Of a DNA stretch of 64,000 nucleotides, positions 1 through 64,000 are shown piece after piece. This stretch comes from a virus. The stretch spans positions 1-64,000 of IMG/VR virus record IMGVR_UViG_3300043313_001192; one strand, 5' to 3'. Every line of letters begins with the position of its first letter. The first letter of the stretch is position 1. The position numbers and the translations under genes were made by a program. A model generated the notes under the pieces. That model was given only the letters and a program-made list of their open reading frames with translations. It was not told the DNA's origin and searched no databases.

Positions 1-496
1 CGCTCTTGATGTCCCAGGTTTCCGGCTCCCCACTGCCGAGCCGCTCGGGTACCTGGACCAAGTAGCACTCCCCGGCCACGCACAGGTTCAACGCTGCGTC
101 GCGGAGCAAGGTGGCCTGGCTGCCGGTGGTGCTGATGATCCGGTTGAGAACAGCCCGACAGTCGTCAACGTACTCCTGCGGCAGGGTCCCGTCGTCGGCC
201 AGGTTCTGCAGCTGGACCGGGGGTTGGTGGGGGTCGACAACAAATGCCGGATAGAGCCGAGCACGGCCGGTGACGTTGCCGAGCAGCCCGAAGGCGTACT
301 TGATCTCGGCGATGATGTCGAAGTACTCCCAGGCGCGACGCTGCCAGACGACCTCGCTGCGACGACGCAGCTGCTCGACGTCGCGGGGCTCGTTGAGCTT
401 GACCCGCTGGGCGGACGCCTGGAGTGCGCGAGGCGCGTTGAACGGAATGATCTTGGCGACTTCATCGGGAGCGGAATCCCGGACGAAAATGCCCAC
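1..496 (-). CDS. Portal protein, N-terminal part (cut by left window edge)
   Basis: An open frame runs leftward from GTG at 496 to position 1 with no stop, giving 165 residues. It has the actinophage portal N-terminus pattern: a polar start, then VVWQRRAWEYFDIIAEIKYA and a later CVAGECYLVQ segment. GAGGAG lies just upstream of the GTG and supports this start. Portal forms the dodecameric DNA channel of the capsid, and the upstream terminase large gene on the same strand fits. The C-terminus is outside the window. Alternative starts a little upstream are possible. Confidence 0.85.
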   Translation of the reverse strand, partial: MGIFVRDSAPDEVAKIIPFNAPRALQASAQRVKLNEPRDVEQLRRRSEVVWQRRAWEYFDIIAEIKYAFGLLGNVTGRARLYPAFVVDPHQPPVQLQNLADDGTLPQEYVDDCRAVLNRIISTTGSQATLLRDAALNLCVAGECYLVQVPERLGSGEPETWDIKS

Positions 497-539
497 GACC
501 GCTCCTCTCAGGTCCAGGCGTCGTGCGACGTAGGCCAGA

Positions 540-600
540 GGCCCCAGCGGGTGGGGCTGACTGTACTCCTAAACACCGGAAAAGTTGATTGTAAACACTG
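540..600 (-). promoter_or_regulatory. Candidate leftward promoter for the portal block
   Basis: Read on the minus strand, TTTACA (598-593) is followed after 17 nt by TTAGGA, about 80 nt upstream of the portal GTG. The stretch is AT-richer than its surroundings. It lies between the end of the preceding gene and the portal start, where a new late transcript could begin. No transcript data; inference from hexamers only. Confidence 0.4.
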
Positions 601-601
601 A

Positions 602-619
602 CCACTCTGGCAGGAGTGG
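602..619 (-). terminator. Short hairpin after the 621-962 gene
   Basis: CCACTC (602-607) and GAGTGG (614-619) form a 6-bp stem with a 6-nt loop directly after the stop of the preceding leftward gene and before the candidate portal promoter. Weak stem and no clear T-tract, so it may only attenuate. Confidence 0.3.
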
Positions 620-620
620 G

Positions 621-962
621 TCAGGTGTTCTCGGCAACCAGCCCGGTGATCGCAGAGAAGGCGAGTGCCTGAGCAGCCACGCCCCACGGTCGGGGCGCCA
701 GCTCACGGGCCAGCGCGACCGCGCCACCGGCGTAGATCGAGACGCACCACGGACAGGTGATCAGGTAGCCGATCTTGGTGTCCTCGGGGTGGAAGCGTTC
801 CAGCAGCTTGTCCCGGAGGTCGGCGGTGATCTCGTCGTCGTTGACCAGCTTGGTCAGCCGAAAGACCGCCAGCGCGTCAACCACCAGCCCGAGCAGCGTC
901 ACCGGGTCGCCATCCGCAGCGACCGGCTGAACGGTCGGTAGCTGCGCAGCGAGGAGCCGCAT
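621..962 (-). CDS. DUF1360-like small membrane protein
   Basis: 113 aa. The segment VDALAVFRLTKLVNDDEIT followed by GYLITCPWCVSIYAGG and a hydrophobic C-terminal helix matches the DUF1360-type pattern (FRL motif, CPWC motif, two membrane segments) often found in phage late blocks. Molecular role unknown. It overlaps the upstream gene's 3' end by 64 nt, so a later start is possible. Confidence 0.7.
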   Translation of the reverse strand: MRLLAAQLPTVQPVAADGDPVTLLGLVVDALAVFRLTKLVNDDEITADLRDKLLERFHPEDTKIGYLITCPWCVSIYAGGAVALARELAPRPWGVAAQALAFSAITGLVAENT

Positions 963-1249
963 CCGCAGCCACCCGCCCGGCTGATGGTGACCTCGCCGTC
1001 GGCGGTGGTGGCCACGATCTGGTGCCGGTTGCCGCTCACGTCCTCCAGTCGCTCCTCGTAGAGCACACCAGCACCGGACCCATTGCCGCTCTCGACCAGG
1101 ACGAGCACCCGGTCAGCAGTGACGATGGCGCGAGACTTGGGGTAGGGGTTCGTTCCGAACGAGAAGGTCACCTTGGCCGGGTAGATGTCGTTGCGCACCT
1201 TCACCGCGCCGTCGATCACCTGGTGCGGTGTGGGGGTTTCATTCAGCAT
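899..1249 (-). CDS. Hypothetical protein with CGCG C-terminal motif
   Basis: 116 aa from ATG 1249; a GTG three bases earlier is an alternative. It is rich in beta-strand-like residues up to about residue 85 and ends in GGCGCGSSLRSYRPF, a glycine/cysteine tail seen in small actinophage late proteins. Sits between terminase and portal on the same strand. No enzymatic motif recognised. Confidence 0.65.
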   Translation of the reverse strand: MLNETPTPHQVIDGAVKVRNDIYPAKVTFSFGTNPYPKSRAIVTADRVLVLVESGNGSGAGVLYEERLEDVSGNRHQIVATTADGEVTISRAGGCGCGSSLRSYRPFSRSLRMATR

Positions 1250-1862
1250 CACCCGACCTGCTTCCTTCCGTGGTTAGCGGAACAAGTATTGCCTCCACCA
1301 TCGCACGGGGCAGGTACACCGCGGGAGGCATCCGCAGTCGGGTCGCGGTGGCCGAGGAGTCCGGAGGCGGGGCCGCGTCGCTCTCGGACTCCAGCCAGTC
1401 CAGGACGGTGTCGCGCTCCTCCAGCAGGGGAATGCTCGGGATCATCGAGAGGTAGGCCGCACCGGCGTCCTCCGGTGGGTCGAAGACGTGCAGCCGCCGG
1501 TGCACTCCCGCGTCGGCCACCAGGGCCACGCCGGGCACCGGCTCGGCCAGCTTGGGCGCACCGTTCAGCGATACCGGGGGCTTGCTCCGCTTGGGTCTGC
1601 CAGTACGCGAGGTCTCCGTGGTGCTGCGCACCCGGACCCGGACGGCCTGGTGACTCAGGCCGACGATGTCGGCCAGCATGTGCAGCGGCACGCCGCGGCG
1701 ATGCAGCTGCTGGAGGCGCTCCGAGAGATCGGCCGAGACTTTCCGGATCGGGCTGTGCGACGGAACAGACTTGTGCACTCTGCGTACCGAGCGACGCAGC
1801 TCGGCGAGTTGCTCGACCTCTTCCGGCAGCACCGTGGGAATCGCGATCATGGGCTTCGGCAT
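1239..1862 (-). CDS. HTH-containing protein next to terminase
   Basis: 207 aa. Residues about 55-80 (GVPLHMLADIVGLSHQAVRVRV) form a helix-turn-helix of the kind used to read DNA. The rest is proline- and charge-rich and looks poorly structured. Being two genes downstream of the terminase large subunit, it could be a small-terminase-like DNA recognition protein or a regulator; the sequence does not decide. Overlaps the next gene's ATG by 11 nt. Confidence 0.65.
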   Translation of the reverse strand: MPKPMIAIPTVLPEEVEQLAELRRSVRRVHKSVPSHSPIRKVSADLSERLQQLHRRGVPLHMLADIVGLSHQAVRVRVRSTTETSRTGRPKRSKPPVSLNGAPKLAEPVPGVALVADAGVHRRLHVFDPPEDAGAAYLSMIPSIPLLEERDTVLDWLESESDAAPPPDSSATATRLRMPPAVYLPRAMVEAILVPLTTEGSRSGDAE

Positions 1863-1916
1863 GGGGTCCCTGTAGTCCTCACCTTGGGCTACGGCGAGTC
1901 TACAGAGTGGGAATGG

Positions 1917-2228
1917 TTATGGGTCCACATCCGAGACGGGCGATTTGGCTGAAGCGACGTCGGCCAGACAGGCTGCGTAGCCTGCCACATCCAGAGCGGA
2001 ATCGTAATGGCTCGGGTTGTTGGTCAGCCGGGCGATCTTGAGCAGGATCATCATCTGGGCGACGTCGGCCGAGGTGATCGCCGGGTCCCGCTTGGCGGCC
2101 AGGTAGGCGTTCCAGAGCCGGGCGATGTTGGCGAAGGAGTCCTCGGGCTCCTCGTAGGCGGTGGCCCGGTCCTTGGTGACGATCGTGGCCGCCTCCTCCA
2201 GGAGCTGTCGGCGCAGGTCAGCGTTCAT
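1917..2228 (-). CDS. DUF6378-like phage protein
   Basis: 103 aa. The pattern RATAYEEPEDSFANIARLWNAYL, then ITSADVAQMMILLKIARL and DVAGYAACL, is that of DUF6378, a helical phage family of unknown role. ATG overlaps the terminase stop (ATGA), so the two are translationally coupled. Confidence 0.75.
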   Translation of the reverse strand: MNADLRRQLLEEAATIVTKDRATAYEEPEDSFANIARLWNAYLAAKRDPAITSADVAQMMILLKIARLTNNPSHYDSALDVAGYAACLADVASAKSPVSDVDP

Positions 2229-3727
2229 GGGCGGTACCTCACGGAGAATCCAGGGCTGCGGGTCCCACGGCCGAACCGGCCGTGCACGGTGCCACCGCGG
2301 GTGGGGATCGCCGAGGGGACCGGACGCGGTGGAATCCGCAGAGCCGCGGGCGAGTGGGCACGGATCGAGTTGAGGTACAGGCCGTCGGGTGGCTTGATCA
2401 TCAGCGCGGTGGCGCCCCAGACCATCGCGTCCAGCCGGTCCGGGGACTTGCGGTCCATCGGGGTCCACGACGTCAGCTGGGACTCCAGGTCCGGCCACCA
2501 GCCGAGCAGGTGGCCGCGGTGCTGCTCGAAGGCCAGGCTGACGGGCTCCGCTCGGGTCTGCTTGCCGTAGCGCGCCCGGACGTCGAGCACCTTGATGTTC
2601 GGGTCGATGTTGACCAGCGCCGAGCGGACCAGCGCACCGCCCTGGTTGATCTCAGCAACCACCGGGCAGCCGTACTCACGGGCCTTGAGCACCACCTGTG
2701 ATGCCCAGATGTTCGGCGAGCCGAGCACCGAGGCGTCCTCGACCACGTAGAACTGGCGCTTGTAGAGGTCCTGCTCGGTGGTCGAGGCGCAGACCAGGAT
2801 GCCGCACTCGTCGGTCGGCTCCTCGGCCACCGACGGGTCGACGGCGATGACGTAGACCAGTGGGACGTAGGGAAGGCGCTCCACCCGGTCCACGTCGAGG
2901 ATCAGCTGGGTCCACAGCGCGCCCTCGACGTCTTCGAGCATCTGCCCGTCCAGCTCCTGCTTGGAGAGCCGGGTGCCGCCGAAGAGGCCGTAGATCATCC
3001 GCAGGTACTCGGGGTCGAGGTTTCCGGCGTTGGCCGCGGTGGTGTCCCGACGGAGCACGACGGCCGGGTTCTCCTCGACCAGCTCCAGCAGCTTCTTCAT
3101 CACCGGGGTGCGCTTGGGGGTGGTCAGCGCCATGATCTGCGGGCGCTGCCGGTCCTTGCCGTAGCCCCACGGCAGACGAGCACCAATCCGGACGTGGTCC
3201 CAGGTGGTCAGGCCCGAGGCGTCCGGGGCCTGGCGCCAGGTGGCGATCTCGTCGCACAGCGCCCAGTGCCCCTGGGGACCACGCAGCACGTCGGGCTCCT
3301 CGGCGGTGAACAAGGTGGCCTGGGAGCCGTTGGGCCAGGTGACCCGTCGCTTGGAGGACTCGTAGTGGGCGCGCTCGCCGGGGCGTCCGACCTTGAGCAG
3401 GCCGGAGTCGCCCTCGACCAGGACGTCACGGGTGTCAGCGGCGGTACGGGCGACCAGCAGCCCGCGCGAGCCCGGCATCGTGATCGCCTTCTCGTGCGCC
3501 CACTCGGTGCCGGTGCGGGTCTTGCCCGCACCACGACCGGCCATCATCAGCGCGATCCACCAGTTCACTTCCTCGCGGCTGGGGAAGGTCTGGGAGGGCC
3601 GTCGCCAGAACTTCCAGTCGTACTGCAGGTCGTCGAGGTCCAGTCCCTCCAGCGCGGCCTCGCGCCCCTTGTCGTCCAGCAGCGAGATCTGCTGGGCCAG
3701 AGACATCTCTTCGGGGGCGATTGTCAC
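2225..3727 (-). CDS. terL: Terminase large subunit (DNA packaging ATPase/nuclease)
   Basis: 500 aa. Walker A is MAGRGAGKTRTGTEW near residues 62-76; the acidic ALCDEIATW segment near 157 is the Walker B region. A nuclease-half motif VIAVDPSVAE near 315 and a late DRLDAMVWG motif match the RNase H-fold nuclease of phage TerL. It translocates DNA into the prohead and cuts it. GTG at 3727 is the first start; ATG at 3706 is an alternative. First gene of the leftward late operon, diverging from 3842. Confidence 0.95.
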   Translation of the reverse strand: MTIAPEEMSLAQQISLLDDKGREAALEGLDLDDLQYDWKFWRRPSQTFPSREEVNWWIALMMAGRGAGKTRTGTEWAHEKAITMPGSRGLLVARTAADTRDVLVEGDSGLLKVGRPGERAHYESSKRRVTWPNGSQATLFTAEEPDVLRGPQGHWALCDEIATWRQAPDASGLTTWDHVRIGARLPWGYGKDRQRPQIMALTTPKRTPVMKKLLELVEENPAVVLRRDTTAANAGNLDPEYLRMIYGLFGGTRLSKQELDGQMLEDVEGALWTQLILDVDRVERLPYVPLVYVIAVDPSVAEEPTDECGILVCASTTEQDLYKRQFYVVEDASVLGSPNIWASQVVLKAREYGCPVVAEINQGGALVRSALVNIDPNIKVLDVRARYGKQTRAEPVSLAFEQHRGHLLGWWPDLESQLTSWTPMDRKSPDRLDAMVWGATALMIKPPDGLYLNSIRAHSPAALRIPPRPVPSAIPTRGGTVHGRFGRGTRSPGFSVRYRP

Positions 3728-3841
3728 CGAGCGAGCGTACCTCTAACCACCGGTCGGTTTGACAGTGATGATATAGTGGTGTGAACAGATGTTGAGAGTG
3801 GACGTCGGGTACAACAGCAGAGATGGAGAGACGAACAGACA
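3728..3841. promoter_or_regulatory. Divergent promoter region
   Basis: On plus, TTGACAGTG (3763-3771) is followed by an extended -10, TGATATAGT. The same TTGACAGTG-(TG)-TATRRT arrangement recurs at 4341. On minus, TTAGAGGT upstream of the terminase GTG could be its -10. The intergenic leader to 3842 has a GATGGAGAGACG ribosome-binding region. Inference from sequence only. Confidence 0.45.
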
Positions 3842-4321
3842 ATGTATGAGTCTGAAACAGAAGTCGAGATGCCCTGGGTTTACAACGATGGGGGCTACAA
3901 GACCTCCGGGTTCACGGCCAAGGAGGGCAACCAGGTGGTCATCGCGCTGGCGATCGCCACCGGCCAGGAATACCGCGAGGTCTACCACCAGATCTATCGA
4001 CGGCAGGTCGAGTACGTGAACGGCCTGCGGCACGGACGGATCAAGAAGGCCGGAGCTGCGATCAGCGACGTCGGCGTGTGGCCTGAGGTGAGCAAGGGGT
4101 ATCTGCGCGACCTGGGCTGGACCTGGACGCCGACGATGACAGTCGGCAGCGGGGTGACGATGCACCTCTCGTATGAGGAGGTGCCGGATGAGCCGGTGCT
4201 GGTGTGCAGCGTCAGTCGAAGCCTGGTCACGGTCTTCCACGGCGTCGTCCAGGCCACCCACGACCCGTCTCGCGCGGGCAGCAGAGCTGTCTACGGATTC
4301 TGGGTGCCGCCCGTTTCCTGA
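3842..4321 (+). CDS. Peptidase-like phage protein, apparent catalytic residues lost
   Basis: 159 aa. It follows the layout of a widespread phage family: WVYNDGG start, IATGQEYREVY, GWTWTPTM, then VSRSLVTVFHGVV and DPSRAGSRAVYGFW. As I recall the family, the first block carries GDCVVRA and the later one SRH, suggesting a Cys/His catalytic pair. Here these read GNQVVIA and SRS, so both candidate residues are replaced. It may be a pseudo-enzyme. First rightward gene after the divergent promoter. Confidence 0.65.
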   Translation: MYESETEVEMPWVYNDGGYKTSGFTAKEGNQVVIALAIATGQEYREVYHQIYRRQVEYVNGLRHGRIKKAGAAISDVGVWPEVSKGYLRDLGWTWTPTMTVGSGVTMHLSYEEVPDEPVLVCSVSRSLVTVFHGVVQATHDPSRAGSRAVYGFWVPPVS

Positions 4322-4340
4322 CGTTGGCGGACGGCGGGCT

Positions 4341-4517
4341 TGACAGTGTGTATGATCTCCAACGTTGGGGAATCTCAACTCGCCGCCGGTCGGACACCGG
4401 CACTCACCTCTCGCCTACCACGGCACGAGGTGCCCACCGCTGAGATGCACAGCCTTCCACGGCTGGCACGGAGGCGGCAGACCGTCGGTTTCCACACCGA
4501 CTGAAAGAAGGTACGAC
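4341..4517 (+). promoter_or_regulatory. Promoter and structured leader of the GHKL ATPase gene
   Basis: TTGACAGTGTGTATGAT at 4341 gives an extended -10 (TATGAT, 4352-4357). It is followed by a leader of about 150 nt before ATG 4518. The leader holds GTTGGGGAATCTCAAC (GTTG/CAAC ends), a CCGGTC-GGACACCGG hairpin and several further short stems. GAAAGAAGG is the ribosome-binding site. Such a long leader is unusual in this window, where most are about 25 nt. Confidence 0.5.
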
Positions 4518-6887
4518 ATGGGTGCACCAATGCGCCTGAAGAACTCCCATCGGCTCATCGACGGGATCGCACGAGACGGCCGCGAGTTCGGCCACATGAC
4601 CGAGAACCTCCGCGACGCCCTGCTCAACGGCGCGCGCCGCGTCGAGTTCGGGATCATGGGCCTGAGCGACCCGACCGCGGTCTGTGTCGCTCGACGGGTC
4701 ATCGCCGATGACGGCGATGGCATGGGCAAGTCCACGCTCGGTGACACCTACGCCGCGTTCGGCGAGACCGCCACCAAGTACGACTTCGACGTCCAGCTGG
4801 ACGCCGACGGCAACGTCACCACCGACGTCGTCGAGGTCGGTGAGATCGACCAGATGCACGCCCGTCGTGGTGTCGGTGGTCGCGCCAGCCTCTCCCAGTG
4901 GAACCCGCTGGGAGTCGTCACCGTCACGGTGCACCAGGGCGTGGCCAACATGGTCTGGATGTTCCGCAGCATCGAGGGTGTCCCCGAGATGCGCGAGTGG
5001 TCCGACTTCGGCAAGCGCGCCAAGGTGCAGCCGCCGTACGCCGAGCCCGCGGAGCTGTCCTTCGACGACATCCGCATCGACCGCTCGTTCGCGCGGATGA
5101 TGCTGGTGCGCGGTGGACTGGTCGGCACCGAGGACGACGCCGACGAGTTCATCGAGACCTTCGGCGAGGACGAGGTGATGGACAACCCGTTCTACGGCAT
5201 CGACTGGCAGGACGCGGTCCCGCAGTGGGTCGTGCACCACTGGGGCGAGGACGGCCTGGCCTACCGCGAGGACGGCGAGCTGGCTCACGGCTGCGTGAAG
5301 ATCCTGCTCGGTGAGAACCTGCAGCACTCGACCGCGATCACCGGCGACCCGGCGTTCCCGAACGAGGCGGTGCCGACCCGCTACAACGGAGCGCTCACCG
5401 CGGCCTGGCTCGACCTCTCGCAGTGGGAGGTCAAGGTCTGGACGATGGTGAAGTTCGACCCGACCAAGACCGTGCGGTCCGACCCGACCAAGACCGAGGG
5501 GGACAAGCACGTCCCCTACCAGCTGCACGGTCACGCCGGTCACTACAAGCTCGACGGCGGCAAGCCGCGTGACCGCTCGGAGATCTCCGGCCGGATCCAG
5601 CGCGGTGCCTACGGAATGCGCACCCACGGTGGGCGTGCCGCCTACCAGACCGTGCTCGATCTCGGGCAGTACGGCAACGCCGCGCTGATCGTCTCGGGGT
5701 CCGAGAAGAGTTCGTCCTACGACGCCTCCCGCACCGACGGTGCGCTGGCGGTGGTCTACGGCAACGAGCTGCACGCCATCGCCAACTCCGGGAAGCTGCA
5801 GGGCGAGGGCTACCAGTACCGCAACATGGGCATCTCGACCAAGGGTGGCTTCGAGAAGCGGGTCAGCCTGTTCTTCTTCCTGCCGCGCGCCACCGACCAC
5901 TCCCAGGGCGTCTTCCAGGCGCTGGCGCGGGACAGCCTGAAGTGGACCGGCATGGACCGGCTGCCGCTGACCGACGAGGCGGGCATCTACGCCGCCGTCC
6001 GCGACGCACTCCCCGATGACTTCCTGGAGCTGATGAACGGCGAGGCCACGGCCAGCGAGTACAAGGTCGACCAGTCCCGCTACAAGCACCTGGAGAGCCT
6101 GCTCAACGCGGGCAAGGCCGAGGGCAAGGGCGCCACCAGCGCCCCCACCTCGGAGGTCAGCGTCGGCATCGAGCAGCCCACCGGCACGATCACGGGCGTC
6201 GACGCAGGACCGCAGGGAGCCCCTGGCGACACCCCGCGCACGCCGTGCCCGCTGTGTGGACTGGTCGTCCACGCGGACGACTGCAAGAACAAGCCTGCTC
6301 CGCGCATCCGCACCAGTGACGTCCCCACCGGCAGCAAGCTGCGTCGTCGCAAGGTCGCACCGGACGAAACGGGCACGCTGACGGCGCGCAAGTCCAGGGC
6401 CAAGGCGCACGTCGGGGAGATCAAGCCCGACCACGTCGAGCTGCAGGCGCCTGACATCGACTGGTCCGACGAGCCGGTGGACGGCGACGAGCGTGTCCCG
6501 GTGACCTGGGTCGCTCGCGGTGAGACCGCACTGACCGAGAAGGGTGACACCGGCACGATCGTGATCTGGCGCCAGCACCTGGCGGTCAAGGCGATCTTCA
6601 AGGAGGGCGAGAAGGCCGGGCGCGACAAGGACGAGACCGAGGCGGTGGTGCGCGAGTGGATCGGGCGCAACCTCACCGACGGGCTGATGGGCATGCTCGC
6701 GCTGGCCGAGCGGGACCTGGGCGTCAAGCGGATGACCCGTGTCGACCTGGAGGAGATGATCGAGCGGCTGGGCCAGACCGATCTCTGGCTGATGCTGGTG
6801 GCCAGCCTGTTCGCCGACACCGCCTCGCTGGCCAGTCACATCAAGGGCACCGCGCGTCGGACGGCGCGCAAGACCAAGGCTGCCTGA
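4518..6887 (+). CDS. GHKL-type ATPase (Hsp90/MutL/TopoVI-B-like fold)
   Basis: 789 aa. The N-terminal third looks like a GHKL ATP-binding module: helix ENLRDALLNGARRVEF (29-44), IADDGDGMG near 62-70 matching the DxGxG box, and a glycine loop RRGVGGRASLSQW near 118. A CPLCGLVVHADDC zinc knuckle lies near 576-588, followed by a charged linker and a helical C-terminus. The family couples ATP binding to dimer closure. The partner may be the TopoVI-A-like protein at 10770, but that is inference. Start chosen for the GAAAGAAGG site. Confidence 0.7.
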   Translation: MGAPMRLKNSHRLIDGIARDGREFGHMTENLRDALLNGARRVEFGIMGLSDPTAVCVARRVIADDGDGMGKSTLGDTYAAFGETATKYDFDVQLDADGNVTTDVVEVGEIDQMHARRGVGGRASLSQWNPLGVVTVTVHQGVANMVWMFRSIEGVPEMREWSDFGKRAKVQPPYAEPAELSFDDIRIDRSFARMMLVRGGLVGTEDDADEFIETFGEDEVMDNPFYGIDWQDAVPQWVVHHWGEDGLAYREDGELAHGCVKILLGENLQHSTAITGDPAFPNEAVPTRYNGALTAAWLDLSQWEVKVWTMVKFDPTKTVRSDPTKTEGDKHVPYQLHGHAGHYKLDGGKPRDRSEISGRIQRGAYGMRTHGGRAAYQTVLDLGQYGNAALIVSGSEKSSSYDASRTDGALAVVYGNELHAIANSGKLQGEGYQYRNMGISTKGGFEKRVSLFFFLPRATDHSQGVFQALARDSLKWTGMDRLPLTDEAGIYAAVRDALPDDFLELMNGEATASEYKVDQSRYKHLESLLNAGKAEGKGATSAPTSEVSVGIEQPTGTITGVDAGPQGAPGDTPRTPCPLCGLVVHADDCKNKPAPRIRTSDVPTGSKLRRRKVAPDETGTLTARKSRAKAHVGEIKPDHVELQAPDIDWSDEPVDGDERVPVTWVARGETALTEKGDTGTIVIWRQHLAVKAIFKEGEKAGRDKDETEAVVREWIGRNLTDGLMGMLALAERDLGVKRMTRVDLEEMIERLGQTDLWLMLVASLFADTASLASHIKGTARRTARKTKAA

Positions 6888-6970
6888 GGGCCGAAGAACA
6901 ACGGAGGGGCGCACCTGGTGGTGCGCCCCTCCCCGGCGTAGAGTGACCCCGGCGCTGAGGAGCAGACACA

Positions 6971-7648
6971 ATGACGAAGCTAGAGAGATCAGACCGGCCG
7001 ATGACTGTCGGCACGTTGGTCGAGGATGAGATCACCCTGCAGGTGATGAAGGTCTTCGACATCGCACCCGAGGATCTGAGCGAGCGGATCTCGTTCTACC
7101 CGTGGGTCGTCGAGGACGTGCTGCCCCCCGACTGGGGGCTCGGCCTGATCGTCGGGGCCTCGGGCACCGGCAAGACCACCATGCTCGGTGACATCGGCGG
7201 CTATCGCCCGCCGGTGCGCTGGGAACGCGACCTGCCGGTGGCCGCGCACTTCCGTGACTTCGAGGACGCCATGGACCGGCTCGGCGCCGTCGGGCTGAAC
7301 TCGGTGCCCACCTGGGCCAAGCCCTACCACGTGCTCTCCACCGGTGAGCGGTTCCGCGCCGACCTGGCCCGTGCGCTGACCGACGACGCCCGGATCGACG
7401 AGTACACCTCGACGGTCTCGCGCACCGTCGCGCAGGCAGCGTCGCGATCACTCGGCGGGTGGATGAAGCGGAACAACGCCCGCCGAATCGTGCTGGCCAC
7501 CTGCCACTTCGACGTCATCGACTGGCTGGAGCCGGACTGGGTGATCGACACCGACCACGGCACCTTCACCGACGACCTGAGCGTGAAGCCGGAGCGCTGG
7601 TGGCTGGAGTTCGTCCGGGAGCAGGACGGGGCCGTCCGGTGCGAGTGA
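6971..7648 (+). CDS. ABC-type ATPase, partner of the adjacent GNAT protein
   Basis: 225 aa. Walker A GASGTGKTT near residue 60; signature-like LSTGERFRADLARAL near 122; Walker-B/D-loop-like RIDEYTSTVSR near 140; a switch histidine in ATCHFDVIDWL. This is the ABC ATPase order, without membrane domains, so it is soluble. It overlaps the GNAT gene by 4 nt (GTGA). In bacteria such ATPases occur fused or adjacent to the same GNAT type. Confidence 0.75.
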   Translation: MTKLERSDRPMTVGTLVEDEITLQVMKVFDIAPEDLSERISFYPWVVEDVLPPDWGLGLIVGASGTGKTTMLGDIGGYRPPVRWERDLPVAAHFRDFEDAMDRLGAVGLNSVPTWAKPYHVLSTGERFRADLARALTDDARIDEYTSTVSRTVAQAASRSLGGWMKRNNARRIVLATCHFDVIDWLEPDWVIDTDHGTFTDDLSVKPERWWLEFVREQDGAVRCE

Positions 7649-8184
7649 GCCTGCGGATCTACCGGCTGGCCAAGGCCCAGCCGGTCTGGGAGCTGTTCGC
7701 CCCGCACCACTACCTGACCCCGGTGCTGACCAAGGGCACCCGCTGCTGGGTCGGCGTGCTGGAGGACACCGACGAGCTGGTGGCGTTCACCTCCTCGATC
7801 CGGATGCCGTCGGGCACCTTGAAGAACGCGTGGCGCGAGCACCGCACCGTGGTGCTGCCGGACTACCAGGGACTCGGCATCGGGTGGCGGATGGCGGAGT
7901 GGCTCGGTGAGTACCACATCCGGCAGGGCGAGCGGCTGTACTCGCGCACCACCCACCCACGGATCGGTGCCGCCCGTGACGCCAGCCCGCTGTGGCGCAA
8001 GACCGCGAAGAGCGGACTGCTGCGCAAGCCCGAGTGGCGCACCGGCGACAAGTGGACCCGCAACAACGACGGTGACCGGGTCCGGATCGCGTTCTCGCAC
8101 GAGTACATGGGAGACAAATCGGACGACACCACCAGACGGGTGACATCGGTCGGTGGTGTGGTGTTAGATCAACCGCACGGGTAA
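7645..8184 (+). CDS. GNAT-fold acyltransferase-like protein
   Basis: 179 aa. VVLPDYQGLGIGWRMAEWL near residues 69-87 is the acyl-CoA-binding loop of the GNAT fold. It is followed by SRTTHPRIGAARDASPLWRK, a motif shared with the GNAT half of ABC-ATPase/GNAT pairs. Phage Mom, a base-modifying enzyme, also has a GNAT fold, so a DNA-modification role is conceivable but not shown. GTG 7645 is chosen because it gives the 4-nt overlap; GTG 7639 is the alternative. Confidence 0.7.
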   Translation: MSLRIYRLAKAQPVWELFAPHHYLTPVLTKGTRCWVGVLEDTDELVAFTSSIRMPSGTLKNAWREHRTVVLPDYQGLGIGWRMAEWLGEYHIRQGERLYSRTTHPRIGAARDASPLWRKTAKSGLLRKPEWRTGDKWTRNNDGDRVRIAFSHEYMGDKSDDTTRRVTSVGGVVLDQPHG

Positions 8185-8220
8185 AGACGGAACGACCAGG
8201 GCGGGGCGGACGGAGCGACT

Positions 8221-8523
8221 GTGAGTGATCGGGCCGTGCTGAAGTGGCCGGTGGCTGTCGACGACCGGCCGCACCGGATCGGCGGCGGGCCGGTGGTGCA
8301 CGTGGACTGCCAGAACCCGCACGACCCGAGCGTGATCACGATCTGGACGATCGAGCCGCGCTACGCCCAGCCCGAGCCCAAGCGTCGGGTGCAGGTCTTC
8401 GGCACCGGCCAGCCGCTGCCCTTCTTCGCCGAGCACCTCGGCACCGCGATAGCGCTGGATGGACAACTTGTCTGGCACGCGTTCCAGCTGCCGGACCCCA
8501 GGAACAACGACGAAAGTGAGTGA
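8221..8523 (+). CDS. DUF7352-like phage protein
   Basis: 100 aa. The order VLKWPVAVDD, GGGPVVHVDCQ, IWTIEP, VFGTGQPL, then LVWHAFQLP matches the small beta-rich DUF7352 pattern common in phage accessory regions. Role unknown. GACGGAG precedes the GTG. Confidence 0.65.
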   Translation: MSDRAVLKWPVAVDDRPHRIGGGPVVHVDCQNPHDPSVITIWTIEPRYAQPEPKRRVQVFGTGQPLPFFAEHLGTAIALDGQLVWHAFQLPDPRNNDESE

Positions 8524-8527
8524 CCAG

Positions 8528-8809
8528 ATGACGAAGATCGACAAGCGCGAGGAGCTGCTCGCCGCAGCAGCGGCGGGCCTCGGCCTGGTGGCCCAGGGAC
8601 TGGTCGTGGTCAGCGACGCCACCCAGCACGCCGCGGTGGCGCTGGCGAAGGTGGCCAGGTCGCTGGAGGAGCAGCAGAAGGAAGCCCCCGAACCATCCGA
8701 CGGGCCGGGAACGGCATCGCCCGGCTCGTCGGATGTCACCGACCCCAGCGACCCCAACGGGTTCCCCCCGCAGGAGCGCGGTCCGTGGGGCCAGCCACCG
8801 ACGATGTGA
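8528..8809 (+). CDS. Hypothetical protein, helical N-half and Pro-rich tail
   Basis: 93 aa. Residues 8-55 are alanine-, leucine- and charge-rich and likely helical; residues 58-93 are Pro/Ser/Asp-rich and likely disordered. No family recognised. Last gene before a new promoter at about 8844. Confidence 0.6.
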   Translation: MTKIDKREELLAAAAAGLGLVAQGLVVVSDATQHAAVALAKVARSLEEQQKEAPEPSDGPGTASPGSSDVTDPSDPNGFPPQERGPWGQPPTM

Positions 8810-8843
8810 TCTAGACCGGTTGTGACCTGACGAAGTGGTGTGC

Positions 8844-8866
8844 TAACGTTTACGTCGTAGGTAAAC
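8844..8866 (+). promoter_or_regulatory. Promoter with start-site palindrome GTTTAC-N7-GTAAAC
   Basis: The -10-like TAACGT (8844-8849, preceded by GTGTGC) runs into GTTTAC (8848-8853) and GTAAAC (8861-8866). A leader with AACGACG and a GACGAGG site precedes ATG 8891. Same arrangement as the promoters at 25-48 kb but without the 15-nt upstream motif. Confidence 0.5.
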
Positions 8867-8890
8867 AACGACGCAGAGACGAGGCAGCAC

Positions 8891-9688
8891 ATGTACTTCC
8901 AGGGCATCGACGAGCCGGACACCGAGCCGCGCCGCAACAAGTACAGCGAGAAGAAGAGCAAGTTCACCGAGGAGGTCGCCGAGACCGTCGCCGACGGCGA
9001 CCTGTACCTCTCGATGCGGGCTCGCTCGCACGAGCGGTTCTACGTGCCGGTCGAGGCCGGTGAGCACGGCCTGGAGGAGTCCGGGCTGCTGTGCGTGACG
9101 CACAAGTTCGAGAAGCCGTTCCCCGACCTCAAGGGCCGCTGGAAGGCGTACGACGGCGGCGGCAACCTGGTGATCAAGCTCAACAAGACCCTCGACGGCA
9201 ACGTCGGCTACGAGGCGATGCGCTCGATCGAGCAGGCGCTGTACGCCACACCGCTGGGCCGCGCTGTCGGCCGCGACACCCTGCGCGGGATGGCCGAGTC
9301 GCTGTGCACCACCTTCGGCATCAACCTCGACCGCGACGAGGAGCGCTCCACGTTCACCGTGGACCCGGACGCCGAGAAGCGGGCCAAGAACGCGCTGCGC
9401 GACCTGCTCACCTACGCACCCGAGGGCGGCTACGACGCCCGCCTCGGTGAGATCGGCGCCGACGCCGACGGGGTCGGCTTCGCCGCCGACGCGGGCGAGT
9501 ACACCGAGCTGATCAACGGCCACACCGACGGGTTCGGCAACGGCGACGCCGGTCAGGGCAACCCGCTGCCGTTCCTGTGCCAGCCCGTCTTCTACGCGGT
9601 GCTCGGCTACAAGGGCAACGGCCGGTCCTTCCAGGCCCGGATCAACGCGCTGATGGAGGCTGTCGGCCTCGACGAGCACGACCTGTGA
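8891..9688 (+). CDS. Hypothetical protein, 265 aa
   Basis: Not recognised. Soluble and acidic; a lysine-rich N-terminus (RRNKYSEKKSKF) is followed by a mixed alpha/beta body and an acidic glycine-rich C-terminal part (GFGNGDAGQGN). It starts a transcription unit with its own promoter, so it is probably abundant or early expressed. AACGACAACAACGACAACAACGAC directly follows the stop as a small tandem run. Confidence 0.65.
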   Translation: MYFQGIDEPDTEPRRNKYSEKKSKFTEEVAETVADGDLYLSMRARSHERFYVPVEAGEHGLEESGLLCVTHKFEKPFPDLKGRWKAYDGGGNLVIKLNKTLDGNVGYEAMRSIEQALYATPLGRAVGRDTLRGMAESLCTTFGINLDRDEERSTFTVDPDAEKRAKNALRDLLTYAPEGGYDARLGEIGADADGVGFAADAGEYTELINGHTDGFGNGDAGQGNPLPFLCQPVFYAVLGYKGNGRSFQARINALMEAVGLDEHDL

Positions 9689-9731
9689 CGAGCAACGACA
9701 ACAACGACAACAACGACTAGGAGACACAGCG

Positions 9732-9932
9732 ATGGCAAAGGACTGGAAGTTCCCGCAGGACTCCAAGACCGACAAGAGCGGCTACATGGAGCATCAAGGC
9801 CGCGCGCCCGAGCGCGGCGAGTTCAACGACCAGCAGCTGGCCGACAACCTCGGCATCGGCGTGCAGAACGCACACCAGCGGATCGAGGACGTGACCGAGC
9901 ACCGGACCAGCGACCTGGGAGACGACGACTGA
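9732..9932 (+). CDS. Small hydrophilic hypothetical protein
   Basis: 66 aa, highly charged. The segment FNDQQLADNLGIGVQNAHQRIED looks helix-turn-helix-like but is too short to assign. GGAGACACAGCG precedes the ATG. Overlaps the next start by 1 nt (TGATG). Confidence 0.55.
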   Translation: MAKDWKFPQDSKTDKSGYMEHQGRAPERGEFNDQQLADNLGIGVQNAHQRIEDVTEHRTSDLGDDD

Positions 9933-10447
9933 TGAGCGGGCTGCAGGTGCTGCAGGAGTCACTGCCGAGGTGGGTCCAGGTGCAGCGGCACACGGGTGAT
10001 CCCGTGGTCACCCAGCACGAGGCCGACGGGATCCAGGTCGTCGAGGTGATGGGGTTCCCCGAGTCCCCGACCGACGCCGAGCCGGGCACCTTCACCGACA
10101 CCTCGCCGGACCGGGTGCGCGCCGACGTGCACTTCGTGGAGATCGCGCCGACCGCGGACTTCCCGGACCGCGAGGAGCTGATCACCGCGGTGCGCGGTGC
10201 GCTCGGGGAGGGCGAGTTCGTCGCCATGACCGCCGAGGACCTGTCCAAGGGTCCCTCCTACATCGCGCTGGGTGGCTGGCTGGGCTCCCAGGATCTGGCA
10301 CTGATGCTGATCGGTGCCGTCGAACTGGCCGGGATCGCTCCGGCGATCACCCCGGCGGCGCTGGGTATGACCGGGGCGAGCGCGGACATGCTGGCCGGGA
10401 ACGGTCTGGTCATGATCGGCCCCTCGAAGGTCTGGGGCGAGTCGTGA
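9932..10447 (+). CDS. Hypothetical protein, 171 aa
   Basis: Not recognised. Beta-rich N-half and a hydrophobic Ala/Gly-rich stretch about residues 115-160 (ALMLIGAVELAGIAPAITPAALGMTG) that could be a buried helical pair or membrane segment. Start and stop both overlap neighbours by 1-4 nt, so it is part of the operon. Confidence 0.55.
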   Translation: MSGLQVLQESLPRWVQVQRHTGDPVVTQHEADGIQVVEVMGFPESPTDAEPGTFTDTSPDRVRADVHFVEIAPTADFPDREELITAVRGALGEGEFVAMTAEDLSKGPSYIALGGWLGSQDLALMLIGAVELAGIAPAITPAALGMTGASADMLAGNGLVMIGPSKVWGES

Positions 10448-10773
10448 CCGGCCTGAGCGAGGTGCTGGGCGAGATCACCCGGCTCGGCCATGAAATCGAC
10501 GAGCTGAAGATCGAGCGCTCGCACCTGACCGGCCAACTGGAACGACTGGCTGGCACCTGGGACAAGCGCTACCCGCAGCCGATGATGACGCCCAGCCACC
10601 AGCACCGGCTGGTCTGCAGCCGGTGCTACTTCCGCTACATGGACACCACCGAGACTCATGTCCGCTTCGGCACCGACTGCACCTACTGCGGCCGGGACGC
10701 CGGGATGGGCGTGGAGATCCAGCGCACCTGGTTCGAGCGGCAGCTGCAGGACGACGAGGTGACGACGTCATGA
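10444..10773 (+). CDS. Coiled-coil plus zinc-ribbon protein
   Basis: 109 aa from GTG. Residues 5-38 are a heptad-like coiled coil (ITRLGHEIDELKIERSHL). CSRCYF and CTYCGRD, about 24 residues apart, form a four-cysteine zinc ribbon. Overlaps both neighbours by 4 nt; it sits directly before the TopoVI-A-like gene and could be an accessory factor (inference). Confidence 0.6.
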   Translation: MTGLSEVLGEITRLGHEIDELKIERSHLTGQLERLAGTWDKRYPQPMMTPSHQHRLVCSRCYFRYMDTTETHVRFGTDCTYCGRDAGMGVEIQRTWFERQLQDDEVTTS

Positions 10774-11588
10774 AGATCCACTGGCCCGACATCGTGCGTA
10801 TCGCCGAGGTGCTGGTGCGCGCTGAGACCGACTCGCTCGACGTGCCGCCGACCCTGCGACGTGTGCACTACCTGCTGGTCTCCAGCGTCGCCGCGACTGC
10901 GGCGGGCTACCGCAACACCCAGGGCTGCTACAAGGGGCTCTCGGACAAGCTGGCCCGCGCCCGTGAGACCGGCGGATTCCCTCGGCTGACCGACCTGACC
11001 CGTCGGGTGCAGTACCCGCTCACTTTCACCGACGAGCAGGACGCCCGCGACTGGCTGGCCGAGCAGTTCATGCTGGACCGGCGGTCGCTGTTCACCCGAC
11101 GCACGGTGATCGCGGTGGAGAAGGCCGGACTTGTCCCGCTGATCCGTTCCCGGTTCGGCTGGATGGACGTGACCGCGCTGTCCGGCTACTCCTCGCTGAC
11201 CCACGCCCAGTCGCTGGTGCGCTACGACGTCATCGTCTACGCCGGTGACTACGACCCCTCAGGGCTGGACATCAGCCGGGACATCGGCGCCCGCACCGGT
11301 GCCGAGGTGGTCCGGGTGGCGCTGTCGCGTGACCAGGTCGACGAGTACGCGCTGGTCCCGATGCCCGCCAAGGGCACCGACTCCCGGCTGGCCTCGATGA
11401 TCGCCAGCGAGGGCTCGGCGATGCAGGTCGAGCTGGACGCGATGGACCCGGCGGTGCTGCTGGACCTGATCGCCGAGGGCGTGGCCGAGGCCACCGATCT
11501 GGAGATCCAGGAGAACGGGTGGCCGGTCACCGACGACCTGGACGCCGAAGAAGAGGCGATCCGTGAGCGACTGCGTGAAGGAGTCTGA
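10770..11588 (+). CDS. TopoVI-A/Spo11-like Toprim protein
   Basis: 272 aa. TLRRVHY places a tyrosine (Y34) as in the R-x-x-x-Y motif of Spo11/TopoVI-A, where it makes the DNA link. VIAVEKAGL carries the Toprim glutamate (E117), and YAGDYDPSGL carries the DxD pair (D160, D162). Small phage homologues of TopoVI-A are known. Whether this one cuts DNA is untested; many phages carry related Toprim proteins of unknown role. ATG overlaps the previous stop (ATGA). Confidence 0.75.
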   Translation: MKIHWPDIVRIAEVLVRAETDSLDVPPTLRRVHYLLVSSVAATAAGYRNTQGCYKGLSDKLARARETGGFPRLTDLTRRVQYPLTFTDEQDARDWLAEQFMLDRRSLFTRRTVIAVEKAGLVPLIRSRFGWMDVTALSGYSSLTHAQSLVRYDVIVYAGDYDPSGLDISRDIGARTGAEVVRVALSRDQVDEYALVPMPAKGTDSRLASMIASEGSAMQVELDAMDPAVLLDLIAEGVAEATDLEIQENGWPVTDDLDAEEEAIRERLREGV

Positions 11589-11589
11589 G

Positions 11590-11799
11590 ATGGACCGTCT
11601 TGAGGAGGGCCAGGCAGTCCGAGCGATGCTGCTCGGCTCCCTCCTCGGGGCGGTCATCAGGAATGACGTCCCGGTGCTGATCCGCAGCAGTGAGGAGTGG
11701 GTCGACGAGAACGAGATCATCCAGGCGTTCTCGGTGGTCACCGAGTCGGGGCTCAAGTACCGGATCAGTGTCGAGTTCGAGGGAGAGGAGCCCAGATGA
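11590..11799 (+). CDS. Small hypothetical protein
   Basis: 69 aa. Compact alpha/beta sequence, no motif recognised. ATG is 1 nt after the previous stop; an upstream GTG at 11563 would overlap more. Stop overlaps the next ATG. Confidence 0.55.
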   Translation: MDRLEEGQAVRAMLLGSLLGAVIRNDVPVLIRSSEEWVDENEIIQAFSVVTESGLKYRISVEFEGEEPR

Positions 11800-12278
11800 G
11801 CTACCAGGAGGGCGTCACCGTGCTGGCGATGCGCGAAGGTGACAGCGAGAAGCTGTTCGTCTTCGGCGAGGGTGTCTTCGTCGGGGATCGGCTGATGCCG
11901 GGCACGCCCGAGGAGGGGGTGCCGCCGGACGACTACGAGGCGATCTCCGCGGTGCTGGAGGAGGACGACCTGGTCCCGGTCGAGGAGCACCGGTTCGTGG
12001 TCTGGTACGACGAGTGGCTCCGTGACGGGCGCCCGGTCAAGAAGACCCGCGAGCAGGTGATCGCCGACATGGAGGCCCAGCGTGCTCGCCCGATGGCCGA
12101 GCGGGTCCGCGAGCTGTACCTGGAGACCCGGCTGAACCCGTGCATCTACCTGGACTCCGGCGACATCGTCTACGGCTACCAGTGCTGGTGGGCTCCGGTC
12201 TCCCGGACCGACGAGCGGTTCCCCACCGCCGAGCGGATCATGGTGCCCGTGCCCGAAGGCAACGGACGGTGGCGCTGA
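11796..12278 (+). CDS. Hypothetical protein, 160 aa
   Basis: An N-terminal beta-rich part resembles phage proteins that begin with VTVLAMREGDSEKLFVFGEGVFVG. A charged helix (KKTREQVIADMEAQRARPMAERVREL) occupies about residues 75-105. Near the end, IYLDSGDIVYGYQCWW is conserved-looking. Function unknown; coupled to both neighbours. Confidence 0.6.
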   Translation: MSYQEGVTVLAMREGDSEKLFVFGEGVFVGDRLMPGTPEEGVPPDDYEAISAVLEEDDLVPVEEHRFVVWYDEWLRDGRPVKKTREQVIADMEAQRARPMAERVRELYLETRLNPCIYLDSGDIVYGYQCWWAPVSRTDERFPTAERIMVPVPEGNGRWR

Positions 12279-12463
12279 TGGACGAGATCGAGTTCAAGCC
12301 GGAGCGGGTCGCGCTGCACCGGTGCCGGTGCCTGGTCCTGCCGATCGACCGGTGCCCCGCGCTGGTCCCGATGGACCAGCCGGTCTGTGACGACTGCGAG
12401 GTGGCTCACTTCGGTGAACACCGGGAGAGGGACGCCGTCATGGTGCCGCTGGGACAGCCATGA
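12278..12463 (+). CDS. Small cysteine-rich protein
   Basis: 61 aa. CRC, a lone Cys and CDDC could bind one zinc. Not recognised. Coupled by TGATG at the start and ATGA at the end. Confidence 0.5.
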   Translation: MDEIEFKPERVALHRCRCLVLPIDRCPALVPMDQPVCDDCEVAHFGEHRERDAVMVPLGQP

Positions 12464-12726
12464 CCGAGGAGATCCGCAGGGACGCGATGGACTGGGTCAA
12501 CTCGGTGATCGCCTCCGACGAGGCCGAGGCGTGGGAGAACGCCGAGCAGTTCGTGACGCTGACCACCAACGACGAGACCAAGGGCATCTTCATCAACGGC
12601 ATCTTCGACGACGCGGTCGAGGCACTGGCCTGGGCCGACGCGCACCAGCAAGACCTGAACAAGGGGATGGCCCCCGACGAGGACCCGTTCGTGGTCACCG
12701 TGCACCCGGTCGTCCCGATCACCTGA
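12460..12726 (+). CDS. Small acidic hypothetical protein
   Basis: 88 aa, acidic and probably alpha/beta. No motif recognised. A CCAACGACGAAAG leader separates it from the next gene. Confidence 0.5.
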   Translation: MTEEIRRDAMDWVNSVIASDEAEAWENAEQFVTLTTNDETKGIFINGIFDDAVEALAWADAHQQDLNKGMAPDEDPFVVTVHPVVPIT

Positions 12727-12755
12727 ACACCCAACGACGAAAGCAGAGCATCACC

Positions 12756-13055
12756 ATGAACATGCCGTCCACGCCCGAGCTGGAGAAGCAGAGCGAGATC
12801 GTGCGCTCCGGCAAGGCCGAGCTGATCCAGGAGTTCTACGACTGGCTGCACCAGGAGAAGGGCTGGGTGCTGGCCCGCTGGGTGCCCACCGAGGAGCGTC
12901 ACTCCGGTGACGGGATCTACGGCGAGCAGCCGGTGCCGGTCTACGTCCAGCCCGAGCAGCTGATGGCCGACTTCTTCGGCATCGACCGGGACAAGATCGA
13001 GACCGAGCGCCGAGCGCTGCTAGAGGCCGTGCGGGAGGCGAACACCAGTGGCTGA
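12756..13055 (+). CDS. Helical hypothetical protein
   Basis: 99 aa. The segment VYVQPEQLMADFFGIDRDKIETERRALLEAVR near the C-terminus is a pattern I associate with small actinophage proteins of unknown role. Its own AACGACGAAAGCAGAG leader suggests a translation re-start. Confidence 0.6.
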   Translation: MNMPSTPELEKQSEIVRSGKAELIQEFYDWLHQEKGWVLARWVPTEERHSGDGIYGEQPVPVYVQPEQLMADFFGIDRDKIETERRALLEAVREANTSG

Positions 13056-13497
13056 GGTGGAGATGGACCCGAAGGTCTACCGGGTGGTCTCGCGGAAGAT
13101 CTGCTGGCCGAACCCGGACGCCACCTGCCTGCACGGCGGCTGCGGCTACTGCGAGGACGGCCGCTGGAAGACGCTGGCCCAGATCATGCGCTACGCCCGT
13201 GGTGCCGGTGTGCTGCCGCACCGGGGCCGCGGTGAGCAGGACGCAGTCGAGGCGTTCACCTACGGGCTGCGCAACGGCTTCTTCGGACGGGTGTCGCTGC
13301 GCACCTCGAAGCAGGCGCTGAGCAAGTGGACGGTGATCCTGCCCGCGCTGGCGCTGAAGAAGATGGCCGAGGGGATGCCGTACCGGCACGAGTCCAACAA
13401 GGCAGAGATCGCGGCCTGGATGCTGCAGTACCGACGCGACATCTTGGAGGAGTCCTACCGGAAGTCGGCCCGGACGATCCTGGTGGAGGTGGACTGA
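13048..13497 (+). CDS. Hypothetical protein with Cys cluster
   Basis: 149 aa from GTG. CLHGGCGYC near residues 26-34 is a possible metal knuckle. The remaining two thirds are helical and basic. Not recognised. Overlaps the preceding gene by 8 nt and the next by 1 nt. Confidence 0.55.
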   Translation: MAEVEMDPKVYRVVSRKICWPNPDATCLHGGCGYCEDGRWKTLAQIMRYARGAGVLPHRGRGEQDAVEAFTYGLRNGFFGRVSLRTSKQALSKWTVILPALALKKMAEGMPYRHESNKAEIAAWMLQYRRDILEESYRKSARTILVEVD

Positions 13498-13724
13498 TGG
13501 GCGTGGCAGTGACGTCGGTCGAGGGGTACCTGTTGATCGAGTGCAAGTTCGACTACGACGAGGACTGGAGGCTGTACCAGAAGCTTCCCGAGACCATGTC
13601 GATCGAGCAGGCTCGGCCCGTGGTCGAAGAGCTTGAGAAGACGGTTGCTCAGTCCCCGGACTTCGAGGAGATGGAGTTTCGGCTCACCTACGTGCGGGTC
13701 GAGACCACGAAGGAGGTGCTGTGA
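13497..13724 (+). CDS. Small hypothetical protein
   Basis: 75 aa, alpha/beta, acidic; no family recognised. Linked to both neighbours by TGATG overlaps. Confidence 0.5.
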   Translation: MGVAVTSVEGYLLIECKFDYDEDWRLYQKLPETMSIEQARPVVEELEKTVAQSPDFEEMEFRLTYVRVETTKEVL

Positions 13725-13981
13725 TGCCCAAGCGACACCACCCCTACGAGACCATCTGCCCGGACTGCAACCAGACGGTCCAGGTGGATGACCAGGGGCT
13801 GTTCGCGCAGCACCGGGTCAAGGCCCTCACGACCGACAAGTGGGGTGGCCCGGTGAGCTACCAGTCGATCGGACCGGACAACCCGTGGTGTGCTGGCTCA
13901 CGGACGGCTGACCTGAACCCGCCGAAGGGATCGGTGCACGGGATGCAGGGCGGGCTGCCGACGCTGGGGAAGAGGCGCTGA
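13724..13981 (+). CDS. Small zinc-ribbon-like protein
   Basis: 85 aa. CPDC near residue 13 and a later single Cys with His residues (HRVKAL, PWCAG) could form a metal site. Looks like a short nucleic-acid-associated phage zinc protein. ATG 13724 overlaps the previous TGA. Confidence 0.5.
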   Translation: MPKRHHPYETICPDCNQTVQVDDQGLFAQHRVKALTTDKWGGPVSYQSIGPDNPWCAGSRTADLNPPKGSVHGMQGGLPTLGKRR

Positions 13982-14217
13982 TGGATGCGGAGACCCGAGA
14001 GATGCACCTGACCGCAGGCGAGCACTACGGCCGCAAGGCGACCTGCGGACTCAAGGTCGACTACAAGTCCGAGGAGTCGGCCAACAAGGCGGTGGCGGCG
14101 ATGGGTGCCAAGGGCTCCAAGGTGATGGAGGCGTACCCGTGTTTCTGGTGCGACGGCTGGCACATCGGGCGGGCGATGACCGATGCCGAAGTGTCGAGGT
14201 TCAGCAATGGTCGGTGA
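13981..14217 (+). CDS. Small zinc-ribbon protein (PCFWCDGWHIGR)
   Basis: 78 aa. The C-terminal block AYPCFWCDGWHIGR, with an earlier Cys (KATCGLKV), matches a recurrent actinophage small protein with a CxxC-x3-H pattern. Probably binds zinc; role unknown. Confidence 0.6.
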   Translation: MDAETREMHLTAGEHYGRKATCGLKVDYKSEESANKAVAAMGAKGSKVMEAYPCFWCDGWHIGRAMTDAEVSRFSNGR

Positions 14218-14545
14218 GGAGGCCGAGCGCAAGGCGCGCGAGGCCCACACCACCCAGTGCGAGGACGTCAACTGCCGCGCGCACGGGCCGTTCCTGCGCC
14301 GGATCAAGGTGCTGGAAGTGGCCCTGGATCGGGAGCGCCGGGCCAACCGGGTGCGGCTGGCCGGAGCCTGGAACGCGTTCCTGGAGCTGGCCCTGCAGGA
14401 CACCCTGGAGGACGGCACCCCGGTGCTGGCCTACGTGCTGCTGACCAACCCCGACCTGCGGCTGCGCCTCTCGGACGCGATGAACCCACGCACCACACCA
14501 ACGACGAAAGAGACGACTGATGAGCTACCCGACCAAGCCCGGTGA
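14207..14545 (+). CDS. Helical hypothetical protein
   Basis: 112 aa. C-x4-C-x2-H near the N-terminus (CEDVNCRAH), then long basic helices (RRIKVLEVALDRERRANRVRLAGAW). Overlaps both neighbours. Not recognised. Confidence 0.5.
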   Translation: MVGEEAERKAREAHTTQCEDVNCRAHGPFLRRIKVLEVALDRERRANRVRLAGAWNAFLELALQDTLEDGTPVLAYVLLTNPDLRLRLSDAMNPRTTPTTKETTDELPDQAR

Positions 14546-15056
14546 CACCTACACCGCACGGGTGATCGGCACCTACCCCGAGCTGCCCGAGTTCCCGTTC
14601 GACACCAAGGAGAACGACCCGCAGTTCTACTTCGAGAAGGACTTTGACTCCGAGGGCAACCAGACCATGCGGTTCGGTGGCCCGAAGGGTGAGGTGGTGG
14701 TCACCCTGCGCGACGGGGTGTTCACCCACACCCGTCCGGACGGCACCGTGCTGCGCCGCGCAGAGTGGAACGCCAAGAACAGCAGCTGGGACGTGAAGAC
14801 CCAAGCGTCCACGCTCGCCACCTACGACAGCTACATCCACCGCGACGGCGTGACCTGCATCCTGCTGGAGGACGGCACCTGGTTCATCCCGTACGACGCC
14901 GGTGGCGAGGGTGTCACCTGCGAGCGTGAGCACGGGCCGAGCCAGCGCGACGACCGAGCACTGGGCTGGGACCGAGCGCACACGATGCTGTGCCACGACG
15001 TCTACCCGAAGTGCCAGCACCGCAACCCCTGGATGAGAACCCGAGCAACGACATGA
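14520..15056 (+). CDS. Hypothetical protein, 178 aa
   Basis: Beta-rich. Aromatic/acidic N-half (PQFYFEKDFDSEGNQTMRFGG) and a C-terminal Cys pair (CHDVYPKC). No family recognised. Has AACGACGAAAGAGACG upstream although that lies inside the previous gene. Confidence 0.55.
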   Translation: MSYPTKPGDTYTARVIGTYPELPEFPFDTKENDPQFYFEKDFDSEGNQTMRFGGPKGEVVVTLRDGVFTHTRPDGTVLRRAEWNAKNSSWDVKTQASTLATYDSYIHRDGVTCILLEDGTWFIPYDAGGEGVTCEREHGPSQRDDRALGWDRAHTMLCHDVYPKCQHRNPWMRTRATT

Positions 15057-15568
15057 GTGAGGACTGGAGCGACATGAGCGACGACAACGAGAACGGAACG
15101 CCGAGCGAGCAGGGCGAGGAGCAGAAGCCTGAGCCGAGCCCCTACCTGACCCGGTCCACGATGCTGCCCGTCGAGGGCGTCATCTACTGCCTGACCCACA
15201 CCGTGGTGCACGAGGACACCGAGAACCCCTACGGCGAGGGACCGGAGAGCTGGTGCAAGAAGGAGGAGCACCGGTCGATCTACTACCGCGGCCACAAGGG
15301 CGACCTCGACGAGCGCGTGGAGACCGAGCCCAACGGTGCACCCCGACCGCGGATCGCCGCAGCGACCAGCAACAGCAGCAAGCTCACCAAGGCCGAGCGG
15401 GGGCTGGTGGTGCGGCTGACCCGGACGCTGCACACCACCCTGAAGCAGACTCGCGAGACGCTGAACCAGATCCTGGGCAAGGACTCCGCCGACGACCTGG
15501 GTGAGAGCGACACGCTGCTGGACCTGACCGGGTCGATCCTGGACAAGCTCGGGGACGACGATGAGTAG
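15053..15568 (+). CDS. Hypothetical protein, 171 aa
   Basis: Acidic disordered N-terminus, then a C/H-containing block (IYCLTHTVVHEDTENP, SWCKKEEH) and a helical C-terminus from about residue 120 with heptad-like leucines. Not recognised. Confidence 0.55.
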   Translation: MSEDWSDMSDDNENGTPSEQGEEQKPEPSPYLTRSTMLPVEGVIYCLTHTVVHEDTENPYGEGPESWCKKEEHRSIYYRGHKGDLDERVETEPNGAPRPRIAAATSNSSKLTKAERGLVVRLTRTLHTTLKQTRETLNQILGKDSADDLGESDTLLDLTGSILDKLGDDDE

Positions 15569-15935
15569 GCCGACGATCCCGATCGAGCCGGTCCGGGTCG
15601 GTGACCGCTACGAGCGCTCGGACGGCGCCAAGGTCACCATCACGGGCGTCGAGCTGCACCGGGCCGACTACTCGGTGCTCACCGAGGAGGGCACGATCTG
15701 GTCCTCGCACACCCCGCTGCCGGTGCCGGAGACCTGGACCAAGATCGCCTCCGGGCCGGTGCCGCCGGAGGAGAAGACGTGGTGCGTCACGCACCCGCTG
15801 CGTGAGGCCGAGCCAGGGCAGATCTTCTGCCCGGACTGCATCGACCAGGTCGCCGGGAGCTGGTCGAAGTACGCACCGGACGAGGCCGCGGACCTGGTCG
15901 AGCACCTGGTCGCGGAGCAGAAGGGGAAGTCGTGA
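15561..15935 (+). CDS. Hypothetical protein related to the next gene's N-half
   Basis: 124 aa. VRVGDRYERSDGAKVTITGVEL resembles the start of the following protein (VRKGDRFAAMGAVVEVRRAG), suggesting duplication of a small beta-barrel-like domain. A zinc-like CVTHPL plus CPDC sits in the C-half. Confidence 0.55.
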   Translation: MSRPTIPIEPVRVGDRYERSDGAKVTITGVELHRADYSVLTEEGTIWSSHTPLPVPETWTKIASGPVPPEEKTWCVTHPLREAEPGQIFCPDCIDQVAGSWSKYAPDEAADLVEHLVAEQKGKS

Positions 15936-16393
15936 GCGCGATCGTGAGGAAGGGCGACCGGTTCGCCGCGATGGGGGCCGTGGTGGAGGTACGCCGAGCC
16001 GGGACGACATGGGCCGACATCAAGGTGGTCCAGACACACGGCGCGTCCTGGACCAAGCGGCAGCCGTTGCCGTTCCCCTCGGACTGGCGACGGCTGCCCC
16101 CGCGTCAGGAGGTCGCGATCTGGGAGCCGGAGTGGACCATCCACCCTGGCGTGCACTGGCGCGAGATCATCGAGGAGTCCGGGAGGTCCCAGGCACAGGT
16201 GGCCAAGGAGATGGGCGTCTCGGAGAAGCACCTGTCCCAGATCCTGACCTGCACCGTGCTGCCCGGTGTGGACGCCACGATGAAGTTCGCTGGCGTGATG
16301 GACGTGTCGCCGCGGCTGCTGTGGCGGCTGGCGAGCGACCACAAGCTGGACCTGGCGCTGGGCAAGGTGGACTTGACGCACGATTACCTTTAA
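15932..16393 (+). CDS. XRE-family HTH regulator with N-terminal beta domain
   Basis: 153 aa. Residues about 75-140 form an XRE-type HTH: HWREIIEESGRSQAQVAKEMGVSEKHLSQILTC, with the recognition helix at EKHLSQIL. The N-half repeats the neighbour's beta domain. Its stop codon lies inside a palindrome (16384-16398), directly beside a second one, so it may bind there and control the next operon or itself (inference). Confidence 0.75.
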   Translation: MSAIVRKGDRFAAMGAVVEVRRAGTTWADIKVVQTHGASWTKRQPLPFPSDWRRLPPRQEVAIWEPEWTIHPGVHWREIIEESGRSQAQVAKEMGVSEKHLSQILTCTVLPGVDATMKFAGVMDVSPRLLWRLASDHKLDLALGKVDLTHDYL

Positions 16394-16414
16394 GGTAAAG
16401 GTATAACTATACCT
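16384..16414. promoter_or_regulatory. Two abutting palindromic operators
   Basis: TTACCTTTAAGGTAA (16384-16398) and AGGTATAACTATACCT (16399-16414) are perfect palindromes back to back. They sit just upstream of a TGTGGTAGACT promoter element (TAGACT 16430-16435). Strong operator candidate for the adjacent XRE protein. Confidence 0.7.
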
Positions 16415-16423
16415 GTCAGACGG

Positions 16424-16435
16424 GTGTGGTAGACT
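16424..16435 (+). promoter_or_regulatory. Promoter TGTGGTAGACT
   Basis: Extended -10 with the window's consensus TGTGGTANNCT, downstream of the paired palindromes. A leader of about 50 nt precedes ATG 16489. Confidence 0.55.
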
Positions 16436-16488
16436 GTGCTCGTACCGCTTGCGATGAAAGACAGACCGAAGCCACGAATGTAGGGACG

Positions 16489-16686
16489 ATGGACGACTCT
16501 GAGAAGCAGGTGCCGCAGCGAGAGACCTGCGTCTACTGCAAGGTCGCCATCTACCTGGGGATCGTGGTCAAGGACGAGTGGGCGCATGGCTCCGGGTCTC
16601 GCTGGTGCCAGACACCGAACGGGTACACCGCCACGCCGCTGCGCGAGGCGACACCCACCTACCACGGAAATGAGGACGTGCTGTGA
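16489..16686 (+). CDS. Small zinc-binding-like protein
   Basis: 65 aa. CVYC near residue 14, HG-x-GSRWC later: a C-x2-C...H...C pattern. Not recognised. First gene after the operator region; GTG of the next gene overlaps its stop. Confidence 0.55.
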   Translation: MDDSEKQVPQRETCVYCKVAIYLGIVVKDEWAHGSGSRWCQTPNGYTATPLREATPTYHGNEDVL

Positions 16687-17018
16687 CCGACTTCCCGACC
16701 CACACGATCACGGTCACGAAGGTCTCCTACGAGGAGCCGCGCGGCAACTACCTGACCGAGCTACCGGTGTGCGAGTACGAGATCGACCACGGAGTGTGCG
16801 AGGTGCGCGGCGAGGAGTGCATCGTCGAAGGGAACGTGCAGGAGCTGGGGCTGCACGCCGCGCTGTACGGGGTCTGGGACACCTGGGACCAGCTCAACCG
16901 GCTGGAGGCCGGACGCGAGTATCGGGTGCGCGGCTGGGTCTCGAAGTTCGACATCCCCGGTGAGCCGATCGAGTACGACGCCGGGATCGAGGAGGTGGAC
17001 GAGGATGACGACGCCTAA
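16683..17018 (+). CDS. Hypothetical protein, 111 aa
   Basis: Acidic, beta-rich, ends in an acidic tail (EEVDEDDDA). No motif recognised. GTG start overlapping the previous stop by 4 nt. Confidence 0.5.
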   Translation: MTDFPTHTITVTKVSYEEPRGNYLTELPVCEYEIDHGVCEVRGEECIVEGNVQELGLHAALYGVWDTWDQLNRLEAGREYRVRGWVSKFDIPGEPIEYDAGIEEVDEDDDA

Positions 17019-17442
17019 CCAGCAGTCCTACTGCTTCGGGCACTACCTCGACGAGGACGGTGTCGTGCAGCACTGCCTGGGTCCGTTCGAGCACTGGGGC
17101 GAGCACAGCAAGGACTGGCCGCAGAGCGAGCCGCCGAAGCCGGAGCCGACACCGGAGAAGACGCAGGTCGCGCCCGCGATCCGCCAGATGACCGAGGACG
17201 TGCTGGGTGGGGCGCCGGTGGAGATCGGCAAGCGCTACTGGCACCCCGAGGACGGGCTGATCGAGATCACCTCGGGCCAGTACTGGGGCACCCACGGGCT
17301 GTCCAACTTCTGGTACTGGACGGTGGTCGAGACCGGGGAGGAGAAGAACGGCTACGGCGGCGAGTGGGAGCGAGACTTCCCGTGCGCGCAGGGCTGCAGG
17401 CCCTCGCAGGGGGATGTGTGCGGCGGACCGCGGTGCACATGA
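17005..17442 (+). CDS. Hypothetical protein with Cys/His ends
   Basis: 145 aa. N-terminal CFGHYL...CLGPFEHWGEH and C-terminal CAQGCRPSQGDVCGGPRC cysteine-rich ends flank a Pro-rich linker and a WYWTVVET beta segment. Not recognised. Confidence 0.55.
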   Translation: MTTPNQQSYCFGHYLDEDGVVQHCLGPFEHWGEHSKDWPQSEPPKPEPTPEKTQVAPAIRQMTEDVLGGAPVEIGKRYWHPEDGLIEITSGQYWGTHGLSNFWYWTVVETGEEKNGYGGEWERDFPCAQGCRPSQGDVCGGPRCT

Positions 17443-17445
17443 GGT

Positions 17446-17465
17446 GTTTACCTGTATGGTAAACT
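17446..17465 (+). promoter_or_regulatory. Operator-promoter GTTTACC-N5-GGTAAAC
   Basis: Palindrome GTTTACCTGTATGGTAAAC (17446-17464) overlaps the -10 TAAACT (17460-17465). Leader with AACGACATAACGACGCAGG follows. Shares the TTTACC/GGTAAA half-site with the sites at 8848 and 16384. Confidence 0.6.
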
Positions 17466-17505
17466 TCTGCCAACGACATAACGACGCAGGACGAGAGGAC
17501 GAGAC

Positions 17506-18537
17506 ATGGGAGCCATCGACGCCTTCCACGTGAAGCAGGTGATCTGGGAGACGCTGCACACGCACGCCTTCCACCGGTTCGCCGACATCTACAGCGCCTC
17601 GCTGCGCGGCGAGGCCCTGGTCGAGGAGACCGTGCCGATGGCCGAGATCCCGGACTTCGTGCGCAGCGGCGACGCCTCGGTGGCCCGCGAGGTGCGGGTG
17701 GCCCGGATGAGCGAGACGTTCTACGTGGCGCCGCTGATGTCGCGGCTGGTTACCGCCGCGGCGGAGTCCTGGCCGCAGGACGAGCTGGTGCTGGCTGAGG
17801 ACTGGCCGACCACGCACGGGTTCATGTACATCCCTGGCGGGGTCTCCACGGTCGACGTGCGCGGGCAGGTCAACGTCACCGAGATCTTCACCTGGGAGGT
17901 CCGCGGAGCCCAGACCGAGGTGGTCTGGTGGACCAACAAGACGTACGACGCGCCGGTGCTGCGCGAGCGGATCGGCTGGGAGGCGATCCCGCAGTACACG
18001 CCCTGGCACCTGACCGTGCTCAAGCACGGGCGGGCGCTGCCCCAGGCGATGGTGATGGGCACCGTGATCCCGCCCGAGGTCGGCCGGGAGATGCGCTGGA
18101 TCACCGGGCCGAACGGGGAACGCTCGCTGTACTTCCCGCAAGGCTGGACACCCGAGGAGCTGCAGCCGCACATCGGGGTGGACCGGGTCTCGGCCTGGCT
18201 GGTCTCAGCGCTCCGGATCATGCAACAGCCGCTAGCTGCGGTGGAGCGCAAGGGGATGCCCGCCAACCTGCGGCGCGGGCTGATGCGGCACCCGGTCCGG
18301 CTCAAGCAGAAGGCGGTCACCGTGATCGACTTCCGGCGACGGGCAGGCGACTTCGAGCACGTCGGGGAGCGAGAGTATTCGCACCGGTTCCTGCGCCGAG
18401 GACACTGGCGGCGTCAGCCGTACAAGAACGTCGACGGGGAGTGGGACCAGCGCCGAATCTGGATTCATTCCACGATCGTCGGCGATCCCAGCAAGCCGCT
18501 GATCCTGCGCGAGCACGTGAACGCACTCACAAGGTGA
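17506..18537 (+). CDS. Conserved-looking hypothetical protein, 343 aa
   Basis: The C-terminus (RRGHWRRQPYKN...RRIWIHSTIVGDPSKPL) matches a pattern recurring in actinobacterial plasmid and phage proteins: a basic Trp-rich loop followed by a wI-P-x-x-G-d-x-x-P-L strand. The middle is alpha/beta. Function unknown. Own promoter at 17460 and GAGAGGACG ribosome site. Confidence 0.7.
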   Translation: MGAIDAFHVKQVIWETLHTHAFHRFADIYSASLRGEALVEETVPMAEIPDFVRSGDASVAREVRVARMSETFYVAPLMSRLVTAAAESWPQDELVLAEDWPTTHGFMYIPGGVSTVDVRGQVNVTEIFTWEVRGAQTEVVWWTNKTYDAPVLRERIGWEAIPQYTPWHLTVLKHGRALPQAMVMGTVIPPEVGREMRWITGPNGERSLYFPQGWTPEELQPHIGVDRVSAWLVSALRIMQQPLAAVERKGMPANLRRGLMRHPVRLKQKAVTVIDFRRRAGDFEHVGEREYSHRFLRRGHWRRQPYKNVDGEWDQRRIWIHSTIVGDPSKPLILREHVNALTR

Positions 18538-18583
18538 TCAGCGGTTAGGGTTGGCGAAGTTGAAGTGAGACAAGGACGAAGCG

Positions 18584-19141
18584 ATGACCGTTGACCCACC
18601 GGAGGGGTACGAGCCGGACCCGGACGAGCCCGGCTACTCCCCCGAGCCGGTGGGGAGCCGGGCGATCCCGGACCCGCCGCCGGGGCTGGACGTGCCGTTG
18701 GGCGAGGTCCGGGACTGGCTCCGGGCGCGGGTCGAGAAAGGCGTGCACTGCCCCGCCTGTGAGCAGTTCGCGAAGGTCTACCGGCGGCAGATCTACGCGG
18801 GCATGGTCCGGGCGCTGGTGCTGATGTGGCGCGAAGGTGACTTCGGCCGACGGCTCTACGTGCACGTGCCCTCGATCGACCCGGCTCGCGGCGGCGACGT
18901 GGCCAAGCTGGAGTTCTGGGGGCTGATCGAGGAGGAGCGCGCCTCGCGGGTGGACGGGGGCCGAGCCGGGTTCTGGCGAGTGACCAGGCGCGGTGAGGAC
19001 TTCCTGCAGCGCAAGACGATGGTGCCCAAGTACGCCCGGATCTACGACGGGCGACTGCTCTCGTTGACCGGGCCGCTGGTGGGTGTTGACGACGCACTAC
19101 GAGGTGCGTTCCGGTTGGACGAGTTGATGGAGGGGATCTGA
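18584..19141 (+). CDS. Phage protein with CPxC knuckle and winged-helix-like region
   Basis: 185 aa. GVHCPACEQFAKVYRRQI, then LEFWGLIEE, GFWRVTRRGEDFLQ, VPKYARIYDG and a C-terminal LDELM follow a widespread phage family; the middle looks like a winged helix. Role unknown. Disordered Pro-rich first 35 residues. Confidence 0.7.
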   Translation: MTVDPPEGYEPDPDEPGYSPEPVGSRAIPDPPPGLDVPLGEVRDWLRARVEKGVHCPACEQFAKVYRRQIYAGMVRALVLMWREGDFGRRLYVHVPSIDPARGGDVAKLEFWGLIEEERASRVDGGRAGFWRVTRRGEDFLQRKTMVPKYARIYDGRLLSLTGPLVGVDDALRGAFRLDELMEGI

Positions 19142-19146
19142 GCGAG

Positions 19147-19338
19147 ATGACCGAGGACGAACGCAAGCAGCTGCGGACCGACGCGCAGCGGGCACGTGAC
19201 GAGGGGATGCGACGCCTCGTCGAGGCCGACCAGTACGACGTGGTGATGCCACGAGGAGTCCCGAAGAAGGTGCCGCGCAACGTGTGCCGGTGCCCCGTCC
19301 TGGACGTGGGTGATTTCTGCCCGGTGCACGGAGGCTGA
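19147..19338 (+). CDS. Small protein with CxC...CPVHGG tail
   Basis: 63 aa. A charged helical N-half, then CRCPVLDVGDFCPVHGG, a possible zinc knuckle. Not recognised. Confidence 0.5.
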   Translation: MTEDERKQLRTDAQRARDEGMRRLVEADQYDVVMPRGVPKKVPRNVCRCPVLDVGDFCPVHGG

Positions 19339-19383
19339 TCGACCATCGAAATCTGAGCGGGGGGAGGAGCGAGGGAGTGACGT

Positions 19384-19599
19384 ATGACGAAGCACCGACA
19401 GGGCAAGGGATCGGGAACACCGGAGGAAGAGCGGACCTACACCCGACGGCAGTGGCTGACCCGACGGGCGATCATGAACGGCGCGCCGGTGATCCTGGCC
19501 CAGGAGGCGGTGTCCTCGGTGGCGATCGAGCACGACTGGGACATGGACACCGAACGCAAGACGATGGCCGAGTGGGACATGATGGAGCACCACCAATGA
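19384..19599 (+). CDS. Small basic hypothetical protein
   Basis: 71 aa; Arg/Thr-rich N-half and acidic C-terminus. Not recognised. ATGA overlap with the next gene. Confidence 0.5.
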   Translation: MTKHRQGKGSGTPEEERTYTRRQWLTRRAIMNGAPVILAQEAVSSVAIEHDWDMDTERKTMAEWDMMEHHQ

Positions 19600-19829
19600 C
19601 CACAGCGACACACGACACACAGAACTCGGGACCTGCACGTGCCTACTCAGCGAGAACAGCCAGATCCGGGGGCACCGCGCCCACGCCCGATCCTGCCGCC
19701 GGACACGACGTCGCGGCGAGCCACGGGGAAGAGCCAGCACACCCAGCACACCCAGCACACCCAGCACCCCCGGCACCGTCGGGTGACCTGGAAGAAGCGG
19801 CTGTGGAACCGGATGTGGGGCCGCAGTGA
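19596..19829 (+). CDS. Low-complexity Ala/Pro/His protein
   Basis: 77 aa. Chosen frame gives 4-nt overlaps at both ends (ATGA at 19596, GTGA at 19826), which favours it over another frame starting at 19639. It contains three HPA repeats from tandem CCAGCACAC units and is probably disordered. Confidence 0.5.
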   Translation: MTTATHDTQNSGPARAYSARTARSGGTAPTPDPAAGHDVAASHGEEPAHPAHPAHPAPPAPSGDLEEAAVEPDVGPQ

Positions 19830-20488
19830 CCGCGATCGGTGAGATGCAGGTCTACACCGGGGCCGGGTGGGTCCGGCTGGCACCAGGTTCGTCGGTGGCG
19901 GTGGACCCGGAGACCGTGGGGTGGCCACCCGCGATGCCGAAGCCGATGAAGTGGGAGCCCGCCGATCACGGAGGACCGGAGCCGGAGGACGACCCGGTGA
20001 TCTCCGAGCTGTGCGAGGTGCTGCTGTGCCCCAACTGCGACATGGAGCTGTCGGCTGCTGCGTGCACCCCGCAGCACGCCTACCTGGCCGACAACCCGGT
20101 CGAGCACCGGCTGCTGAAGCCGCTGCTGGAGCCGTACCTGAAGCAGCTGCGCTTCGATGAGGGGCGGCTGTGCTCGTCGTGCACGTTCGCGGCCGGGCAC
20201 GACGTCGTGCTGGCGAGTGAGCCGTGCAACCACGTTGACGCTCGCGGGGACCAGGTGCTGATCAGCACCGTGCAGTGGCAGGAGCTGGCCGGGGAGTTCG
20301 CCAGAGCCCGCGGCGCGCTGGCCGGGATCGAGGACCGGCTGCGGGACTCAGAGGAGGATCTCGGGGCGCTGCTGACCTGGCACTACTACCACCGCGACGA
20401 CGCGCCGCACCTGAGCGTGAGCAAGTACTGGCGCGAGGTGGCCGCGAACGCCATCAAGAGACTGATCGACGGAACGGAGAAGACATGA
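19826..20488 (+). CDS. Hypothetical protein with Cys-rich middle
   Basis: 220 aa. CPNC, a further Cys near AACTPQH, CSSC and CNH suggest one or two zinc sites in residues 70-140. A helical C-terminal third ends in KYWREVAANAIKRLIDG. Not recognised. Confidence 0.55.
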   Translation: MTAIGEMQVYTGAGWVRLAPGSSVAVDPETVGWPPAMPKPMKWEPADHGGPEPEDDPVISELCEVLLCPNCDMELSAAACTPQHAYLADNPVEHRLLKPLLEPYLKQLRFDEGRLCSSCTFAAGHDVVLASEPCNHVDARGDQVLISTVQWQELAGEFARARGALAGIEDRLRDSEEDLGALLTWHYYHRDDAPHLSVSKYWREVAANAIKRLIDGTEKT

Positions 20489-20901
20489 GTGACGAGGACG
20501 AGCACGAGCTGGAGACGGCAGCGGTGCCCTACGACGAGCACCTGCGCGAGCGCGCCCAGGCGCTGCTGGACTCGGTGGCGCCCGGTGGGGTGCCGCAGGA
20601 GGTCGCCGAGGGGTTCCTGCGCGAGCTGGGGGCGATCGTGGCCGAGCGCCGCGACATGGAGATGTGGAACCAGCGCGGGATGAGCGGTGCGCAGTGGGTC
20701 GCGTCCTACCCCTCGCAGGAGAAGGCCGCGGAGGCGGTGCAGTACCTGATGACCCACGAGCACGGGCACCACTTCGCGGTGCTCGGGGAGGGACAGGACC
20801 TGGTGGTGTCCAAGATGGGCACCGAGTGCCTGCAGAAGTTCCACCAGGCCGAGAAGGAGCGCGGGGAGCGGCTGGCCGGTGGAGATGGGGGGACCTCGTG
20901 A
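20485..20901 (+). CDS. Helical hypothetical protein
   Basis: 138 aa. Acidic helices in the first half, then a short alpha/beta part (MTHEHGHHFAVLGEGQDLVVSK). No catalytic pattern certain. Overlaps both neighbours by 4 nt. Confidence 0.55.
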   Translation: MSDEDEHELETAAVPYDEHLRERAQALLDSVAPGGVPQEVAEGFLRELGAIVAERRDMEMWNQRGMSGAQWVASYPSQEKAAEAVQYLMTHEHGHHFAVLGEGQDLVVSKMGTECLQKFHQAEKERGERLAGGDGGTS

Positions 20902-20972
20902 TCGGGTTCTTCATCACCGTCGGGGTGGTGGTGCTCCTGCTCTGGTGGACGAACACCGGAACGAGCCCGTGA
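20898..20972 (+). CDS. Tiny single-pass membrane protein
   Basis: 24 aa from GTG (overlap GTGA with previous stop): MIGFFITVGVVVLLLWW then a short polar tail. One transmembrane helix. Its coupling supports translation; role unknown. Confidence 0.45.
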   Translation: MIGFFITVGVVVLLLWWTNTGTSP

Positions 20973-20976
20973 TCAC

Positions 20977-21108
20977 GTGATCTGGTGGCACGAACGGGTG
21001 CTGCGGCACACGCTGCGGCGCAACACGATGATCTCGGTGCCGATGTGGGACCGGACGTCTCGGGGCGTGCTGGTGACGTGCTCGTGCGGGAAGACGTGGG
21101 CTCGGTGA
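20977..21108 (+). CDS. Small basic protein ending in CSCGKTW
   Basis: 43 aa from GTG 20977. His/Arg-rich, ends in VTCSCGKTWAR, a pattern of short zinc-binding phage proteins. Short, so only moderately supported. Confidence 0.4.
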   Translation: MIWWHERVLRHTLRRNTMISVPMWDRTSRGVLVTCSCGKTWAR

Positions 21109-21114
21109 GTGGCG

Positions 21115-21495
21115 ATGAACGGAAGATGCGAGGTAGTCAGGGTGAGTGAGCCAGGTGAGCGGGAGAACTTCCGCACCTTCGACGACGTGCTGACCTGCTC
21201 GACCCCGGACACGGTGGACGAGTCGGATCCGGCGTCGCTGGAGGCGTGGAAACGCCAGGCGGTCGGGATCTGCAAGCAGTACGTGTGGAAGCAGTACCGA
21301 GTACCGCCCTACGAGCTGCTGTTCGGGCGCGCGGACGTGCTGGTCACCGGAGACCCCGTCGAGGCGGCGGCGTTCCAGCCCGGCGATGCCTGCGAGACGT
21401 GCCGAGAGGGCACCGAGGTCGCCGTTGCGTACCTGAAGGAGCACCCGGAGGCGTCGGTGACCCAGGTGAACCTCGCGGTGACCGAAGTCTGGTAG
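21115..21495 (+). CDS. Hypothetical protein, about 126 aa
   Basis: Mixed alpha/beta with a CETCREGTE motif near the C-terminus. Start uncertain: ATG 21115 chosen; GTG 21109 and GTG 21142 are possible. Not recognised. Confidence 0.5.
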   Translation: MNGRCEVVRVSEPGERENFRTFDDVLTCSTPDTVDESDPASLEAWKRQAVGICKQYVWKQYRVPPYELLFGRADVLVTGDPVEAAAFQPGDACETCREGTEVAVAYLKEHPEASVTQVNLAVTEVW

Positions 21496-21511
21496 CGATC
21501 TGGTAGGTGCT

Positions 21512-21523
21512 GTTTACCTAAAC
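21512..21523. promoter_or_regulatory. Operator-like GTTTACCTAAAC
   Basis: Near-palindromic site with the TTTACC half-site seen at 16384 and 17446, in the gap between 21495 and 21578. Confidence 0.35.
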
Positions 21524-21577
21524 GGGTGCACAGTGGGTGGTAGTGGGTGTGGGGCTCGGGGGAAAGGGGGGAGGGTG

Positions 21578-21724
21578 ATGATTCGCCTGTGCAAGCAACT
21601 GTTCGTGTGCAGTCGCCGAGGGCATGTGGAGTGGCCCGAAGGTGCGGCGAACCCGCTGTGCTGGCGCTGCGGGAAGTGGCTGGAAGGGACCGAGCCGCCG
21701 CCGTTGACGTCCAGGCGCCTGTGA
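21578..21724 (+). CDS. Small zinc protein, paralogue of the next gene
   Basis: 48 aa. CSRRGHVEW...LCWRCGKW gives a C-x4-H...C-x2-C pattern. GGGGGAGGG precedes the ATG. The next gene has the same architecture (CRREGH...FCYRCHRR). Confidence 0.55.
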   Translation: MIRLCKQLFVCSRRGHVEWPEGAANPLCWRCGKWLEGTEPPPLTSRRL

Positions 21725-21763
21725 GCTGAGTCAGCGAGCTGAGTCGGGCGCAGACTGGTGGTT

Positions 21764-21937
21764 ATGCAACCACGAGGACGCGCGCGCAAGCGGTTGATCT
21801 ACGTCGGTGTGGGGGACCTGGTGCGGCGGTGGCACGCCCGGTTCGGGGTCTGCCGCCGCGAGGGGCATTCGCCGTTCTGGTACGAGGAGTGGGGGATCTT
21901 CTGCTACCGATGTCACCGACGGGTGGCGCCGAGTTGA
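21764..21937 (+). CDS. Small zinc protein, paralogue of the previous gene
   Basis: 57 aa. Basic N-terminus, then CRREGHSPFWYEEWGIFCYRCHRR. Same C/H/C-C spacing logic as the 48-aa protein before it, so probably a tandem duplication that diverged. Confidence 0.5.
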   Translation: MQPRGRARKRLIYVGVGDLVRRWHARFGVCRREGHSPFWYEEWGIFCYRCHRRVAPS

Positions 21938-21950
21938 AGGATGGGCGGGC

Positions 21951-22367
21951 TTGGAGACAGGTGACTTAGCCTACCTGGCCGGGGTGCTGGACACCCGTGC
22001 GGTGGTGCGGGTGCGGGTGTTGCCGGGGAACGGGACGGTGCTGCCGTATGTGGCGATGTCGTGCGGGGACGCGGAGCTGCTGAGGTGGCTGGGAGAGATC
22101 TCGGGGGTGAAGTCGATCGTGACGTCGAGGGACTACGACAAGCACCGCTGCCTGGAGCACTGTGAGCGGGCGCACGAGCACATCCGGTCGGTCTCGGGGC
22201 GGTGGTCGCTGACCGGGGTGCGGGCGACCGTGGTGCTGGTGGCGACCCGGCCGTGGGTGCGGTTCGGGGAGGAGAAGTGGGACCGGGGGATTGCGGCCGG
22301 GCTCGCAGCGCCGCGCAAGGAGGGGGTGCTGCGAAAGATGACGGCGCTCGGCTGGCCGGTGCCGTAG
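21951..22367 (+). CDS. LAGLIDADG-like protein, probably degenerate
   Basis: 138 aa. It begins LAYLAGVLDTRAVVRVR, resembling the first LAGLIDADG helix of phage homing endonuclease-like proteins. The family layout continues with GDAELLRWLGEISGV, RCLEHCERAHEHIRS and WSLTGVRATVVL. The helix lacks the usual acidic-glycine end (D-A-E/D-G), so cutting activity is doubtful. TTG at 21951 with GAAGGA 9 nt upstream is the likely start. Confidence 0.6.
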   Translation: METGDLAYLAGVLDTRAVVRVRVLPGNGTVLPYVAMSCGDAELLRWLGEISGVKSIVTSRDYDKHRCLEHCERAHEHIRSVSGRWSLTGVRATVVLVATRPWVRFGEEKWDRGIAAGLAAPRKEGVLRKMTALGWPVP

Positions 22368-22412
22368 CCTGATGGCGCAATGACAGCGACGGATGAGACG
22401 GAAGACCGAACG

Positions 22413-23120
22413 ATGAGCACGATGAGCACCGAGAGCTTCAACTTCGATGACTGGCGCGTAGGGAACACCTACTGGACTTCGGACTGGCACTGGGGCCATG
22501 ACCGGATCCGGGAGCTGTGCGGTCGGCCGTTTGGGTCGGTGGGCGAGATGAACCGGGTGCTCCTGGAGCGGGTGAACGACGTGGTGACCCGTCGGGACAC
22601 GCTGGTGATCCTCGGCGACGTGATCATGGGGCGGTTCGAGGACACCATCCAGCTGATGCAGCAGATCCAGGCGCGCCGGATCTGGATCATCCCCGGCAAC
22701 CACGACCGGTTCTCACTCGCCTACCGCAACCGCGGCGGGCCGGAGGCCCAGCGGACCGCCCGCGAGCTGTGGCGGCTTGAGTACGAGCAGGCTCGGGTGG
22801 GGGCGGGTCGCGGAGGAGGGCGGCTGATCCGGGCCGAGCCGGACGTGGTGCCCTCGGTGTGGCACACCGAGATCGGAATGCAGCCGGTGGCGGTCTCGCA
22901 CTACCCCTACCAGGGTGACTCCGGCAAGACCGACCGGCACCGCTGGCTGCGGCCGGTGGACGAGGGTCTTCCGCTGATCCACGGGCACGTGCACACCGCG
23001 TGGAGGACTTCGGGGCCTCAGTTCAACGTCGGGGTCGACGTGAACGACTTCGCCCCGGTCGGTGAGGCGGTGCTGTCCGCGTGGCTGGACCGGCTGCGGA
23101 TGGACACGTACGCGGGCTAG
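22413..23120 (+). CDS. Calcineurin-type metallophosphoesterase
   Basis: 235 aa. All metal-site motifs are present in order: SDWHWGHDRI, LVILGDVIMG, IPGNHDR, VSHYPY, IHGHVHT, then FNVGVDVN. Such phage enzymes hydrolyse phosphodiester or phosphomonoester bonds; the substrate is unknown. ATG 22413 chosen with GGAAG upstream; ATG 22380 is possible. Confidence 0.9.
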   Translation: MSTMSTESFNFDDWRVGNTYWTSDWHWGHDRIRELCGRPFGSVGEMNRVLLERVNDVVTRRDTLVILGDVIMGRFEDTIQLMQQIQARRIWIIPGNHDRFSLAYRNRGGPEAQRTARELWRLEYEQARVGAGRGGGRLIRAEPDVVPSVWHTEIGMQPVAVSHYPYQGDSGKTDRHRWLRPVDEGLPLIHGHVHTAWRTSGPQFNVGVDVNDFAPVGEAVLSAWLDRLRMDTYAG

Positions 23121-23125
23121 CGCTG

Positions 23126-23160
23126 ACGTTGGGGAATCCTTAGAGTGGCAATCTGATTGC
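23126..23160 (+). promoter_or_regulatory. Promoter with TTGGGGAATC element and start-site palindrome
   Basis: GTTGGGGAATC, then TAGAGT and GCAATCTGATTGC, an inverted repeat at the expected start. The TTGGGGAATC element recurs at 4365, 23914, and reversed at 38826 and 55864. Confidence 0.45.
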
Positions 23161-23177
23161 TACTCAAAGGGGACCTG

Positions 23178-23678
23178 ATGGACAGAACGACGATAACGAC
23201 GAGGATCGCGGTGGGACTGGTGGCGCTGACGATGGCGCTGGTGGGGCCGGTGCTGATCGCGGCGCCAGCTGGGGCAGCCGGAGGGTCGTGTGCGGGCTAC
23301 GTCAAGGCTGCGCACGACATCCGCTGGAGTTCCTTCGCGGGGCACCGGGTGGTGGCGGACTTCATCTCGTGCGGCTACCGGCCCTCGGGGTTGATCGGGC
23401 CGGTGCGCTACGGGATGCGCGGGATGAACCGGCCGACGCTGGCGCTGCAGAACCGGATCCCGTTCGCGGGCGGGGAGACGCTGCGGGTGATCACGCCGGT
23501 GTACCACTACAGCACGACGTCGCGTTACTTCAAGTACCGCTGGGTGCTCTCGCAGGGGCACGTCGCGACACCGCGGCTGACCCAGAACTGGCACATGGAG
23601 CTGCAGGTGCGTCGGCAGGGGTCGCCGGTGGCCAGGATGTGCTTCGTGGGGCGCTCGTGCAGCGCCTGGCAGAACTGA
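23178..23678 (+). CDS. Secreted protein
   Basis: 166 aa. Signal peptide: RTTITTR, hydrophobic core VGLVALTMALVGPVLIA, cleavage after AGA near residue 34. The mature part is beta-rich with four cysteines that may form two disulphides. Acts outside the membrane; no catalytic motif recognised. AAAGGGGACC precedes the ATG. Confidence 0.65.
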   Translation: MDRTTITTRIAVGLVALTMALVGPVLIAAPAGAAGGSCAGYVKAAHDIRWSSFAGHRVVADFISCGYRPSGLIGPVRYGMRGMNRPTLALQNRIPFAGGETLRVITPVYHYSTTSRYFKYRWVLSQGHVATPRLTQNWHMELQVRRQGSPVARMCFVGRSCSAWQN

Positions 23679-23688
23679 GAAGGGTGGG

Positions 23689-23913
23689 ATGGAGAGCGTG
23701 GAGATGGAGAGCGGGAGACAGATGAGGGTCAACGTGGCCGCGGTGGCCGGGATCGTGGTGGGGCTGCTGTGCGCGGTGTGGCTGCTCGCGCACCCGGAGT
23801 CCCCGGTGCTGGTGTTCGTGGCGATGATCGGGTTCGCACTGTTCCTGGTGCTGGGCCTGGTGATGACCGCGGTCTGGGCGGTGCGGACGGTGCGGCGGCT
23901 GCGGGCGCGCTAG
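23689..23913 (+). CDS. Two-pass membrane protein
   Basis: 74 aa. Two hydrophobic segments (VAAVAGIVVGLLCAVWLLA; VLVFVAMIGFALFLVLGLVMTAVWAV) with a basic C-terminus. Follows the secreted protein in the same unit. Short lytic-accessory or superinfection proteins can look like this; no evidence here. Confidence 0.55.
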   Translation: MESVEMESGRQMRVNVAAVAGIVVGLLCAVWLLAHPESPVLVFVAMIGFALFLVLGLVMTAVWAVRTVRRLRAR

Positions 23914-23925
23914 TTGGGGAATCTG

Positions 23926-24067
23926 TATAGTGACAATCACCAGCGCCACTCCGCTCCGGCGGGCGACGCTGAGACCGCCCTGACGGGTCTACTCATGCGG
24001 GGGAGACCTGGCGGGTGCGGGATGTGGGGGAGGGACCGGCCGGACCAAGGTGCTCTTGGTCCGGCCG
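23926..24067 (+). ncRNA. Candidate small RNA: promoter to strong terminator
   Basis: TTGGGGAATC and TATAGT (23926-23931) give a promoter, and a 13-bp terminator hairpin ends at 24067. The roughly 130 nt in between hold no convincing ORF but do hold GC-rich stems. Could be a phage sRNA or a leader with premature termination. Confidence 0.4.
24037..24067. terminator. 13-bp hairpin terminator, bidirectional
   Basis: CGGCCGGACCAAG and CTTGGTCCGGCCG pair perfectly with a 5-nt loop. It lies between the plus-strand unit ending at 23913 and the minus gene 24103-24504, so it can stop both. Confidence 0.75.
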
Positions 24068-24102
24068 TGTCTGTCTCCGGGGGGCGGGGGCGGGAGCGGG
24101 AG

Positions 24103-24504
24103 CTAGGTGATCTCGTTGCGGAGGGCGCGGGCTCGGTCGGGGGGAACGATGTCGTCCGGGCCGTCGGTCAGGAACCGGGGGAGGCCACAGGTGAACACCA
24201 GGAGCCAGCCGAGGGAGAAGGCGGGGATGACCCAGAGGATGGCGGGGAAGGGCAGGTGCTGGGCGAGGTAGATCGTGGTCAGGACGACCAGGGTCAGGCC
24301 CAGGTAGGAGAGGGTGGCGCGGACCAGGCGCTGGCGCCGCCGGTTGGCCAGGTAGCGGGCCTTGCGGGCGACCAGCTGGGGGGCGGTGACGAGCCGGGTG
24401 TGGTCGCAGAAGCCCCATCGGGCGGCGTCTGCGATGCAGGCGTTCGTGTGCTGGGGGAGCGGGCCGAAGCTGCGGTGCCGGGGGTCGGTCGGGAGATCGG
24501 GCAT
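24103..24504 (-). CDS. Membrane protein with two hydrophobic helices
   Basis: 133 aa. Polar N-terminus with Cys/His (NACIADAARWGFCDHTRL), a basic stretch, then ATLSYLGLTLVVLTTIYLA and AILWVIPAFSLGWLLVFTCG. Opposite strand to its surroundings. Function unknown. Confidence 0.6.
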   Translation of the reverse strand: MPDLPTDPRHRSFGPLPQHTNACIADAARWGFCDHTRLVTAPQLVARKARYLANRRRQRLVRATLSYLGLTLVVLTTIYLAQHLPFPAILWVIPAFSLGWLLVFTCGLPRFLTDGPDDIVPPDRARALRNEIT

Positions 24505-25400
24505 GCCCCGAGTCTGGCGCGAGCTGGGGGGATGGGGAAGTGGGGAAGCCCAAGTCGGGGGATTTGGGGGCGGGTGGGGAGGGGGTGGTGGGGGACGGGG
24601 CGGATGGGGAGATCGAAAAGGCCAAGGTGGGGGAGGCGGGGCGAGGGGTGGGAGCTGAAAGTGCGCCATCTGGGGCATGCGTCCGGATCGTTTCGAGTCG
24701 CGCGTGAGAGCCGCTCCCGCTCCCGCGTGGGGCGAGCCTCGCGAGGCGTCCCGCGCGGCTGACGCGCCCTGTGACGTGCCCTGTGACGCGCCTAGGCGTG
24801 CACAGGGCGAGCACAGGGCGCGTGTGAGCCTCTCGCGCGTGTCAGGGGCAGGCAGGGCGAGCACAGGGCGAGCACAGGCGAGCACAGGGGCAGGCAACGC
24901 GTGAGCAAGGCACAGGGGCGAGCACAGGCAAGGCATGAGGCATGAGGCATGAGGCATGAGGCAAGGCATGAGGCAAGGCATGAGGCAGGCACAGGGCAGG
25001 GAGGCAGGCAGGCAAGGGAGGCAGGGGAGAGCACAGGCAGGGAGGCAGGGGAGAGCACAGGGGAGAGCACAGGGGAGAGCACAGGGGCAGGGACAGGGAG
25101 AGCACAGGCAAGGCACAGGGCACAGGCAGGGACCTAGGGCAGGGACCTAGGGCAGGGCACAGGCAGACAGGCAGGGGCAGGCACAGGGCACAGGGCACAG
25201 GGCACAGGGGCAGGGCAGGCAGGCGAGCACAGGGGCACAGGGGCGAGCACAGGCAGGCACAGGGCACAGGCAAGGGCACAGGCAGGAGAGGGGCACAGGC
25301 AGGCACAGGGCCACTGTCAGGGAGGGAGAGCCTGCCCTCGAAAGGGAGGGGGAGGACAGGCAGGGTGACAGCGACCCTGTGCCTGTGCACCCTGTGCCCT
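24505..25400. repeat. G-rich low-complexity non-coding tract
   Basis: First G-runs (24520-24650, many GGGG), then from about 24790 to 25310 degenerate tandem units such as GAGCACAGGG, GGCATGAGGCA and AGGCAGGC. The plus strand is nearly T-free for hundreds of bases. Open frames here are compositional artefacts (Cys/Pro/Leu or Arg/Gly/Gln runs). Nothing coding is supported. It marks the border between the plain operon region and the motif-driven region. Confidence 0.7.
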
Positions 25401-25499
25401 CTTGTCTGTCCCTCACACCTATGCGACGGGCGAGCGCTCACGTGCACCCGGTGACTGGACACTGTGCTGCACAGTGGTCTAGTCCACGACGCCTGTGAT

Positions 25500-25542
25500 T
25501 TGGCAGTGGCGCAACAGTGCACTAGGCTGACGTATGTCAGCC
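25500..25542 (+). promoter_or_regulatory. First promoter of the modular region, no 15-nt motif
   Basis: TTGGCA, 17-nt spacer, TAGGCT (25523-25528), and a palindrome GGCTGAC-GTAT-GTCAGCC (25525-25542). It lacks the upstream motif that the following units have. Confidence 0.65.
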
Positions 25543-25569
25543 CCACCCCCACCGCATCGGAGCCCCACC

Positions 25570-25968
25570 ATGACCCGCATCGCCCCCCTCGCGCCCCTCG
25601 CCCCCGTCGCCCCTGTCCTGTGCTCATGGTGCGACGCGCCTGCTACCCGCAACCTGGCCACCGCACTGGACCACGCGTGTGAGGCTCACTTCCTGCAGTG
25701 GTTCGGTCCGAACCTCCCGACCGTCGACGGCGCCGACGTGCACCCGGACGCGTGCCCGCATGACACGTCCGACGCCACGCGCCTGCCCGGCGACACCGTC
25801 GCGTCCGCATGGGAGTGCGACCAGTGCGGCCACCTCCGCCCGTTCACGCGCGAGGACTACGTGTTCTGCAACGCCTCGCCGTGGACGCCCCGCGCGCCGG
25901 AGGGCATCTCGCGCCTCGCGTGGATGCTCACGCCGCGCGAGGCGCGCCTCGCGCACTACGCCGCCTGA
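25570..25968 (+). CDS. Hypothetical protein with zinc-ribbon cysteines
   Basis: 132 aa. Ala/Pro repeat at the N-terminus, then CSWC near residue 18 and CDQC near 83, each followed by His or Cys. Probably zinc-binding. First gene of the modular region. Confidence 0.6.
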   Translation: MTRIAPLAPLAPVAPVLCSWCDAPATRNLATALDHACEAHFLQWFGPNLPTVDGADVHPDACPHDTSDATRLPGDTVASAWECDQCGHLRPFTREDYVFCNASPWTPRAPEGISRLAWMLTPREARLAHYAA

Positions 25969-25982
25969 TCCCACCCGCTCAC

Positions 25983-26006
25983 GCGGGGCGCCATCCGGCG
26001 CCCCGC
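25983..26006. terminator. 10-bp hairpin between genes
   Basis: GCGGGGCGCC pairs with GGCGCCCCGC around an ATCC loop; no T-tract. It may attenuate within the unit. Confidence 0.45.
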
Positions 26007-26030
26007 ACCCTGCCCCGAAAGGCCCCCGTC

Positions 26031-26378
26031 ATGACCCGCACTGCCCCCGTTCACGCCGCCACCCGCGACGAGATTCTCGCGACCCGCACCGGGTCCCTCG
26101 CGACCTACTCCGCCACGTCCGACAACGGGCAGGCGTACGCCGTGGTCGGACCGGTACCGGGCGACCCCGACCGGATCTATGTGATCGGCCGCGCGGGCAC
26201 AGCGTCCGCCGGTCTGGTCATTCTGGTCACCCGCACCGGCCGCGTGGACGTGCCCGGCAAGGGCGCACAGGTGCGCGTCCGGTTCGACTTCCCGCGTGAC
26301 ACCAATGACGCGGGTGGGACCCTCGCGTTCGACGCGGGTCACGTGGGAGGCGTCGCCCCGCGCGTGCTCTTCGGCTGA
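26031..26378 (+). CDS. Hypothetical beta-rich protein
   Basis: 115 aa, alternating strands with many glycines (YAVVGPVPGDPDRIYVIGRAG). Not recognised. Follows the 25570 gene after a short hairpin. Confidence 0.55.
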   Translation: MTRTAPVHAATRDEILATRTGSLATYSATSDNGQAYAVVGPVPGDPDRIYVIGRAGTASAGLVILVTRTGRVDVPGKGAQVRVRFDFPRDTNDAGGTLAFDAGHVGGVAPRVLFG

Positions 26379-26397
26379 CACCGGGCACGCGCGGCAC

Positions 26398-26430
26398 GCG
26401 CCCCGGATCCCGTGGGGGGATCCGGGGCGC
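26398..26430 (+). terminator. 14-bp terminator hairpin
   Basis: GCGCCCCGGATCCC and GGGATCCGGGGCGC pair perfectly with a 5-nt loop, directly before the first 15-nt motif. Confidence 0.7.
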
Positions 26431-26456
26431 CGACGCGTCCGGCGCGAGGGCAGCTA

Positions 26457-26542
26457 CTGACGTTTACGCAGGGCGCCGTACGCCGCGCCCCGACCCGGTT
26501 TGACGCAACGTTGTTGTGTCCTGTAGGCTGACGTAGTCAGCC
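26457..26542 (+). promoter_or_regulatory. Module 1: 15-nt motif, promoter, start-site palindrome
   Basis: CTGACGTTTACGCAG (26457-26471); 52 nt to TAGGCT (26524-26529), with TTGACG 18 nt before it. Palindrome GGCTGAC-GTA-GTCAGCC at 26526-26542. Confidence 0.8.
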
Positions 26543-26568
26543 CAACCCGAACCCCCCTTGGAGTCCTC

Positions 26569-26793
26569 ATGTCGAACCTCACCGCTGCCCTGCCCGTCAC
26601 CGTCGCCGTCTCGGAGCGTGGCGCCGTGCTCATCGAGTCGGGCACCCGCACGGTCGCGATGTCGCCGTTCAGCGAGCGGGCACGCCGCCTCACCCTCGAC
26701 TTCGGACCGGGGACCTACGTCCTCGCCACCGACGTCGACGTCGAGGACCTGCCCACCACGGTCGCCGACGACCTCGCCGACGCCCTCGCCTGA
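26569..26793 (+). CDS. Small acidic hypothetical protein
   Basis: 74 aa, beta strands then an acidic helix ending in VEDLPTTVADDLADALA. The 95-aa protein at 27248 ends in a similar way (AAVVDDLADELKGW), so the two may be distant paralogues. Confidence 0.55.
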   Translation: MSNLTAALPVTVAVSERGAVLIESGTRTVAMSPFSERARRLTLDFGPGTYVLATDVDVEDLPTTVADDLADALA

Positions 26794-26807
26794 CCCGCTC
26801 GCCCCTC

Positions 26808-26831
26808 GCGGGGGAGCATCCGCTCCCCCGC
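26808..26831. terminator. 10-bp hairpin
   Basis: GCGGGGGAGC pairs with GCTCCCCCGC around ATCC, between two genes of one unit. Confidence 0.5.
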
Positions 26832-26854
26832 TCCCTGCCTCGAAAGGTTCCGCC

Positions 26855-27088
26855 ATGATCACCCTCACCCGCGAGTCCCCCACCTGCTACACGTTCAGCG
26901 CGCAGGAGGGCGACCTCACCGCCACCCTGGTCAAGTCCAGCGACAACGCCCGCTTCGGACAGGGCGCGTGGATGTGGAGCGTCGACGTCTGCGGCGCGCC
27001 TATCTCCACCGGGTCGGCTCCCTTCCGCGAGGCACGCGCCACGGTCGTCGCTGCCCTCGAATCCGTCGCCCCTGCCTTCACTGCCTGA
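26855..27088 (+). CDS. Small hypothetical protein
   Basis: 77 aa. TYTFSAQEGDLTATLVKS...WMWSVDVCG beta pattern and an Ala-rich C-terminal helix. Not recognised. CGAAAGG precedes the ATG. Confidence 0.5.
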   Translation: MITLTRESPTCYTFSAQEGDLTATLVKSSDNARFGQGAWMWSVDVCGAPISTGSAPFREARATVVAALESVAPAFTA

Positions 27089-27136
27089 CGCCCCGCGCGC
27101 CCCGCGCGCCCCGACCCCGAAAGGGGGAAACAGCTA

Positions 27137-27220
27137 CTGACGTTTACGCAGGGCGCCCCCTCGCCCCCGCGCGACCCGGTTCGCGATTGTCGGGACAGTG
27201 AGGTAGACTGACGTAGTCAG
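27137..27220 (+). promoter_or_regulatory. Module 2: motif, promoter, palindrome
   Basis: Motif 27137-27151; 52 nt to TAGACT (27204-27209); TTCGCG 18 nt upstream; palindrome CTGAC-GTA-GTCAG at 27208-27220. Confidence 0.8.
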
Positions 27221-27247
27221 CCCAAACCGAAACCCTCTGGAGTCACC

Positions 27248-27535
27248 ATGTCCCTCGCCCCCGCCACCGACGCCCCCGTCTGGTCCGTTGTCGACGCTGA
27301 CGACCGGTTCCCCGGTCGCTTCGACGCCCACGTCACCGCGATCACGATGGGTGGGATCGAGTTCCGCGTCCGGATCACGCCCGGTGACCGGGACACGTAC
27401 CTCGCCCCCGGCTTCACCGCCGATATCGACGGGGGACGCGGCCACCAGTGGACGCTGACGGTCCCCGGCGCGGGCCTCGACCGCCTCAAGGCTGCCGTGG
27501 TCGACGACCTCGCCGACGAACTGAAGGGGTGGTGA
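27248..27535 (+). CDS. Hypothetical protein, 95 aa
   Basis: Beta-rich with an acidic C-terminal helix. Similar ending to the 26569 product. Unknown role. Confidence 0.55.
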   Translation: MSLAPATDAPVWSVVDADDRFPGRFDAHVTAITMGGIEFRVRITPGDRDTYLAPGFTADIDGGRGHQWTLTVPGAGLDRLKAAVVDDLADELKGW

Positions 27536-27537
27536 GC

Positions 27538-27792
27538 ATGAAGGTCACGCCCGCTCAACTCGACACGCTCCGCACGGCTATCGCGCCGCTCGACACCGAC
27601 ACGGTCCGCGCGCGGTACCGCGCGGGTGACTTCCCGCGCGCCGCTCTGGTCCAGGACCTCGACAAGCGCTACCGGTGGGACCTGCTGCACGCGGCCACGG
27701 CAGGCACGACGATCGTCCCCGACCTGTACGACGCGGGATGCCACGACGCGCATATCGACACTGCCTTGCGCGCCGTGGTCACGCCCCTCTAG
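27538..27792 (+). CDS. Helical hypothetical protein
   Basis: 84 aa. Pattern VTPAQLDTLRTAIAPLDT...YRAGDFPRAALVQDLDKRYRWDLLHAA, an all-helical small phage protein. It starts 2 nt after the previous stop. Confidence 0.55.
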   Translation: MKVTPAQLDTLRTAIAPLDTDTVRARYRAGDFPRAALVQDLDKRYRWDLLHAATAGTTIVPDLYDAGCHDAHIDTALRAVVTPL

Positions 27793-27839
27793 CGTCCCCG
27801 AACGTGGCGCGTGTGGGCTGACACTTCGCGCGCCACCCG

Positions 27840-27870
27840 AACCCCCGCTGTGACGACCCCGGCGGGGGTT
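27840..27870 (+). terminator. Terminator hairpin
   Basis: AACCCCCGC and GCGGGGGTT pair (9 bp), followed by TCG; sits before module 3. Confidence 0.6.
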
Positions 27871-27901
27871 TCGTGCGCCTGCTCGCGCCGGAGCGGAGCT
27901 A

Positions 27902-27987
27902 CTGACGTTTACGCAGGGCAGGCTGACCCGCGCCGATGTCCGATTTGCTTCCTGTCGGGAGGGTGGGATAGGCTGACGTAGTCAGCC
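27902..27987 (+). promoter_or_regulatory. Module 3: motif, promoter, palindrome
   Basis: Motif 27902-27916; 52 nt to TAGGCT (27969-27974); TTGCTT 18 nt upstream; palindrome GGCTGAC-GTA-GTCAGCC at 27971-27987. Confidence 0.8.
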
Positions 27988-28007
27988 CAACCACTCAAGG
28001 AGTCCCC

Positions 28008-28436
28008 ATGGCCACCACCTCGCCCCGCGCCTCGCGCCGCCCGACCACGCTCGCCACCACCGACCGCGACGAGGCTCTCAACGGCCTGTTCACGACCGCG
28101 CTGGAGGGTGGCATCGGCTACTGGTCCACGTGCTCGGTCTACCACTGGGGCATCGACGTCGACGGTCGGCTCCGCGAGGCCAAGGACTTCATCGCGGTCG
28201 TGGAGGACTCCGAGTCCGAGGACGGTCCGGAGTACGTGATCGACCGCCACGTGATCCGGATCGGCGCGGCGCGCCTGTACCGCCACCTGATCGGTCTGGG
28301 CGAGCAGGCCAACTCCTACCACCTCGCCGCGATGCGCGACTTCGCCCGTGGCAACTGGGGCGACCTCGACTACGACTCGGACACGGCCGACATGGTCGTC
28401 CAGTTCGGACTCTTCGGGGAGTTGGTCTACAACTGA
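28008..28436 (+). CDS. Phage protein with GGIGYWS motif
   Basis: 142 aa. ALNGLFTTALEGGIGYWSTCSVYHW, then a DG-rich strand, VIDRHVIRIGAARLYRHLIGL and a C-terminal DYDSDTADMVVQFGLFGELVY. This order recurs in many actinophage genomes; role unknown. One-gene unit. Confidence 0.7.
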   Translation: MATTSPRASRRPTTLATTDRDEALNGLFTTALEGGIGYWSTCSVYHWGIDVDGRLREAKDFIAVVEDSESEDGPEYVIDRHVIRIGAARLYRHLIGLGEQANSYHLAAMRDFARGNWGDLDYDSDTADMVVQFGLFGELVYN

Positions 28437-28454
28437 CCCACCCGCTCGGCCGCT

Positions 28455-28491
28455 CGGCCCGATCCCCGCGAGGGGGTCGGGCCGATTTTTT
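28455..28491 (+). terminator. Rho-independent terminator with T6
   Basis: CGGCCCGATCCCC pairs with GGGGGTCGGGCCG (one wobble) around GCGA, followed by ATTTTTT. Confidence 0.85.
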
Positions 28492-28505
28492 CGCCCTCCC
28501 CCTCA

Positions 28506-28602
28506 CTGACGTTTACGCAGAGCTGGTCCCTGGCCGCACGCCCGACGCGCGACCTCGATTCGCGTTGTGTCTGGAGGGTGTGCTAGGCTGACGTAGTCAG
28601 CC
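28506..28602 (+). promoter_or_regulatory. Module 4: motif, promoter, palindrome
   Basis: Motif 28506-28520; 63 nt to TAGGCT (28584-28589); palindrome GGCTGAC-GTA-GTCAGCC at 28586-28602. Confidence 0.8.
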
Positions 28603-28624
28603 CCACCGAACAGAGGATCCCCCC

Positions 28625-29128
28625 ATGAGCGTCGCCTTCTCCATCGAGTCCAACTTCACCGGCGCCTTCACCGCGCACTGCTACGACCTCGACCTCACGC
28701 TCGGCCCGGTGGTCGGGCACGAGTCGATCCTCCCGCTGATCGCGGCGCACAAGGCGGAGTGCGACGAGTGCTCGGCCTACGGCATGTACTCGCAGGCCGT
28801 GCTCGACGTGGACGACACGCTCGACCTCAACGTCTCCAACCTCAACGCGCGCACCCTGCTGATCGCGCTCGGGCTGGACGATGAGGGTGACCTCTGCGGG
28901 ACGCTCGACGGCGAGGACTTCCTCGGCCGGGTCCTGCTCGCGCTCGCCACCGACCGCGACGACTCGGGCGTGCCGTACGCGGTCGTCGGTGGCGCGGAGG
29001 TCGGCCAGTCCGGCGCGACCGTGATCGACTGCGGCCGGTCGGTGGGCTACTTCGCGGACCGGTTCGGCGCGCTGCACGCGCTCGCGCTGGAGGCGGTCCG
29101 GCTCGGCCGTGGGATCCAGTGGTCCTAG
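28625..29128 (+). CDS. Hypothetical protein, 167 aa
   Basis: Acidic alpha/beta protein with CDECSAYG near residue 44. Mid-section LNVSNLNARTLLIALGLDDEGDLCGTLDGEDFLGRVLLAL. Not recognised beyond similarity to small phage proteins. One-gene unit. Confidence 0.6.
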   Translation: MSVAFSIESNFTGAFTAHCYDLDLTLGPVVGHESILPLIAAHKAECDECSAYGMYSQAVLDVDDTLDLNVSNLNARTLLIALGLDDEGDLCGTLDGEDFLGRVLLALATDRDDSGVPYAVVGGAEVGQSGATVIDCGRSVGYFADRFGALHALALEAVRLGRGIQWS

Positions 29129-29141
29129 GCCGGACGCGCAC

Positions 29142-29178
29142 CGACGCACCGGAGCCCCTCGCCGGGTCCGGTGCGTCG
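29142..29178. terminator. 12-bp bidirectional terminator
   Basis: CGACGCACCGGA pairs with TCCGGTGCGTCG between convergent genes. Confidence 0.65.
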
Positions 29179-29193
29179 TGCGTTCAGCTCCGG

Positions 29194-29400
29194 CTAGAAG
29201 TAGCCGGGCGTGTCCTTCTTGGGCGCGTCCATGTCGTCGCGGGTGTGCTCGCCCTTCTTCACCGGGTCCGCCTCGTCCTGCAGGTAATACTCCTGCTCGC
29301 GGGCGTTGGCGTGCTCGTGCCCCGGCTTCTGCGTCCGGGTGCCGGGGAGGTCGTCCCAGGAGTCCGGGTAGGTGCTGGCCTCGTTGCTCGACTGGCTCAT
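29194..29400 (-). CDS. Small hydrophilic protein on minus strand
   Basis: 68 aa, very polar and acidic, likely disordered (TRTQKPGHEHANAREQEYYLQDEADPVKKGEHTRDDMDAPKK). GAGAGGA precedes the ATG. One of three minus-strand genes embedded in the rightward modular region. Confidence 0.6.
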   Translation of the reverse strand: MSQSSNEASTYPDSWDDLPGTRTQKPGHEHANAREQEYYLQDEADPVKKGEHTRDDMDAPKKDTPGYF

Positions 29401-29423
29401 GACGGGTTCCTCTCGGGGGTGGT

Positions 29424-29441
29424 CCCTGCCCTTGCAGGGTA
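29424..29441 (-). promoter_or_regulatory. Minus-strand promoter with start-site palindrome
   Basis: Read leftward, TACCCT (29441-29436) runs into CCCTGC-AAGG-GCAGGG (29439-29424). Same -10-plus-palindrome design as the rightward modules, without the 15-nt motif. Confidence 0.5.
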
Positions 29442-29475
29442 CGCGCTCGCGGCGTGGTTAGCGATACACCAGGCA

Positions 29476-29572
29476 CTGACGTTTACGCAGGCCAGGCCCC
29501 GACGATCGGGAGCGTAGAGCCCCGACGATTGGTAGCGGACGCAACGGTGTGGTACGCTTACTTCAGTAAGCG
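29476..29572 (+). promoter_or_regulatory. Module 5: motif, promoter, palindrome
   Basis: Motif 29476-29490; 62 nt to TACGCT (29553-29558); TTGGTA 18 nt upstream; palindrome CGCTTACT-TC-AGTAAGCG at 29555-29572. Confidence 0.8.
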
Positions 29573-29670
29573 AGACACCCGCTACGGATGCGAAACCGTG
29601 GGGTCTGACTGGAATCTCAGACCGGGGGTCCCGCTCACTCCCCCGCCACATCGACGCAAGGACACAGACC
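29573..29670 (+). promoter_or_regulatory. Long structured leader
   Basis: About 100 nt between promoter and ATG 29671, versus about 25 nt in other modules. Contains GGTCTGA / TCAGACC (7-bp stem, 8-nt loop) and CGG/CCG short stems, then CGCAAGGACACAG as the ribosome site. Could hold a regulatory RNA element. Confidence 0.4.
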
Positions 29671-30009
29671 ATGACCGAGACCGTGACCCTCCTCCCGACC
29701 GTGCGCATCCACCGCGTGCTGTTCCTTGAGGAGGACGTGTGGGAGGGCGACTTCCCCCGCGACAACGTCCGCACCGAGGACTTCGACTTCGACCCGGCCA
29801 CCGAGACCGAGGAGGAGATTCTCGACGGCGCCGTGCGCGTGTTCGAGCGGGAGGGCCTGACGTTCTCGGCCACCGGCAACGACTGGGCCGCTAACCCTGA
29901 CGGCACCGTGATCGTCAACTACGCCACCGCGCAGCGCGAGGAGGTCACCGGTCACCTCATCGGTTTCACCGACGAGCAGGCCGCGACGATCATCGAGCGG
30001 GTGGGCTGA
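29671..30009 (+). CDS. Acidic hypothetical protein
   Basis: 112 aa, strongly acidic. DFDFDPATETEEEILDGAVRVFEREGLTFSATGNDWAANPDGTVIVNY is a pattern of small single-domain phage proteins. Role unknown. Confidence 0.6.
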   Translation: MTETVTLLPTVRIHRVLFLEEDVWEGDFPRDNVRTEDFDFDPATETEEEILDGAVRVFEREGLTFSATGNDWAANPDGTVIVNYATAQREEVTGHLIGFTDEQAATIIERVG

Positions 30010-30184
30010 TAGCGATCCTGCGCTGAGCCGCCTAGGCTGAGGCCCGTAGCCGCAAGTCCCCCCGACGACGCGGCTGCGGGTCCCTCGCGTGGTCGGGGTG
30101 CACCCCGGCTGCTGACCCGAGACAGCGCCGGAGGACTCCCTCCCAGGACGCCCCGTTTCCCCCACGCGAGGGATCCCCTCCCCA
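30010..30184 (+). other. Structured non-coding gap
   Basis: 175 nt with no ORF. TCCCTCGCGTGG (30080-30091) can pair with CCACGCGAGGGA (30160-30171), enclosing further GC stems. A TAGGCT also occurs at 30031. Possible small RNA or large terminator; uncertain. Confidence 0.3.
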
Positions 30185-30272
30185 CTGACGTTTACGCAGA
30201 GCTGCCCGTCGCCGGGGCGTGCGCTGCGGGTGCGCTGTTGATCGTGGTGTGGTAGGCTTACGTCAGTAAGCC
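30185..30272 (+). promoter_or_regulatory. Module 6: motif, promoter, palindrome
   Basis: Motif 30185-30199; 53 nt to TAGGCT (30253-30258); palindrome GGCTTAC-GTCA-GTAAGCC at 30255-30272; leader AACGACGTAAGGACA. Confidence 0.8.
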
Positions 30273-30291
30273 AACGACGTAAGGACACCCG

Positions 30292-30459
30292 ATGAACGAC
30301 CACCTCCGCCTCACCGCCCGCCTGATCGCCCTGCTGCTGGGCGTGCTGGCCGTGGCCCTCGCCCTGACCGGGGTCTACCTGATCGACTTCCGTAGCGACT
30401 GCCACGACGACGGCGGGCACTTCAGCGTCGACGGCGCGACGGCGTGGTGTCGGTACTGA
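30292..30459 (+). CDS. Small single-pass membrane protein
   Basis: 55 aa. One transmembrane helix (LIALLLGVLAVALALTGVYLI), then a short domain with two cysteines (CHDDGGHF...WC). Coupled to the next gene by TGATG. Confidence 0.55.
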   Translation: MNDHLRLTARLIALLLGVLAVALALTGVYLIDFRSDCHDDGGHFSVDGATAWCRY

Positions 30460-30914
30460 TGGGCACCCCGATCACCGGCCCGCGTGCCGACAAGCATGGC
30501 AACCTGATCGCCCGCGAGGGACAAGACCGCTGCGGCTGCGGCGTCAAGTACTGGGAGAACGACCACTGCACCGACTGCGGCACGCACGTGCGGCACGCGA
30601 TCCAGCCGGAACTGCCCGAGACCCCGAACCCGGTCATCGCGATGGTCGCCGCTGACGATGTCGAGCACGACCCGTGGGGCACCGCGATGGGCTGGGCGTT
30701 CGCGGTGGCCGAGAACCTGCACTTCCGCGCCGATGCGCCAGTGCCGGACTCGCTCGGCTACCGGCCCGCCATGGGCGCGACCGATATCGAGGACGAGGAC
30801 TATCAGGCGACCATCATCGCCGAGGAGGATTACGACGTGGTCGTGCTGACCGAGGCTGCGGAGATGCTCAGCGTGTTCCTCGATGAATGCAAGCGGCTCG
30901 GGAAGGACTACTGA
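30459..30914 (+). CDS. Hypothetical zinc-ribbon protein
   Basis: 151 aa. CGCGVKYW...CTDCGTHV near residues 25-45 is a zinc ribbon; the rest is acidic alpha/beta. Not recognised. Confidence 0.6.
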   Translation: MGTPITGPRADKHGNLIAREGQDRCGCGVKYWENDHCTDCGTHVRHAIQPELPETPNPVIAMVAADDVEHDPWGTAMGWAFAVAENLHFRADAPVPDSLGYRPAMGATDIEDEDYQATIIAEEDYDVVVLTEAAEMLSVFLDECKRLGKDY

Positions 30915-30932
30915 AGGGAGGCCGGGACACCG

Positions 30933-30961
30933 GCGCGCCAGCTGAAGGCCAGCTGGCGCGC
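30933..30961 (+). terminator. 12-bp terminator hairpin
   Basis: GCGCGCCAGCTG and CAGCTGGCGCGC pair perfectly, 5-nt loop; followed by module 7. Confidence 0.65.
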
Positions 30962-30973
30962 GGTGGAACGTCA

Positions 30974-31069
30974 CTGACGTTTACGCAGGCACCGGCGGCC
31001 TGGCGCCGCGGCCGTCGGCCCTCGATGGCGTGACGGTCGGGAGGGTGTGGTATGCTGACGTAGTCAGCA
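30974..31069 (+). promoter_or_regulatory. Module 7: motif, promoter, palindrome
   Basis: Motif 30974-30988; 62 nt to TATGCT (31051-31056); palindrome TGCTGAC-GTA-GTCAGCA at 31053-31069. Confidence 0.8.
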
Positions 31070-31091
31070 AGACACAACGACGGAGGACGAG

Positions 31092-31262
31092 ATGCCCAGC
31101 ATGACCACGGCGGCCAAGCACGGCGGCGCGAACCTCGCGCTCGCCAAGGCGATGGTCGGCAAGCGCTCCAGCGGTGCCGCTGGTCCGCACGCCGACAAGC
31201 GTGCCAAGCGTGCCCGCACCCGCAGCGCGCAGCGCGCCCGCGTCCTGAAGGACTGGGCGTGA
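31092..31262 (+). CDS. Small highly basic protein
   Basis: 56 aa, about 30% Lys/Arg (GPHADKRAKRARTRSAQRARVLKDW). A basic tail of this kind could bind nucleic acid. Overlaps the next gene's GTG by 4 nt. Confidence 0.5.
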   Translation: MPSMTTAAKHGGANLALAKAMVGKRSSGAAGPHADKRAKRARTRSAQRARVLKDWA

Positions 31263-31642
31263 AGGAGGACGCTGCCTACAGCCTGGCGACCTGGATCGTG
31301 ATGGTCGTGGGCTTCCTGATCGGCGGCGTGATGGGCGCCTTCAAGTCGCTGCTGGGATTCCTGGCCCTCGCTGCCGTGCTGGCCGTGGGCGCGCCGCTGG
31401 TCTACATCGCCGTGGTGGTGCTCTGGCTGACGGGCGTGACCGTGACCGCGTGCACGTCCGGACTCATCCGAGGGCTCACCGACTCCGAGGGTGGCCCGGT
31501 GGTCACCGGCGGCGTGCTGCTGATCGGTGCCACGCTGGTCGCGCTGACCGTCACCGGGAACGGGCTGCTCGCGCTCGCGATCGGGATCGGGCTGCCGGTC
31601 GGGTTCTGGTACTGGAAGCGCCCGACGATCACGGTGGCCTGA
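31259..31642 (+). CDS. Multi-pass membrane protein
   Basis: 127 aa with about four hydrophobic segments (WIVMVVGFLIGGVMGAF; LLGFLALAAVLAVGAPLVYIAVVVLWLTGVTV; VTGGVLLIGATLVALTV; LLALAIGIGLPVGFWYW). Role unknown. Confidence 0.6.
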   Translation: MKEDAAYSLATWIVMVVGFLIGGVMGAFKSLLGFLALAAVLAVGAPLVYIAVVVLWLTGVTVTACTSGLIRGLTDSEGGPVVTGGVLLIGATLVALTVTGNGLLALAIGIGLPVGFWYWKRPTITVA

Positions 31643-31847
31643 ACGCACGAATCCCGGCTAGATACACGAGGTGCCTAGCCGGGATTCGCTCTGCCTTCAC
31701 CGTCTTTGGTCTGGGCCGAAGCCCTTCACATCGACGGATCTGACTGCAGCCTTTGCCTTCACGCTCAAGGTCCCGAAGGACCGAGTGCTCTCCGGCTCTG
31801 GCAGGTCCCCAACATATCCAGCCCGCGCCGGAGCGCGCAACCCCTCA
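31643..31847 (+). other. Non-coding gap
   Basis: After the terminator hairpin at 31648-31688 the remaining 160 nt hold no supported gene; several short GC stems only. Confidence 0.4.
31648..31688 (+). terminator. 14-bp terminator hairpin
   Basis: CGAATCCCGGCTAG pairs perfectly with CTAGCCGGGATTCG around a 13-nt loop. Confidence 0.7.
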
Positions 31848-31920
31848 CTGACGTTTACGCAGCTCCCACCGTGGTGATTCGCGATCGTCGGGACGGTGTG
31901 GTACGCTTTCCTTGAAAGCG
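31848..31920 (+). promoter_or_regulatory. Module 8: motif, promoter, palindrome
   Basis: Motif 31848-31862; 39 nt to TACGCT (31902-31907); TTCGCG 18 nt upstream; palindrome CGCTTTC-CTT-GAAAGCG at 31904-31920. The -10 matches others, the palindrome sequence does not. Confidence 0.8.
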
Positions 31921-31942
31921 AACGACAACGACGGAGGACACC

Positions 31943-32485
31943 ATGCAGGACTTCTTCACCCACACCGAGGCGGACGCCGGTGCATGGGACCGCAACCACC
32001 TGGAGGCCGACGACTTCAGCGACGCACCCTCGCGCGCCGAGGCCGAGGCGGATCTGGCTGCTGACGCCGCCGACGCCTATCACGCCGGTCCGGACACGGT
32101 GGTCGGTTACGGCATCCGCTGCGCCCACTGCCACAACCGTCACGAGACCATCGCTGACGTCCGCTGGTGCAGCGACCTTCAGGCCGAGTACCGCGCCGAG
32201 GCGCTGGCCGAGCAGGCCGCCGAGGCTCGCGCGGAGCGCTACTTCGAGGAGGGTCCCGAGTCCTTCCAGATGATGCGTGCCGCCGAAGAGGCCCACGATC
32301 AGGCCCGCGCGTGGAACGACCCGTGGATCACCGGCGAGCCGCCCGCGACCACCACGATCAACCACGGCAACAGCGGAGCCTGCGAGGGCGGGGCCTGCTC
32401 GTGGCACGACAAGTGCCGCAAGCACCGCGAGCAGGACGTCGCCAACGGCGACCGGCTCGGCAACTTCCGCGCCTACAACGACTGA
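31943..32485 (+). CDS. Hypothetical protein with CxxC-H zinc motif
   Basis: 180 aa. Acidic helical N-half, then GYGIRCAHCHNRHETIADVRWC, a zinc-finger-like motif common in actinophage small proteins, then long helices and a Cys/His-rich end (CEGGACSWHDKCRKH). Confidence 0.6.
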   Translation: MQDFFTHTEADAGAWDRNHLEADDFSDAPSRAEAEADLAADAADAYHAGPDTVVGYGIRCAHCHNRHETIADVRWCSDLQAEYRAEALAEQAAEARAERYFEEGPESFQMMRAAEEAHDQARAWNDPWITGEPPATTTINHGNSGACEGGACSWHDKCRKHREQDVANGDRLGNFRAYND

Positions 32486-32529
32486 GGTGCGGCCGGGCGC
32501 CTGGCCACGCGCCGAGCGTCAGAACGTCA

Positions 32530-32611
32530 CTGACGTTTACGCAGCTGGCCCCGCCTGGCCGCGGGTACGACTCCCGCCTGATAGCCCGACGTCTGGACAG
32601 TGTGGTAAACT
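32530..32611 (+). promoter_or_regulatory. Module 9: motif and promoter, no clear palindrome
   Basis: Motif 32530-32544; 61 nt to TAAACT (32606-32611). Here the start-site symmetry is absent, which makes it a useful natural control. Confidence 0.7.
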
Positions 32612-32643
32612 CTCCTTGTACGCAAACGACGAAGGGACACCCC

Positions 32644-33120
32644 ATGAAGATCCACTCCGACTCGGTCGAGTCGCTCGACATCCGCAAGGCCGCGACGCTC
32701 GCCGCCGTCGACTTCACCCGCTTCGACCTGAAGGGCTCGCGCTCACGTGCGCAGGGCTTCGACATCCTCCTGACCGGCAACTCCGGCCGTCGCCAGAACG
32801 GCGGCGCGGATGAGGCGGCGTCGTGGGACCAGTGGGGAATCTTCCTCGGTCACCTCTACCGGCTCGACCCGAACCTGAAGACGCCCTACTACATCGACGG
32901 GGACCACTTCGTCTGGGTCACCGGCAACCGGTTCACCCCCGACTTCACCGCCGGTGACTGCCACCGCCGCCACCGGTGGGGGATGGGTCGCCCCGCGATC
33001 ACCGGGGCCTACTCGGTCGCCGAGTGCGAAGAGGGCAAGGACCCGTGCGGCGCGGTCCAGCGCTGGATCATCCACCGCCACGGCCAGCCCGCCGTCACGT
33101 GGGCAGACCTCAACCGCTGA
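32644..33120 (+). CDS. Hypothetical protein, 158 aa
   Basis: Basic/aromatic protein; NSGRRQNGG...WDQWGIFLGHLYRLDP...YYIDGDHFVWVTGNRFTPDF and CHRRHRWG. Pattern seen in small actinophage proteins; no known activity. Confidence 0.6.
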   Translation: MKIHSDSVESLDIRKAATLAAVDFTRFDLKGSRSRAQGFDILLTGNSGRRQNGGADEAASWDQWGIFLGHLYRLDPNLKTPYYIDGDHFVWVTGNRFTPDFTAGDCHRRHRWGMGRPAITGAYSVAECEEGKDPCGAVQRWIIHRHGQPAVTWADLNR

Positions 33121-33136
33121 GCGAGGCGGCGCGCGG

Positions 33137-33280
33137 CTAGTAGTACCGGTGCCGGGTGCCGCCGACGGGCACGAACCAGAGGACCAGCCCGACGATGATC
33201 AGGATCGCCCCGATGATCGTCAGCCAGTAGATGCCGAGCACCAGGCCGAGCACCAGCAGGATGAGACCGAGGATGACCAT
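33137..33280 (-). CDS. DUF6131-like small membrane protein
   Basis: 47 aa. MVILGLILLVLGLVLG, a second hydrophobic helix (LTIIGAILIIVGLVLWFV) and an RHRYY tail match the DUF6131 pattern. Minus strand inside the rightward region. TAGGCT (33292-33287) lies 6 nt before the ATG, so the transcript is probably leaderless. Confidence 0.7.
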   Translation of the reverse strand: MVILGLILLVLGLVLGIYWLTIIGAILIIVGLVLWFVPVGGTRHRYY

Positions 33281-33298
33281 GCCCGCAGCCTACCGCTA

Positions 33299-33388
33299 CT
33301 GACGTTTACGCAGCTTTCCCACTGTGGTGGTCTAGTCCCGACTGGCGCGTGTCCGGACACTGGTGTATTGTTCTTCTTGTAAGAACAA
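33299..33388 (+). promoter_or_regulatory. Module 10: motif, promoter, palindrome
   Basis: Motif 33299-33313; 52 nt to TATTGT (33366-33371); arms TTGTTCTT (33368-33375) and AAGAACAA (33381-33388). The motif sits between this promoter and the divergent 33280 promoter. Confidence 0.75.
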
Positions 33389-33413
33389 CGACGGACCGAC
33401 CGAAGGACACACC

Positions 33414-33857
33414 ATGGACACCACGCACTACCTTGACCTCGTCGCGGGCGGCACCGACCACTTCACCGTGGAGTTCCACACCGACACCAAGCCTGCCGCT
33501 GCGCACAAGAGCAAGCGGCTCCGCAAGGTCGTCACGGCGGTCTGCATGACCGGCGCGTCCTACGCGAACCTGCGGGTGAACAAGGACAAGGAGACGGGTC
33601 CGCTGCCGTGGGGCACGTGGATGGACGGGGCCGAGCCGTTCGTGATCCAGCACAAGGGCAACGACTACGCCCGCCTGTACGTGATCGAGAACGGCGTGCG
33701 AGCGATCTACACCGTGGACGGCGAGGTCGTGAGCCGCGAGGACTACGAGTCCTTCCTGACGCCCTCGCAGCGCAACGCGCCGCGTCCGAACGGTGGCACC
33801 ATCACCGTCAAGATGAGCGGCGTGCGGCTGGTCGGAGAGCCAGCCTTCGGGCGCTGA
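33414..33857 (+). CDS. Hypothetical protein, 147 aa
   Basis: Basic N-half (HKSKRLRKVVTAVCMTGASYANLRV) then beta-rich. PNGGTITVKMSGVRLVGEPAFGR end. Not recognised. Confidence 0.55.
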   Translation: MDTTHYLDLVAGGTDHFTVEFHTDTKPAAAHKSKRLRKVVTAVCMTGASYANLRVNKDKETGPLPWGTWMDGAEPFVIQHKGNDYARLYVIENGVRAIYTVDGEVVSREDYESFLTPSQRNAPRPNGGTITVKMSGVRLVGEPAFGR

Positions 33858-34061
33858 GGCGCCCCCACAGACTCCGCCCCTCGATAGGCGGGGCTGCACT
33901 TCCCAAGGACCCGGTGAGAGGAAGCCGCGCAAGCGGGGGAAGGCTCACCGGCGAGGACGGTGGCAGCGACCTAATCAGTGGTTCGACCACATGGGTATCG
34001 AGTGACACGTCCCGGCGCGCCCATGATCGCGCCGGGGCGTTACTCGTTCCGGCCCGAGCTA
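33858..34061 (+). other. Non-coding gap with stems
   Basis: 204 nt without a supported ORF. Hairpins: CCGCCCCTCGATAGGCGGGG; GGTGAG...CTCACC (33913-33949) enclosing a GC loop; and the terminator at 34011-34036. Might encode a short structured RNA. Confidence 0.35.
34011..34036 (+). terminator. 9-bp terminator hairpin
   Basis: CCCGGCGCG pairs with CGCGCCGGG just before module 11. Confidence 0.55.
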
Positions 34062-34148
34062 CTGACGTTTACGCAGGGCGGCCCGCGGCGGCCCAGGCGC
34101 GTTGGCTTGTGGCCGTAGGGACAGTGTGGTATGCTTACGCAGTAAGCA
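34062..34148 (+). promoter_or_regulatory. Module 11: motif, promoter, palindrome
   Basis: Motif 34062-34076; 53 nt to TATGCT (34130-34135), preceded by GGACAGTGTGG; palindrome TGCTTAC-GCA-GTAAGCA at 34132-34148. Confidence 0.8.
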
Positions 34149-34168
34149 AACGACGAAGGGACACCCCC

Positions 34169-34705
34169 ATGAGCCACTCCTCCACCCCCACCCGCACGAA
34201 CAAGTTCGGTGGCAAGTGCGCCGACTGCGGCGCGTGGGTCCTGCCCGGCGCAGGCACCCTGTCCGGCTCGCGCGGCGCATGGGTCACCCGGCACCTCGGC
34301 ACCTGCCCGCCGCCCAAGGGCACCCCGACCAAGAACGCCGAGCCGGGCTACTACGTCCGCCCCGCCGACGGCCGCGCCGTGGTCGTGGTCGCGGGCAAGC
34401 GCCACCCCGAGCGCACCTACGGCAAGGTGCTCACCTTCCCGGCCGACGGCAGCCGCCCGTCGTGGGACTACGTGCGCGGCGCGGGCTACTCGGTCGCCGA
34501 CCTGCGGCCGATGACCGCCGCCGACGCGGCCGAGATGGGCCTCTCGCACGGCTTCTGCATCCGCTGCTGCGCGCCCCTCGGTGGCGAGACGCTGAGCGCC
34601 GCCGTGTCCGCGCTCGTGGGCTACGGCGAGACCTGCGCCAAGCGGATGGGCTGGCCCTACCCGAAGGGCGTCGCGGCCCAGCGCGCCCGGCTCGCCGAGG
34701 GCTGA
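34169..34705 (+). CDS. Hypothetical protein with two zinc clusters
   Basis: 178 aa. CADCGAWV near the start with HLGTC later, and FCIRCCAPLGG / ETCAKRMGWPYP near the end, the latter like small recombination/replication zinc proteins of phages. Role unknown. Confidence 0.6.
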   Translation: MSHSSTPTRTNKFGGKCADCGAWVLPGAGTLSGSRGAWVTRHLGTCPPPKGTPTKNAEPGYYVRPADGRAVVVVAGKRHPERTYGKVLTFPADGSRPSWDYVRGAGYSVADLRPMTAADAAEMGLSHGFCIRCCAPLGGETLSAAVSALVGYGETCAKRMGWPYPKGVAAQRARLAEG

Positions 34706-34717
34706 GCCCCAGCCACT

Positions 34718-34746
34718 GGCCCCGCACCCCGAGAGGGTGCGGGGCC
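34718..34746 (+). terminator. 12-bp terminator hairpin
   Basis: GGCCCCGCACCC pairs with GGGTGCGGGGCC around CGAGA, then TTCG. Confidence 0.7.
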
Positions 34747-34783
34747 TTCGCGCGCCCCAGGCCCGGCGGCCCGCGCAACGTCA

Positions 34784-34878
34784 CTGACGTTTACGCAGCT
34801 GCCCAACCCTCAAGCGCGCCTTCAGCGTTGCGCAGTTGTGCGTCGTCTGGACAGTGTGGTATGCTTACTTCAGTAAGC
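34784..34878 (+). promoter_or_regulatory. Module 12: motif, promoter, palindrome
   Basis: Motif 34784-34798; 61 nt to TATGCT (34860-34865), preceded by GGACAGTGTGG; palindrome GCTTACT-TC-AGTAAGC at 34863-34878. Confidence 0.8.
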
Positions 34879-34907
34879 GACACAGAGACAACCGAAGGGA
34901 AACCCCC

Positions 34908-35795
34908 ATGAGCACCAAGACCGCCACCCGCCGCAAGCCGTCCGCCGCGAAGATCGCCGCCGCCGAGGAGCGCCTCGAAGCGATGCACGAGCAGTTGGTC
35001 GCCAAGACCGACGCGCTCGTCACGAGCGAGGGCTGGGCCGAGTACCTCGCGTTCGCCGCGCGGTTCCGTCAGTACTCGTTCCGCAACACGCTGCTGATCC
35101 TGATGCAGATGCCGACCGCCACGCGGGTCGCGTCCTACCGGAAGTGGCTGGAGGTCGACCGGCAGGTCCGCAAGGGCGAGCGCGGCTTGCAGATCTTCGC
35201 CCCGATGACGCGCAAGCGCGAGGACGCGGACGGCAAGGAGCGGACCTACATCAGCGGCTTCCGGCTGGTCTCGGTCTTCGACGTCTCGCAGACCGACGGC
35301 GAGGCCCTGCCCGAGGACCCGGCCACGCCGGTGCTGCTGGACGGCATGGCGCCCGAGGGTCTGTGGCAGTCGCTGGCCGAGATGGTCTTCGACGCTGGCT
35401 ACACGCTGCGGGTCGCCGCCAGCGAGCACGGGGAGAACGGCTACACGAACCCGGTGGACAAGGTGGTGCAGGTGAGCGAGGGCCTCAGCGAGGCGCAGTC
35501 GTGCAAGACCCTGATCCACGAGGTCGCGCACATGCTGCTGCACTGCGACGACAAGGCCCTGACCGAGGACGCGATCCTTCACCGGAACGTGGCCGAGATC
35601 GAGGCCGAGAGCGTGGCGCACATCGTGGCCATGGTGCACGGGCTGGCGAGCGACACCTACTCGATCCCGTACGTCGCGGGCTGGAGCAACGGCAAGACCG
35701 AGGTGATCGCCGCCACGGCGGACCGCGTGCTCAAGACCGCGAAGACGATCCTCGCCAAGACCGAGGGCAACGGAGAGGAGGAGGACGCGGCCTGA
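34908..35795 (+). CDS. ArdC-like antirestriction protein with ImmA/IrrE-type metalloprotease
   Basis: 295 aa. The N-domain (EYLAFAARFRQYSFRNTLLILMQMP...YRKWLEVDRQVRKGERGLQIFAPM) is the ssDNA-binding part of ArdC. The C-domain has the zinc motif HEVAHMLLH and a downstream Glu region (EIEAESVAHIV) as in ImmA/IrrE peptidases. ArdC protects incoming DNA from restriction, so an early counter-defence role is likely. One-gene unit. Confidence 0.85.
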   Translation: MSTKTATRRKPSAAKIAAAEERLEAMHEQLVAKTDALVTSEGWAEYLAFAARFRQYSFRNTLLILMQMPTATRVASYRKWLEVDRQVRKGERGLQIFAPMTRKREDADGKERTYISGFRLVSVFDVSQTDGEALPEDPATPVLLDGMAPEGLWQSLAEMVFDAGYTLRVAASEHGENGYTNPVDKVVQVSEGLSEAQSCKTLIHEVAHMLLHCDDKALTEDAILHRNVAEIEAESVAHIVAMVHGLASDTYSIPYVAGWSNGKTEVIAATADRVLKTAKTILAKTEGNGEEEDAA

Positions 35796-35808
35796 GCCGC
35801 ACGGCACC

Positions 35809-35840
35809 AGAGCCCCGGCCCCGCAAGGGGTCGGGGCTCT
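35809..35840 (+). terminator. 14-bp terminator hairpin
   Basis: AGAGCCCCGGCCCC pairs with GGGGTCGGGGCTCT (one wobble) around GCAA, followed by TTGCCTTG. Confidence 0.75.
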
Positions 35841-35857
35841 TGCCTTGCCGGGGCCTA

Positions 35858-35937
35858 CTGACGTTTACGCAGAGCTGGCCCTGGTGGGCTCGTCTTGCTT
35901 CTGACTGCACGATGCTGTAGGCTTACATCAGTAAGCC
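35858..35937 (+). promoter_or_regulatory. Module 13: motif, promoter, palindrome
   Basis: Motif 35858-35872; 45 nt to TAGGCT (35918-35923); TTGCTT 17 nt upstream; palindrome GGCTTAC-ATCA-GTAAGCC at 35920-35937. Confidence 0.75.
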
Positions 35938-35957
35938 AAACGACGAAGGGACAAGCA

Positions 35958-36182
35958 ATGAGCACCGTCACCGTGAGCAAGGCCGCGACGATCATCGCGA
36001 GCGCGGACGCGGCGTACGACCGCGAGGATCAGGCATGGTTCGATGCGCTCCCCACCGAGTCGCTCACGCTGCTGTGGGGCGTCGCCTGCGCCAACATCTC
36101 CGGCGCGTCTTGGGACGATGAGGTCTACGACGCGCTCGCAGAGCGCGGGTGGTTCGACACGGAGGACGGGGAGGTGAACTGA
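35958..36182 (+). CDS. Small acidic protein
   Basis: 74 aa; helical, ending in EVYDALAERGWFDTEDGE. Not recognised. Coupled to the next gene by TGATG. Confidence 0.55.
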   Translation: MSTVTVSKAATIIASADAAYDREDQAWFDALPTESLTLLWGVACANISGASWDDEVYDALAERGWFDTEDGEVN

Positions 36183-36469
36183 TGGCTGTCCGACTGATGA
36201 ACCAGAGCGAAGCCAAGCGCCCCACCGCGTCCGGCCACTGGCTAGGGTCCGAGATCTTCTACACCGAGGACGAGGACTTCTACACGATCCGCTTCCACGC
36301 CCGCACCTACGACGGCATCAAGGTCACGTCCTCCTACACGACCGGGGAGATCAGGCTGACCGGGCAGGGGGGCTTCCTCAAGTCCGAGGTCAAGCGGCTC
36401 TTCCACCAGTTCGCGAGCCTCTACATCACCGAGGCCGACCTCGATGCTGTCCGCAAGGACGAGTCCTGA
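36182..36469 (+). CDS. Hypothetical beta-rich protein
   Basis: 95 aa. EIFYTEDEDFYTIRFHARTYDGIKVTSSYTTGEIRL beta pattern and a C-terminal helix. Not recognised. Confidence 0.5.
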   Translation: MAVRLMNQSEAKRPTASGHWLGSEIFYTEDEDFYTIRFHARTYDGIKVTSSYTTGEIRLTGQGGFLKSEVKRLFHQFASLYITEADLDAVRKDES

Positions 36470-36582
36470 TGGGCCAGAAGTGGTGGCCAGTGCACCACGG
36501 TGCCCCCGCCGCCGGGCACGTCACCGCAGGTGGCTTCTGGCATCCGGGAGGGGGACACAACTGCTCCAAGTGCAAGGGCTAA
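36469..36582 (+). CDS. Tiny His/Gly/Cys protein
   Basis: 37 aa: WWPVHHGAPAAGHVTAGGFWHPGGGHNCSKCKG. TGATG coupling and a metal-binding composition support it modestly. Confidence 0.4.
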   Translation: MGQKWWPVHHGAPAAGHVTAGGFWHPGGGHNCSKCKG

Positions 36583-36676
36583 GGTCCGCCCCATGGATCC
36601 CATGATCGCCTACCTCAAGCGTCGCGCCGCCCAGTTCATCACTGGGCGGCGCAGTCGTTTCGACAGCGCGGCGCCA

Positions 36677-36759
36677 CTGACGTTTACGCAGAGCTGCCCC
36701 AGTTGCCTGGCCGCGCATCCCTCCAACTTCAAGCATCTGTCGAGGTGATGGGGTAGACT
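36677..36759 (+). promoter_or_regulatory. Module 14: motif and promoter, no clear palindrome
   Basis: Motif 36677-36691; 62 nt to TAGACT (36754-36759). Long leader with three AACGAC repeats before ATG 36822. Confidence 0.7.
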
Positions 36760-36821
36760 AACGACATGAACTGAACACAACGACGCACGACATCAACCGA
36801 CACAACGACGAAAGAGACCAC

Positions 36822-37544
36822 ATGAAGCGCATCATCTTTGCCCTGCTCGCCGCAGTGGTGCTGGTCGGGCTGTTCACGCCCAACGCCAGCGCCGCATCCG
36901 GTGACAGCGCACGCAAGAAGAACGCGGCCTGCGTGACCAAGGCCGAGTACAAGAAGGTCAAGCGAGGGCACACGCTCAAGCAGGTCAAGAAGATCTTCGG
37001 CACCAACGGCCGTACGTCCTCCACGATGAACTCCTCCTACACCGAGTGGGTCTGGGGCGACTACGTCGAGGGCCACGACGAGTCCTACTGGGTCGACGGC
37101 TACTGGTCCGAGTACGCCACCTGGATCGACGGCACCTGGGACGACGAGGGCAACTACACCGAGGGCCACTACGAGCCCGGCATGGTCGACGGCTACTGGG
37201 ACTCCTACTACGTCGACGGCTACTGGGAGGACGACTACTCCTACAACGTCTCGCAGTGGGACTCCTTCCGCGACTACAAGAAGTGCAAGTCGTGGAACCA
37301 CGGACGTGGCCGCGTCGCGATCAACTTCGACAACTACTCCTCGCGCTACTCCGGCTACCGGGTCTACTCCAAGTACCCCAGCCGCCCGTGGATCTGGGAC
37401 GCGCTGAACCTGCGCACCACCTCGCACGAGAGCATCCTCGGCGACAAGACGGTGCCGGACGCCGCGCACACCGGACCCTCGAACCACGACCACGAGGTGA
37501 CGCCGGAACCGGCACAGCCCCCGCACAAGCAGCCGCAGCACTGA
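36822..37544 (+). CDS. Secreted SmpA/BamE-like protein with Tyr/Trp/Asp/Gly repeats
   Basis: 240 aa. Signal peptide MKRIIFALLAAVVLVGLF, cleavage near ASA (residue 24). The next part (CVTKAEYKKVKRGHTLKQVKKIFGTNG) resembles the SmpA/BamE fold start. Residues 72-135 hold imperfect repeats such as WVDGYWSEY, WIDGTWDDE, MVDGYWDSY and YVDGYWEDD. The tail is His/Pro-rich. An exported beta-rich repeat may bind the cell wall or a surface partner (inference). Confidence 0.65.
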   Translation: MKRIIFALLAAVVLVGLFTPNASAASGDSARKKNAACVTKAEYKKVKRGHTLKQVKKIFGTNGRTSSTMNSSYTEWVWGDYVEGHDESYWVDGYWSEYATWIDGTWDDEGNYTEGHYEPGMVDGYWDSYYVDGYWEDDYSYNVSQWDSFRDYKKCKSWNHGRGRVAINFDNYSSRYSGYRVYSKYPSRPWIWDALNLRTTSHESILGDKTVPDAAHTGPSNHDHEVTPEPAQPPHKQPQH

Positions 37545-37562
37545 TCCACCCGCACTCCACAG

Positions 37563-37587
37563 CCCCCGGCGCCACTGGCGTCGGGGG
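37563..37587 (+). terminator. 11-bp terminator hairpin
   Basis: CCCCCGGCGCC pairs with GGCGTCGGGGG (one wobble), followed by TTCG. Confidence 0.65.
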
Positions 37588-37614
37588 TTCGTGCGTTCGA
37601 GGGGCAAGACGTCA

Positions 37615-37700
37615 CTGACGTTTACGCAGCTCCAGGGCCTGAAGCCCACCAGGCTGCTTGGGAACTGACGCTACCCTGTGATATGCTGACGTAGTCAGCA
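37615..37700 (+). promoter_or_regulatory. Module 15: motif, promoter, palindrome
   Basis: Motif 37615-37629; 52 nt to TATGCT (37682-37687); TTGGGA 18 nt upstream; palindrome TGCTGAC-GTA-GTCAGCA at 37684-37700. Confidence 0.8.
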
Positions 37701-37724
37701 AGACAACGACGTAAGGACGAAGAC

Positions 37725-38045
37725 ATGACCTTCACCATCCCGCGCCCCGACTGGGTCACCGACCAGTCGATCGGCCGACGTGGCGAGTACGCCCAGTTCT
37801 GCATGTTCACCCGCGAGGGCAACGACGCCGTGGGCGCCATGGTGCTGGCGATCCTGAGCGACGCGGTGCGTCTGGGTCCGCCCCGCACCGTGGTGATCGA
37901 GGCGATCCAGCAGGGTGTCCGCAACCTGACCGCACGCTTCCCCGAGGTGCACGACACCGAGCCCGAGTGGGCGATCGTGGACGCGGTGAACCACTACCTC
38001 GAACTGCGCGAACTGCCCCGCACGAGCCGCGAGGAGCTGTTCTGA
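37725..38045 (+). CDS. Hypothetical protein, 106 aa
   Basis: All-helical look, with GRRGEYAQFCMFTREGNDAVGAMVLAILSDAV. Role unknown. TGATG coupling to the next gene. Confidence 0.55.
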   Translation: MTFTIPRPDWVTDQSIGRRGEYAQFCMFTREGNDAVGAMVLAILSDAVRLGPPRTVVIEAIQQGVRNLTARFPEVHDTEPEWAIVDAVNHYLELRELPRTSREELF

Positions 38046-38425
38046 TGAGCGACGCCCACATCGAGATCGACCCGCTGCTGTTCATGCAGGCCGTGGTCGA
38101 TGACCACCTCGAACTGATCGAGTCGATCGAGGACGCAGGTGCCGCGTTCGGCCCGATGATCGGCATGCCCGGCATGGACGCTCTGGCCGGGAGCGTGGCC
38201 GACGTGGGCCGCGAGAAGGTCACCGAGGCCCAAGAGCACCTCGACATGCTGGTCGCCACCGATCCCACCTGGGAGCCCTGCTACGGCACGTGGTGCGAGA
38301 TGGTCTACGAGGACACCGATCCTGAGGTCGGCGACATCCTGAGGTGCACGGTGCACAACTACACCGTGATCGCCGACGCCTACGTCTGCGAGGGCTATCA
38401 GGCTCCGCCGTACACCGGGCCATGA
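38045..38425 (+). CDS. Acidic helical protein with Cys C-terminus
   Basis: 126 aa. Helical acidic first two thirds, then CYGTWCEMVYEDTDPEVGDILRCTVHNY. Possibly zinc-binding. Not recognised. Confidence 0.5.
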   Translation: MSDAHIEIDPLLFMQAVVDDHLELIESIEDAGAAFGPMIGMPGMDALAGSVADVGREKVTEAQEHLDMLVATDPTWEPCYGTWCEMVYEDTDPEVGDILRCTVHNYTVIADAYVCEGYQAPPYTGP

Positions 38426-38712
38426 GCCGCACCAACGTCTACCGGGACGGCAAGGTGCACGTGATGGAGCGCAAGTGCGTCACGTGCATCTACCGGCCCG
38501 GCAACCTGATGCACCTCGAACCGGGCCGCAAGGACGGCATGCAGGCGGACGCGATCCGCGACGAGGGAGTGATCCCCTGCCACCAGACGATCCACGGCAG
38601 GCGCGAGCAGGAGAGCGTGTGCCGAGGGTTCTTCGATGTCGCCAAGCACGAGGGCCTGCTCGCTGTGGCCGAGCGCCTGGACATCATCGAGTTCACGCCC
38701 TGCGAGGAGTGA
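38422..38712 (+). CDS. Phage zinc protein (CVTCIYRPGNLM...CH...CRGFFD)
   Basis: 96 aa. KCVTCIYRPGNLMHLEPGRKDGM, then VIPCHQT and SVCRGFFD give a C-x2-C...C-H...C pattern found in many actinophages. Function unknown. Confidence 0.65.
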   Translation: MSRTNVYRDGKVHVMERKCVTCIYRPGNLMHLEPGRKDGMQADAIRDEGVIPCHQTIHGRREQESVCRGFFDVAKHEGLLAVAERLDIIEFTPCEE

Positions 38713-38751
38713 GCCCGACGCCGACGAGTTCTGTCGGTGGTCGCTGGTTCA

Positions 38752-38857
38752 CTGACGTTTATGCAGAGCTGGCCCGAACCCCCTCCCCCGCCGGACGATC
38801 CTTCTCGACCTGAGTTGGTGAATCCGGATTCCCCATGTTACGATTACGGAGTAATCG
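38752..38857 (+). promoter_or_regulatory. Module 16: variant motif, promoter, palindrome
   Basis: CTGACGTTTATGCAG (one change) at 38752-38766; 72 nt to TACGAT (38839-38844); palindrome CGATTAC-GGA-GTAATCG at 38841-38857. A reversed GATTCCCCA element lies just upstream of the -10. Confidence 0.75.
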
Positions 38858-38886
38858 AGCATGACCACACGACGAAGGACGAAGAG

Positions 38887-39237
38887 ATGACCACCACCGA
38901 GGCCCCTGCGCCCGCCACCCCGACCACTCCGACCACGAAGGACAGCCGCATCGCGGACGTCACCGCAGTGCTCGCCAGCGTCGATCAGGGCGAGGCCCTG
39001 CGCGACCGCATCAAGGCGATGCAGGCCGAACTCAAGGTCCACGAGGACAACATCAAGGACGCGCTGGGCGAGGCCACCACCGGCGTCGACGGCAAGGGCA
39101 AGGTCGTGGTCCGCTACCCGGTCCGCAACCGCTCCGGACTGTCCAAGGAGAAGGTCAAGGACCGGCTCTCCCCGACCGACTACGCCGAGTGCGAGACGGT
39201 CACCGAGTACCGGACGCTGCTGTACGGCGAGGGCTGA
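38887..39237 (+). CDS. Hypothetical coiled-coil protein
   Basis: 116 aa. Pro/Thr-rich start, then a coiled coil (ADVTAVLASVDQGEALRDRIKAMQAELKVHEDNIKDALGEA) and a basic strand (GKVVVRYPVRNRSGLSKEKVKDRLSPTDYAECETVTEYRTLL). Role unknown. Confidence 0.6.
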   Translation: MTTTEAPAPATPTTPTTKDSRIADVTAVLASVDQGEALRDRIKAMQAELKVHEDNIKDALGEATTGVDGKGKVVVRYPVRNRSGLSKEKVKDRLSPTDYAECETVTEYRTLLYGEG

Positions 39238-39240
39238 GCC

Positions 39241-39609
39241 ATGGCGATGTTCATGAACCGCAACGAGGTCGTGGAGACGCTGGCCTACTGCGGCGATCAG
39301 GTGGAGGACGTGCCCAACCTCTACGAGGGCGCTCGCGTGCTCTACTCGCTGATGGAGTGGGTCGACTCCCACTCCGACGGCTGGCCGTACTGGCAGCCAC
39401 CGCAGCGCGCTGCCAGTCGGCTGATCGAGGCCCTGCACAGCCGGAACTTCGCGCTCCGGTTCGGGGAGGAGCGGGACGGTTCGCCGCTGGCCGACGTGAC
39501 CGACGCGGAACTGGCCGCGTGCCTGCGCCCGATCAAGTCGTTCCTGACCAAGCAGGAGGTCAACTGGCACGCCGACCTGCCGTGGGCTGCCCTGTTCCCT
39601 GCTGCTTGA
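39241..39609 (+). CDS. Hypothetical protein, 122 aa
   Basis: Helical, aromatic (YWQPPQRAASRLIEALHSRNFALRF). Not recognised. Starts 3 nt after the previous stop. Confidence 0.5.
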   Translation: MAMFMNRNEVVETLAYCGDQVEDVPNLYEGARVLYSLMEWVDSHSDGWPYWQPPQRAASRLIEALHSRNFALRFGEERDGSPLADVTDAELAACLRPIKSFLTKQEVNWHADLPWAALFPAA

Positions 39610-39707
39610 GCCTGTCGAGAGAGGATGGATCTAGCCCGGCTCCCGCTGCAGTCCCCCCACTGCCGGGAGTCGGGTCTAGTCTGTCCCCAGCGACGAAGGG
39701 ACGAGCG

Positions 39708-39911
39708 ATGTACGTGCATCGAGACAAGCGTGGCGGGGTCACTCTGACACCCGACGAGGCCGAGGTCTGTGACCTGTTCCTGATGCTGGTCATCGAGGGC
39801 GAGGACATTCCGCACGCGGCCCAGTACGCGCTGAGCACGATGGTGCTGCCCGACCCGACGTTCGCTGCCTGGCTGAGCCTGGGGATGCTCTCGCACGAGC
39901 GAGCTGACTGA
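39708..39911 (+). CDS. Small hypothetical protein
   Basis: 67 aa, mostly helical, preceded by a CGACGAAGGGACGAGCG leader. A candidate TAGTCT lies at 39677. The stop overlaps the next 15-nt motif (39908). Confidence 0.55.
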   Translation: MYVHRDKRGGVTLTPDEAEVCDLFLMLVIEGEDIPHAAQYALSTMVLPDPTFAAWLSLGMLSHERAD

Positions 39912-39983
39912 CGTTTACGCAGGCTGAGCCGCATCGTCACGAGGCGCTGTGTCCACTCGTTGTGGTAAACTGTCCCTAGACAG
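39908..39983 (+). promoter_or_regulatory. Module 17: motif, promoter, palindrome
   Basis: Motif 39908-39922, beginning inside the last codons of the preceding gene; 43 nt to TAAACT (39966-39971); CTGTC-CCTA-GACAG at 39970-39983. Confidence 0.7.
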
Positions 39984-40011
39984 AACGACGAAACGACCAA
40001 AGGACACACCC

Positions 40012-40197
40012 ATGGACCCGAACGCTGCACTCGCCGCCGCACGACAGGCCACCGAGGACTTCGAGAACGCCACCTCGATCTCGCAGGAGTTGGACGCCGC
40101 CGAGCGGCTGGCGAGCAACTTCACCGCACTGGACCACTGGCTCTCGCAGGAGGGCTTCCTGCCCGGCGCGTGGGCAATCGCAGGGGAGCGTGGCTGA
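40012..40197 (+). CDS. Small helical protein
   Basis: 61 aa, acidic helices. Not recognised. TGATG coupling. Confidence 0.55.
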   Translation: MDPNAALAAARQATEDFENATSISQELDAAERLASNFTALDHWLSQEGFLPGAWAIAGERG

Positions 40198-40346
40198 TGG
40201 AGCCGTACTGCGCCGACTGCGGGCTGAGCCTGCACGCGCAGGCCGAGAAGGCGATCGCCTCCGGTGAGTGGCAGATGGTCTGGGCCGACATGGACGGCTC
40301 GTGGATCTGCCCGCAGACCGGCAACGAGCACCGGCCGCAGGACTAG
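40197..40346 (+). CDS. Small zinc-like protein
   Basis: 49 aa. CADCGLSLH...WICPQTGNEH suggests a zinc knuckle. Converges with and overlaps the end of the minus gene 40343-40591. Confidence 0.5.
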   Translation: MEPYCADCGLSLHAQAEKAIASGEWQMVWADMDGSWICPQTGNEHRPQD

Positions 40347-40591
40347 GCCGAGGCCGAGTCCTGCATCTTGTTCAGGCGCTCCTGCAGTTCAGCGATCTGG
40401 CTCTGGATGCGCTCCGCATCCACGCGACCACGTGGCTTCGGCTCGACACCTTCCAGCGTCGCCTGCTGGGCGTAGAGCGCGTCGAAGCGCTCCTGGTTCT
40501 CGTTGATGAGAAGCTGCGTGGCCTTGTAGCGCGCCCTGTTGGCTGCGCGCACCTGCGCCTTGTGCTTCTCGGGATCTGATCTGGTGACCAT
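40343..40591 (-). CDS. Basic coiled-coil protein on minus strand
   Basis: 82 aa. MVTRSDPEKHKAQVRAANRARYKATQLLI is a recurrent small actinobacterial/phage start, followed by a heptad helix (IQSQIAELQERLNKMQ). Nucleic-acid binding is plausible but unproven. Confidence 0.65.
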   Translation of the reverse strand: MVTRSDPEKHKAQVRAANRARYKATQLLINENQERFDALYAQQATLEGVEPKPRGRVDAERIQSQIAELQERLNKMQDSASA

Positions 40592-40706
40592 GGTCTGGGG
40601 TCCCCTGTCCTTTGTCGTTCCCCACTGCTGACGAGAGAGCCTCTGCTCGACTCATGTTCTGCACTGCCAGTCTATGCAAACACAGCCGCGTTCACAACAC
40701 CACACA
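40592..40706 (-). promoter_or_regulatory. Minus-strand promoter and leader
   Basis: TAGACT (40674-40669, read leftward) is followed by a 78-nt leader carrying GGGGAACGACAAAGGACAG, the same AACGAC-AAAGGAC ribosome region as the rightward modules. So this minus gene belongs to the same expression style. Confidence 0.5.
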
Positions 40707-40721
40707 CTGACGTTTACGCAG
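40707..40721 (+). repeat. Module 18: 15-nt motif, distant from its promoter
   Basis: Exact motif, but 220 nt upstream of the next TAGGCT (40942). It breaks the spacing rule of other copies. Confidence 0.75.
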
Positions 40722-40941
40722 ACAGGGCTGTACCCGCAACCATGTTGGGGCAAACACCGAGGCTGTGCGAGGCTCAGCCTGCTGAGCCGCTACGCCTTGC
40801 TGAGCAGGGGTTCCCTGCCAGCAGATTTGTGTCGGACCCCTGCCCTAGGGTTGCCCTGTTAGGCAAACCCACAGGGACAGAACAGACTAGACCAGTTCGT
40901 GCCCACCCGCCCCTCGATTATGGAGTGGCGCAATGGTGTGG
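40722..40941 (+). other. Non-coding leader-like gap
   Basis: 220 nt of lower GC content without a supported ORF. Stems: GGCTCAGCCTGCTGAGCC, GCAGGGG/CCCTGC and GGGTTGCC/GGCAAACCC. Could encode a small RNA or be an insertion between motif and promoter. Confidence 0.35.
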
Positions 40942-40961
40942 TAGGCTCTGGGTACAGAGCC
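40942..40961 (+). promoter_or_regulatory. Promoter of the MoxR gene with palindrome
   Basis: TAGGCT (40942-40947) preceded by TGTGG; palindrome GGCTCTG-GGTA-CAGAGCC at 40944-40961. Confidence 0.7.
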
Positions 40962-40990
40962 AGACAAGTGAACGACGAAAGGACACGCAC

Positions 40991-42328
40991 GTGAGCACCA
41001 AGAGCACCGCCGTGATGATGCAACTCGCCACGGCCGACGGGGATTCCAAGCAGCAGATGGTGGTCTTCGCCAACAAGGCGGTCTACCGACGCAGCCTCAC
41101 CGAGGGCACCCGCACCCGCTGGCGCTACGCCAGCGTGGGCGACCTGCCTACGTGGGTCGAGGGCTACGTCAACCTGACCAAGGCCGCGCCCACGCCGATG
41201 AGCATCAGCCACGGCGCCACCCTGATGGAGGTCACCGAGGACGAGGCCACCGAGGCCGAGGGCGGCGCGTTCCCGCGCAACGTGGGGCTGCGCTACTCCC
41301 GCGTGATCGACGCGATGGACGCGGACCCGACCAGCAACGTCCCCACGCCGGACGTGAAGCAGTACGTGCAGGACTGGATCGACGCACACAGCCGCGACGA
41401 CAACGCGTGGATCGACACCCACGTGCACAGCGCTGGCACCGCCGTGGTCAAGCCTGCCGCGCCCGAGCCTGAGCCCGAGCCTGAGCCCGAGGTCAGCGTG
41501 GCCACCACGACGGGCGGCTGGACCTACCCCGAAACCAAGGGCGGCTACATCACCCGGCCCAACGGGACCAAGTACAAGGTCCGCAAGATCGACGGCACGC
41601 CCGACGTGCAGGTGATCCGCGAGGCTCGCCCCGACCGCGAGCACGTGTTCCTGTTCGGTGAGCCGGGGACCGGCAAGACGGCGCTGGTCGACTCCGCATT
41701 CGGGGACGATCTGGTGACCATGCTGGGCACCGAGGACACCGAGGTCGCGGACTTCATCGGCGGCTACACCGTGCGCGGTGGCGGGTCCTACGGCTGGACG
41801 GACGGCGCGCTCACCGAGGCGATGGAGCGCAAGGTCCCGCTGTTCATTGACGAGATTGGGGTGATCGCTCCCAAGGTGCTCACCACCGTGTTCTCGGTGA
41901 TGGACGGCCGCGACGAGATTCGGATCACCGCGAACCCCGACCGGGGCATCGTGACCGCTGGGCACGGCTTCATGGTGCTGGCAGCCACGAACCCGCACGC
42001 CCCCGGCGTGCGCCTCTCCGAGGCTCTGCTGAGCCGGTTCGCGATCCACTTGGAGGTCGGCTCGGACTACTCCGTGTGCCGCGAGATGGGTGTGCCGGAC
42101 GTGCTGGTCACCGCAGCCGAGAACCTCGACAAGCGCCGCAGCACTGGCGAGATTGGCTGGGCACCGCAGATGCGCGAGTTGCTCCGCGCCAAGGCGCAGT
42201 GGACCAAGCGCGGGGACACGTTCGCGATCCGCAACCTGATCAGCGGCGCACCCGAGGACGACCGCGAGGTCGTGGCCGAGGTCATGGCCCGCACCACCGG
42301 GAAGAAGTTGACCGGGCTGGTGCTCTGA
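40991..42328 (+). CDS. MoxR-family AAA+ ATPase
   Basis: 445 aa from GTG. Walker A GEPGTGKTA near residue 223; FIGGYTVRGGGSYGWTDGAL; Walker B VPLFIDEIG near 285; sensor-1 VLAATNPHAPG near 336; then LSRFAIHLEV. This is the MoxR/CbbQ type that works with a VWA partner to remodel or assemble target complexes. The first 160 residues are a separate alpha/beta part and a Pro/Glu linker (EPEPEPEPE). The VWA gene follows. Confidence 0.9.
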   Translation: MSTKSTAVMMQLATADGDSKQQMVVFANKAVYRRSLTEGTRTRWRYASVGDLPTWVEGYVNLTKAAPTPMSISHGATLMEVTEDEATEAEGGAFPRNVGLRYSRVIDAMDADPTSNVPTPDVKQYVQDWIDAHSRDDNAWIDTHVHSAGTAVVKPAAPEPEPEPEPEVSVATTTGGWTYPETKGGYITRPNGTKYKVRKIDGTPDVQVIREARPDREHVFLFGEPGTGKTALVDSAFGDDLVTMLGTEDTEVADFIGGYTVRGGGSYGWTDGALTEAMERKVPLFIDEIGVIAPKVLTTVFSVMDGRDEIRITANPDRGIVTAGHGFMVLAATNPHAPGVRLSEALLSRFAIHLEVGSDYSVCREMGVPDVLVTAAENLDKRRSTGEIGWAPQMRELLRAKAQWTKRGDTFAIRNLISGAPEDDREVVAEVMARTTGKKLTGLVL

Positions 42329-42333
42329 GACTT

Positions 42334-42363
42334 CCGGCCCGCGCTGTTGCAAGCGCGGGCCGG
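42334..42363 (+). terminator. 12-bp terminator hairpin
   Basis: CCGGCCCGCGCT pairs perfectly with AGCGCGGGCCGG, 6-nt loop. Confidence 0.65.
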
Positions 42364-42441
42364 GGGACCGTTCACAGTGAACGGCTCTGTAGTGCTGGCG
42401 CCAGTCCGCGTTCGGGCTGGCGTCAGCCAGGAGAGCAGCTA

Positions 42442-42551
42442 CTGACGTTTACGCAGGACAGCGCGACGTGCGCGAGGGGCGCAGGACGTGGCAAGATCAG
42501 CAGTGCCGAGGGATGCACCGATTAGGTAATGACGAGCCAGTGGTGTAAACT
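42442..42551 (+). promoter_or_regulatory. Module 19: motif and promoter
   Basis: Motif 42442-42456; 89 nt to TAAACT (42546-42551). Only a weak CTGA...TCAG symmetry follows. Confidence 0.65.
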
Positions 42552-42609
42552 GAGGTTACGAGGTCAGGGTGACTCCCCGACACAGACAGAACGACGAAAG
42601 GACACGGCC

Positions 42610-44439
42610 ATGGGCCACATCTTGTACGGCAAGGTCGAGAGCACTGTGAACAAGAGCGACGACGACTGGTACGGCGTCGCGGCGCAGGTCGGCAAGTTCA
42701 CGAACAAGCGTGCGCACCGCAGCGATATCACTGCTGTCGTGTCCAGCACTGCTGGCATGGGCGCTCCCGCGTGCTTCATCCCGAGCCTTGCCGAGATGCA
42801 CATCAACACCGAGGCCGCTCCCATGGGTCCTCCCGACAAGGTCAATCTGGACGACCGCATGTGGATGCTCACCTACGCCCCGAGCGTGGGCGCGTGCACC
42901 CACGAAGCGGCACACGCCCGCCACACGCACTGGGACCCCCGCGACCTGATGGAGAACTACGAGGCCACCCGCAAGATGGTCGACGTGATCACCACGCTGG
43001 AAGAGCCGCGCATCGAGGCGCAGGCGCTGCGCTTCCACCCTGACTCGCGTCCCTTCCTGCGAGGCTGCGCGATGGAGATTGTCGGGCGCGACTTCAAGAT
43101 CAGCGACACCCGCTACGGCGCGGCGACTGCTGCTGGTCTGCTGCTGGCCCGCGTGGATGCCAAGGTGCTGACCAAGGCCGAGGCGCGTACGTTCCGCCGC
43201 GATATCGCTGCGGTGCTGGGCGACACGCTGGACGAGTTGGAGCCGCTGTGGCAGCGCTTCCTGCGTCTGCACGACCACGACTACGCGGGCATGGTCGAGG
43301 TTGCCGCCGCATGGCTGGACGTGCTGGGCGAGGACCCCGAGGACGAGTCCGATATGGCGGGCGAGTCGATGATGGGCGAGAGCCTGTCCGGCGAGGGCGA
43401 GGGCGAGGGCGAGGGCTCTGGCAAGGGCGAGGGCGAGGGCGACGAGTCCGAGGGCGAGGCGTCCGGCTTCGGGGACAAGATCATGGGCAAGGTGCACATC
43501 ACCGAGTCCAAGATGGACAAGGAGGTCACCGAGGCTCGCGGCGAAGAGCGCGCCGAGCGTCGTCGCGCCGAGTCCAAGGCCGACGCCGAGCGCCGCAAGT
43601 CTGCCGAGGGTCCGCACGCCGAGGCGTTCACGCACACCGGGCTGCACGGCTACTCACCGGACGGGTTCGCGCACTACTCGCACTCGCGTCCCCCGACCGC
43701 CGACGAGCGTCGTGCGGCCAAGATGCTGGCCCGCTCGTTGGAGAAGATCGACTACCGGGACCGGGCCGTGACCAAGGTCCGCAGCGTGGTTCCTCCCGGC
43801 CGTCTGGTCGGGCGGGCTGCGGTGCAGGCCGACGCGATGATCGAGCAGGGCCGGGACGCCTCTGGTGTCGAGGTCTGGTCGGGCAAGCGCCGCAAGCGGG
43901 TCGAGTCCACGCCGCTGACGATCGGGTTCCTCGGGGATATCTCGGGGTCGATGAACGCGGCCATGGAGCCGCTGGCATCGAGCCAGTGGGTGCTGAGCAC
44001 CGCAGGCGCGCACGTGGACGCCAAGGTCGCCAGCGTGCACTTCGGTGACCGGGTGCACGGCATCACGCCCGCTGGGGTCCGCGAGAAGGACGTGCGGCTG
44101 TTCGCTCCCTACGACGGCAGCGAGGCGTTCAAGGACGCGGCGCTGGCGATCGACAAGGAACTGAACCTGCTGGACGGGCGGGGTGCTCGCATCCTGTTCA
44201 TCGCCAGCGATGGGCAGTACGTGAACGGCACCGATATGGCCTACGCCCGCACGTGGATGCCGCTCGCCAAGCGCAAGGGTGTCGCGGTGATCTACCTGAA
44301 CTTCCTCGGGTCGATGAACCCCACCGGCGTGGGCGGTGCCAAGGTGATCGACTGCGTCCGCAAGTCGCCCGCCGAGGTCGCCGCGCTGTGCGGCAAGGCC
44401 GCACTCGCGGAGGTCCGCAAGATCGACCAGCGGGTCTAG
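42610..44439 (+). CDS. VWA-domain protein with HExxH motif, partner of MoxR
   Basis: 609 aa. Residues 96-110 (CTHEAAHARHTHW) carry HEAAH, a metalloprotease-type motif that also occurs in CobT/NorD-like VWA proteins. A Glu/Gly/Ser low-complexity linker (residues about 255-290) is followed by charged helices, then the VWA domain with MIDAS DISGSM near 443 and later FIASDGQY. The MoxR-VWA pairing suggests an ATP-driven protein-remodelling module. ATG 42610 has GAAAGGACACGG upstream. Confidence 0.85.
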   Translation: MGHILYGKVESTVNKSDDDWYGVAAQVGKFTNKRAHRSDITAVVSSTAGMGAPACFIPSLAEMHINTEAAPMGPPDKVNLDDRMWMLTYAPSVGACTHEAAHARHTHWDPRDLMENYEATRKMVDVITTLEEPRIEAQALRFHPDSRPFLRGCAMEIVGRDFKISDTRYGAATAAGLLLARVDAKVLTKAEARTFRRDIAAVLGDTLDELEPLWQRFLRLHDHDYAGMVEVAAAWLDVLGEDPEDESDMAGESMMGESLSGEGEGEGEGSGKGEGEGDESEGEASGFGDKIMGKVHITESKMDKEVTEARGEERAERRRAESKADAERRKSAEGPHAEAFTHTGLHGYSPDGFAHYSHSRPPTADERRAAKMLARSLEKIDYRDRAVTKVRSVVPPGRLVGRAAVQADAMIEQGRDASGVEVWSGKRRKRVESTPLTIGFLGDISGSMNAAMEPLASSQWVLSTAGAHVDAKVASVHFGDRVHGITPAGVREKDVRLFAPYDGSEAFKDAALAIDKELNLLDGRGARILFIASDGQYVNGTDMAYARTWMPLAKRKGVAVIYLNFLGSMNPTGVGGAKVIDCVRKSPAEVAALCGKAALAEVRKIDQRV

Positions 44440-44453
44440 CCCGCACCCAAGCC

Positions 44454-44528
44454 GGGGTCCGGCTCACCGGCTCGTCACCGGGCGCGTGAGGTCGTTACGT
44501 CCTTTCGTCCCTCACCGAGCCGGACCCC
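44454..44528 (+). ncRNA. Candidate structured RNA or complex terminator
   Basis: GGGGTCCGGCTC (44454-44465) pairs perfectly with GAGCCGGACCCC (44517-44528). Inside, GTGAGG (44486-44491) pairs with CCTCAC (44510-44515), plus a CCGG-rich stem. The 75-nt element lies between the VWA gene and the next coding unit. Confidence 0.45.
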
Positions 44529-44576
44529 TCTCCACCAGCACCACCCAACGACACAACGACACGAACGGAGCACGGC

Positions 44577-44771
44577 ATGTTGAACACAACGATCAGAGGC
44601 TGGCAGGTGGTCTTCGGACTGCGTTGCCGGTGGGGCTTCCGAGCCGCTGACGGCACGGAGGTCTGGCGGCAGCGCGGCATCGCGCTGGCGGTGCTGCAGG
44701 AGGACACGATGATGTTCCTGCTGCGGGTGCCCTACACACTGCGCACCTACCCAGGAGTGGTGTGGTCATGA
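44577..44771 (+). CDS. Small hypothetical protein
   Basis: 64 aa, beta/basic (GWQVVFGLRCRWGFRAADGTEVWRQRG). Not recognised. ATGA overlap with the WGR gene. Confidence 0.5.
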   Translation: MLNTTIRGWQVVFGLRCRWGFRAADGTEVWRQRGIALAVLQEDTMMFLLRVPYTLRTYPGVVWS

Positions 44772-45109
44772 GCACACCCGACTTCCGCGATCAGGACCCG
44801 GTCTGGGTTCGGTACGCCGAGCTGACCGGTGGCGGGCACGACAAGTTCTACGAGCTGACCATCCACCTGCACGACGACGGCACCTTCTACGTCCAGAAGC
44901 GGTGGGGCCGACGCCCCGACGCGGGCGGCGGGCAGATCAAGGTGGAGCCGTACCAGTCGCTGAACGCAGCGCAGACGGTGAGCCTGAACATGCTGGGCGA
45001 GAAGATCGCCAAGGGCTACCGGGAGACCGAGCGTCCGCACGGCGCCGGGCAGCGGGTCTTCCGCGAGGTCGGGCACGACTTCTACGCCGACGGTGACGAG
45101 GCGTTCTAG
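44768..45109 (+). CDS. WGR-domain protein
   Basis: 113 aa. KFYELTIHLHDDGTFYVQKRWGRRPDAGGGQIK, then LNAAQTVSLNMLGEKIAKGYRE, is the WGR fold (central W-G-R, C-terminal KGY helix). WGR domains bind nucleic acids, as in PARPs. Here it stands alone. Confidence 0.8.
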   Translation: MSTPDFRDQDPVWVRYAELTGGGHDKFYELTIHLHDDGTFYVQKRWGRRPDAGGGQIKVEPYQSLNAAQTVSLNMLGEKIAKGYRETERPHGAGQRVFREVGHDFYADGDEAF

Positions 45110-45118
45110 CCGCATCGA

Positions 45119-45140
45119 CCGGCCGCCGCCAGGCGGCCGG
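45119..45140 (+). terminator. 9-bp terminator hairpin
   Basis: CCGGCCGCC pairs with GGCGGCCGG around GCCA, just after the WGR stop; followed by TTCC. Confidence 0.6.
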
Positions 45141-45157
45141 TTCCGGCAGTAACGTCA

Positions 45158-45242
45158 CTGACGTTTACGCAGCCTGGCGCCGACCTGGTGGGCTGGGCCT
45201 GGTTTGCCTGATGACCTAGATGGTGTAGACTGTTCTCAACAG
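45158..45242 (+). promoter_or_regulatory. Module 20: motif, promoter, palindrome
   Basis: Motif 45158-45172; 53 nt to TAGACT (45226-45231); palindrome CTGTT-CTC-AACAG at 45230-45242; leader AACGACGACAAGGACA. Confidence 0.8.
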
Positions 45243-45268
45243 CCCAACGACGACAAGGACACACTGAC

Positions 45269-45733
45269 ATGGCTACTGCCTTCACACCGCCCGAGGGGTT
45301 CGAGCCCCCGGAGATCACGCTGGACAACATGCGTGATGGCTCGTATGAGCGCGAGGAGGCTGCCTTCCTCGAACGGCTCGCCGACCGCGCCAAGATGAAC
45401 GGCACCAGCCCGCTGCTCGGCGAGGTGGTGCGCTGGCAGCGTGCCGACGGCTACGCGCAGTACATGGTCTGGCAGACCAAGCCGCTGCAACTGATCCACC
45501 TCAACCTGCTCGACGGCTACTCGATCGAGCCCGCGCTGATCCGGGGACTCCGGGTCGCCGACATCCACGCCATGGTGCAGCAGGCCGCGCGCATGCGTGA
45601 GTTCTTCACCGCCAAGATCGTCATCGACGAGCCCGGCGTGGTCTGCGGAGGCTGCGGCGTCACCATCCACGACGTCGCCCGCGATGTCGTGACCTGCGTG
45701 ATCTGCGGGCACCAGACGGAGGTGTCGCGATGA
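45269..45733 (+). CDS. Hypothetical protein with C-terminal zinc ribbon
   Basis: 154 aa. Helical body, then CGGCGVTIH...CVICGH near the C-terminus, a four-Cys ribbon. The middle part (WQRADGYAQYMVWQTKPLQLIHLNLLDGY) is conserved-looking. Role unknown. Confidence 0.6.
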   Translation: MATAFTPPEGFEPPEITLDNMRDGSYEREEAAFLERLADRAKMNGTSPLLGEVVRWQRADGYAQYMVWQTKPLQLIHLNLLDGYSIEPALIRGLRVADIHAMVQQAARMREFFTAKIVIDEPGVVCGGCGVTIHDVARDVVTCVICGHQTEVSR

Positions 45734-45969
45734 GCGACCAGACCTACACCCAGGATCAGGTCAGCGCGGCGCTGAACAAGGCCGCCGACGACATCATCGA
45801 AGCCACCGAGGCCGAGGACGAGGGGCTGCGCGACGCGCTGAACCTGCTGGTCAACGCCGTCGGCTCCTACCTCTGGGACGGCGCTGAAGACCTGGAGCAG
45901 GTGGCAGCGAAGAACTACGACGCCGACCTCGACTCGATCGTCGGCTGGATCGCGCAGGGCATCCGATGA
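45730..45969 (+). CDS. Small acidic helical protein
   Basis: 79 aa. Not recognised. 4-nt overlaps at both ends. Confidence 0.55.
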   Translation: MSDQTYTQDQVSAALNKAADDIIEATEAEDEGLRDALNLLVNAVGSYLWDGAEDLEQVAAKNYDADLDSIVGWIAQGIR

Positions 45970-46238
45970 GCGAGCCGCCCCGCGACCGAGTCAAGAACCC
46001 CTCGATCAACTTCCCGCAGACGCCGGAGGAGGCGCAGCGCGCCATCATCCAGCAGGTCCGCCGGATGCTGTTCGAGGAGCACAGCGCTGGCTACTCGCCG
46101 CTGACCAGGACGCGCACCGACGACGCTGGCCTGGGCACCACCCGCAGGCCCCAGCAGACCAAGTGGCTCAACGACGCGAGCGACCTGATCGGTGCCATCA
46201 TCGGCGACAAGCTGGACGAGATCGAGGCGGTGATCTGA
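45966..46238 (+). CDS. Small hypothetical protein
   Basis: 90 aa. INFPQTPEEAQRAIIQQVRRMLFEE...TKWLNDASDLIGAIIGDKLDEIEAVI; helical. Not recognised. Confidence 0.5.
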   Translation: MSEPPRDRVKNPSINFPQTPEEAQRAIIQQVRRMLFEEHSAGYSPLTRTRTDDAGLGTTRRPQQTKWLNDASDLIGAIIGDKLDEIEAVI

Positions 46239-46540
46239 TGGCGGACTGGATCGTGATCGGCACCTCGATGGTCGTCGAGGACGAGCCGGACGGCGAGGCC
46301 GCCATCAACCGCGCCCAGGACATGAGCGGCTGGAACTGGGAGGCGATCCCGGCGGTGGAACTGAACCCGCTGGTCCACTACGCGAACGTGCTGGAGGCAG
46401 CCCAGGAGGCCCAGGACGCTGCGTACGGCGACTCCAACGACGACGAGATCGACCTGCTCCGCAACGCGCTGGAGATGGCGCTGAGCGCGCTGCACCTCGA
46501 ACTGCCCGAGCCCCGCGACCCGGACGACGAAGACGCGTAG
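46238..46540 (+). CDS. Small acidic hypothetical protein
   Basis: 100 aa. Short alpha/beta start then acidic helices. Not recognised. Last gene before the sigma-like gene. Confidence 0.5.
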   Translation: MADWIVIGTSMVVEDEPDGEAAINRAQDMSGWNWEAIPAVELNPLVHYANVLEAAQEAQDAAYGDSNDDEIDLLRNALEMALSALHLELPEPRDPDDEDA

Positions 46541-46551
46541 GTTAGATAACC
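46540..46551 (+). promoter_or_regulatory. Palindrome GGTTAGATAACC abutting the sigma-like start
   Basis: A perfect arm pair GGTTA/TAACC with GA centre ends next to ATG 46552 and contains TAGATA. Either an internal promoter for a leaderless transcript or an operator. Confidence 0.45.
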
Positions 46552-47151
46552 ATGGACGGCATCCGGGATGGCTTCGGCGACGACCCCACGGTCGATGAGG
46601 TGCTGGCGGACGAGGAGGAGTTCCTGGTCCGCAACGCCCGGCACGCCCTGGTCAAGAAGATGGGCCGGGGCTTCCCCGCCGGGGCGGACGAGGACGCTGT
46701 CCAGGAGGCCCGCATTGCGGCCTGGCAGTCCTGGGAGAAGAACCACAACCGGGCCTACCTGAACATCGCTGCCCGGCAGCGGCTGATGGCCCATGTCTTT
46801 CGGGACCAGTGGTTCGGCACCAAGCCGACCGCACACGAGAAGGATCCGATCCGCCGGGCCAACCGCTCCAGCTTCGATGACCCGGACAACGGCATTGACG
46901 TTCTGGTGGACTCGGCGACCTGGGTGGACCAGGTCCTTCTGGGCTACCACCACGGCGAGATCCACCAGGCGCTGGACGCACTGACGTTTACGCAGAGGGA
47001 GTACGTGGTGCTGCGCTTCTGGGGTGGGATGTCGGACACCGAGATCGCTGCGCACCAGGGCAAGACACGGGGCGGAGTGTCCTCGGTGTGGCACAAGAGC
47101 ATCCGCCCGGCCCTCGCCTCTCAGTTGGAGTTGCTGAGCGACCTGTGCTAA
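46552..47151 (+). CDS. Sigma-70-family-like factor
   Basis: 199 aa. A region-2-like helix set (DAVQEARIAAWQSWEKNHNRAYLNIAARQRLMAHVFRD, about residues 48-85) binds core polymerase and -10 DNA in the family. A region-4-like HTH follows near 141-190: LTFTQREYVVLRFWGGMSDTEIAAHQGKTRGGVSSVWHKSI. The 15-nt motif occurs in its coding sequence at 46981 and encodes LTFTQ. No good ribosome site precedes the ATG; GGTTAGATAACC abuts it, so translation may be leaderless. Confidence 0.7.
   Translation: MDGIRDGFGDDPTVDEVLADEEEFLVRNARHALVKKMGRGFPAGADEDAVQEARIAAWQSWEKNHNRAYLNIAARQRLMAHVFRDQWFGTKPTAHEKDPIRRANRSSFDDPDNGIDVLVDSATWVDQVLLGYHHGEIHQALDALTFTQREYVVLRFWGGMSDTEIAAHQGKTRGGVSSVWHKSIRPALASQLELLSDLC
46981..46995 (+). 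repeat. Exact 15-nt motif inside the sigma-like gene
   Basis: CTGACGTTTACGCAG in frame, encoding residues 144-148 LTFTQ at the start of region 4. No promoter lies at the usual spacing downstream. Confidence 0.9.
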
Positions 47152-47168
47152 ACTGTTCCTAGGAACAG
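47149..47168 (+). promoter_or_regulatory. Promoter with 16-bp palindrome
   Basis: TAAACT (47149-47154) preceded by TGTGC, and CTGTTCCTAGGAACAG (47153-47168), a perfect palindrome. It overlaps the sigma-like gene's stop. Confidence 0.7.
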
Positions 47169-47192
47169 ACCAACGACGAAGGACGAACTGAC

Positions 47193-47540
47193 ATGACTGA
47201 CCTGCCCCGCAACGAGCACGGCGAGATCGACTGCTCCGCTTCCTACGGTGAACTCTGGTTCGTGAAGATCCAGTACAACACCGACAGCGAGAACCGCGAG
47301 ATCGCCGAGGACGACGAGAAGACGTTCGAGGAGTCGGTGACCTACCACGGCCCGTTCTTCAGCCAGCAGGAGGCTGCTGACTGGTGCAACGCCTACCCCG
47401 AGGACCCCGACGTCCACGACATGTACGTGTGGAACATGAACGCGGTCCGGCCCGACGGCAAGCCCCCGATCACCAAGGAGACCGTGGCGTACGCCGACGG
47501 CGAGTCCGCTGCCCGTGCCGACCTGGGGCTGAAGGCATGA
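47193..47540 (+). CDS. Hypothetical protein, 115 aa
   Basis: ELWFVKIQYNTDSENREIAEDDEKTFEE, then AADWCNAYPEDPDVHDMYVWNMN. Acidic alpha/beta. Role unknown. ATGA coupling to the next gene. Confidence 0.6.
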   Translation: MTDLPRNEHGEIDCSASYGELWFVKIQYNTDSENREIAEDDEKTFEESVTYHGPFFSQQEAADWCNAYPEDPDVHDMYVWNMNAVRPDGKPPITKETVAYADGESAARADLGLKA

Positions 47541-47944
47541 TCACGCTGCCTGCCCTGGTCAAGGACGTGTCCGGCCAGTACTACGGCGGAGCGTTCTGGG
47601 ACAGCGCCGACTACCGCATCAAGATCGTGACGCTCGACGGCTCCGGGGAGAACTTCCGGATGACCGTGGAGTCCGCCAGCGGCGGTGAGGTCGGCACCTA
47701 CGAGTTCGGTATCGCCGAGGCCGAGGGCATCGCCCGGATGGCCTCCACCGACCACGGGCTCGGCGGCTACGAGGACGACTGGGCCATCCCCTCCGGGATG
47801 GGCCGGACGCTGTCCTGGAGCCTGCCCACCGTCATGGATCACCTGGTCGTCCTGGAGCAGGACGTCATCGACGAGATCGCCGACTGGCTGGAGTACGCCA
47901 CGGGTCAGAAGACCTGGACCGGCGGGGACGAGTGGGAGTTCTGA
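47537..47944 (+). CDS. Hypothetical protein, 135 aa
   Basis: Beta-rich with a long acidic C-terminal helix (VMDHLVVLEQDVIDEIADWLEYATG). Not recognised. Confidence 0.5.
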   Translation: MITLPALVKDVSGQYYGGAFWDSADYRIKIVTLDGSGENFRMTVESASGGEVGTYEFGIAEAEGIARMASTDHGLGGYEDDWAIPSGMGRTLSWSLPTVMDHLVVLEQDVIDEIADWLEYATGQKTWTGGDEWEF

Positions 47945-48177
47945 TGGGCACCTTCATCCGCAGCGCCGAGCACATCATGGCTTCAGTTGCTGACGCTGTC
48001 GACGCCATCGACGACGGCGACATCGACATCCACACCATCAGCCTGGTGCTCAACGGCCAGCACGGGGAGTTCGATCTCCGCATCGAGGCCACCGACGACG
48101 ACATGGAAGACCGGCTGTGGACCGGCATCGCGCACCGCGGTGGCGGCATCACCGATCTCGGAGAGGTAGTGGACTGA
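47944..48177 (+). CDS. Small acidic hypothetical protein
   Basis: 77 aa; helix (HIMASVADAVDAIDDGDIDIHTISLVL) then strands. TGATG coupling. Confidence 0.5.
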   Translation: MGTFIRSAEHIMASVADAVDAIDDGDIDIHTISLVLNGQHGEFDLRIEATDDDMEDRLWTGIAHRGGGITDLGEVVD

Positions 48178-48296
48178 TGGACATCCAGATCACCACCAGC
48201 GACCCGGCGGAGATCAACGTCGAGGAGATCGAGCGAGCGCTCCTGAACCTCGACTACTTCGTCGGCAAGATCACCGTCGTCGAAAGGGTGGAGTGA
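48177..48296 (+). CDS. Very small protein in the operon
   Basis: 39 aa: MDIQITTSDPAEINVEEIE then a short strand. TGATG overlaps at both ends support it. Confidence 0.45.
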   Translation: MDIQITTSDPAEINVEEIERALLNLDYFVGKITVVERVE

Positions 48297-48508
48297 TGGT
48301 GCTGCCACTGACGATCACCGTGGTCGCCTGCCTGGTGGTCGGCTACCTGGTCAAGCCGGTGATCGAGCGCGACGCCCACAACATCCCGCAGCCGATCCCG
48401 CACCGGATGGTGGTGGCAGCTCGGCTCTCGATGCTGGCCGCCATCATCATCGGCGGTTGGTCGGCCTTCGTGCTGGCCACCATCGCCCTGAAGAACTGGA
48501 TCGCTTGA
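48296..48508 (+). CDS. Two-pass membrane protein
   Basis: 70 aa. Helices PLTITVVACLVVGYLV and LSMLAAIIIGGWSAFVLATIAL flank a Pro-rich loop. Role unknown. Confidence 0.55.
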   Translation: MVLPLTITVVACLVVGYLVKPVIERDAHNIPQPIPHRMVVAARLSMLAAIIIGGWSAFVLATIALKNWIA

Positions 48509-48536
48509 CAACAACCCTGTGATACCCTGTTATCAC
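48506..48536 (+). promoter_or_regulatory. Promoter TTGACA-17-TGTTAT with palindrome
   Basis: TTGACA (48506-48511), 17-nt spacer, TGTTAT (48529-48534). GTGATA and TATCAC (48519-48524, 48531-48536) overlap spacer and -10 as an operator. Leads to the unit encoding the alpha-CTD-like protein. Confidence 0.65.
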
Positions 48537-48564
48537 GAAACGACGCAACGACAAGGAGAACGAC

Positions 48565-49428
48565 ATGGCACGTGTCACGCACGTGAAGAAGGCGCAGCAG
48601 CGCTACGAGACCGTCCCCGTCATCGACGAGGCCACCGGGGAGCCCAAGCGCACCCAGGTGATGAAGGGCGGTGAGCCCAAGATGACCCGCGCCAAGACCG
48701 GTCGCCCGGCCCGGCCGGTGTTCATGACCGTCACGGTCCAGGACAAGACCAAGCCGTTGCCCAACTACACCTGCGACTTCTGCCACCAGGAGATCGAGGT
48801 GGGCACGCCCTACAAGCACATCACCCCGAAGAGCGGACCGTACGGCGGGCGCAAGCGCACCCGGCACGAGGGCTGCCCGTCGTGGAACGTCTGGGAGTAC
48901 TCGAACTCCTGGAGCGCCCGGATCGCCCAAGCCACCGCGGACTTCGATGTCTCCGAGGTCGACGACCCGGAGCAGGTCCAGGAGGGTCTCGACGACGTGG
49001 CGGCTGCCATCAAGGAGCTGGCCGAGGAGTCCCGTGAGACCGCGGGCAACATCGAGGACGGCTTCGGTCACCCGACGTCGCAGTCGGAGGAGGCCGAGCA
49101 GCGTGCCGACGACCTGGACGGCTGGGCTGACGAGATCAGCGGTGTCGACATCCCGGAGCTTCCCGAGCCCGAGCCGCGGTGGTTCATCACCAACGGTGAC
49201 GGGGTGGCCTCGGACCTGTTCGAGGAGGACGGCTACGACAGCGAGATGGATGCCCAGCAGGCGCTGGACAGCCAGCGTGAGGACGACCAGCCGGGCTCCA
49301 GCGACGAGCCGGACGACGGCTTCGAGGTCGAGGAGATCACCCCGGAGGAGCCGTCCGAGGAGCAGCTGAACGACTGGCGCTCCGAGGTCGAGGACGCCTG
49401 CTCCATCGTCTTCGAGAGCCCCGTCTGA
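48565..49428 (+). CDS. Hypothetical zinc and coiled-coil protein, 287 aa
   Basis: Basic N-terminal third with CDFCHQEI...HEGC (zinc), then an acidic coiled coil (EQVQEGLDDVAAAIKELAEES), and an acidic tail rich in Asp/Glu. Not recognised. AACGACAAGGAGAACG ribosome region. Confidence 0.6.
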   Translation: MARVTHVKKAQQRYETVPVIDEATGEPKRTQVMKGGEPKMTRAKTGRPARPVFMTVTVQDKTKPLPNYTCDFCHQEIEVGTPYKHITPKSGPYGGRKRTRHEGCPSWNVWEYSNSWSARIAQATADFDVSEVDDPEQVQEGLDDVAAAIKELAEESRETAGNIEDGFGHPTSQSEEAEQRADDLDGWADEISGVDIPELPEPEPRWFITNGDGVASDLFEEDGYDSEMDAQQALDSQREDDQPGSSDEPDDGFEVEEITPEEPSEEQLNDWRSEVEDACSIVFESPV

Positions 49429-49679
49429 TGGCCGCCGTGGAGATCACCGTGACCCGCTCCGCCGGAGACGACCGGGCGGTCACGGTGCTCATCGACACCG
49501 ACTTCGAGCCCGACGCCAGTGACGGTGGACCTGGGCTGCGCATCCTGCTCAACGACGACGAGACGTACACCGGTAAGGCGTACGACCTGGGTGCGCACCA
49601 TGCCGCCGGGGCCAGGCGCCTGGTCGTCGAGCTGGACGACATCGCCTATGACGTCACTGACGAAACGAAGGAGGGCTGA
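49428..49679 (+). CDS. Small beta-rich protein
   Basis: 83 aa. VEITVTRSAGDDRAVTVLIDTDF...GGPGLRILLNDDETYTGKAYDL. Not recognised. TGATG coupling. Confidence 0.5.
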   Translation: MAAVEITVTRSAGDDRAVTVLIDTDFEPDASDGGPGLRILLNDDETYTGKAYDLGAHHAAGARRLVVELDDIAYDVTDETKEG

Positions 49680-49680
49680 G

Positions 49681-49902
49681 ATGGCTGAGCCAGCTGAGCT
49701 GAAGACCTACCAGGTCGAGGTGCTCGTCGAGGTGAAGATGGCCGGTGACGAGAACGCCGCGTACACCGCGGTCGACGAGATCATGCAGCGTGCCTGGGAC
49801 ACCGATGACGGTCGCACCTGGGTCAAGCCCAAGTGGCACTTCGAGATGCTGGAGGGCTGCGTCGCCGACATCACGCCCGATGACGAAACGGCGGCCAGCT
49901 GA
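49681..49902 (+). CDS. Small hypothetical protein
   Basis: 73 aa. KTYQVEVLVEVKMAGDENAAYTAVDEIM gives a ferredoxin-like beta-alpha look. Not recognised. It immediately precedes the alpha-CTD-like gene (TGATG). Confidence 0.5.
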   Translation: MAEPAELKTYQVEVLVEVKMAGDENAAYTAVDEIMQRAWDTDDGRTWVKPKWHFEMLEGCVADITPDDETAAS

Positions 49903-50258
49903 TGGCCAGGCAGCTGGACCTCACCGTCTTCGAGCCCGGCGACACCGTCGGGACCATGTCCCAGGACGGCCGGGTGGCGCTGTGGACGATCTCGGTCGAC
50001 GGCAGCCTGGTGCGAGCTGACAACCGGCTGTTCGGGAACGTCACTGGGTTCACCCTGGAGACCCGCATCGAGGAGCTTGACCTTCAGGTGCGCACCTTCA
50101 ACCTGCTCAAGCGCGAGGGCATCAACACCGTCGGTGACCTACTGACGTTTACGCACGAGAACGACGACGACGCGATGCTCCAGATCCGCAACATGGGTGC
50201 CAAGAACGTCACCGAAATCCGGGAGTGGGCCGCCAAGCTGAGGAGTGAACGCCCATGA
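49902..50258 (+). CDS. RNA polymerase alpha C-terminal-domain-like protein
   Basis: 118 aa. Residues 56-113 follow the bacterial alpha-CTD: IEELDLQVRTFNLLKREGINTVGDLL...LQIRNMGAKNVTEIREW. Equivalents of E. coli R265 (R64), N268 (N67), G296 (G99) and K298 (K101) are present; the S299 position is Asn. In hosts this domain contacts UP-element DNA and activators. The first 45 residues are a separate beta-rich part. It carries a 14/15 copy of the motif. Confidence 0.75.
   Translation: MARQLDLTVFEPGDTVGTMSQDGRVALWTISVDGSLVRADNRLFGNVTGFTLETRIEELDLQVRTFNLLKREGINTVGDLLTFTHENDDDAMLQIRNMGAKNVTEIREWAAKLRSERP
50142..50156 (+). repeat. 15-nt motif (14/15) inside the alpha-CTD-like gene
   Basis: CTGACGTTTACGCAC encodes residues 81-85 LTFTH, in the same reading frame as the copy in the sigma-like gene. 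Confidence 0.85.
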
Positions 50259-50482
50259 GCGACGAGAAGCAGCTGCCGCCGGGGGAGCAACGGTTCATCG
50301 CCAAGAAGCAGGTGGACGGTCGCCGGACCACCTGGAACGTCTATGACCGTGAGCAGGCCAGCAAGCCCGGCCAGGTACCAGGCTTCGGCGTGGTCGCGTC
50401 CGGGTTCACTGACGAAACCAGCTGCCAGGCTGAAGCTGACCGTCTCGCCGCATTCATCACCGGGGAGGGCACCGATGTCTGA
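50255..50482 (+). CDS. Small hypothetical protein
   Basis: 75 aa. RFIAKKQVDGRRTTWNVYDRE...ADRLAAFI; beta then helix. Not recognised. Overlaps both neighbours. Confidence 0.5.
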   Translation: MSDEKQLPPGEQRFIAKKQVDGRRTTWNVYDREQASKPGQVPGFGVVASGFTDETSCQAEADRLAAFITGEGTDV

Positions 50483-50753
50483 CATGTACCTCACCGACAA
50501 CGACGCCACCAACGCGCGCCAGGACCAGCGGAACGCACGGTCGCGCCAGGACGCACTGCTGACCACCGCGGTCTACGCCCGTGACGCCCAGGTGGGTGCC
50601 GGTGAGTTCGTCGAGCTGGTCGACATGCTCGGTCTCGACGAGGAGCTGCTCGATGCCCTCAAGCGGCGCCCGAAGCTGGTCACGATCGTCACTGACGTTC
50701 GAGCGACATCGGTCGAGCTGGCAGCTGGCACGACCAGGGCGGACGGACGGTGA
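50475..50753 (+). CDS. Helical hypothetical protein
   Basis: 92 aa. Polar N-terminus, then EFVELVDMLGLDEELLDALKRRPKLVTIV. Not recognised. Confidence 0.5.
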   Translation: MSDMYLTDNDATNARQDQRNARSRQDALLTTAVYARDAQVGAGEFVELVDMLGLDEELLDALKRRPKLVTIVTDVRATSVELAAGTTRADGR

Positions 50754-50962
50754 CCCGCGGGGAGCTGGTTGCGGTCACGGTCGCCACGGTGATCGGGGTC
50801 GGCGGGTTCATCGCGGTCGTCCGGGCGGCCTGGCGGGAGCTGCGCCAGGCTCCTGGAGCTGAGCCGGGCTGCGTAAACGTCAATGACGTCACGGTCGACC
50901 AGGTGCCTGGCGGCCAGCTGCCCGACGGCCAGCTCGACGAGACCGTCGGTCGGGTGGAATAA
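50750..50962 (+). CDS. Single-pass membrane protein
   Basis: 70 aa from GTG. One N-terminal membrane helix (ELVAVTVATVIGVGGFIAVV), then a polar tail. A reversed 14/15 motif copy lies in its 3' part. Confidence 0.5.
   Translation: MTRGELVAVTVATVIGVGGFIAVVRAAWRELRQAPGAEPGCVNVNDVTVDQVPGGQLPDGQLDETVGRVE
50869..50883 (-). repeat. Reversed 15-nt motif (14/15)
   Basis: On minus this reads TTGACGTTTACGCAG. Only reversed near-exact copy seen; lies within a coding sequence. Confidence 0.7.
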
Positions 50963-50967
50963 CGTCA

Positions 50968-51064
50968 CTGACTTTTCTGCTGTAGCTAGCACCGTTGCGG
51001 CAGCTCTGATCGACCAACGATCGACATCCGGTTGATCGGTCGGATAGAGTAGTACAAATCAACC
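50968..51064 (+). promoter_or_regulatory. Decayed motif and last promoter of the modular region
   Basis: AACGTCACTGAC (50961-50972) is the usual left flank and start of the motif, but the rest has diverged (TTTTCTGCTG). TAGAGT (51045-51050) follows, enclosed by GGTTGAT (51030-51036) and ATCAACC (51058-51064). Confidence 0.45.
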
Positions 51065-51104
51065 ATCAACGATCAGCACCATCAACGACATGAAGGACAG
51101 CACC

Positions 51105-51581
51105 ATGAGCAGATTCATCACCGTCCAGGTCGGTTGCGACTGGGCCGAGTGCGAGACCATCGCCCCTGAAGGCGAGGGCATCGTCATCGAGAAGACGGTC
51201 GCCATCGACGGCAAGCAGGCACGGGCGTTCCTGGTGTGCAAGAAGCACCTCGACGAGTTCGAGGCGGTCGTGCTGCCGTTGATGCAGGCGGGCGTCAAGG
51301 TCGAGGCCCCCAGCTCGGGACGGTCGCGGAAGAGCAACGGAACGTCATCGACATCCACAGCTCCGCCGGTCGTCGTCGACGAGGGTGGATCCCATCCGTC
51401 GCTGGTCTGCAAGATCGACGACTGTGACCGTCACGGTCGCCCGCTGAAGAACCGCACCGGGATGGCCCAGCACGTCATCAAGGCGCACGGGTACGCGGAC
51501 CTCTCCGCCTACGAGGCGCAGTACGGCACGGTCGCCTCGACGCCGCGCAAGTCACCATCACCGTCACCATCCACCAGCTGA
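51105..51581 (+). CDS. C2H2-like zinc-finger protein
   Basis: 158 aa. The C-half has CKIDDCDRHGRPLKNRTGMAQHVIKAHG, a C-x4-C...H-x4-H finger. The N-half has a small beta domain with C-x4-C and C-x2-H. A Ser/Pro-rich linker and tail flank the finger. Likely DNA-binding. GAAGGACAG precedes the ATG. Confidence 0.65.
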   Translation: MSRFITVQVGCDWAECETIAPEGEGIVIEKTVAIDGKQARAFLVCKKHLDEFEAVVLPLMQAGVKVEAPSSGRSRKSNGTSSTSTAPPVVVDEGGSHPSLVCKIDDCDRHGRPLKNRTGMAQHVIKAHGYADLSAYEAQYGTVASTPRKSPSPSPSTS

Positions 51582-51599
51582 ACGTCCCAGGAGGACACC

Positions 51600-52352
51600 A
51601 TGAGCACCCAGACCCACTACGAACGAGCCGCTGCGGTCGCCGATGAACTGCTCGCCGCGCACGAGCGTGGTGAGTCGGTCTCCGCGATGGCCGAGGAGCA
51701 CGGTCTCCGTCGCGAGGCGATCGCCTCCGAGCTGTCCAAGCACGGCATCGGCGCACCGTCGCCTGCCCGTGAGGCGGTCCTGGAGTACGTCCGCAAGAAC
51801 CCCGGCCTGTCGGTCGACGACCTGTCGCTGCGGTTGGACCTGAGCAAGTCATCGGTCTCCCGCTACCTGCGCGGTACCCCCGAGCACCGGTTGGTCGTGT
51901 CCCGCAAGGTCTCGCCGACCCAGAAGTTCACCGACGCACAGATGGCGGATGCTCTTCGGGCTGCCTTCCGGCAGTTGGACGATCGGTCGAAGGGCCTGAG
52001 TCGGAAGCGGTACCGCGAGCTGATGGAGGGCCAGAACGTGCCCGCCGCGGCCACGTTCATCCGTCGCTACGGGACCTGGTCGGAGGCGTGTCGGTTGGCC
52101 GGGGTCACCGCGGCGAAGGCCCGCCGGGAGAACTACGTCCAGGACTGGTCCAACCAGGACATCGTGGACGCGGTCGCCGAGTTCGTGAACACCACGGACC
52201 TGCTCAGCTACCACGCTTACGCAGCGTGGGCGCGCGAGCACGACAAGCCGTCGGGTCCCCTCCTCGTCCAGCGGTTGGGCGGTTGGGCCAAGGCGAAGAC
52301 CCTGGCCATGTCCCAGTTCTCGACCGAGGACCGAACGGTCGCGGTCGCCTAG
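51600..52352 (+). CDS. DNA-binding protein with HTHs and homing-endonuclease-associated repeats
   Basis: 250 aa. N-terminal HTHs: GESVSAMAEEHGLRREAIASELSKHG and LSVDDLSLRLDLSKSSVSRYLRG. Then two repeats of the homing-endonuclease-associated DNA-binding type: PAAATFIRRYGTWSEACRLAGV and PLLVQRLGGWAKAKTLA. No nuclease motif is present, so it is probably a regulator. It is a good candidate for recognising the 15-nt motif (inference). Confidence 0.7.
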   Translation: MSTQTHYERAAAVADELLAAHERGESVSAMAEEHGLRREAIASELSKHGIGAPSPAREAVLEYVRKNPGLSVDDLSLRLDLSKSSVSRYLRGTPEHRLVVSRKVSPTQKFTDAQMADALRAAFRQLDDRSKGLSRKRYRELMEGQNVPAAATFIRRYGTWSEACRLAGVTAAKARRENYVQDWSNQDIVDAVAEFVNTTDLLSYHAYAAWAREHDKPSGPLLVQRLGGWAKAKTLAMSQFSTEDRTVAVA

Positions 52353-52371
52353 AGCCCTTTCGGTAGAGGGG

Positions 52372-52419
52372 CAGCAGCCCCGTCTCACGGTCGCCATGTC
52401 CTCTGAGGCGGGGCTGCTG
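52372..52419. terminator. Terminator stem after the HTH regulator
   Basis: CAGCAGCCCCG and CGGGGCTGCTG (11 bp, long loop with inner TCTCA/TGAGG-like pairing), followed by TTTGCC. Confidence 0.6.
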
Positions 52420-52729
52420 TTTGCCCAGGTCAGACGGTCACGGTTGACGGTCTCGGTACCCTCACGCACGGGACTTCGTCGCGGTCGGAAGGGTGCCGAT
52501 CGCTGGCGATCGGTCGCATCGGCGAGCTGGCGGCCAGCTGGGCGGCCCAGCCGTTTCGTCAGTGACGTTTCGGTTCAACGGTCGCCTGGCGGCCCAGCTC
52601 GCCGCGGCAGCTCAGCTCGATCGGTCGCCGGGGGTTACCGGTCGGTCGCCGATAAGTACCATTATGTAAGCCTGATAACGCCTCAAAGCGGACACGGTCG
52701 ACCCGTGGACGACGGAATCAGTTGTATGT
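52420..52729. other. Non-coding gap between convergent genes
   Basis: About 310 nt without a supported ORF. Rich in CGGTCG/GATCGG words and AGCTGG runs; AT-richer near 52660-52740. No clear promoter motif found. Confidence 0.4.
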
Positions 52730-53254
52730 CTAACCCTTATGAGCGGTTGACGGGCGGCTGACGGTCGGGTCGCCGACGGTCAGATCCGTGGCTCTGAGCG
52801 TCCCGGAGATCACCACCGGGTCTGTGCCCCGCCAGAGAGCTGCGGCGGCGCACAGGGCGTCCAGACGGTCGTTCACGGCGGTTTTCCCAGCGGTCGCCTC
52901 GGCACGGTCGGCCTCGTCCTCGGCGATCGCGGCGCGGATCGCGTCCCACTCACCGTCGTGACGGGGCACCATCATCACCTCCAGGCGCACCACGTAGAGC
53001 CCCGACGGGCTGTCCGGGTGGTTCATCGACCAGGCGATCTCGGTGCTGGTATAGCCGTGGGCATCCATGTACCGCTGGCCTGCCGCGACCAGGCGCTCCC
53101 GGACACGGTTGACCATGTCCGGGTCGGCCGCGTGCTCACGCAGGAGCTGCTCGGTGCTGGTCCAGCGGTGCAGCTCGGGCTCGGCGCGCAGCGATCGCGG
53201 TCGCCGTCGGGCGCTGCCCGGCGGGCCGTAGTCGTAGTCCGTGAAGCCACCCAC
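52730..53254 (-). CDS. Hypothetical protein, 174 aa
   Basis: GTG 53254 with a TGAGG-type site in the 16-nt gap after the previous gene. Acidic/helical with a strand block SGLYVVRLEVMMVPRHDGEWDAIRAAI. Not recognised. First of the leftward genes in the right block. Confidence 0.55.
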   Translation of the reverse strand: MGGFTDYDYGPPGSARRRPRSLRAEPELHRWTSTEQLLREHAADPDMVNRVRERLVAAGQRYMDAHGYTSTEIAWSMNHPDSPSGLYVVRLEVMMVPRHDGEWDAIRAAIAEDEADRAEATAGKTAVNDRLDALCAAAALWRGTDPVVISGTLRATDLTVGDPTVSRPSTAHKG

Positions 53255-53270
53255 GGCCTCAGCGTAGGGC

Positions 53271-53897
53271 TCAGCGGTGTGCTGCGCAGCGCAGTTCGGA
53301 CTGGTCCTCGTTGATGAACACCGGCCACACGTCAGCGGTCTCCCGGCACCGGCTGATCCCGCAGACACGGGCGCCCTCGATCCAGCTGAACCGTCGCTCC
53401 AGCTCCTGCTCGGCCCAGGCGGGGTTGCTCAGCGCAGCTCGGCGCTTGGACAAGTGCGTGCTGAACGCTCTCAGCCCAGTCAGGAACGGGTGTCGTCCGT
53501 GGTCCTTGCGGTCGATCGGCAGCCGTTGGTTCCAGTAGCGGTTCGGCCGGTCGATGTCAGCAATCGCGTGGAACTCGACACACGGACAGGTCGGGTGCAC
53601 CACCGTGGTCTGCGTCCGCGCCTCCCGGTCCATCATCTTGGTCTCGGTCTGGAAGCCGCGGTCCGGCATTGCCCCCACACAGCCATCGAGCGCAGCACTC
53701 ACGGTCACCTCCAAGCCACCGATGCTTCGGGGGAACGGCGGTGGTACGCGGTACGCACCGCCGATCGACTCACCGTGATAGCGGTCGAGGTGGCCGCACG
53801 TGCAGATCTTGAACCAGTTGTGGTAGCCAGCTCGCTCGCGCTTCCTGGTGAAGAAATCCTGTCCGAAACTGTTCTTGACCTCGTCCGAGATGCCCAT
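53271..53897 (-). CDS. Hypothetical Cys/His-rich protein
   Basis: 208 aa from ATG 53897, chosen because a promoter lies upstream; ATG 53939 is also in frame. CTCGHLDRYHGE, CPC and CGISRC with CAAH at the C-terminus look like one or two zinc sites. Not recognised. Confidence 0.5.
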   Translation of the reverse strand: MGISDEVKNSFGQDFFTRKRERAGYHNWFKICTCGHLDRYHGESIGGAYRVPPPFPRSIGGLEVTVSAALDGCVGAMPDRGFQTETKMMDREARTQTTVVHPTCPCVEFHAIADIDRPNRYWNQRLPIDRKDHGRHPFLTGLRAFSTHLSKRRAALSNPAWAEQELERRFSWIEGARVCGISRCRETADVWPVFINEDQSELRCAAHR

Positions 53898-53933
53898 CCG
53901 GTGTGCCAATCTGATCGAAGGTTGGTGTGATCT

Positions 53934-53965
53934 TATCATAGTCAAACCACGGTCGTACATACAAA
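53934..53965 (-). promoter_or_regulatory. Minus-strand promoter
   Basis: Read leftward, TTGTAT, about 18 nt, then TATGATAAGAT in an AT-rich patch upstream of ATG 53897. Confidence 0.45.
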
Positions 53966-54342
53966 CCAGATTCATACCAGTAAATCAAGCAGGAGACGGC
54001 CCAGGGGACGGCCCAGCCTGCGCCCAGCCTGAACCATTCGCGCAACTCATAGGACAAAGTGAAAAACGAGGGTGCCGAGTGGTGAGCTGGGGCGATAACA
54101 ATGGGTCCGACCGACCCCTTTTTCCTGCGAGATCCCTGTCCCGACCGCTGGGCCGCACCCTGCTTTGGTGTCCGTTTCCTCCCTAGTCACCTGTCGCTCC
54201 ACCAGCCGTCTCCCCCACTGTCGTTCCTAGGGTTAGTCCTCGCACCTCAGACCACCCGCTCGTAGGGTTAGTCCTCCACCGTTGCGTCCGACCACACCGT
54301 TGCATCATTCTCCCCCGACTCCGCCGAAACTCTGCTCGACAC
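53966..54342. other. Non-coding gap with direct and motif repeats
   Basis: No supported gene. Contains GGGTC/GACCC with CTTTTT near 54104 (weak terminator), a 14-nt direct repeat TAGGGTTAGTCCTC at 54228-54241 and 54263-54276, and TCACCTGTCGCTC at 54187. Confidence 0.4.
54228..54276. repeat. Direct repeat TAGGGTTAGTCCTC, two copies
   Basis: Exact 14-nt copies starting 35 nt apart in a gap. Could be paired binding sites or tandem promoters. Confidence 0.6.
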
Positions 54343-54723
54343 TCAGACCAGCCGCACCCCGTCGAACCGATGCGCCTTCCCTCGCCAGCGCGCGCCCGCC
54401 GCCACCAGCTCTTCGCGCAGCACCTCACGCATCAGCGCCTTGCTCCTCGGCAACGCCTCGCGCTCGGTGAACAGCAGCCACGTACGCAGCGACACCTCCA
54501 CGTTCATCATCGTCGCCTCCCCACCCTCGGCGACCTCCACGCAGTCCTCCACCCACTCCCGCAGCACCGTCGTGATCACCGCCCGGTCCCGGTCGCGCTT
54601 GGCCTCCGTCACCGCCACCCAGGCCCCGTCCCGGATCACCCACTCGGTCCCGTCCGCCACATTCACCAGCCGGTAGTGCTCGGGGTGCCGGGTCCGCACC
54701 CACACCTCCACCAGATCAGTCAT
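54343..54723 (-). CDS. Hypothetical protein, 126 aa
   Basis: Start ATG 54723 with TGAGGAGAGACAG. LVEVWVRTRHPEHYRLVNVADGTEWVIRDGAWVAV, then helical with KALMREVLREELVAAGARW. Not recognised. Confidence 0.6.
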   Translation of the reverse strand: MTDLVEVWVRTRHPEHYRLVNVADGTEWVIRDGAWVAVTEAKRDRDRAVITTVLREWVEDCVEVAEGGEATMMNVEVSLRTWLLFTEREALPRSKALMREVLREELVAAGARWRGKAHRFDGVRLV

Positions 54724-54770
54724 CTGTCTCTCCTCACACGTTGTCGTCCGTCTCGCCCCACACTGGGGAT

Positions 54771-54783
54771 TCACCTGTCGCTC
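54771..54783. promoter_or_regulatory. Conserved site TCACCTGTCGCTC
   Basis: Same site at 54187-54199 and, with one change, at 56329-56341; two copies are preceded by GGGAT or GGGGAT and lie upstream of leftward genes. Confidence 0.4.
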
Positions 54784-54839
54784 AACCTAGCGACCGTCCG
54801 CCGCGCTAGGCTCTCCCCCGCTCGGCAGGACTGGCTCGG

Positions 54840-55120
54840 CAAGTCGGGGCGAGGCTTGAGTTGGCATGGCAGGGCTGTTGCGGTTCGGCAGGGTGCGGTG
54901 TGGTGAGGTCCGCCGTGGTGAGGCGGGGCAGGGCAGTCAAGGCTTGGTGCGCCCCGGCACGGTTTGGCTGGGCAGCCGCGACTCGGTGCGGCTCGGCACG
55001 GCTAGGCATGGTGAGGCAGGCGGGGTCCGGCAGGGCACGGCAGCGTTTGGCAGGGCATGGCAGGCACGACTAGGCATGGCAAGGTGAGGCGTGGCGAGGC
55101 GCGGGGGAACCCGCTCGCCC
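54840..55120. repeat. Second low-complexity GGCA/GGTG tract
   Basis: About 280 nt of degenerate words such as GGCATGGCAGGG, GGCACGGCT and GGTGAGGC on plus. No supported gene; frames here are artefacts. Like 24.5-25.4 kb, it lies beside the modular region. Confidence 0.6.
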
Positions 55121-55149
55121 GCTTCCACCCTGCTGTGTACTCTTCTCCC

Positions 55150-55545
55150 ATGGGAGGGAGCAAGCGCGGCACCGTATTACGGTCCCTGACCTGCCACTAC
55201 TGCGGTGGCAAGGCCGGGACCGAAGACCACGTCGTGCCCCGCGCCGACCTCCCGCGGCCCCTCTCGGTGTTGCCCTACTGGTTCCGCAGCCAGTTCACCG
55301 TCCCGAGCTGCAAGGACTGCAACAACGCCAAGAGCTGGTTCCGCAGCGACTGCGCCTGCCAGCACTGCACCTGGGTTTGGGGCACCGCCCGCGCGCTGTT
55401 CCTGCCCGAGGGCTACACCGAGCGCGGCTGGATCGCGGTCCAGAAGAACCCGACCATCGCAATGCCCCTCGCGGTCCCGCGCCCTGACCGGAGCGCCTAC
55501 CCCGGCACTCGGTCGGACCGCGAGTCCCAGGCCCTGTCGAACTAG
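55150..55545 (+). CDS. HNH endonuclease
   Basis: 131 aa. CHYCGGKAGTEDHVVPRADL, then VPSCKDCNNAKS is the HNH ββα-metal core with two CxxC pairs. A later CACQHC adds cysteines. Such nucleases act as homing or packaging-associated enzymes. A TACTCT -10 only about 12 nt before the ATG suggests a leaderless or near-leaderless transcript. Confidence 0.85.
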   Translation: MGGSKRGTVLRSLTCHYCGGKAGTEDHVVPRADLPRPLSVLPYWFRSQFTVPSCKDCNNAKSWFRSDCACQHCTWVWGTARALFLPEGYTERGWIAVQKNPTIAMPLAVPRPDRSAYPGTRSDRESQALSN

Positions 55546-55588
55546 TCACCGCCCGCCGCCGCGACTAGCTCGGCAGGGCCGCTCGCGT

Positions 55589-55819
55589 CTACAGCCGGTA
55601 CTTCACCGCCTGGTAGCCGTAGGTCACCTCGGCGTCGATCTCGACCGTGTAGTCCTTGGACTCCAGCACCGAGCGGAACGCCTGCACCGCCATCTCGGAC
55701 GCCTTCTCCAGGTCACCGATCGAGACTCGGCGCCCACCCAGCTCACCGTCGATCTCCAGCTTCGCCATCTTCGGCCACTCGTCGGCTGTCACCTTCGCCG
55801 CCTTCGCCACGCTGATCAC
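55589..55819 (-). CDS. Small hypothetical protein
   Basis: 76 aa from GTG 55819 with AAGGA just upstream. Basic helix, then RRVSIGDLEKASEMAVQAFRSVLESKDYTVEIDAEVTYGYQ. Not recognised. Confidence 0.55.
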   Translation of the reverse strand: MISVAKAAKVTADEWPKMAKLEIDGELGGRRVSIGDLEKASEMAVQAFRSVLESKDYTVEIDAEVTYGYQAVKYRL

Positions 55820-55859
55820 TCCATCCTTCGTCACTTCGTCGGCCCCCCACAGTGGCGAG

Positions 55860-55900
55860 CCCAGATTCCCCACTATATCAGAAACTCGCGAGTTATCCAG
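55860..55900 (-). promoter_or_regulatory. Minus-strand promoter with operator palindrome
   Basis: Read leftward: AACTCGCGAGTT (55894-55883, perfect palindrome), then TATAGT (55877-55872) and GGGGAATC. The palindrome lies in the spacer, as an operator would. Confidence 0.55.
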
Positions 55901-55902
55901 AA

Positions 55903-56310
55903 CTACCGCCCACCCCACATCCGGTTGACCTCGTCCAGCACCGCGACCGGCGCCCGCCCGGCCTCGTTCGAGGTGTACCGCACCACCCGCCAGCCCAGCG
56001 CCTCGATCTCCCGGTGCCGCCGATGGTGCTTGGCCCACGCCTCCTGCGGTCCGTGGAACTCCAGCCCGTCGACCTCGATCCCGAGCTTGCGCCCGGCGAG
56101 CCCGAAGTCCAGGTAGTACCTCCCCACCCGCACCTGCCGCCGCAGTCCCTTCAGCGCGGGCCAGCGCTCGGGCGACCCCTGGTACGCCGTCCACAGCACG
56201 TCCTCGCTCGGCCCCACCCACGGGCTCCCCGCAGGCACCCCCGCCTTGCGCGCCACCCGGCCCCGCACCATCCGGGGTCGTGTCCGCACCACCCGTCGTC
56301 GGCGAGCCAT
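55903..56310 (-). CDS. Vsr/DUF559-like endonuclease
   Basis: 135 aa. YYLDFGLAGRKLGIEVDGLEFHG...HHRRHREIEALGWRVVRYT has the PD-(D/E)xK-like D...ExD arrangement and the R-x-x-x-L-x-x-x-G-W-x-V-x-R ending of the DUF559/Vsr group. Arg-rich N-terminus. Vsr cuts at mismatches; the substrate here is unknown. Confidence 0.75.
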   Translation of the reverse strand: MARRRRVVRTRPRMVRGRVARKAGVPAGSPWVGPSEDVLWTAYQGSPERWPALKGLRRQVRVGRYYLDFGLAGRKLGIEVDGLEFHGPQEAWAKHHRRHREIEALGWRVVRYTSNEAGRAPVAVLDEVNRMWGGR

Positions 56311-56380
56311 GCGTCCACGCTACGGGATTCACCTGTTGCTCCCGGCCCGCTCGCTGTCGAAACCCTCTAGTGTTCTACCT

Positions 56381-56719
56381 ATGCGCGCCACCCTCTCGGG
56401 CCTGCTCACCGGTCTCCTCTCCGGTCTCCTCGCCCTGTCCCTGCTCACCGCCCTGACCATGCTCGCCGCGTCACCCGCCGACGCCCGGTCCGGTCCCGAC
56501 CGCCGAGCCTGCGTCACCGGCCGCGAGTACGCCCGCGTCCACGTCGGCGCTCCCGCGTGGCGAGCCGTTCGGATCCTGGACGGCCGCGGATCCCCCGGTG
56601 ACCTGGGTCAGGTCTACCGCCTGTGCCGGGGCGGGCACGTGGTCGTCGCCTTCTCCGGCGTCCCCGCGATCGTCACCCTCAAGTACCGCCTCGCCGCTGG
56701 CTCCGACCCCTGGGGCTAG
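56381..56719 (+). CDS. Secreted SmpA/BamE-like protein
   Basis: 112 aa. Signal peptide (LLTGLLSGLLALSLLTALTMLAA), cleavage near ADA (residue 35). The mature part (CVTGREYARVHVGAPAWRAVRILDGRG) resembles that of the 36822 protein (CVTKAEYKKVKRG...), so they are probably diverged relatives. The TAGTGT -10 is about 10 nt before the ATG. Confidence 0.6.
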   Translation: MRATLSGLLTGLLSGLLALSLLTALTMLAASPADARSGPDRRACVTGREYARVHVGAPAWRAVRILDGRGSPGDLGQVYRLCRGGHVVVAFSGVPAIVTLKYRLAAGSDPWG

Positions 56720-56726
56720 TCCGCCC

Positions 56727-57041
56727 CTAGCCCTTGAGCACGGCCCGCCCCGCTACCCGGTAGGCCCCTGCCGCCACCGGGTTGTCCCGCTCGTTGGTCC
56801 GGGCCAGCACCTGCAGCTTCTTGGCCAGCCGCTGCCGCAGCCGTGCCTCGCTGCGCTCGACGTAGGCGTCGACCACCTCGACCAGCTCGTCGGCCAGGTG
56901 CGCCTTGAACGCCTCGGCCGCGTCCGACTTGGAGTCCCAGGTCCCGCACGAGCACTGCGCCACGTAGGGCCGGACCCACTGCAGCTCGTGGGTCCCGAGC
57001 ACCGCGACCAGTCCGGTGGTCAGCTGGTCCGGCTCAGCCAT
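56727..57041 (-). CDS. Helical hypothetical protein with CSC motif
   Basis: 104 aa from ATG 57041. VRPYVAQCSCGTWDSKSDAAEAFKAHL is a short zinc-like motif with a C-terminal H, common in actinophages, followed by an amphipathic helix rich in Arg. Role unknown. Confidence 0.6.
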   Translation of the reverse strand: MAEPDQLTTGLVAVLGTHELQWVRPYVAQCSCGTWDSKSDAAEAFKAHLADELVEVVDAYVERSEARLRQRLAKKLQVLARTNERDNPVAAGAYRVAGRAVLKG

Positions 57042-57228
57042 CACTGTCCCGCGTCCGCCAGCCGGGCTCCCCGCACACCGTGCAGACCACCGAGTCGAAC
57101 GTCGTGACGGGGTACGCCCTGGACCCCCACACCGTCTGCCACCGGTGCGCCTTGTCGAAGGTCATCCCCAGGACGTGCACCCGCACCCAGCAGATCGAGC
57201 CCCGGTTCATCATCGGCAGCTTCTTCAT
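57034..57228 (-). CDS. Small protein with CTVCGE motif
   Basis: 64 aa. Basic N-terminus, C-terminal VVCTVCGEPGW. Not recognised. Overlaps both neighbours. Confidence 0.55.
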   Translation of the reverse strand: MKKLPMMNRGSICWVRVHVLGMTFDKAHRWQTVWGSRAYPVTTFDSVVCTVCGEPGWRTRDSDG

Positions 57229-57443
57229 CCCTTACCCACGACCTCGTCGATCTGCTCCACGATGTGCACCAGCGCCATGAACGCGTCGTGGAAGTTGATC
57301 TCCCGGAACGCGGGCGGCAGGTGCTCCTGGCCGGTCTTGAAGTCCTCGGGCCGCAGCGCGTCCGCCGCCGCCACCAGCTCGCGGACCCGCTGCAGCCGTG
57401 CCGCGTCACCGTCCGCGTCGAGCGTGATCGCCAGCGGGCTCAT
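57225..57443 (-). CDS. Small helical protein
   Basis: 72 aa. LQRVRELVAAADALRPEDF...FHDAFMALVHIVEQIDEVVG. Not recognised. ATGA coupling. Confidence 0.55.
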   Translation of the reverse strand: MSPLAITLDADGDAARLQRVRELVAAADALRPEDFKTGQEHLPPAFREINFHDAFMALVHIVEQIDEVVGKG

Positions 57444-57655
57444 GGACCCATCAGCTCCCTGGCCAGGTCGAGCACCTTGGCCGACAGCTCCTGGCGGACC
57501 CGGACCTCGGCCATGTGCGCGGCGTAGTCCGCGACCACCCCGTCCACGTCGAGCACCCCGCGCAGGTGCCGGATCGCCCCCATCAGCGACTCGACGTCGT
57601 CGACCCGGATGTTCCTCTCCAGCACGACGGTCAAGGTGTGGTAGCTGTCGGTCAT
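57440..57655 (-). CDS. Small hypothetical protein
   Basis: 71 aa. YHTLTVVLERNIRVDDVESLMGAIRHLRGVLDVDGVVAD, ferredoxin-like pattern. Not recognised. Confidence 0.55.
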   Translation of the reverse strand: MTDSYHTLTVVLERNIRVDDVESLMGAIRHLRGVLDVDGVVADYAAHMAEVRVRQELSAKVLDLARELMGP

Positions 57656-58197
57656 CGCTGCTCCCCGTGTGTGATCTCCAGGTGCCGCTGATCGTTGCGC
57701 AGGCACCGGCCTCCTCGGTCCAGCACGCACTCCTCCTCACCCACGGTGAGTGACACGTCCGGGGACGGCGGACCACCCACCACGCCACCAGGAGCCAGCT
57801 CACCCTTGCGCTTCCCGACCGCCAGCGCGTCCCCGTCGTCAGGATCCAGGTGCGTCGCCGCGTCCCACAGCGCCCCTCCACGGATGTCCTCACCGCCGCG
57901 TTCGTCGAACCGGAGCCCCGCCTGCTGGCGTAGCTCGTCCGCCGCCCGGTGCAGGATCTCCAGCCGCGCCGCCTGCTCGGCCGCATCCACGATCGCCGCC
58001 ACCGCCGGGGCCAGCGCCGCCACCTGGTTCAGGTCGGCCACCACCTCCATCACCGCCGAGGGGTCCACCGTGCTGGGCGTCCGTTCGAGCATCGCCAGCA
58101 CCGCGTCGGCGATCTCCCGTGGGGTCTCGGACCGGCTGAGCCCGTCACCGATCCGGCGTGCGACCAGCCGGGTCATCCCCTCGTACCGCGGGCTCAC
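57652..58197 (-). CDS. Helical hypothetical protein, 181 aa
   Basis: GTG 58197, coupled to the preceding gene. Mostly helices, then VSLTVGEEECVLDRGGRCLRNDQRHLEITHG with two cysteines. Not recognised. Confidence 0.55.
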   Translation of the reverse strand: MSPRYEGMTRLVARRIGDGLSRSETPREIADAVLAMLERTPSTVDPSAVMEVVADLNQVAALAPAVAAIVDAAEQAARLEILHRAADELRQQAGLRFDERGGEDIRGGALWDAATHLDPDDGDALAVGKRKGELAPGGVVGGPPSPDVSLTVGEEECVLDRGGRCLRNDQRHLEITHGEQR

Positions 58198-58373
58198 AGC
58201 ACCATCACGATCCCGTACACCACAGCAGCCATCGCGTTGATCATCATCGTGTTGTCGGCCTCCAGCCGTTCTTGATCCATCCCGCCCGGCTCGCGCAGGT
58301 GGTGCATCCCGAGCACGTCACCGGCTGCCATCGACCCGAAGAGCACCCCGAGGATCATGGTCAGGTAGGGCAT
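58194..58373 (-). CDS. Small membrane protein
   Basis: 59 aa. Two hydrophobic ends (YLTMILGVLFGSMAA; MMINAMAAVVYGIVMVL) with a charged middle. ATG 58373. Confidence 0.5.
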   Translation of the reverse strand: MPYLTMILGVLFGSMAAGDVLGMHHLREPGGMDQERLEADNTMMINAMAAVVYGIVMVL

Positions 58374-58411
58374 GGATGGACAATAGCGGTTCCCCACTGG
58401 AGAATCTGCCC

Positions 58412-58648
58412 ATGTCCGAGACCGGGGGCGACTGCGAGACCTGCGAGCACCCGATGGACCCGCACGCGATGATCCCCACTGCCGAGGATCCTCGTGAGGG
58501 TGGGGTGATGCTGTGCCCGGTGCCCGGCTGCCTGTGCTTCGCCACCTGGTCGGTGCCGCCGTTCAGCGAGCGCGGCGCGGTCCTGGTCCCCGACACCGAG
58601 GAGCTGGCCGCGATGCGCGCCTTCGTGCAGAAGATCCACCTGAACTAG
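58412..58648 (+). CDS. Small zinc-like protein on plus strand
   Basis: 78 aa. CETCEHPMDPHAMIP...VMLCPVPGCLCF gives two Cys pairs and is a pattern seen in actinophages. Stands alone against minus neighbours. The start is preceded by a short leader with TTCCCCACTGGAGAATC. Confidence 0.6.
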   Translation: MSETGGDCETCEHPMDPHAMIPTAEDPREGGVMLCPVPGCLCFATWSVPPFSERGAVLVPDTEELAAMRAFVQKIHLN

Positions 58649-58791
58649 CCGCCGTCGTCAGCCAGCCCGCCCACGATCGAGACCATCGCGTGCCCGAGCC
58701 CGTAGGCCACGCCCACCACGAAGCCGACCAGCACCAGCACACACCCCAGGAACAGGGCAGCCTGAAGCAGCCCCCGCGTCGTGATCCGCAT
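58645..58791 (-). CDS. Small single-pass membrane protein
   Basis: 48 aa from ATG 58791. One long hydrophobic helix (LLQAALFLGCVLVLVGFVVGVAYGLGHAM). TGATG coupling with 58791-58982. Confidence 0.55.
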   Translation of the reverse strand: MRITTRGLLQAALFLGCVLVLVGFVVGVAYGLGHAMVSIVGGLADDGG

Positions 58792-58982
58792 CAGGCGGCA
58801 GGATCGCCTGTGTGCCCGCGCAGCGTGTCGACCAGGCACCGCAGCCTCATCAGCCGGATCTGCCGCGCCCGGTTGGTCTCCAGCCGCAGCTCGGCCTGCA
58901 GTCCGGCGTCCAGCTCAGTCAGCAGGAACGACGTGTCAGGTGGGACCCGCGGGACGGGTGTGGTGTCCATGGTGAGGACCAT
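58791..58982 (-). CDS. Small helical protein
   Basis: 63 aa. ELDAGLQAELRLETNRARQIRLMRLRCLVDTLRG; ATG 58970 is an alternative. Not recognised. Confidence 0.5.
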   Translation of the reverse strand: MVLTMDTTPVPRVPPDTSFLLTELDAGLQAELRLETNRARQIRLMRLRCLVDTLRGHTGDPAA

Positions 58983-59007
58983 GCTGCCACCCAGCAGCGA
59001 ACACCCG

Positions 59008-59700
59008 CTAGGGCAGCGGCGTCCCCGGCTCCACGACGATCTCGGCGTCCACCGCCGCCTCGGCCTCAGCCGCCGCGTCAGCTTCGGCCGCAGCCTGAGC
59101 CTCGGAGAGGATCGTGACCGCCTCGGTGTGTGCGTCCTTGAGCGCGTCCAGCCGGTCCCGGATCACCGCGGTGATGTCGACGGTGGCGATCTGCGCGTCC
59201 ACCCGGACGTCGACGCCGCGCACGTAGCCGGTCCGGTCCAGGATCTCCGAGGCAGCCTTGGCGCGCACACCCATCGGGGAGTCCTCGTCGTCCATCGCGA
59301 TCTCCAGGACACGGGTCGCCTTCGGCACCAGCCGGGTCAGGTTGGCCGAGGTCTCCTTGGCCACCGCCTCGGCCAGCTCGGGCGGGGCGTAGTAGTCCAC
59401 CCCCATCTGGCGCGCGTGCTCCAGGCAGTACCGGGACTTGGTCGGGTCGGCCAGCAGCACCTCGCACTGGATCCGCTTGGCCCCGGAGTAGTAGCCGATC
59501 CCGTCCTCGGAGTTGCGGTTGAACATGCACGCCCACGGGTTGAAGGTGCGCGCCTCCCAGGGCAGCCCCGCGTAGTAGTCCAGGTCGCTCTGGGTCAGCG
59601 GCCGGGCCGGGAGCCACGGGCGCGGCGCACCGGCGCTCGTCGTCCCCTCCTCAGACTCGGGGAACGGCGAGGGCTCCATCCCCAGCGGTTCGCTTGTCAT
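59008..59700 (-). CDS. Possible terminase small subunit
   Basis: 230 aa. Residues about 125-165 (VPKATRVLEIAMDDEDSPMGVRAKAASEILDRTGYVRG) resemble the helical core of phage small terminases (repeating ilDdp...vR..AA...LDR.G). The N-terminus is Pro-rich with YCLEHAR in the middle, the C-terminus Ala/Glu-rich. It is far from the large subunit, so the call stays tentative. Confidence 0.45.
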   Translation of the reverse strand: MTSEPLGMEPSPFPESEEGTTSAGAPRPWLPARPLTQSDLDYYAGLPWEARTFNPWACMFNRNSEDGIGYYSGAKRIQCEVLLADPTKSRYCLEHARQMGVDYYAPPELAEAVAKETSANLTRLVPKATRVLEIAMDDEDSPMGVRAKAASEILDRTGYVRGVDVRVDAQIATVDITAVIRDRLDALKDAHTEAVTILSEAQAAAEADAAAEAEAAVDAEIVVEPGTPLP

Positions 59701-59751
59701 AGCTGAAAGATACCAACCTTGGGATCGTTTGCACCCGTCCAGTGGTTGCAG

Positions 59752-59772
59752 TTTTCCACAGGTTTTCCCACA
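59752..59772. promoter_or_regulatory. DnaA-box-like pair
   Basis: TTTTCCACA (59752-59760) and TTTTCCCACA (59763-59772) lie in tandem in the gap just before the 59008-59700 gene, close to the replication genes. TTTTCCACA differs by one base from the classical DnaA box. Confidence 0.4.
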
Positions 59773-59787
59773 GCCTGTGCGCTCAGC

Positions 59788-59964
59788 TCAGCCCGATCCA
59801 CCGCATCGGGACACCGAGTAGAACCAGGACAGCTCGCGCAGCTCGGCCACCTTGCGCTGCGCGGACCACACCGCCGCGGTGTCAGAAGACGGGTCACGTT
59901 CGCGCGCGGCGAGCACCGCCGCCCAGATCTCGGCGCGGCTCGCGGCGCCGTAGCCGTGGTTCAC
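59788..59964 (-). CDS. Small protein coupled to the 59961-60332 gene
   Basis: 58 aa from GTG 59964, overlapping the previous stop (GTGA). Helical: SRAEIWAAVLAARERDPSSDTAAVWSAQRKVAELRELSWF. Unknown role. Coupling supports it. Confidence 0.55.
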   Translation of the reverse strand: MNHGYGAASRAEIWAAVLAARERDPSSDTAAVWSAQRKVAELRELSWFYSVSRCGGSG

Positions 59965-60332
59965 GTCTCCGCGGAATCGTTGCCTGCGCCGTTGTCCTCG
60001 TGCTGCCGCGGACCGTCTTCATCGCCGGTGCGCCGGAACGTCACCGGCGTCCCGAGCAACTTGTAGATCTCCTGGGCCTTGTCGGCGTCGATCGCTACCC
60101 AGAGCCACTTGTCGCCCCACGGACTCATCATCTCGATGTGGAAGTCCTCACCGACGATCCCGGCCAGAACGTCAACGGCCTCCCCGTCACCGGTGGCCTC
60201 CTCCAGCTGCTCCAGGACCTCGGCGTCCAGCTCGGGCTCCTTGCCGTAGTCCTCGGCGCTCTCCTGGGTGGTCACCATCACCGTCGGCTCCCCGGCCTGA
60301 TCGGCCAGTCCGTGCCGCTGCTGCTCGCTCAT
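59961..60332 (-). CDS. Acidic hypothetical protein
   Basis: 123 aa. Acidic disordered N-half, then WGDKWLWVAIDADKAQEIYKLLG. ATGA overlap with the helicase stop. Possibly accessory to replication (inference from position). Confidence 0.55.
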   Translation of the reverse strand: MSEQQRHGLADQAGEPTVMVTTQESAEDYGKEPELDAEVLEQLEEATGDGEAVDVLAGIVGEDFHIEMMSPWGDKWLWVAIDADKAQEIYKLLGTPVTFRRTGDEDGPRQHEDNGAGNDSAET

Positions 60333-62614
60333 ATGAGTCTCCCGCCAACCATCAGTTTCCTCTTCTTGTCGTAGGTCATCCGCAGGGTCCGGCAGGTGTT
60401 CTCCAGCTCGTCGCGGACTGCTGCCTTGCTGAGCTTGGGTGCATCCTCACCGGCGAACATCACCCAGGTGTTGAACGAGACCACCATGTCGGCGTGGCTG
60501 AACGTGTCGATCGCACTGCCGGTGACCTCCAGGCAGGCGCCGGACCACTTCGCGAAGATGTTGTGCTTGGCTCGTTCATCGGTGGCGGTCTCGGCCCACG
60601 CCGTGGTGTCGCCCCAGCCGTGCTCGGCCCACGACTTGGCGCCCTCCAGCATCCAGGCCAGCGCCAGCCGCAGCTCGGCCGGTTGCCGGGTGATCTGCGA
60701 CCTCAGGTCAGGGATCACCTCGCGCTCGCTCATGCTGTACTCGAAAGGGAAGAACTTGAGTCGCCGCCAGACCGCCTCGTCGGGGATCTCCAGCGCGTGG
60801 TTGGTGCTGAGCCACAGCGAGCACTCCGGCACGAAGGAGATCTCCTCCTTGCCGTAGGGCAGCCGCCCCGAGAGCGAGTCGCCACCGGAGAGCGACTTGA
60901 GCATCGGCAGGTTCACCTCGGCCTTCATCGGCGGCTCGGAGAACGTCAGCACCCGCTGGCCCACGATCGCGGCCACCGAGAAGTCCGGGTTGCCCTTGTC
61001 ACCGAAGAGCAGGTTGTGGCTCATCGCCTTGCCGTAGGAGCCGACCACCTTGAGCAGGATCTCCGAGAACGTGGACTTGCCCGAGCGGGTGGGTCCCTTC
61101 AGCACGAAGACCGCGTCCACGTCCCCGTCCACACCGCGGCGTCCGTACAGCGAGGCTCCGGCCGCGCGTTGCAGCAGCCGGAGGTTGTCGGGTCCCATCT
61201 GGTGTTCCAGGTCGGTGACGAACTTGTGGAACCAGCGCCCGGCCCCACCCTCGGAGGCCACGTCCCACAGGTGCTTGAACTCCCCACCCGGCCCGTCGTC
61301 GTACGGCGCCCCCAGTGCCTTCGAGACCCGCCGGGTCCGGGCGTCCAGCTCGCATTCACCTGTCCGCAGATTCACCAGCCGCCCGATCCCGGCCGTCACC
61401 GGCAGCCCGGCGATCCAGCCCTCGGCGTCCCAGTTCAACGCTGAGGGCACCAGCACCCGTTCGTCGGACTGCAGGTCACCGAGGATCGAACTCGTCGGTC
61501 GCTGCTGGGCCTTGCCCGCCCACTTGAACGCGTCCTTGGACAGGGTGTCCTTGCCGTCCAGCTTGGACTGCCTGCCCTCGGCCAGGTGCACGTCGGGCAT
61601 GTCCATGCAGTAGGACTTCAGCATCGTCTCCGACCGCTCCGGGCCACCCCAGCCGGACTCGGTCCAGACCCGCCAGGCCAGCCCTGGTGTGTAGAGCATC
61701 TTGTCGCCGTGGGTGTCGATCAGCCGCCGCACATCGCCCCGTCGGGTGTACGTCCTGGGATCGCCGCCCACCAACGGTGTGCCGGGCCTTGTGCGCCACG
61801 GGTCGTCGCGGTCGATCCGGGCGACGTCGTCGACCAGCCCGGCCGCGGTCAGGCGCATCATCAGCGCCGAGGTGGCATCGGTCAGTCCGGCGATCGGGTC
61901 GACCAGCACCTTTGAGCCACCGGACCACTCATAGCCCGGTCGTGGGGCCAGCACCGCGAACGCGCCGTCACCGAGCACCCAGACCCCGGTGACCAGCTCG
62001 ATCTCGGTGCGCCCTCCCATGACTGCGTCGGACTCCCCGATCCGGAAGAACCAGTGCTGCCCGCCCGAAGGCGTCGTCTGGGTGAGCACGTGCCCAGTCA
62101 TCTTGAACCTGGCCCTGGTCATCTCGGCGTGCTCGCCGACGTCGAGGACCACGATCTTGGACTCCGAGCCGGTCAGCACCGCCAGCCCGATCCAGCCCGC
62201 CTTGACGCGGAGGTCACTGGCCGGGAAGACCCGCTCGACGTCCTCCTCGACCCGAGCCACGCCCAGCCCCGAGACGAGGTGCTTGCCCCAGGTGGTGCAG
62301 GCTTCGCCTTCCTTGCAGCAGCAGCCGACCAAACCAGCTCCGGCGGCACCGGGTACGGCGGCGACGGGCATCCAGACCGGCGCGATCGCCCAGCCGAACT
62401 GGCTGATGTAGCCCTTCGCCCAGCGCCACAGGTTCTTGACCGCGTCCGGGATCGGCGGCTCGGCGGCTGGCGGTGGCACTCCCGGAGGAGTCGGCACACG
62501 CGGCGGTGTCGGTGGGCCACCCACCACACCGCTCCCACCGGGCGCTGGTGGCGGTCCCGGTGTCGACGGCGTGCCTGCTCCTGGTGGAGGCGGCGTGACC
62601 CCACTCACGGTCAC
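60329..62614 (-). CDS. SF3/D5-like helicase of the phage/plasmid primase type
   Basis: 761 aa from GTG 62614, which overlaps the primase stop as GTGA. The N-terminal 60 residues are Pro/Gly-rich. A mid-domain (SKIVVLDVGEHAE...GGQHWFFRIG...VWVLGDGAFAVLAP) looks like a degenerate primase-polymerase fold. Helicase motifs follow: VLKGPTRSGKSTFSE (Walker A), VLTFSEPPM (Walker B), ECSLWLSTNHALEI (motif C) and WRRLKFFPF. It unwinds DNA at the phage origin. Confidence 0.85.
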   Translation of the reverse strand: MTVSGVTPPPPGAGTPSTPGPPPAPGGSGVVGGPPTPPRVPTPPGVPPPAAEPPIPDAVKNLWRWAKGYISQFGWAIAPVWMPVAAVPGAAGAGLVGCCCKEGEACTTWGKHLVSGLGVARVEEDVERVFPASDLRVKAGWIGLAVLTGSESKIVVLDVGEHAEMTRARFKMTGHVLTQTTPSGGQHWFFRIGESDAVMGGRTEIELVTGVWVLGDGAFAVLAPRPGYEWSGGSKVLVDPIAGLTDATSALMMRLTAAGLVDDVARIDRDDPWRTRPGTPLVGGDPRTYTRRGDVRRLIDTHGDKMLYTPGLAWRVWTESGWGGPERSETMLKSYCMDMPDVHLAEGRQSKLDGKDTLSKDAFKWAGKAQQRPTSSILGDLQSDERVLVPSALNWDAEGWIAGLPVTAGIGRLVNLRTGECELDARTRRVSKALGAPYDDGPGGEFKHLWDVASEGGAGRWFHKFVTDLEHQMGPDNLRLLQRAAGASLYGRRGVDGDVDAVFVLKGPTRSGKSTFSEILLKVVGSYGKAMSHNLLFGDKGNPDFSVAAIVGQRVLTFSEPPMKAEVNLPMLKSLSGGDSLSGRLPYGKEEISFVPECSLWLSTNHALEIPDEAVWRRLKFFPFEYSMSEREVIPDLRSQITRQPAELRLALAWMLEGAKSWAEHGWGDTTAWAETATDERAKHNIFAKWSGACLEVTGSAIDTFSHADMVVSFNTWVMFAGEDAPKLSKAAVRDELENTCRTLRMTYDKKRKLMVGGRLI

Positions 62615-63999
62615 GGGTCCGGGGTCCCGTGCATCGTCGTGGTGAACGGGCTCTCCAGAGCCTCCAGCTCCCGCTCCCGGCCCCACTGCTCCATCCAGCC
62701 CGTCTCTTCCCGCCATGGCCCCGAGAGCCTCCCCACCACCATGTCGCTGTCGCCCTCACTGCCTACGTCGATCCGCCGACGCGCCTCGTCCTCATCACCT
62801 GCACAGGCCAGGTCGACCCAGGCACGCCACTTGCTGATCACCCCGACGCCAGCAGCCGTGCCCCGACGCCCAGAACCCCGTAGTCCGGACGCGAACCCGG
62901 TCGCGGGGGAGTCCGAGTAGACCACCAATAGGTTCGGCATGTCGTCGTAGACCACGGCGGACCGCTCACCGGCGTCGAACCCGCTGCTTGAGCCCGCGTC
63001 GTCGAGCTTGCCCGGACGCTCCCAGATCTGTTCGCGTCCGGCGGGGTCCGGGCCGGACACGCACCGCCACCCGAAGGGCACCAGCACGTCCTCCCAGCCC
63101 AGCACTTCGTCGGCGATCCTGTCCAGGTCTCCGAGCACTGGGCCAACGCTGGTCCACTCCCCCTCGTCCCCGCCTCCAGCCACCTGGTCGGTGTAGCCGG
63201 GCGAGTAGCGCTCCAGCAGCGCGTCCAGCAGCGCACCCCGGTCCAGCTCGGGATCCAGCCGGGGGATCTCCAGAACGTCACTGACGTGGCTGCCCAGAGC
63301 GTCAATGACGTTTTCCAGGCTGAGACGGCCGTCCCAGCTCTTGGACGAGCCCGGCCAGCGGATCACACCGGAGGGTCGGGCCGAGTCCTCGTCCGGCCCG
63401 GCGCGCCAGTTCAGGGTGCCCGGCATCCGCATCACCCGCGTGGTGTCCCAGACCCGGTCGATCTTCTTGACCGAGGTCTCCCCGACCCAGCCGACCAGTG
63501 CTCGGACAAGGCGCGAAGCGTCCACCCCTGGCACCGGTTCCCGCAACGGGATCCAGTACTGCACGCCCCACCCGGAGCCGATCACCAGGCTCGCCTCGGA
63601 CAAGTCCGGGCCGAGGCACATGTCGACCACGTCGATCGCCTCGCCGATGTAGCTGAAGTAGTCCGACCCTTCGCGGCCGGGTGCCTGGCAGTCGACGTCG
63701 AGCCACAGCGCGCCAGCGTGCCCGCGCAGGGCCGCACCACCACGCGGGTAGGGACGCTTCCGTGTGCCGTGCGGTTTCTCCACCAGCCCGACGCAGCCCA
63801 TGTAGACCTCGCGGCCCTGCTCGGACCACCAGGCCAGCTGCTTGATCGTGTCCGGGGCGAGCAGGGTGGCCACGTCCCAGTGCTGGGCGTGCCACTTCCC
63901 ACGGGGGCTCTTGATGGAGACCTCGACCAGCTCACGATCCGCCGCCCATCCGTAGAGTCCCATGAGCACCCTGCGGGCGCTCTCAGGCGTGTGGTCCAC
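62611..63999 (-). CDS. PrimPol-like primase/polymerase (may extend past right edge)
   Basis: 462 visible aa from GTG 63999. LWLDVDCQ near residue 94, then VIGSGWGVQYWIPL near 140 and DTTRVMRMPGTLNWR near 187, match the AEP/PrimPol order (acidic catalytic pair, histidine-replaced strand, arginine-rich end). Makes primers or short DNA for replication. Overlaps the helicase by 4 nt. The true start may lie beyond the window. Confidence 0.75.
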   Translation of the reverse strand: MDHTPESARRVLMGLYGWAADRELVEVSIKSPRGKWHAQHWDVATLLAPDTIKQLAWWSEQGREVYMGCVGLVEKPHGTRKRPYPRGGAALRGHAGALWLDVDCQAPGREGSDYFSYIGEAIDVVDMCLGPDLSEASLVIGSGWGVQYWIPLREPVPGVDASRLVRALVGWVGETSVKKIDRVWDTTRVMRMPGTLNWRAGPDEDSARPSGVIRWPGSSKSWDGRLSLENVIDALGSHVSDVLEIPRLDPELDRGALLDALLERYSPGYTDQVAGGGDEGEWTSVGPVLGDLDRIADEVLGWEDVLVPFGWRCVSGPDPAGREQIWERPGKLDDAGSSSGFDAGERSAVVYDDMPNLLVVYSDSPATGFASGLRGSGRRGTAAGVGVISKWRAWVDLACAGDEDEARRRIDVGSEGDSDMVVGRLSGPWREETGWMEQWGRERELEALESPFTTTMHGTPDP

Positions 64000-64000
64000 C

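Follow-up and report, generated by a model that had tools for sequence, protein, structure and literature searches.

A 16-nt intergenic element spaced by helical turns from phage promoters points to an activator-like regulator site

The DNA analysed here comprises positions 1-64,000 (64,000 nt, hereafter the window) of the IMG/VR record IMGVR_UViG_3300043313_001192, a 177-kb sequence of a large actinobacterial phage. The region between 26 and 51 kb consists of small genes, among them one for an ArdC-like antirestriction protein; a tRNA-Glu call at 34687-34773, which coincides in part with a coding end and with a terminator-like hairpin, was considered doubtful. A short element, ACTGACGTTTACGCAG, recurs across this region. 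Its copies are listed below with the -10 boxes downstream of them (distances in bp), together with further features of the block; "relative" denotes a related IMG/VR phage.

26456..26471, plus: element; -10 box TAGGCT at 26524, 52 bp
27136..27151, plus: element; -10 box TAGACT at 27204, 52 bp
27901..27916, plus: element; -10 box TAGGCT at 27969, 52 bp
28505..28520, plus: element after a hairpin and T6 terminator-like site; -10 box at 28584, 63 bp
29475..29490, plus: element between divergent genes; -10 box at 29553, 62 bp
30184..30199, plus: element; -10 box at 30253, 53 bp
30973..30988, plus: element; -10 box at 31051, 62 bp
31847..31862, plus: element; -10 box at 31902, 39 bp (relative 61 bp)
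32529..32544, plus: element; -10 box TAAACT at 32606, 61 bp
33298..33313, plus: element between divergent genes; -10 box TATTGT at 33366, 52 bp (relative 62 bp)
34061..34076, plus: element; -10 box at 34130, 53 bp
34783..34798, plus: element; -10 box at 34860, 61 bp; ArdC-like gene downstream
35857..35872, plus: element; -10 box at 35918, 45 bp
36676..36691, plus: element; -10 box TAGACT at 36754, 62 bp
37614..37629, plus: element; -10 box at 37682, 52 bp
38751..38766, plus: element, one change (TATGCAG, shared by the relative); -10 box at 38839, 72 bp
39907..39922, plus: element overlapping the end of gene 39708-39911; -10 box at 39966, 43 bp
40706..40721, plus: element between divergent genes; closest -10 box of the family type at 40942, 220 bp
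42441..42456, plus: element; -10 box TAAACT at 42546, 89 bp, out of phase (relative 74 bp)
45157..45172, plus: element with AACGTCA in front, a palindromic extension (AACGTCA-C-TGACGTT); -10 box at 45226, 53 bp
46980..46995, plus: exact copy inside a sigma-70 region-4-like gene, encoding LTFTQ; kept in the relative; next -10 box at 47149, 153 bp
50141..50156, plus: one-change copy CTGACGTTTACGCAC within the alpha-CTD-like gene (encodes LTFTH); the relative has this variant too
50869..50883, minus: one-change copy in gene 50750-50962
50962..50985, plus: degenerate element AACGTCACTGACTTTTCTGCTG 5' of a ZF/HTH operon; kept in the relative
26524..26545, plus: inverted repeat overlapping a -10 box (GGCTGAC-GTA-GTCAGCC), example
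46552..47151, plus: RNA polymerase sigma factor-like protein (region 4); relative 95% identical
49902..50258, plus: stand-alone RNA polymerase alpha-CTD-like protein
51600..52352, plus: protein containing several HTH-like modules plus an HNH-associated repeat; relative 93% identical

The initial annotation had reported 20 intergenic copies of a 15-mer, all on the plus strand and all but one exact, and CTGACGTTTACGCAG was indeed present on that strand at every one of these positions, exact in 19 cases and with one change at 38752. Allowing up to three mismatches, the window contained 25 matches compared with 1.25 expected and a maximum of 5 among 100 shuffles. Further copies absent from that annotation were located at 46981 (exact, within the sigma-70-like gene) and 50142 (CTGACGTTTACGCAC, one change, within the alpha-CTD-like gene), as well as a near-copy on the minus strand at 50869 with one change. 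Extension of the search to the 177-kb record, the check suggested initially, afforded 22 plus-strand copies and one minus-strand copy at two or fewer mismatches, every one within 26,457-50,883 and hence in the 26-51 kb region. The flanks described earlier were borne out in part: an A precedes the motif in all 20 copies (as 'TCA' in 8 and 'CTA' in 7), and 'AGCTG' follows about a quarter of them. Similarly, the statement that the motif precedes nearly every transcription unit is true of units on the plus strand from 26.4 to 47 kb and has exceptions, as a palindromic promoter at 25523 and a likely promoter near 48.5 kb carry no copy and three copies (29476, 33299, 40707) are flanked by divergent genes.

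The element is positioned upstream of the promoter, 95-195 bp before the start codon (ATG), and its distance from the preceding stop codon ranges from -4 to 205 nt. Several copies lie downstream of terminator-like hairpins. This placement bears on the highly improbable reading of the element as an RNA-level signal in the transcript of the upstream unit, i.e. for termination, processing or anti-termination: copies often follow hairpins, with that at 28506 directly after a hairpin and a T6 tract, but a plus-strand transcript from upstream is not expected at the three copies between divergent genes, the distance to the stop codon is variable, an Rfam search returned no match, and the phasing to the promoter described below is a property of DNA.

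Comparison with the IMG/VR relative, which contains 22 copies of the element, revealed 98.7% identity inside the motif at orthologous sites and 100% identity of the preceding A, while the flanks showed approximately 40-65% identity in most 5-bp blocks. Because identity is high inside the motif and low in most flanks at these orthologous sites of the two phages, the conserved footprint was set to 16 nt, ACTGACGTTTACGCAG, which includes the preceding A. Units between motifs have been gained or lost between the two phages, e.g. the relative lacks counterparts of the genes between 26457 and 27902, while the motif persists. A word search of IMG/VR gave many single matches at a chance-like level and an array in one contig only. 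The element was not found in the searched stretches of DSL-LC01, Pumpernickel, A3Wally, Cece and GodonK, it did not exceed chance in ten IMG/VR relatives identified by terminase, and a comparable promoter array was absent from the stretches examined in three of these ten. Among the collections searched, the array is thus restricted to one phage lineage.

The distances between motif and -10 box take discrete values in both phages, at about 40-45, 52-53, 61-64 and 72-74 bp, with a period near 10.5 bp. In the window they amount to 39, 43, 45, 52 (five times), 53 (three), 61 (two), 62 (three), 63, 72 and 89 bp, and in the relative to 40, 43, 52 (three), 53 (two), 61 (two), 62 (three), 63, 64, 72 and 74 (two) bp. 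The phase concentration R at 10.5 bp was 0.66 for the window and 0.83 for the relative (p <= 1e-4, smoothed null). A non-redundant set (n=26) gave R=0.69, with 0 of 50,000 draws as high, and the signal persisted when three look-alike units were collapsed (p=0.0007-0.0009); the spacers themselves are mostly unrelated in sequence. Where spacing between orthologous promoters had changed by more than 5 bp, the change corresponded to about one or two helical turns in four of five cases (+12, -10, +22 and +10 bp). As controls, start-codon distances showed no phasing, as expected, and for distances measured from the stop codon to the motif the nominal p was 0.01 in the window and 0.71 in the relative; a cruder gene rule that also counted spurious stops gave p=0.0014 for the window. 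The copies at 42442 (89 bp; 74 bp in the relative) and, within coding sequence, at 46981 (153 bp) fall outside the phase pattern, and no obvious promoter was seen near the copy at 50142.

This phasing also weighs on the second function proposed in the initial annotation, a recombination unit, in which the 16-mer would serve as a short homology or recombinase target at the boundary of exchanged promoter-gene cassettes. The turnover of units between persisting motifs is compatible with such exchange, but a recombination unit gives no reason to expect helical phasing, spacing changes by whole turns or conserved copies within the sigma-like and alpha-CTD-like genes, and a matching site array is absent from the other relatives searched, which leaves recombination as the main function improbable and less likely than an activator site.

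The promoters share a strong extended -10 (TGTGGTAnrCT) and a weak -35 (TTG), in which only TT at -24/-23 is conserved, and an inverted repeat at the -10 box whose arms vary between promoters while self-complementarity is kept. With start sites inferred from the -10 box, the motif centre falls near -60, -72, -82 or -92; the spacing classes therefore place it at class I activator positions, and the site is a single one upstream of the -35, at discrete positions whole helical turns apart. The sharp 16-nt footprint, the fixed orientation and the helical phasing to the downstream -10 lend good support to the earlier proposal that the motif is bound by something. Based on these sequence features, we consider ACTGACGTTTACGCAG to be probably (at about 0.66) an asymmetric site of a DNA-binding regulator that governs about 20 phage promoters in a class I activator-like manner. 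Such a regulator would bind whole helical turns upstream, with its centre at approximately -60, -72, -82 and -92 from the inferred start, and would meet RNA polymerase from one face of the DNA, in the manner of class I activators. It would most likely recruit RNA polymerase to promoters with a good extended -10 and a weak -35, so that one regulator could switch about 20 promoters together as a block, and its partners may be the sigma-like and alpha-CTD-like proteins of the phage.

A stoperator-like array, in which a monomeric phage repressor on asymmetric sites blocks read-through from the preceding unit or initiation at the next promoter, appears rather unlikely, and less likely than activation. 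Phasing to a downstream promoter, the strongest signal observed here, is not known for stoperators, and a protein bound 40-75 bp 5' of the -10 would not sterically block RNA polymerase; no integrase or lysogeny module was noted on non-systematic inspection. What speaks for it are about 20 asymmetric, co-oriented intergenic sites together with a tandem-HTH candidate reader, a layout resembling that of cluster A phages (PMC9283540), and the copies that follow terminator-like hairpins.

Regarding the binder of the putative activator site, the protein with tandem HTH modules (51600-52352) is the leading candidate judged from its sequence. It is encoded just 3' of the element block. AlphaFold predicted four helix-turn-helix-like bundles at low confidence (pTM 0.32), a PDB fold search with this model gave no significant matches, and relatives in viral and genome collections were confined to the contig that also carries the element array; among phage records and solved structures, including the L5/TipsytheTRex repressor, no significant homologue was detected. 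The AlphaFold model of the alpha-CTD-like protein was unusable (pLDDT 41), and its assignment is therefore sequence-based. Phages often rely on host factors for their early genes, and a host transcription factor might read the site by an otherwise identical mechanism, a possible though unlikely variant that overlaps with the preferred explanation rather than adding to it. The restriction of the motif to 26-51 kb, the small-gene region with the ArdC-like protein, would suit a host factor, but the array is restricted to one phage lineage and the phage itself encodes a conserved HTH candidate. It is also conceivable, if doubtful, that a class I-type activator of the phage reads the asymmetric word to run a dedicated regulon of about 20 promoters and forms one transcription machine with the phage's sigma-like protein and stand-alone alpha-CTD, to which the copies within the genes of these two proteins would provide feedback control.

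Repeated intergenic words are already known in many actinophages, as SAS/ESAS, the cluster EC 18-mer and stoperators; new here is a word whose distance from its promoter follows the helical repeat of DNA, visible from sequence alone, and this tie permits a specific and cheap test. The same block is linked with alpha-CTD-like and sigma-like phage proteins, and an orthogonal set of regulator and promoters for use in actinobacteria could be derived from the element.

The closest named relative, Actinomycetia phage DSL-LC01 (terminase 55%), shares the leader AACGACGAAAGGACA and has more than 20 near-identical promoters, but in that phage it is the promoter that hardly varies (CTAAAGATGTTATAAT), and a separate upstream word was not found. 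As with SAS/ESAS of cluster K mycobacteriophages and Microbacterium cluster EF, a co-oriented intergenic word is repeated upstream of many genes; SAS coincides with the ribosome binding site, with ESAS directly 5' of it (PMC7302621), whereas our element stands far before the start codon and 5' of the promoter. Microbacterium cluster EC carries an 18-bp asymmetric motif in 12 co-oriented copies within small intergenic regions (PMC7302621), which differs in being placed 21-30 bp before the start codon, and promoter phasing is not mentioned for it in the available part of that report, which calls the role of both SAS/ESAS and the EC motif unclear. In cluster A mycobacteriophages (L5, TipsytheTRex), the stoperators number more than 20; they are short and asymmetric, point in the direction of transcription and occupy promoter regions as well as small gaps between genes, and the protein that reads them is a monomer carrying two DNA-binding domains (PMC9283540). 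Our element resembles them as a set of multiple asymmetric sites oriented with transcription and differs in sequence, in its location far upstream of the promoter at helical-turn spacing, in two copies within genes and in a probably positive effect. Class I CRP sites of E. coli are centred at -61.5, -71.5, -82.5 and -92.5 (PMC11894529), and the element centres lie near these positions and likewise move by whole helical turns; unlike the palindrome of CRP, the element is an asymmetric 16-mer in a single fixed orientation at about 20 promoters of one phage.

The initial annotation had placed 20 intergenic copies of the motif on the plus strand, and CTGACGTTTACGCAG was recovered at all of these positions, 19 times exactly and once, at 38752, with one change. 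Allowing up to three mismatches gave 25 matches vs 1.25 expected by chance, with copies beyond the annotated set at 46981 (exact), 50142 (one change) and 50869 (minus strand, one change). When the full record, a virus contig of 176,996 bases, was searched, every copy with at most two mismatches fell within 26,457-50,883. At several intergenic copies the motif is extended leftwards to the palindrome AACGTCA-C-TGACGTT. Besides small genes of unknown function, the block encodes an ArdC-like antirestriction protein, a MoxR-type AAA ATPase with its partner, and two proteins that resemble parts of the transcription machinery, one sigma-70 region-4-like and the other a stand-alone RNA polymerase alpha-CTD-like protein. 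Terminase identity is 55% with Actinomycetia phage DSL-LC01 and 46-49% with the Microbacterium phages A3Wally, Cece and Pumpernickel, relationships that are also indicated by the primase and by the vWA-type protein.

Comparison with the related contig IMGVR_UViG_3300043313_001352 (terminase 98% identical; most of the aligned pieces about 70-90% identical as DNA), which carries 22 copies with at most two mismatches in a single block, with one exception all on one strand, allowed the conserved footprint to be delimited. Identity within the motif is 98.7% over 15 orthologous intergenic regions, and the A in front of it never varies; in the flanks, most 5-bp blocks have 40-65% identity. This sets the footprint at 16 nt, ACTGACGTTTACGCAG.

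Within 120 bp downstream of 19 of the 20 intergenic copies lies a -10 box, TANNNT, preceded by a strongly conserved TGTGG and, at the -35 place, by only a weak TTG; 20 of 21 promoters have a purine at the expected start, 6 nt past the box. Instead of one fixed spacing, motif and -10 box show a set of discrete distances (39-45, 52-53, 61-64 and 72-74 bp, with one at 89), which are phased at 10.5 bp both in the window (R=0.66) and in the relative (R=0.83; p <=1e-4), also after three similar units had been collapsed (p=0.0007-0.0009). When the sites of the two phages were pooled without redundancy (26 sites), R was 0.69 (0 of 50,000 draws) and the best period 10.5; the window alone is insufficient to fix the period, its best value being 9.2-9.5 in the scanned ranges. 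The spacers are mostly non-homologous to one another, and where orthologous promoters differ in spacing by more than 5 bp, the change is 10, 10, 12 and 22 bp in four cases and 15 in the fifth. As controls, -10 to ATG (p=0.79) and motif to ATG (p=0.72) were unphased. For stop codon to motif, the window gave nominal phasing (p=0.01, or 0.0014 under a cruder gene rule, which catches spurious stops) and the relative none (p=0.71); we count the former as chance, yet it calls for caution on small samples.

If the start site is placed 12 nt after the beginning of the -10 box, the motif is centred near -60, -72, -82 or -92, compared with -61.5, -71.5, -82.5 and -92.5 for class I CRP sites (PMC11894529). 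A protein bound to such an asymmetric, one-orientation site would contact RNA polymerase from one helical face, and an asymmetric site on one face, at an upstream distance varying by whole turns, is the geometry expected for a polymerase-touching protein. Most simply, the binder would be an activator, where we infer both the binding and the sign of its effect. Repression from upstream through polymerase contact would give the same geometry and may apply instead.

Besides the upstream motif, 18 of the 21 promoters contain an inverted repeat that covers both the start site and the -10 box (e.g. 26524-26545). The arms vary among promoters yet remain complementary (GGCTGAC, GCTTAC, GCTTTC, TTGTTCTT, CTGTC, CGATTAC and others), as if selection acted on the symmetry itself rather than on sequence; re-pairing arms between promoters destroyed complementarity, and 0 of 2000 re-pairings reached the observed mean arm length. 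Since a transcript would include only the right arm, the repeat is a property of the DNA. Two common -10 palindromes hold pieces of the 16-mer (CTGACGT in GCTGACGTAGTCAGC; TTACGCAG in GCTTACGCAGTAAGC), and thus one protein may read both. Two further features were observed:

27137-34870: the spacers of about nine promoters, about half of the total, share a second element GTCNGGACAG (in many cases TGTC-N-GGACA), which lies past the -35 region and before the -10 region
33137-33280, minus strand: hydrophobic 47-residue protein, 100% identical in the relative; the 16-mer overlies its -35 region, and its transcript is probably leaderless, beginning at its own ATG

In the relative, the word recurs at the same places within the sigma-like gene and, as the variant, within the alpha-CTD-like gene. 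With TTT making up 1.8% of phenylalanine codons in the source genome, arithmetic gives P ~0.0008 per gene for codon choice alone spelling LTFTQ/LTFTH with the exact word; because this is improbable, both coding copies were probably selected as DNA. For the sigma-gene copy the flanks add no evidence, being too alike in the two phages.

Directly downstream of the block lies the gene of the candidate binder of the 16-mer:

51600-52352: helix-turn-helix protein, with HTH-type matches and an HNH-associated repeat

Its predicted model, of low confidence, comprises four helix-turn-helix-like bundles, and it is 93% identical between the two phages, compared with 78% for the alpha-CTD-like protein and 68% for the zinc-finger-like protein next to it. 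Upstream of the candidate's operon lies a degenerate but conserved copy, AACGTCACTGACTTTTCYGCTG, which would fit autoregulation. These features make it a candidate and fall short of proof. The phage-encoded stand-alone alpha-CTD-like protein (49902-50258) keeps, by eye, the equivalents of the E. coli alpha DNA-contact residues R265, N268 and K298.

The 16-mer was not found in the open-access literature text searched. Among known systems, the stoperator array found in cluster A mycobacteriophages (PMC9283540) comes nearest in layout and the class I promoter in geometry. Both the 18-mer of cluster EC and the SAS/ESAS motifs lie close to the start codon (PMC7302621). In DSL-LC01, the closest named relative, the stretch 8313-49998 has over 20 promoters of almost the same sequence, NATTCTAAAGATGTTATAAT, placed in one orientation before single genes, a different solution to the same layout.
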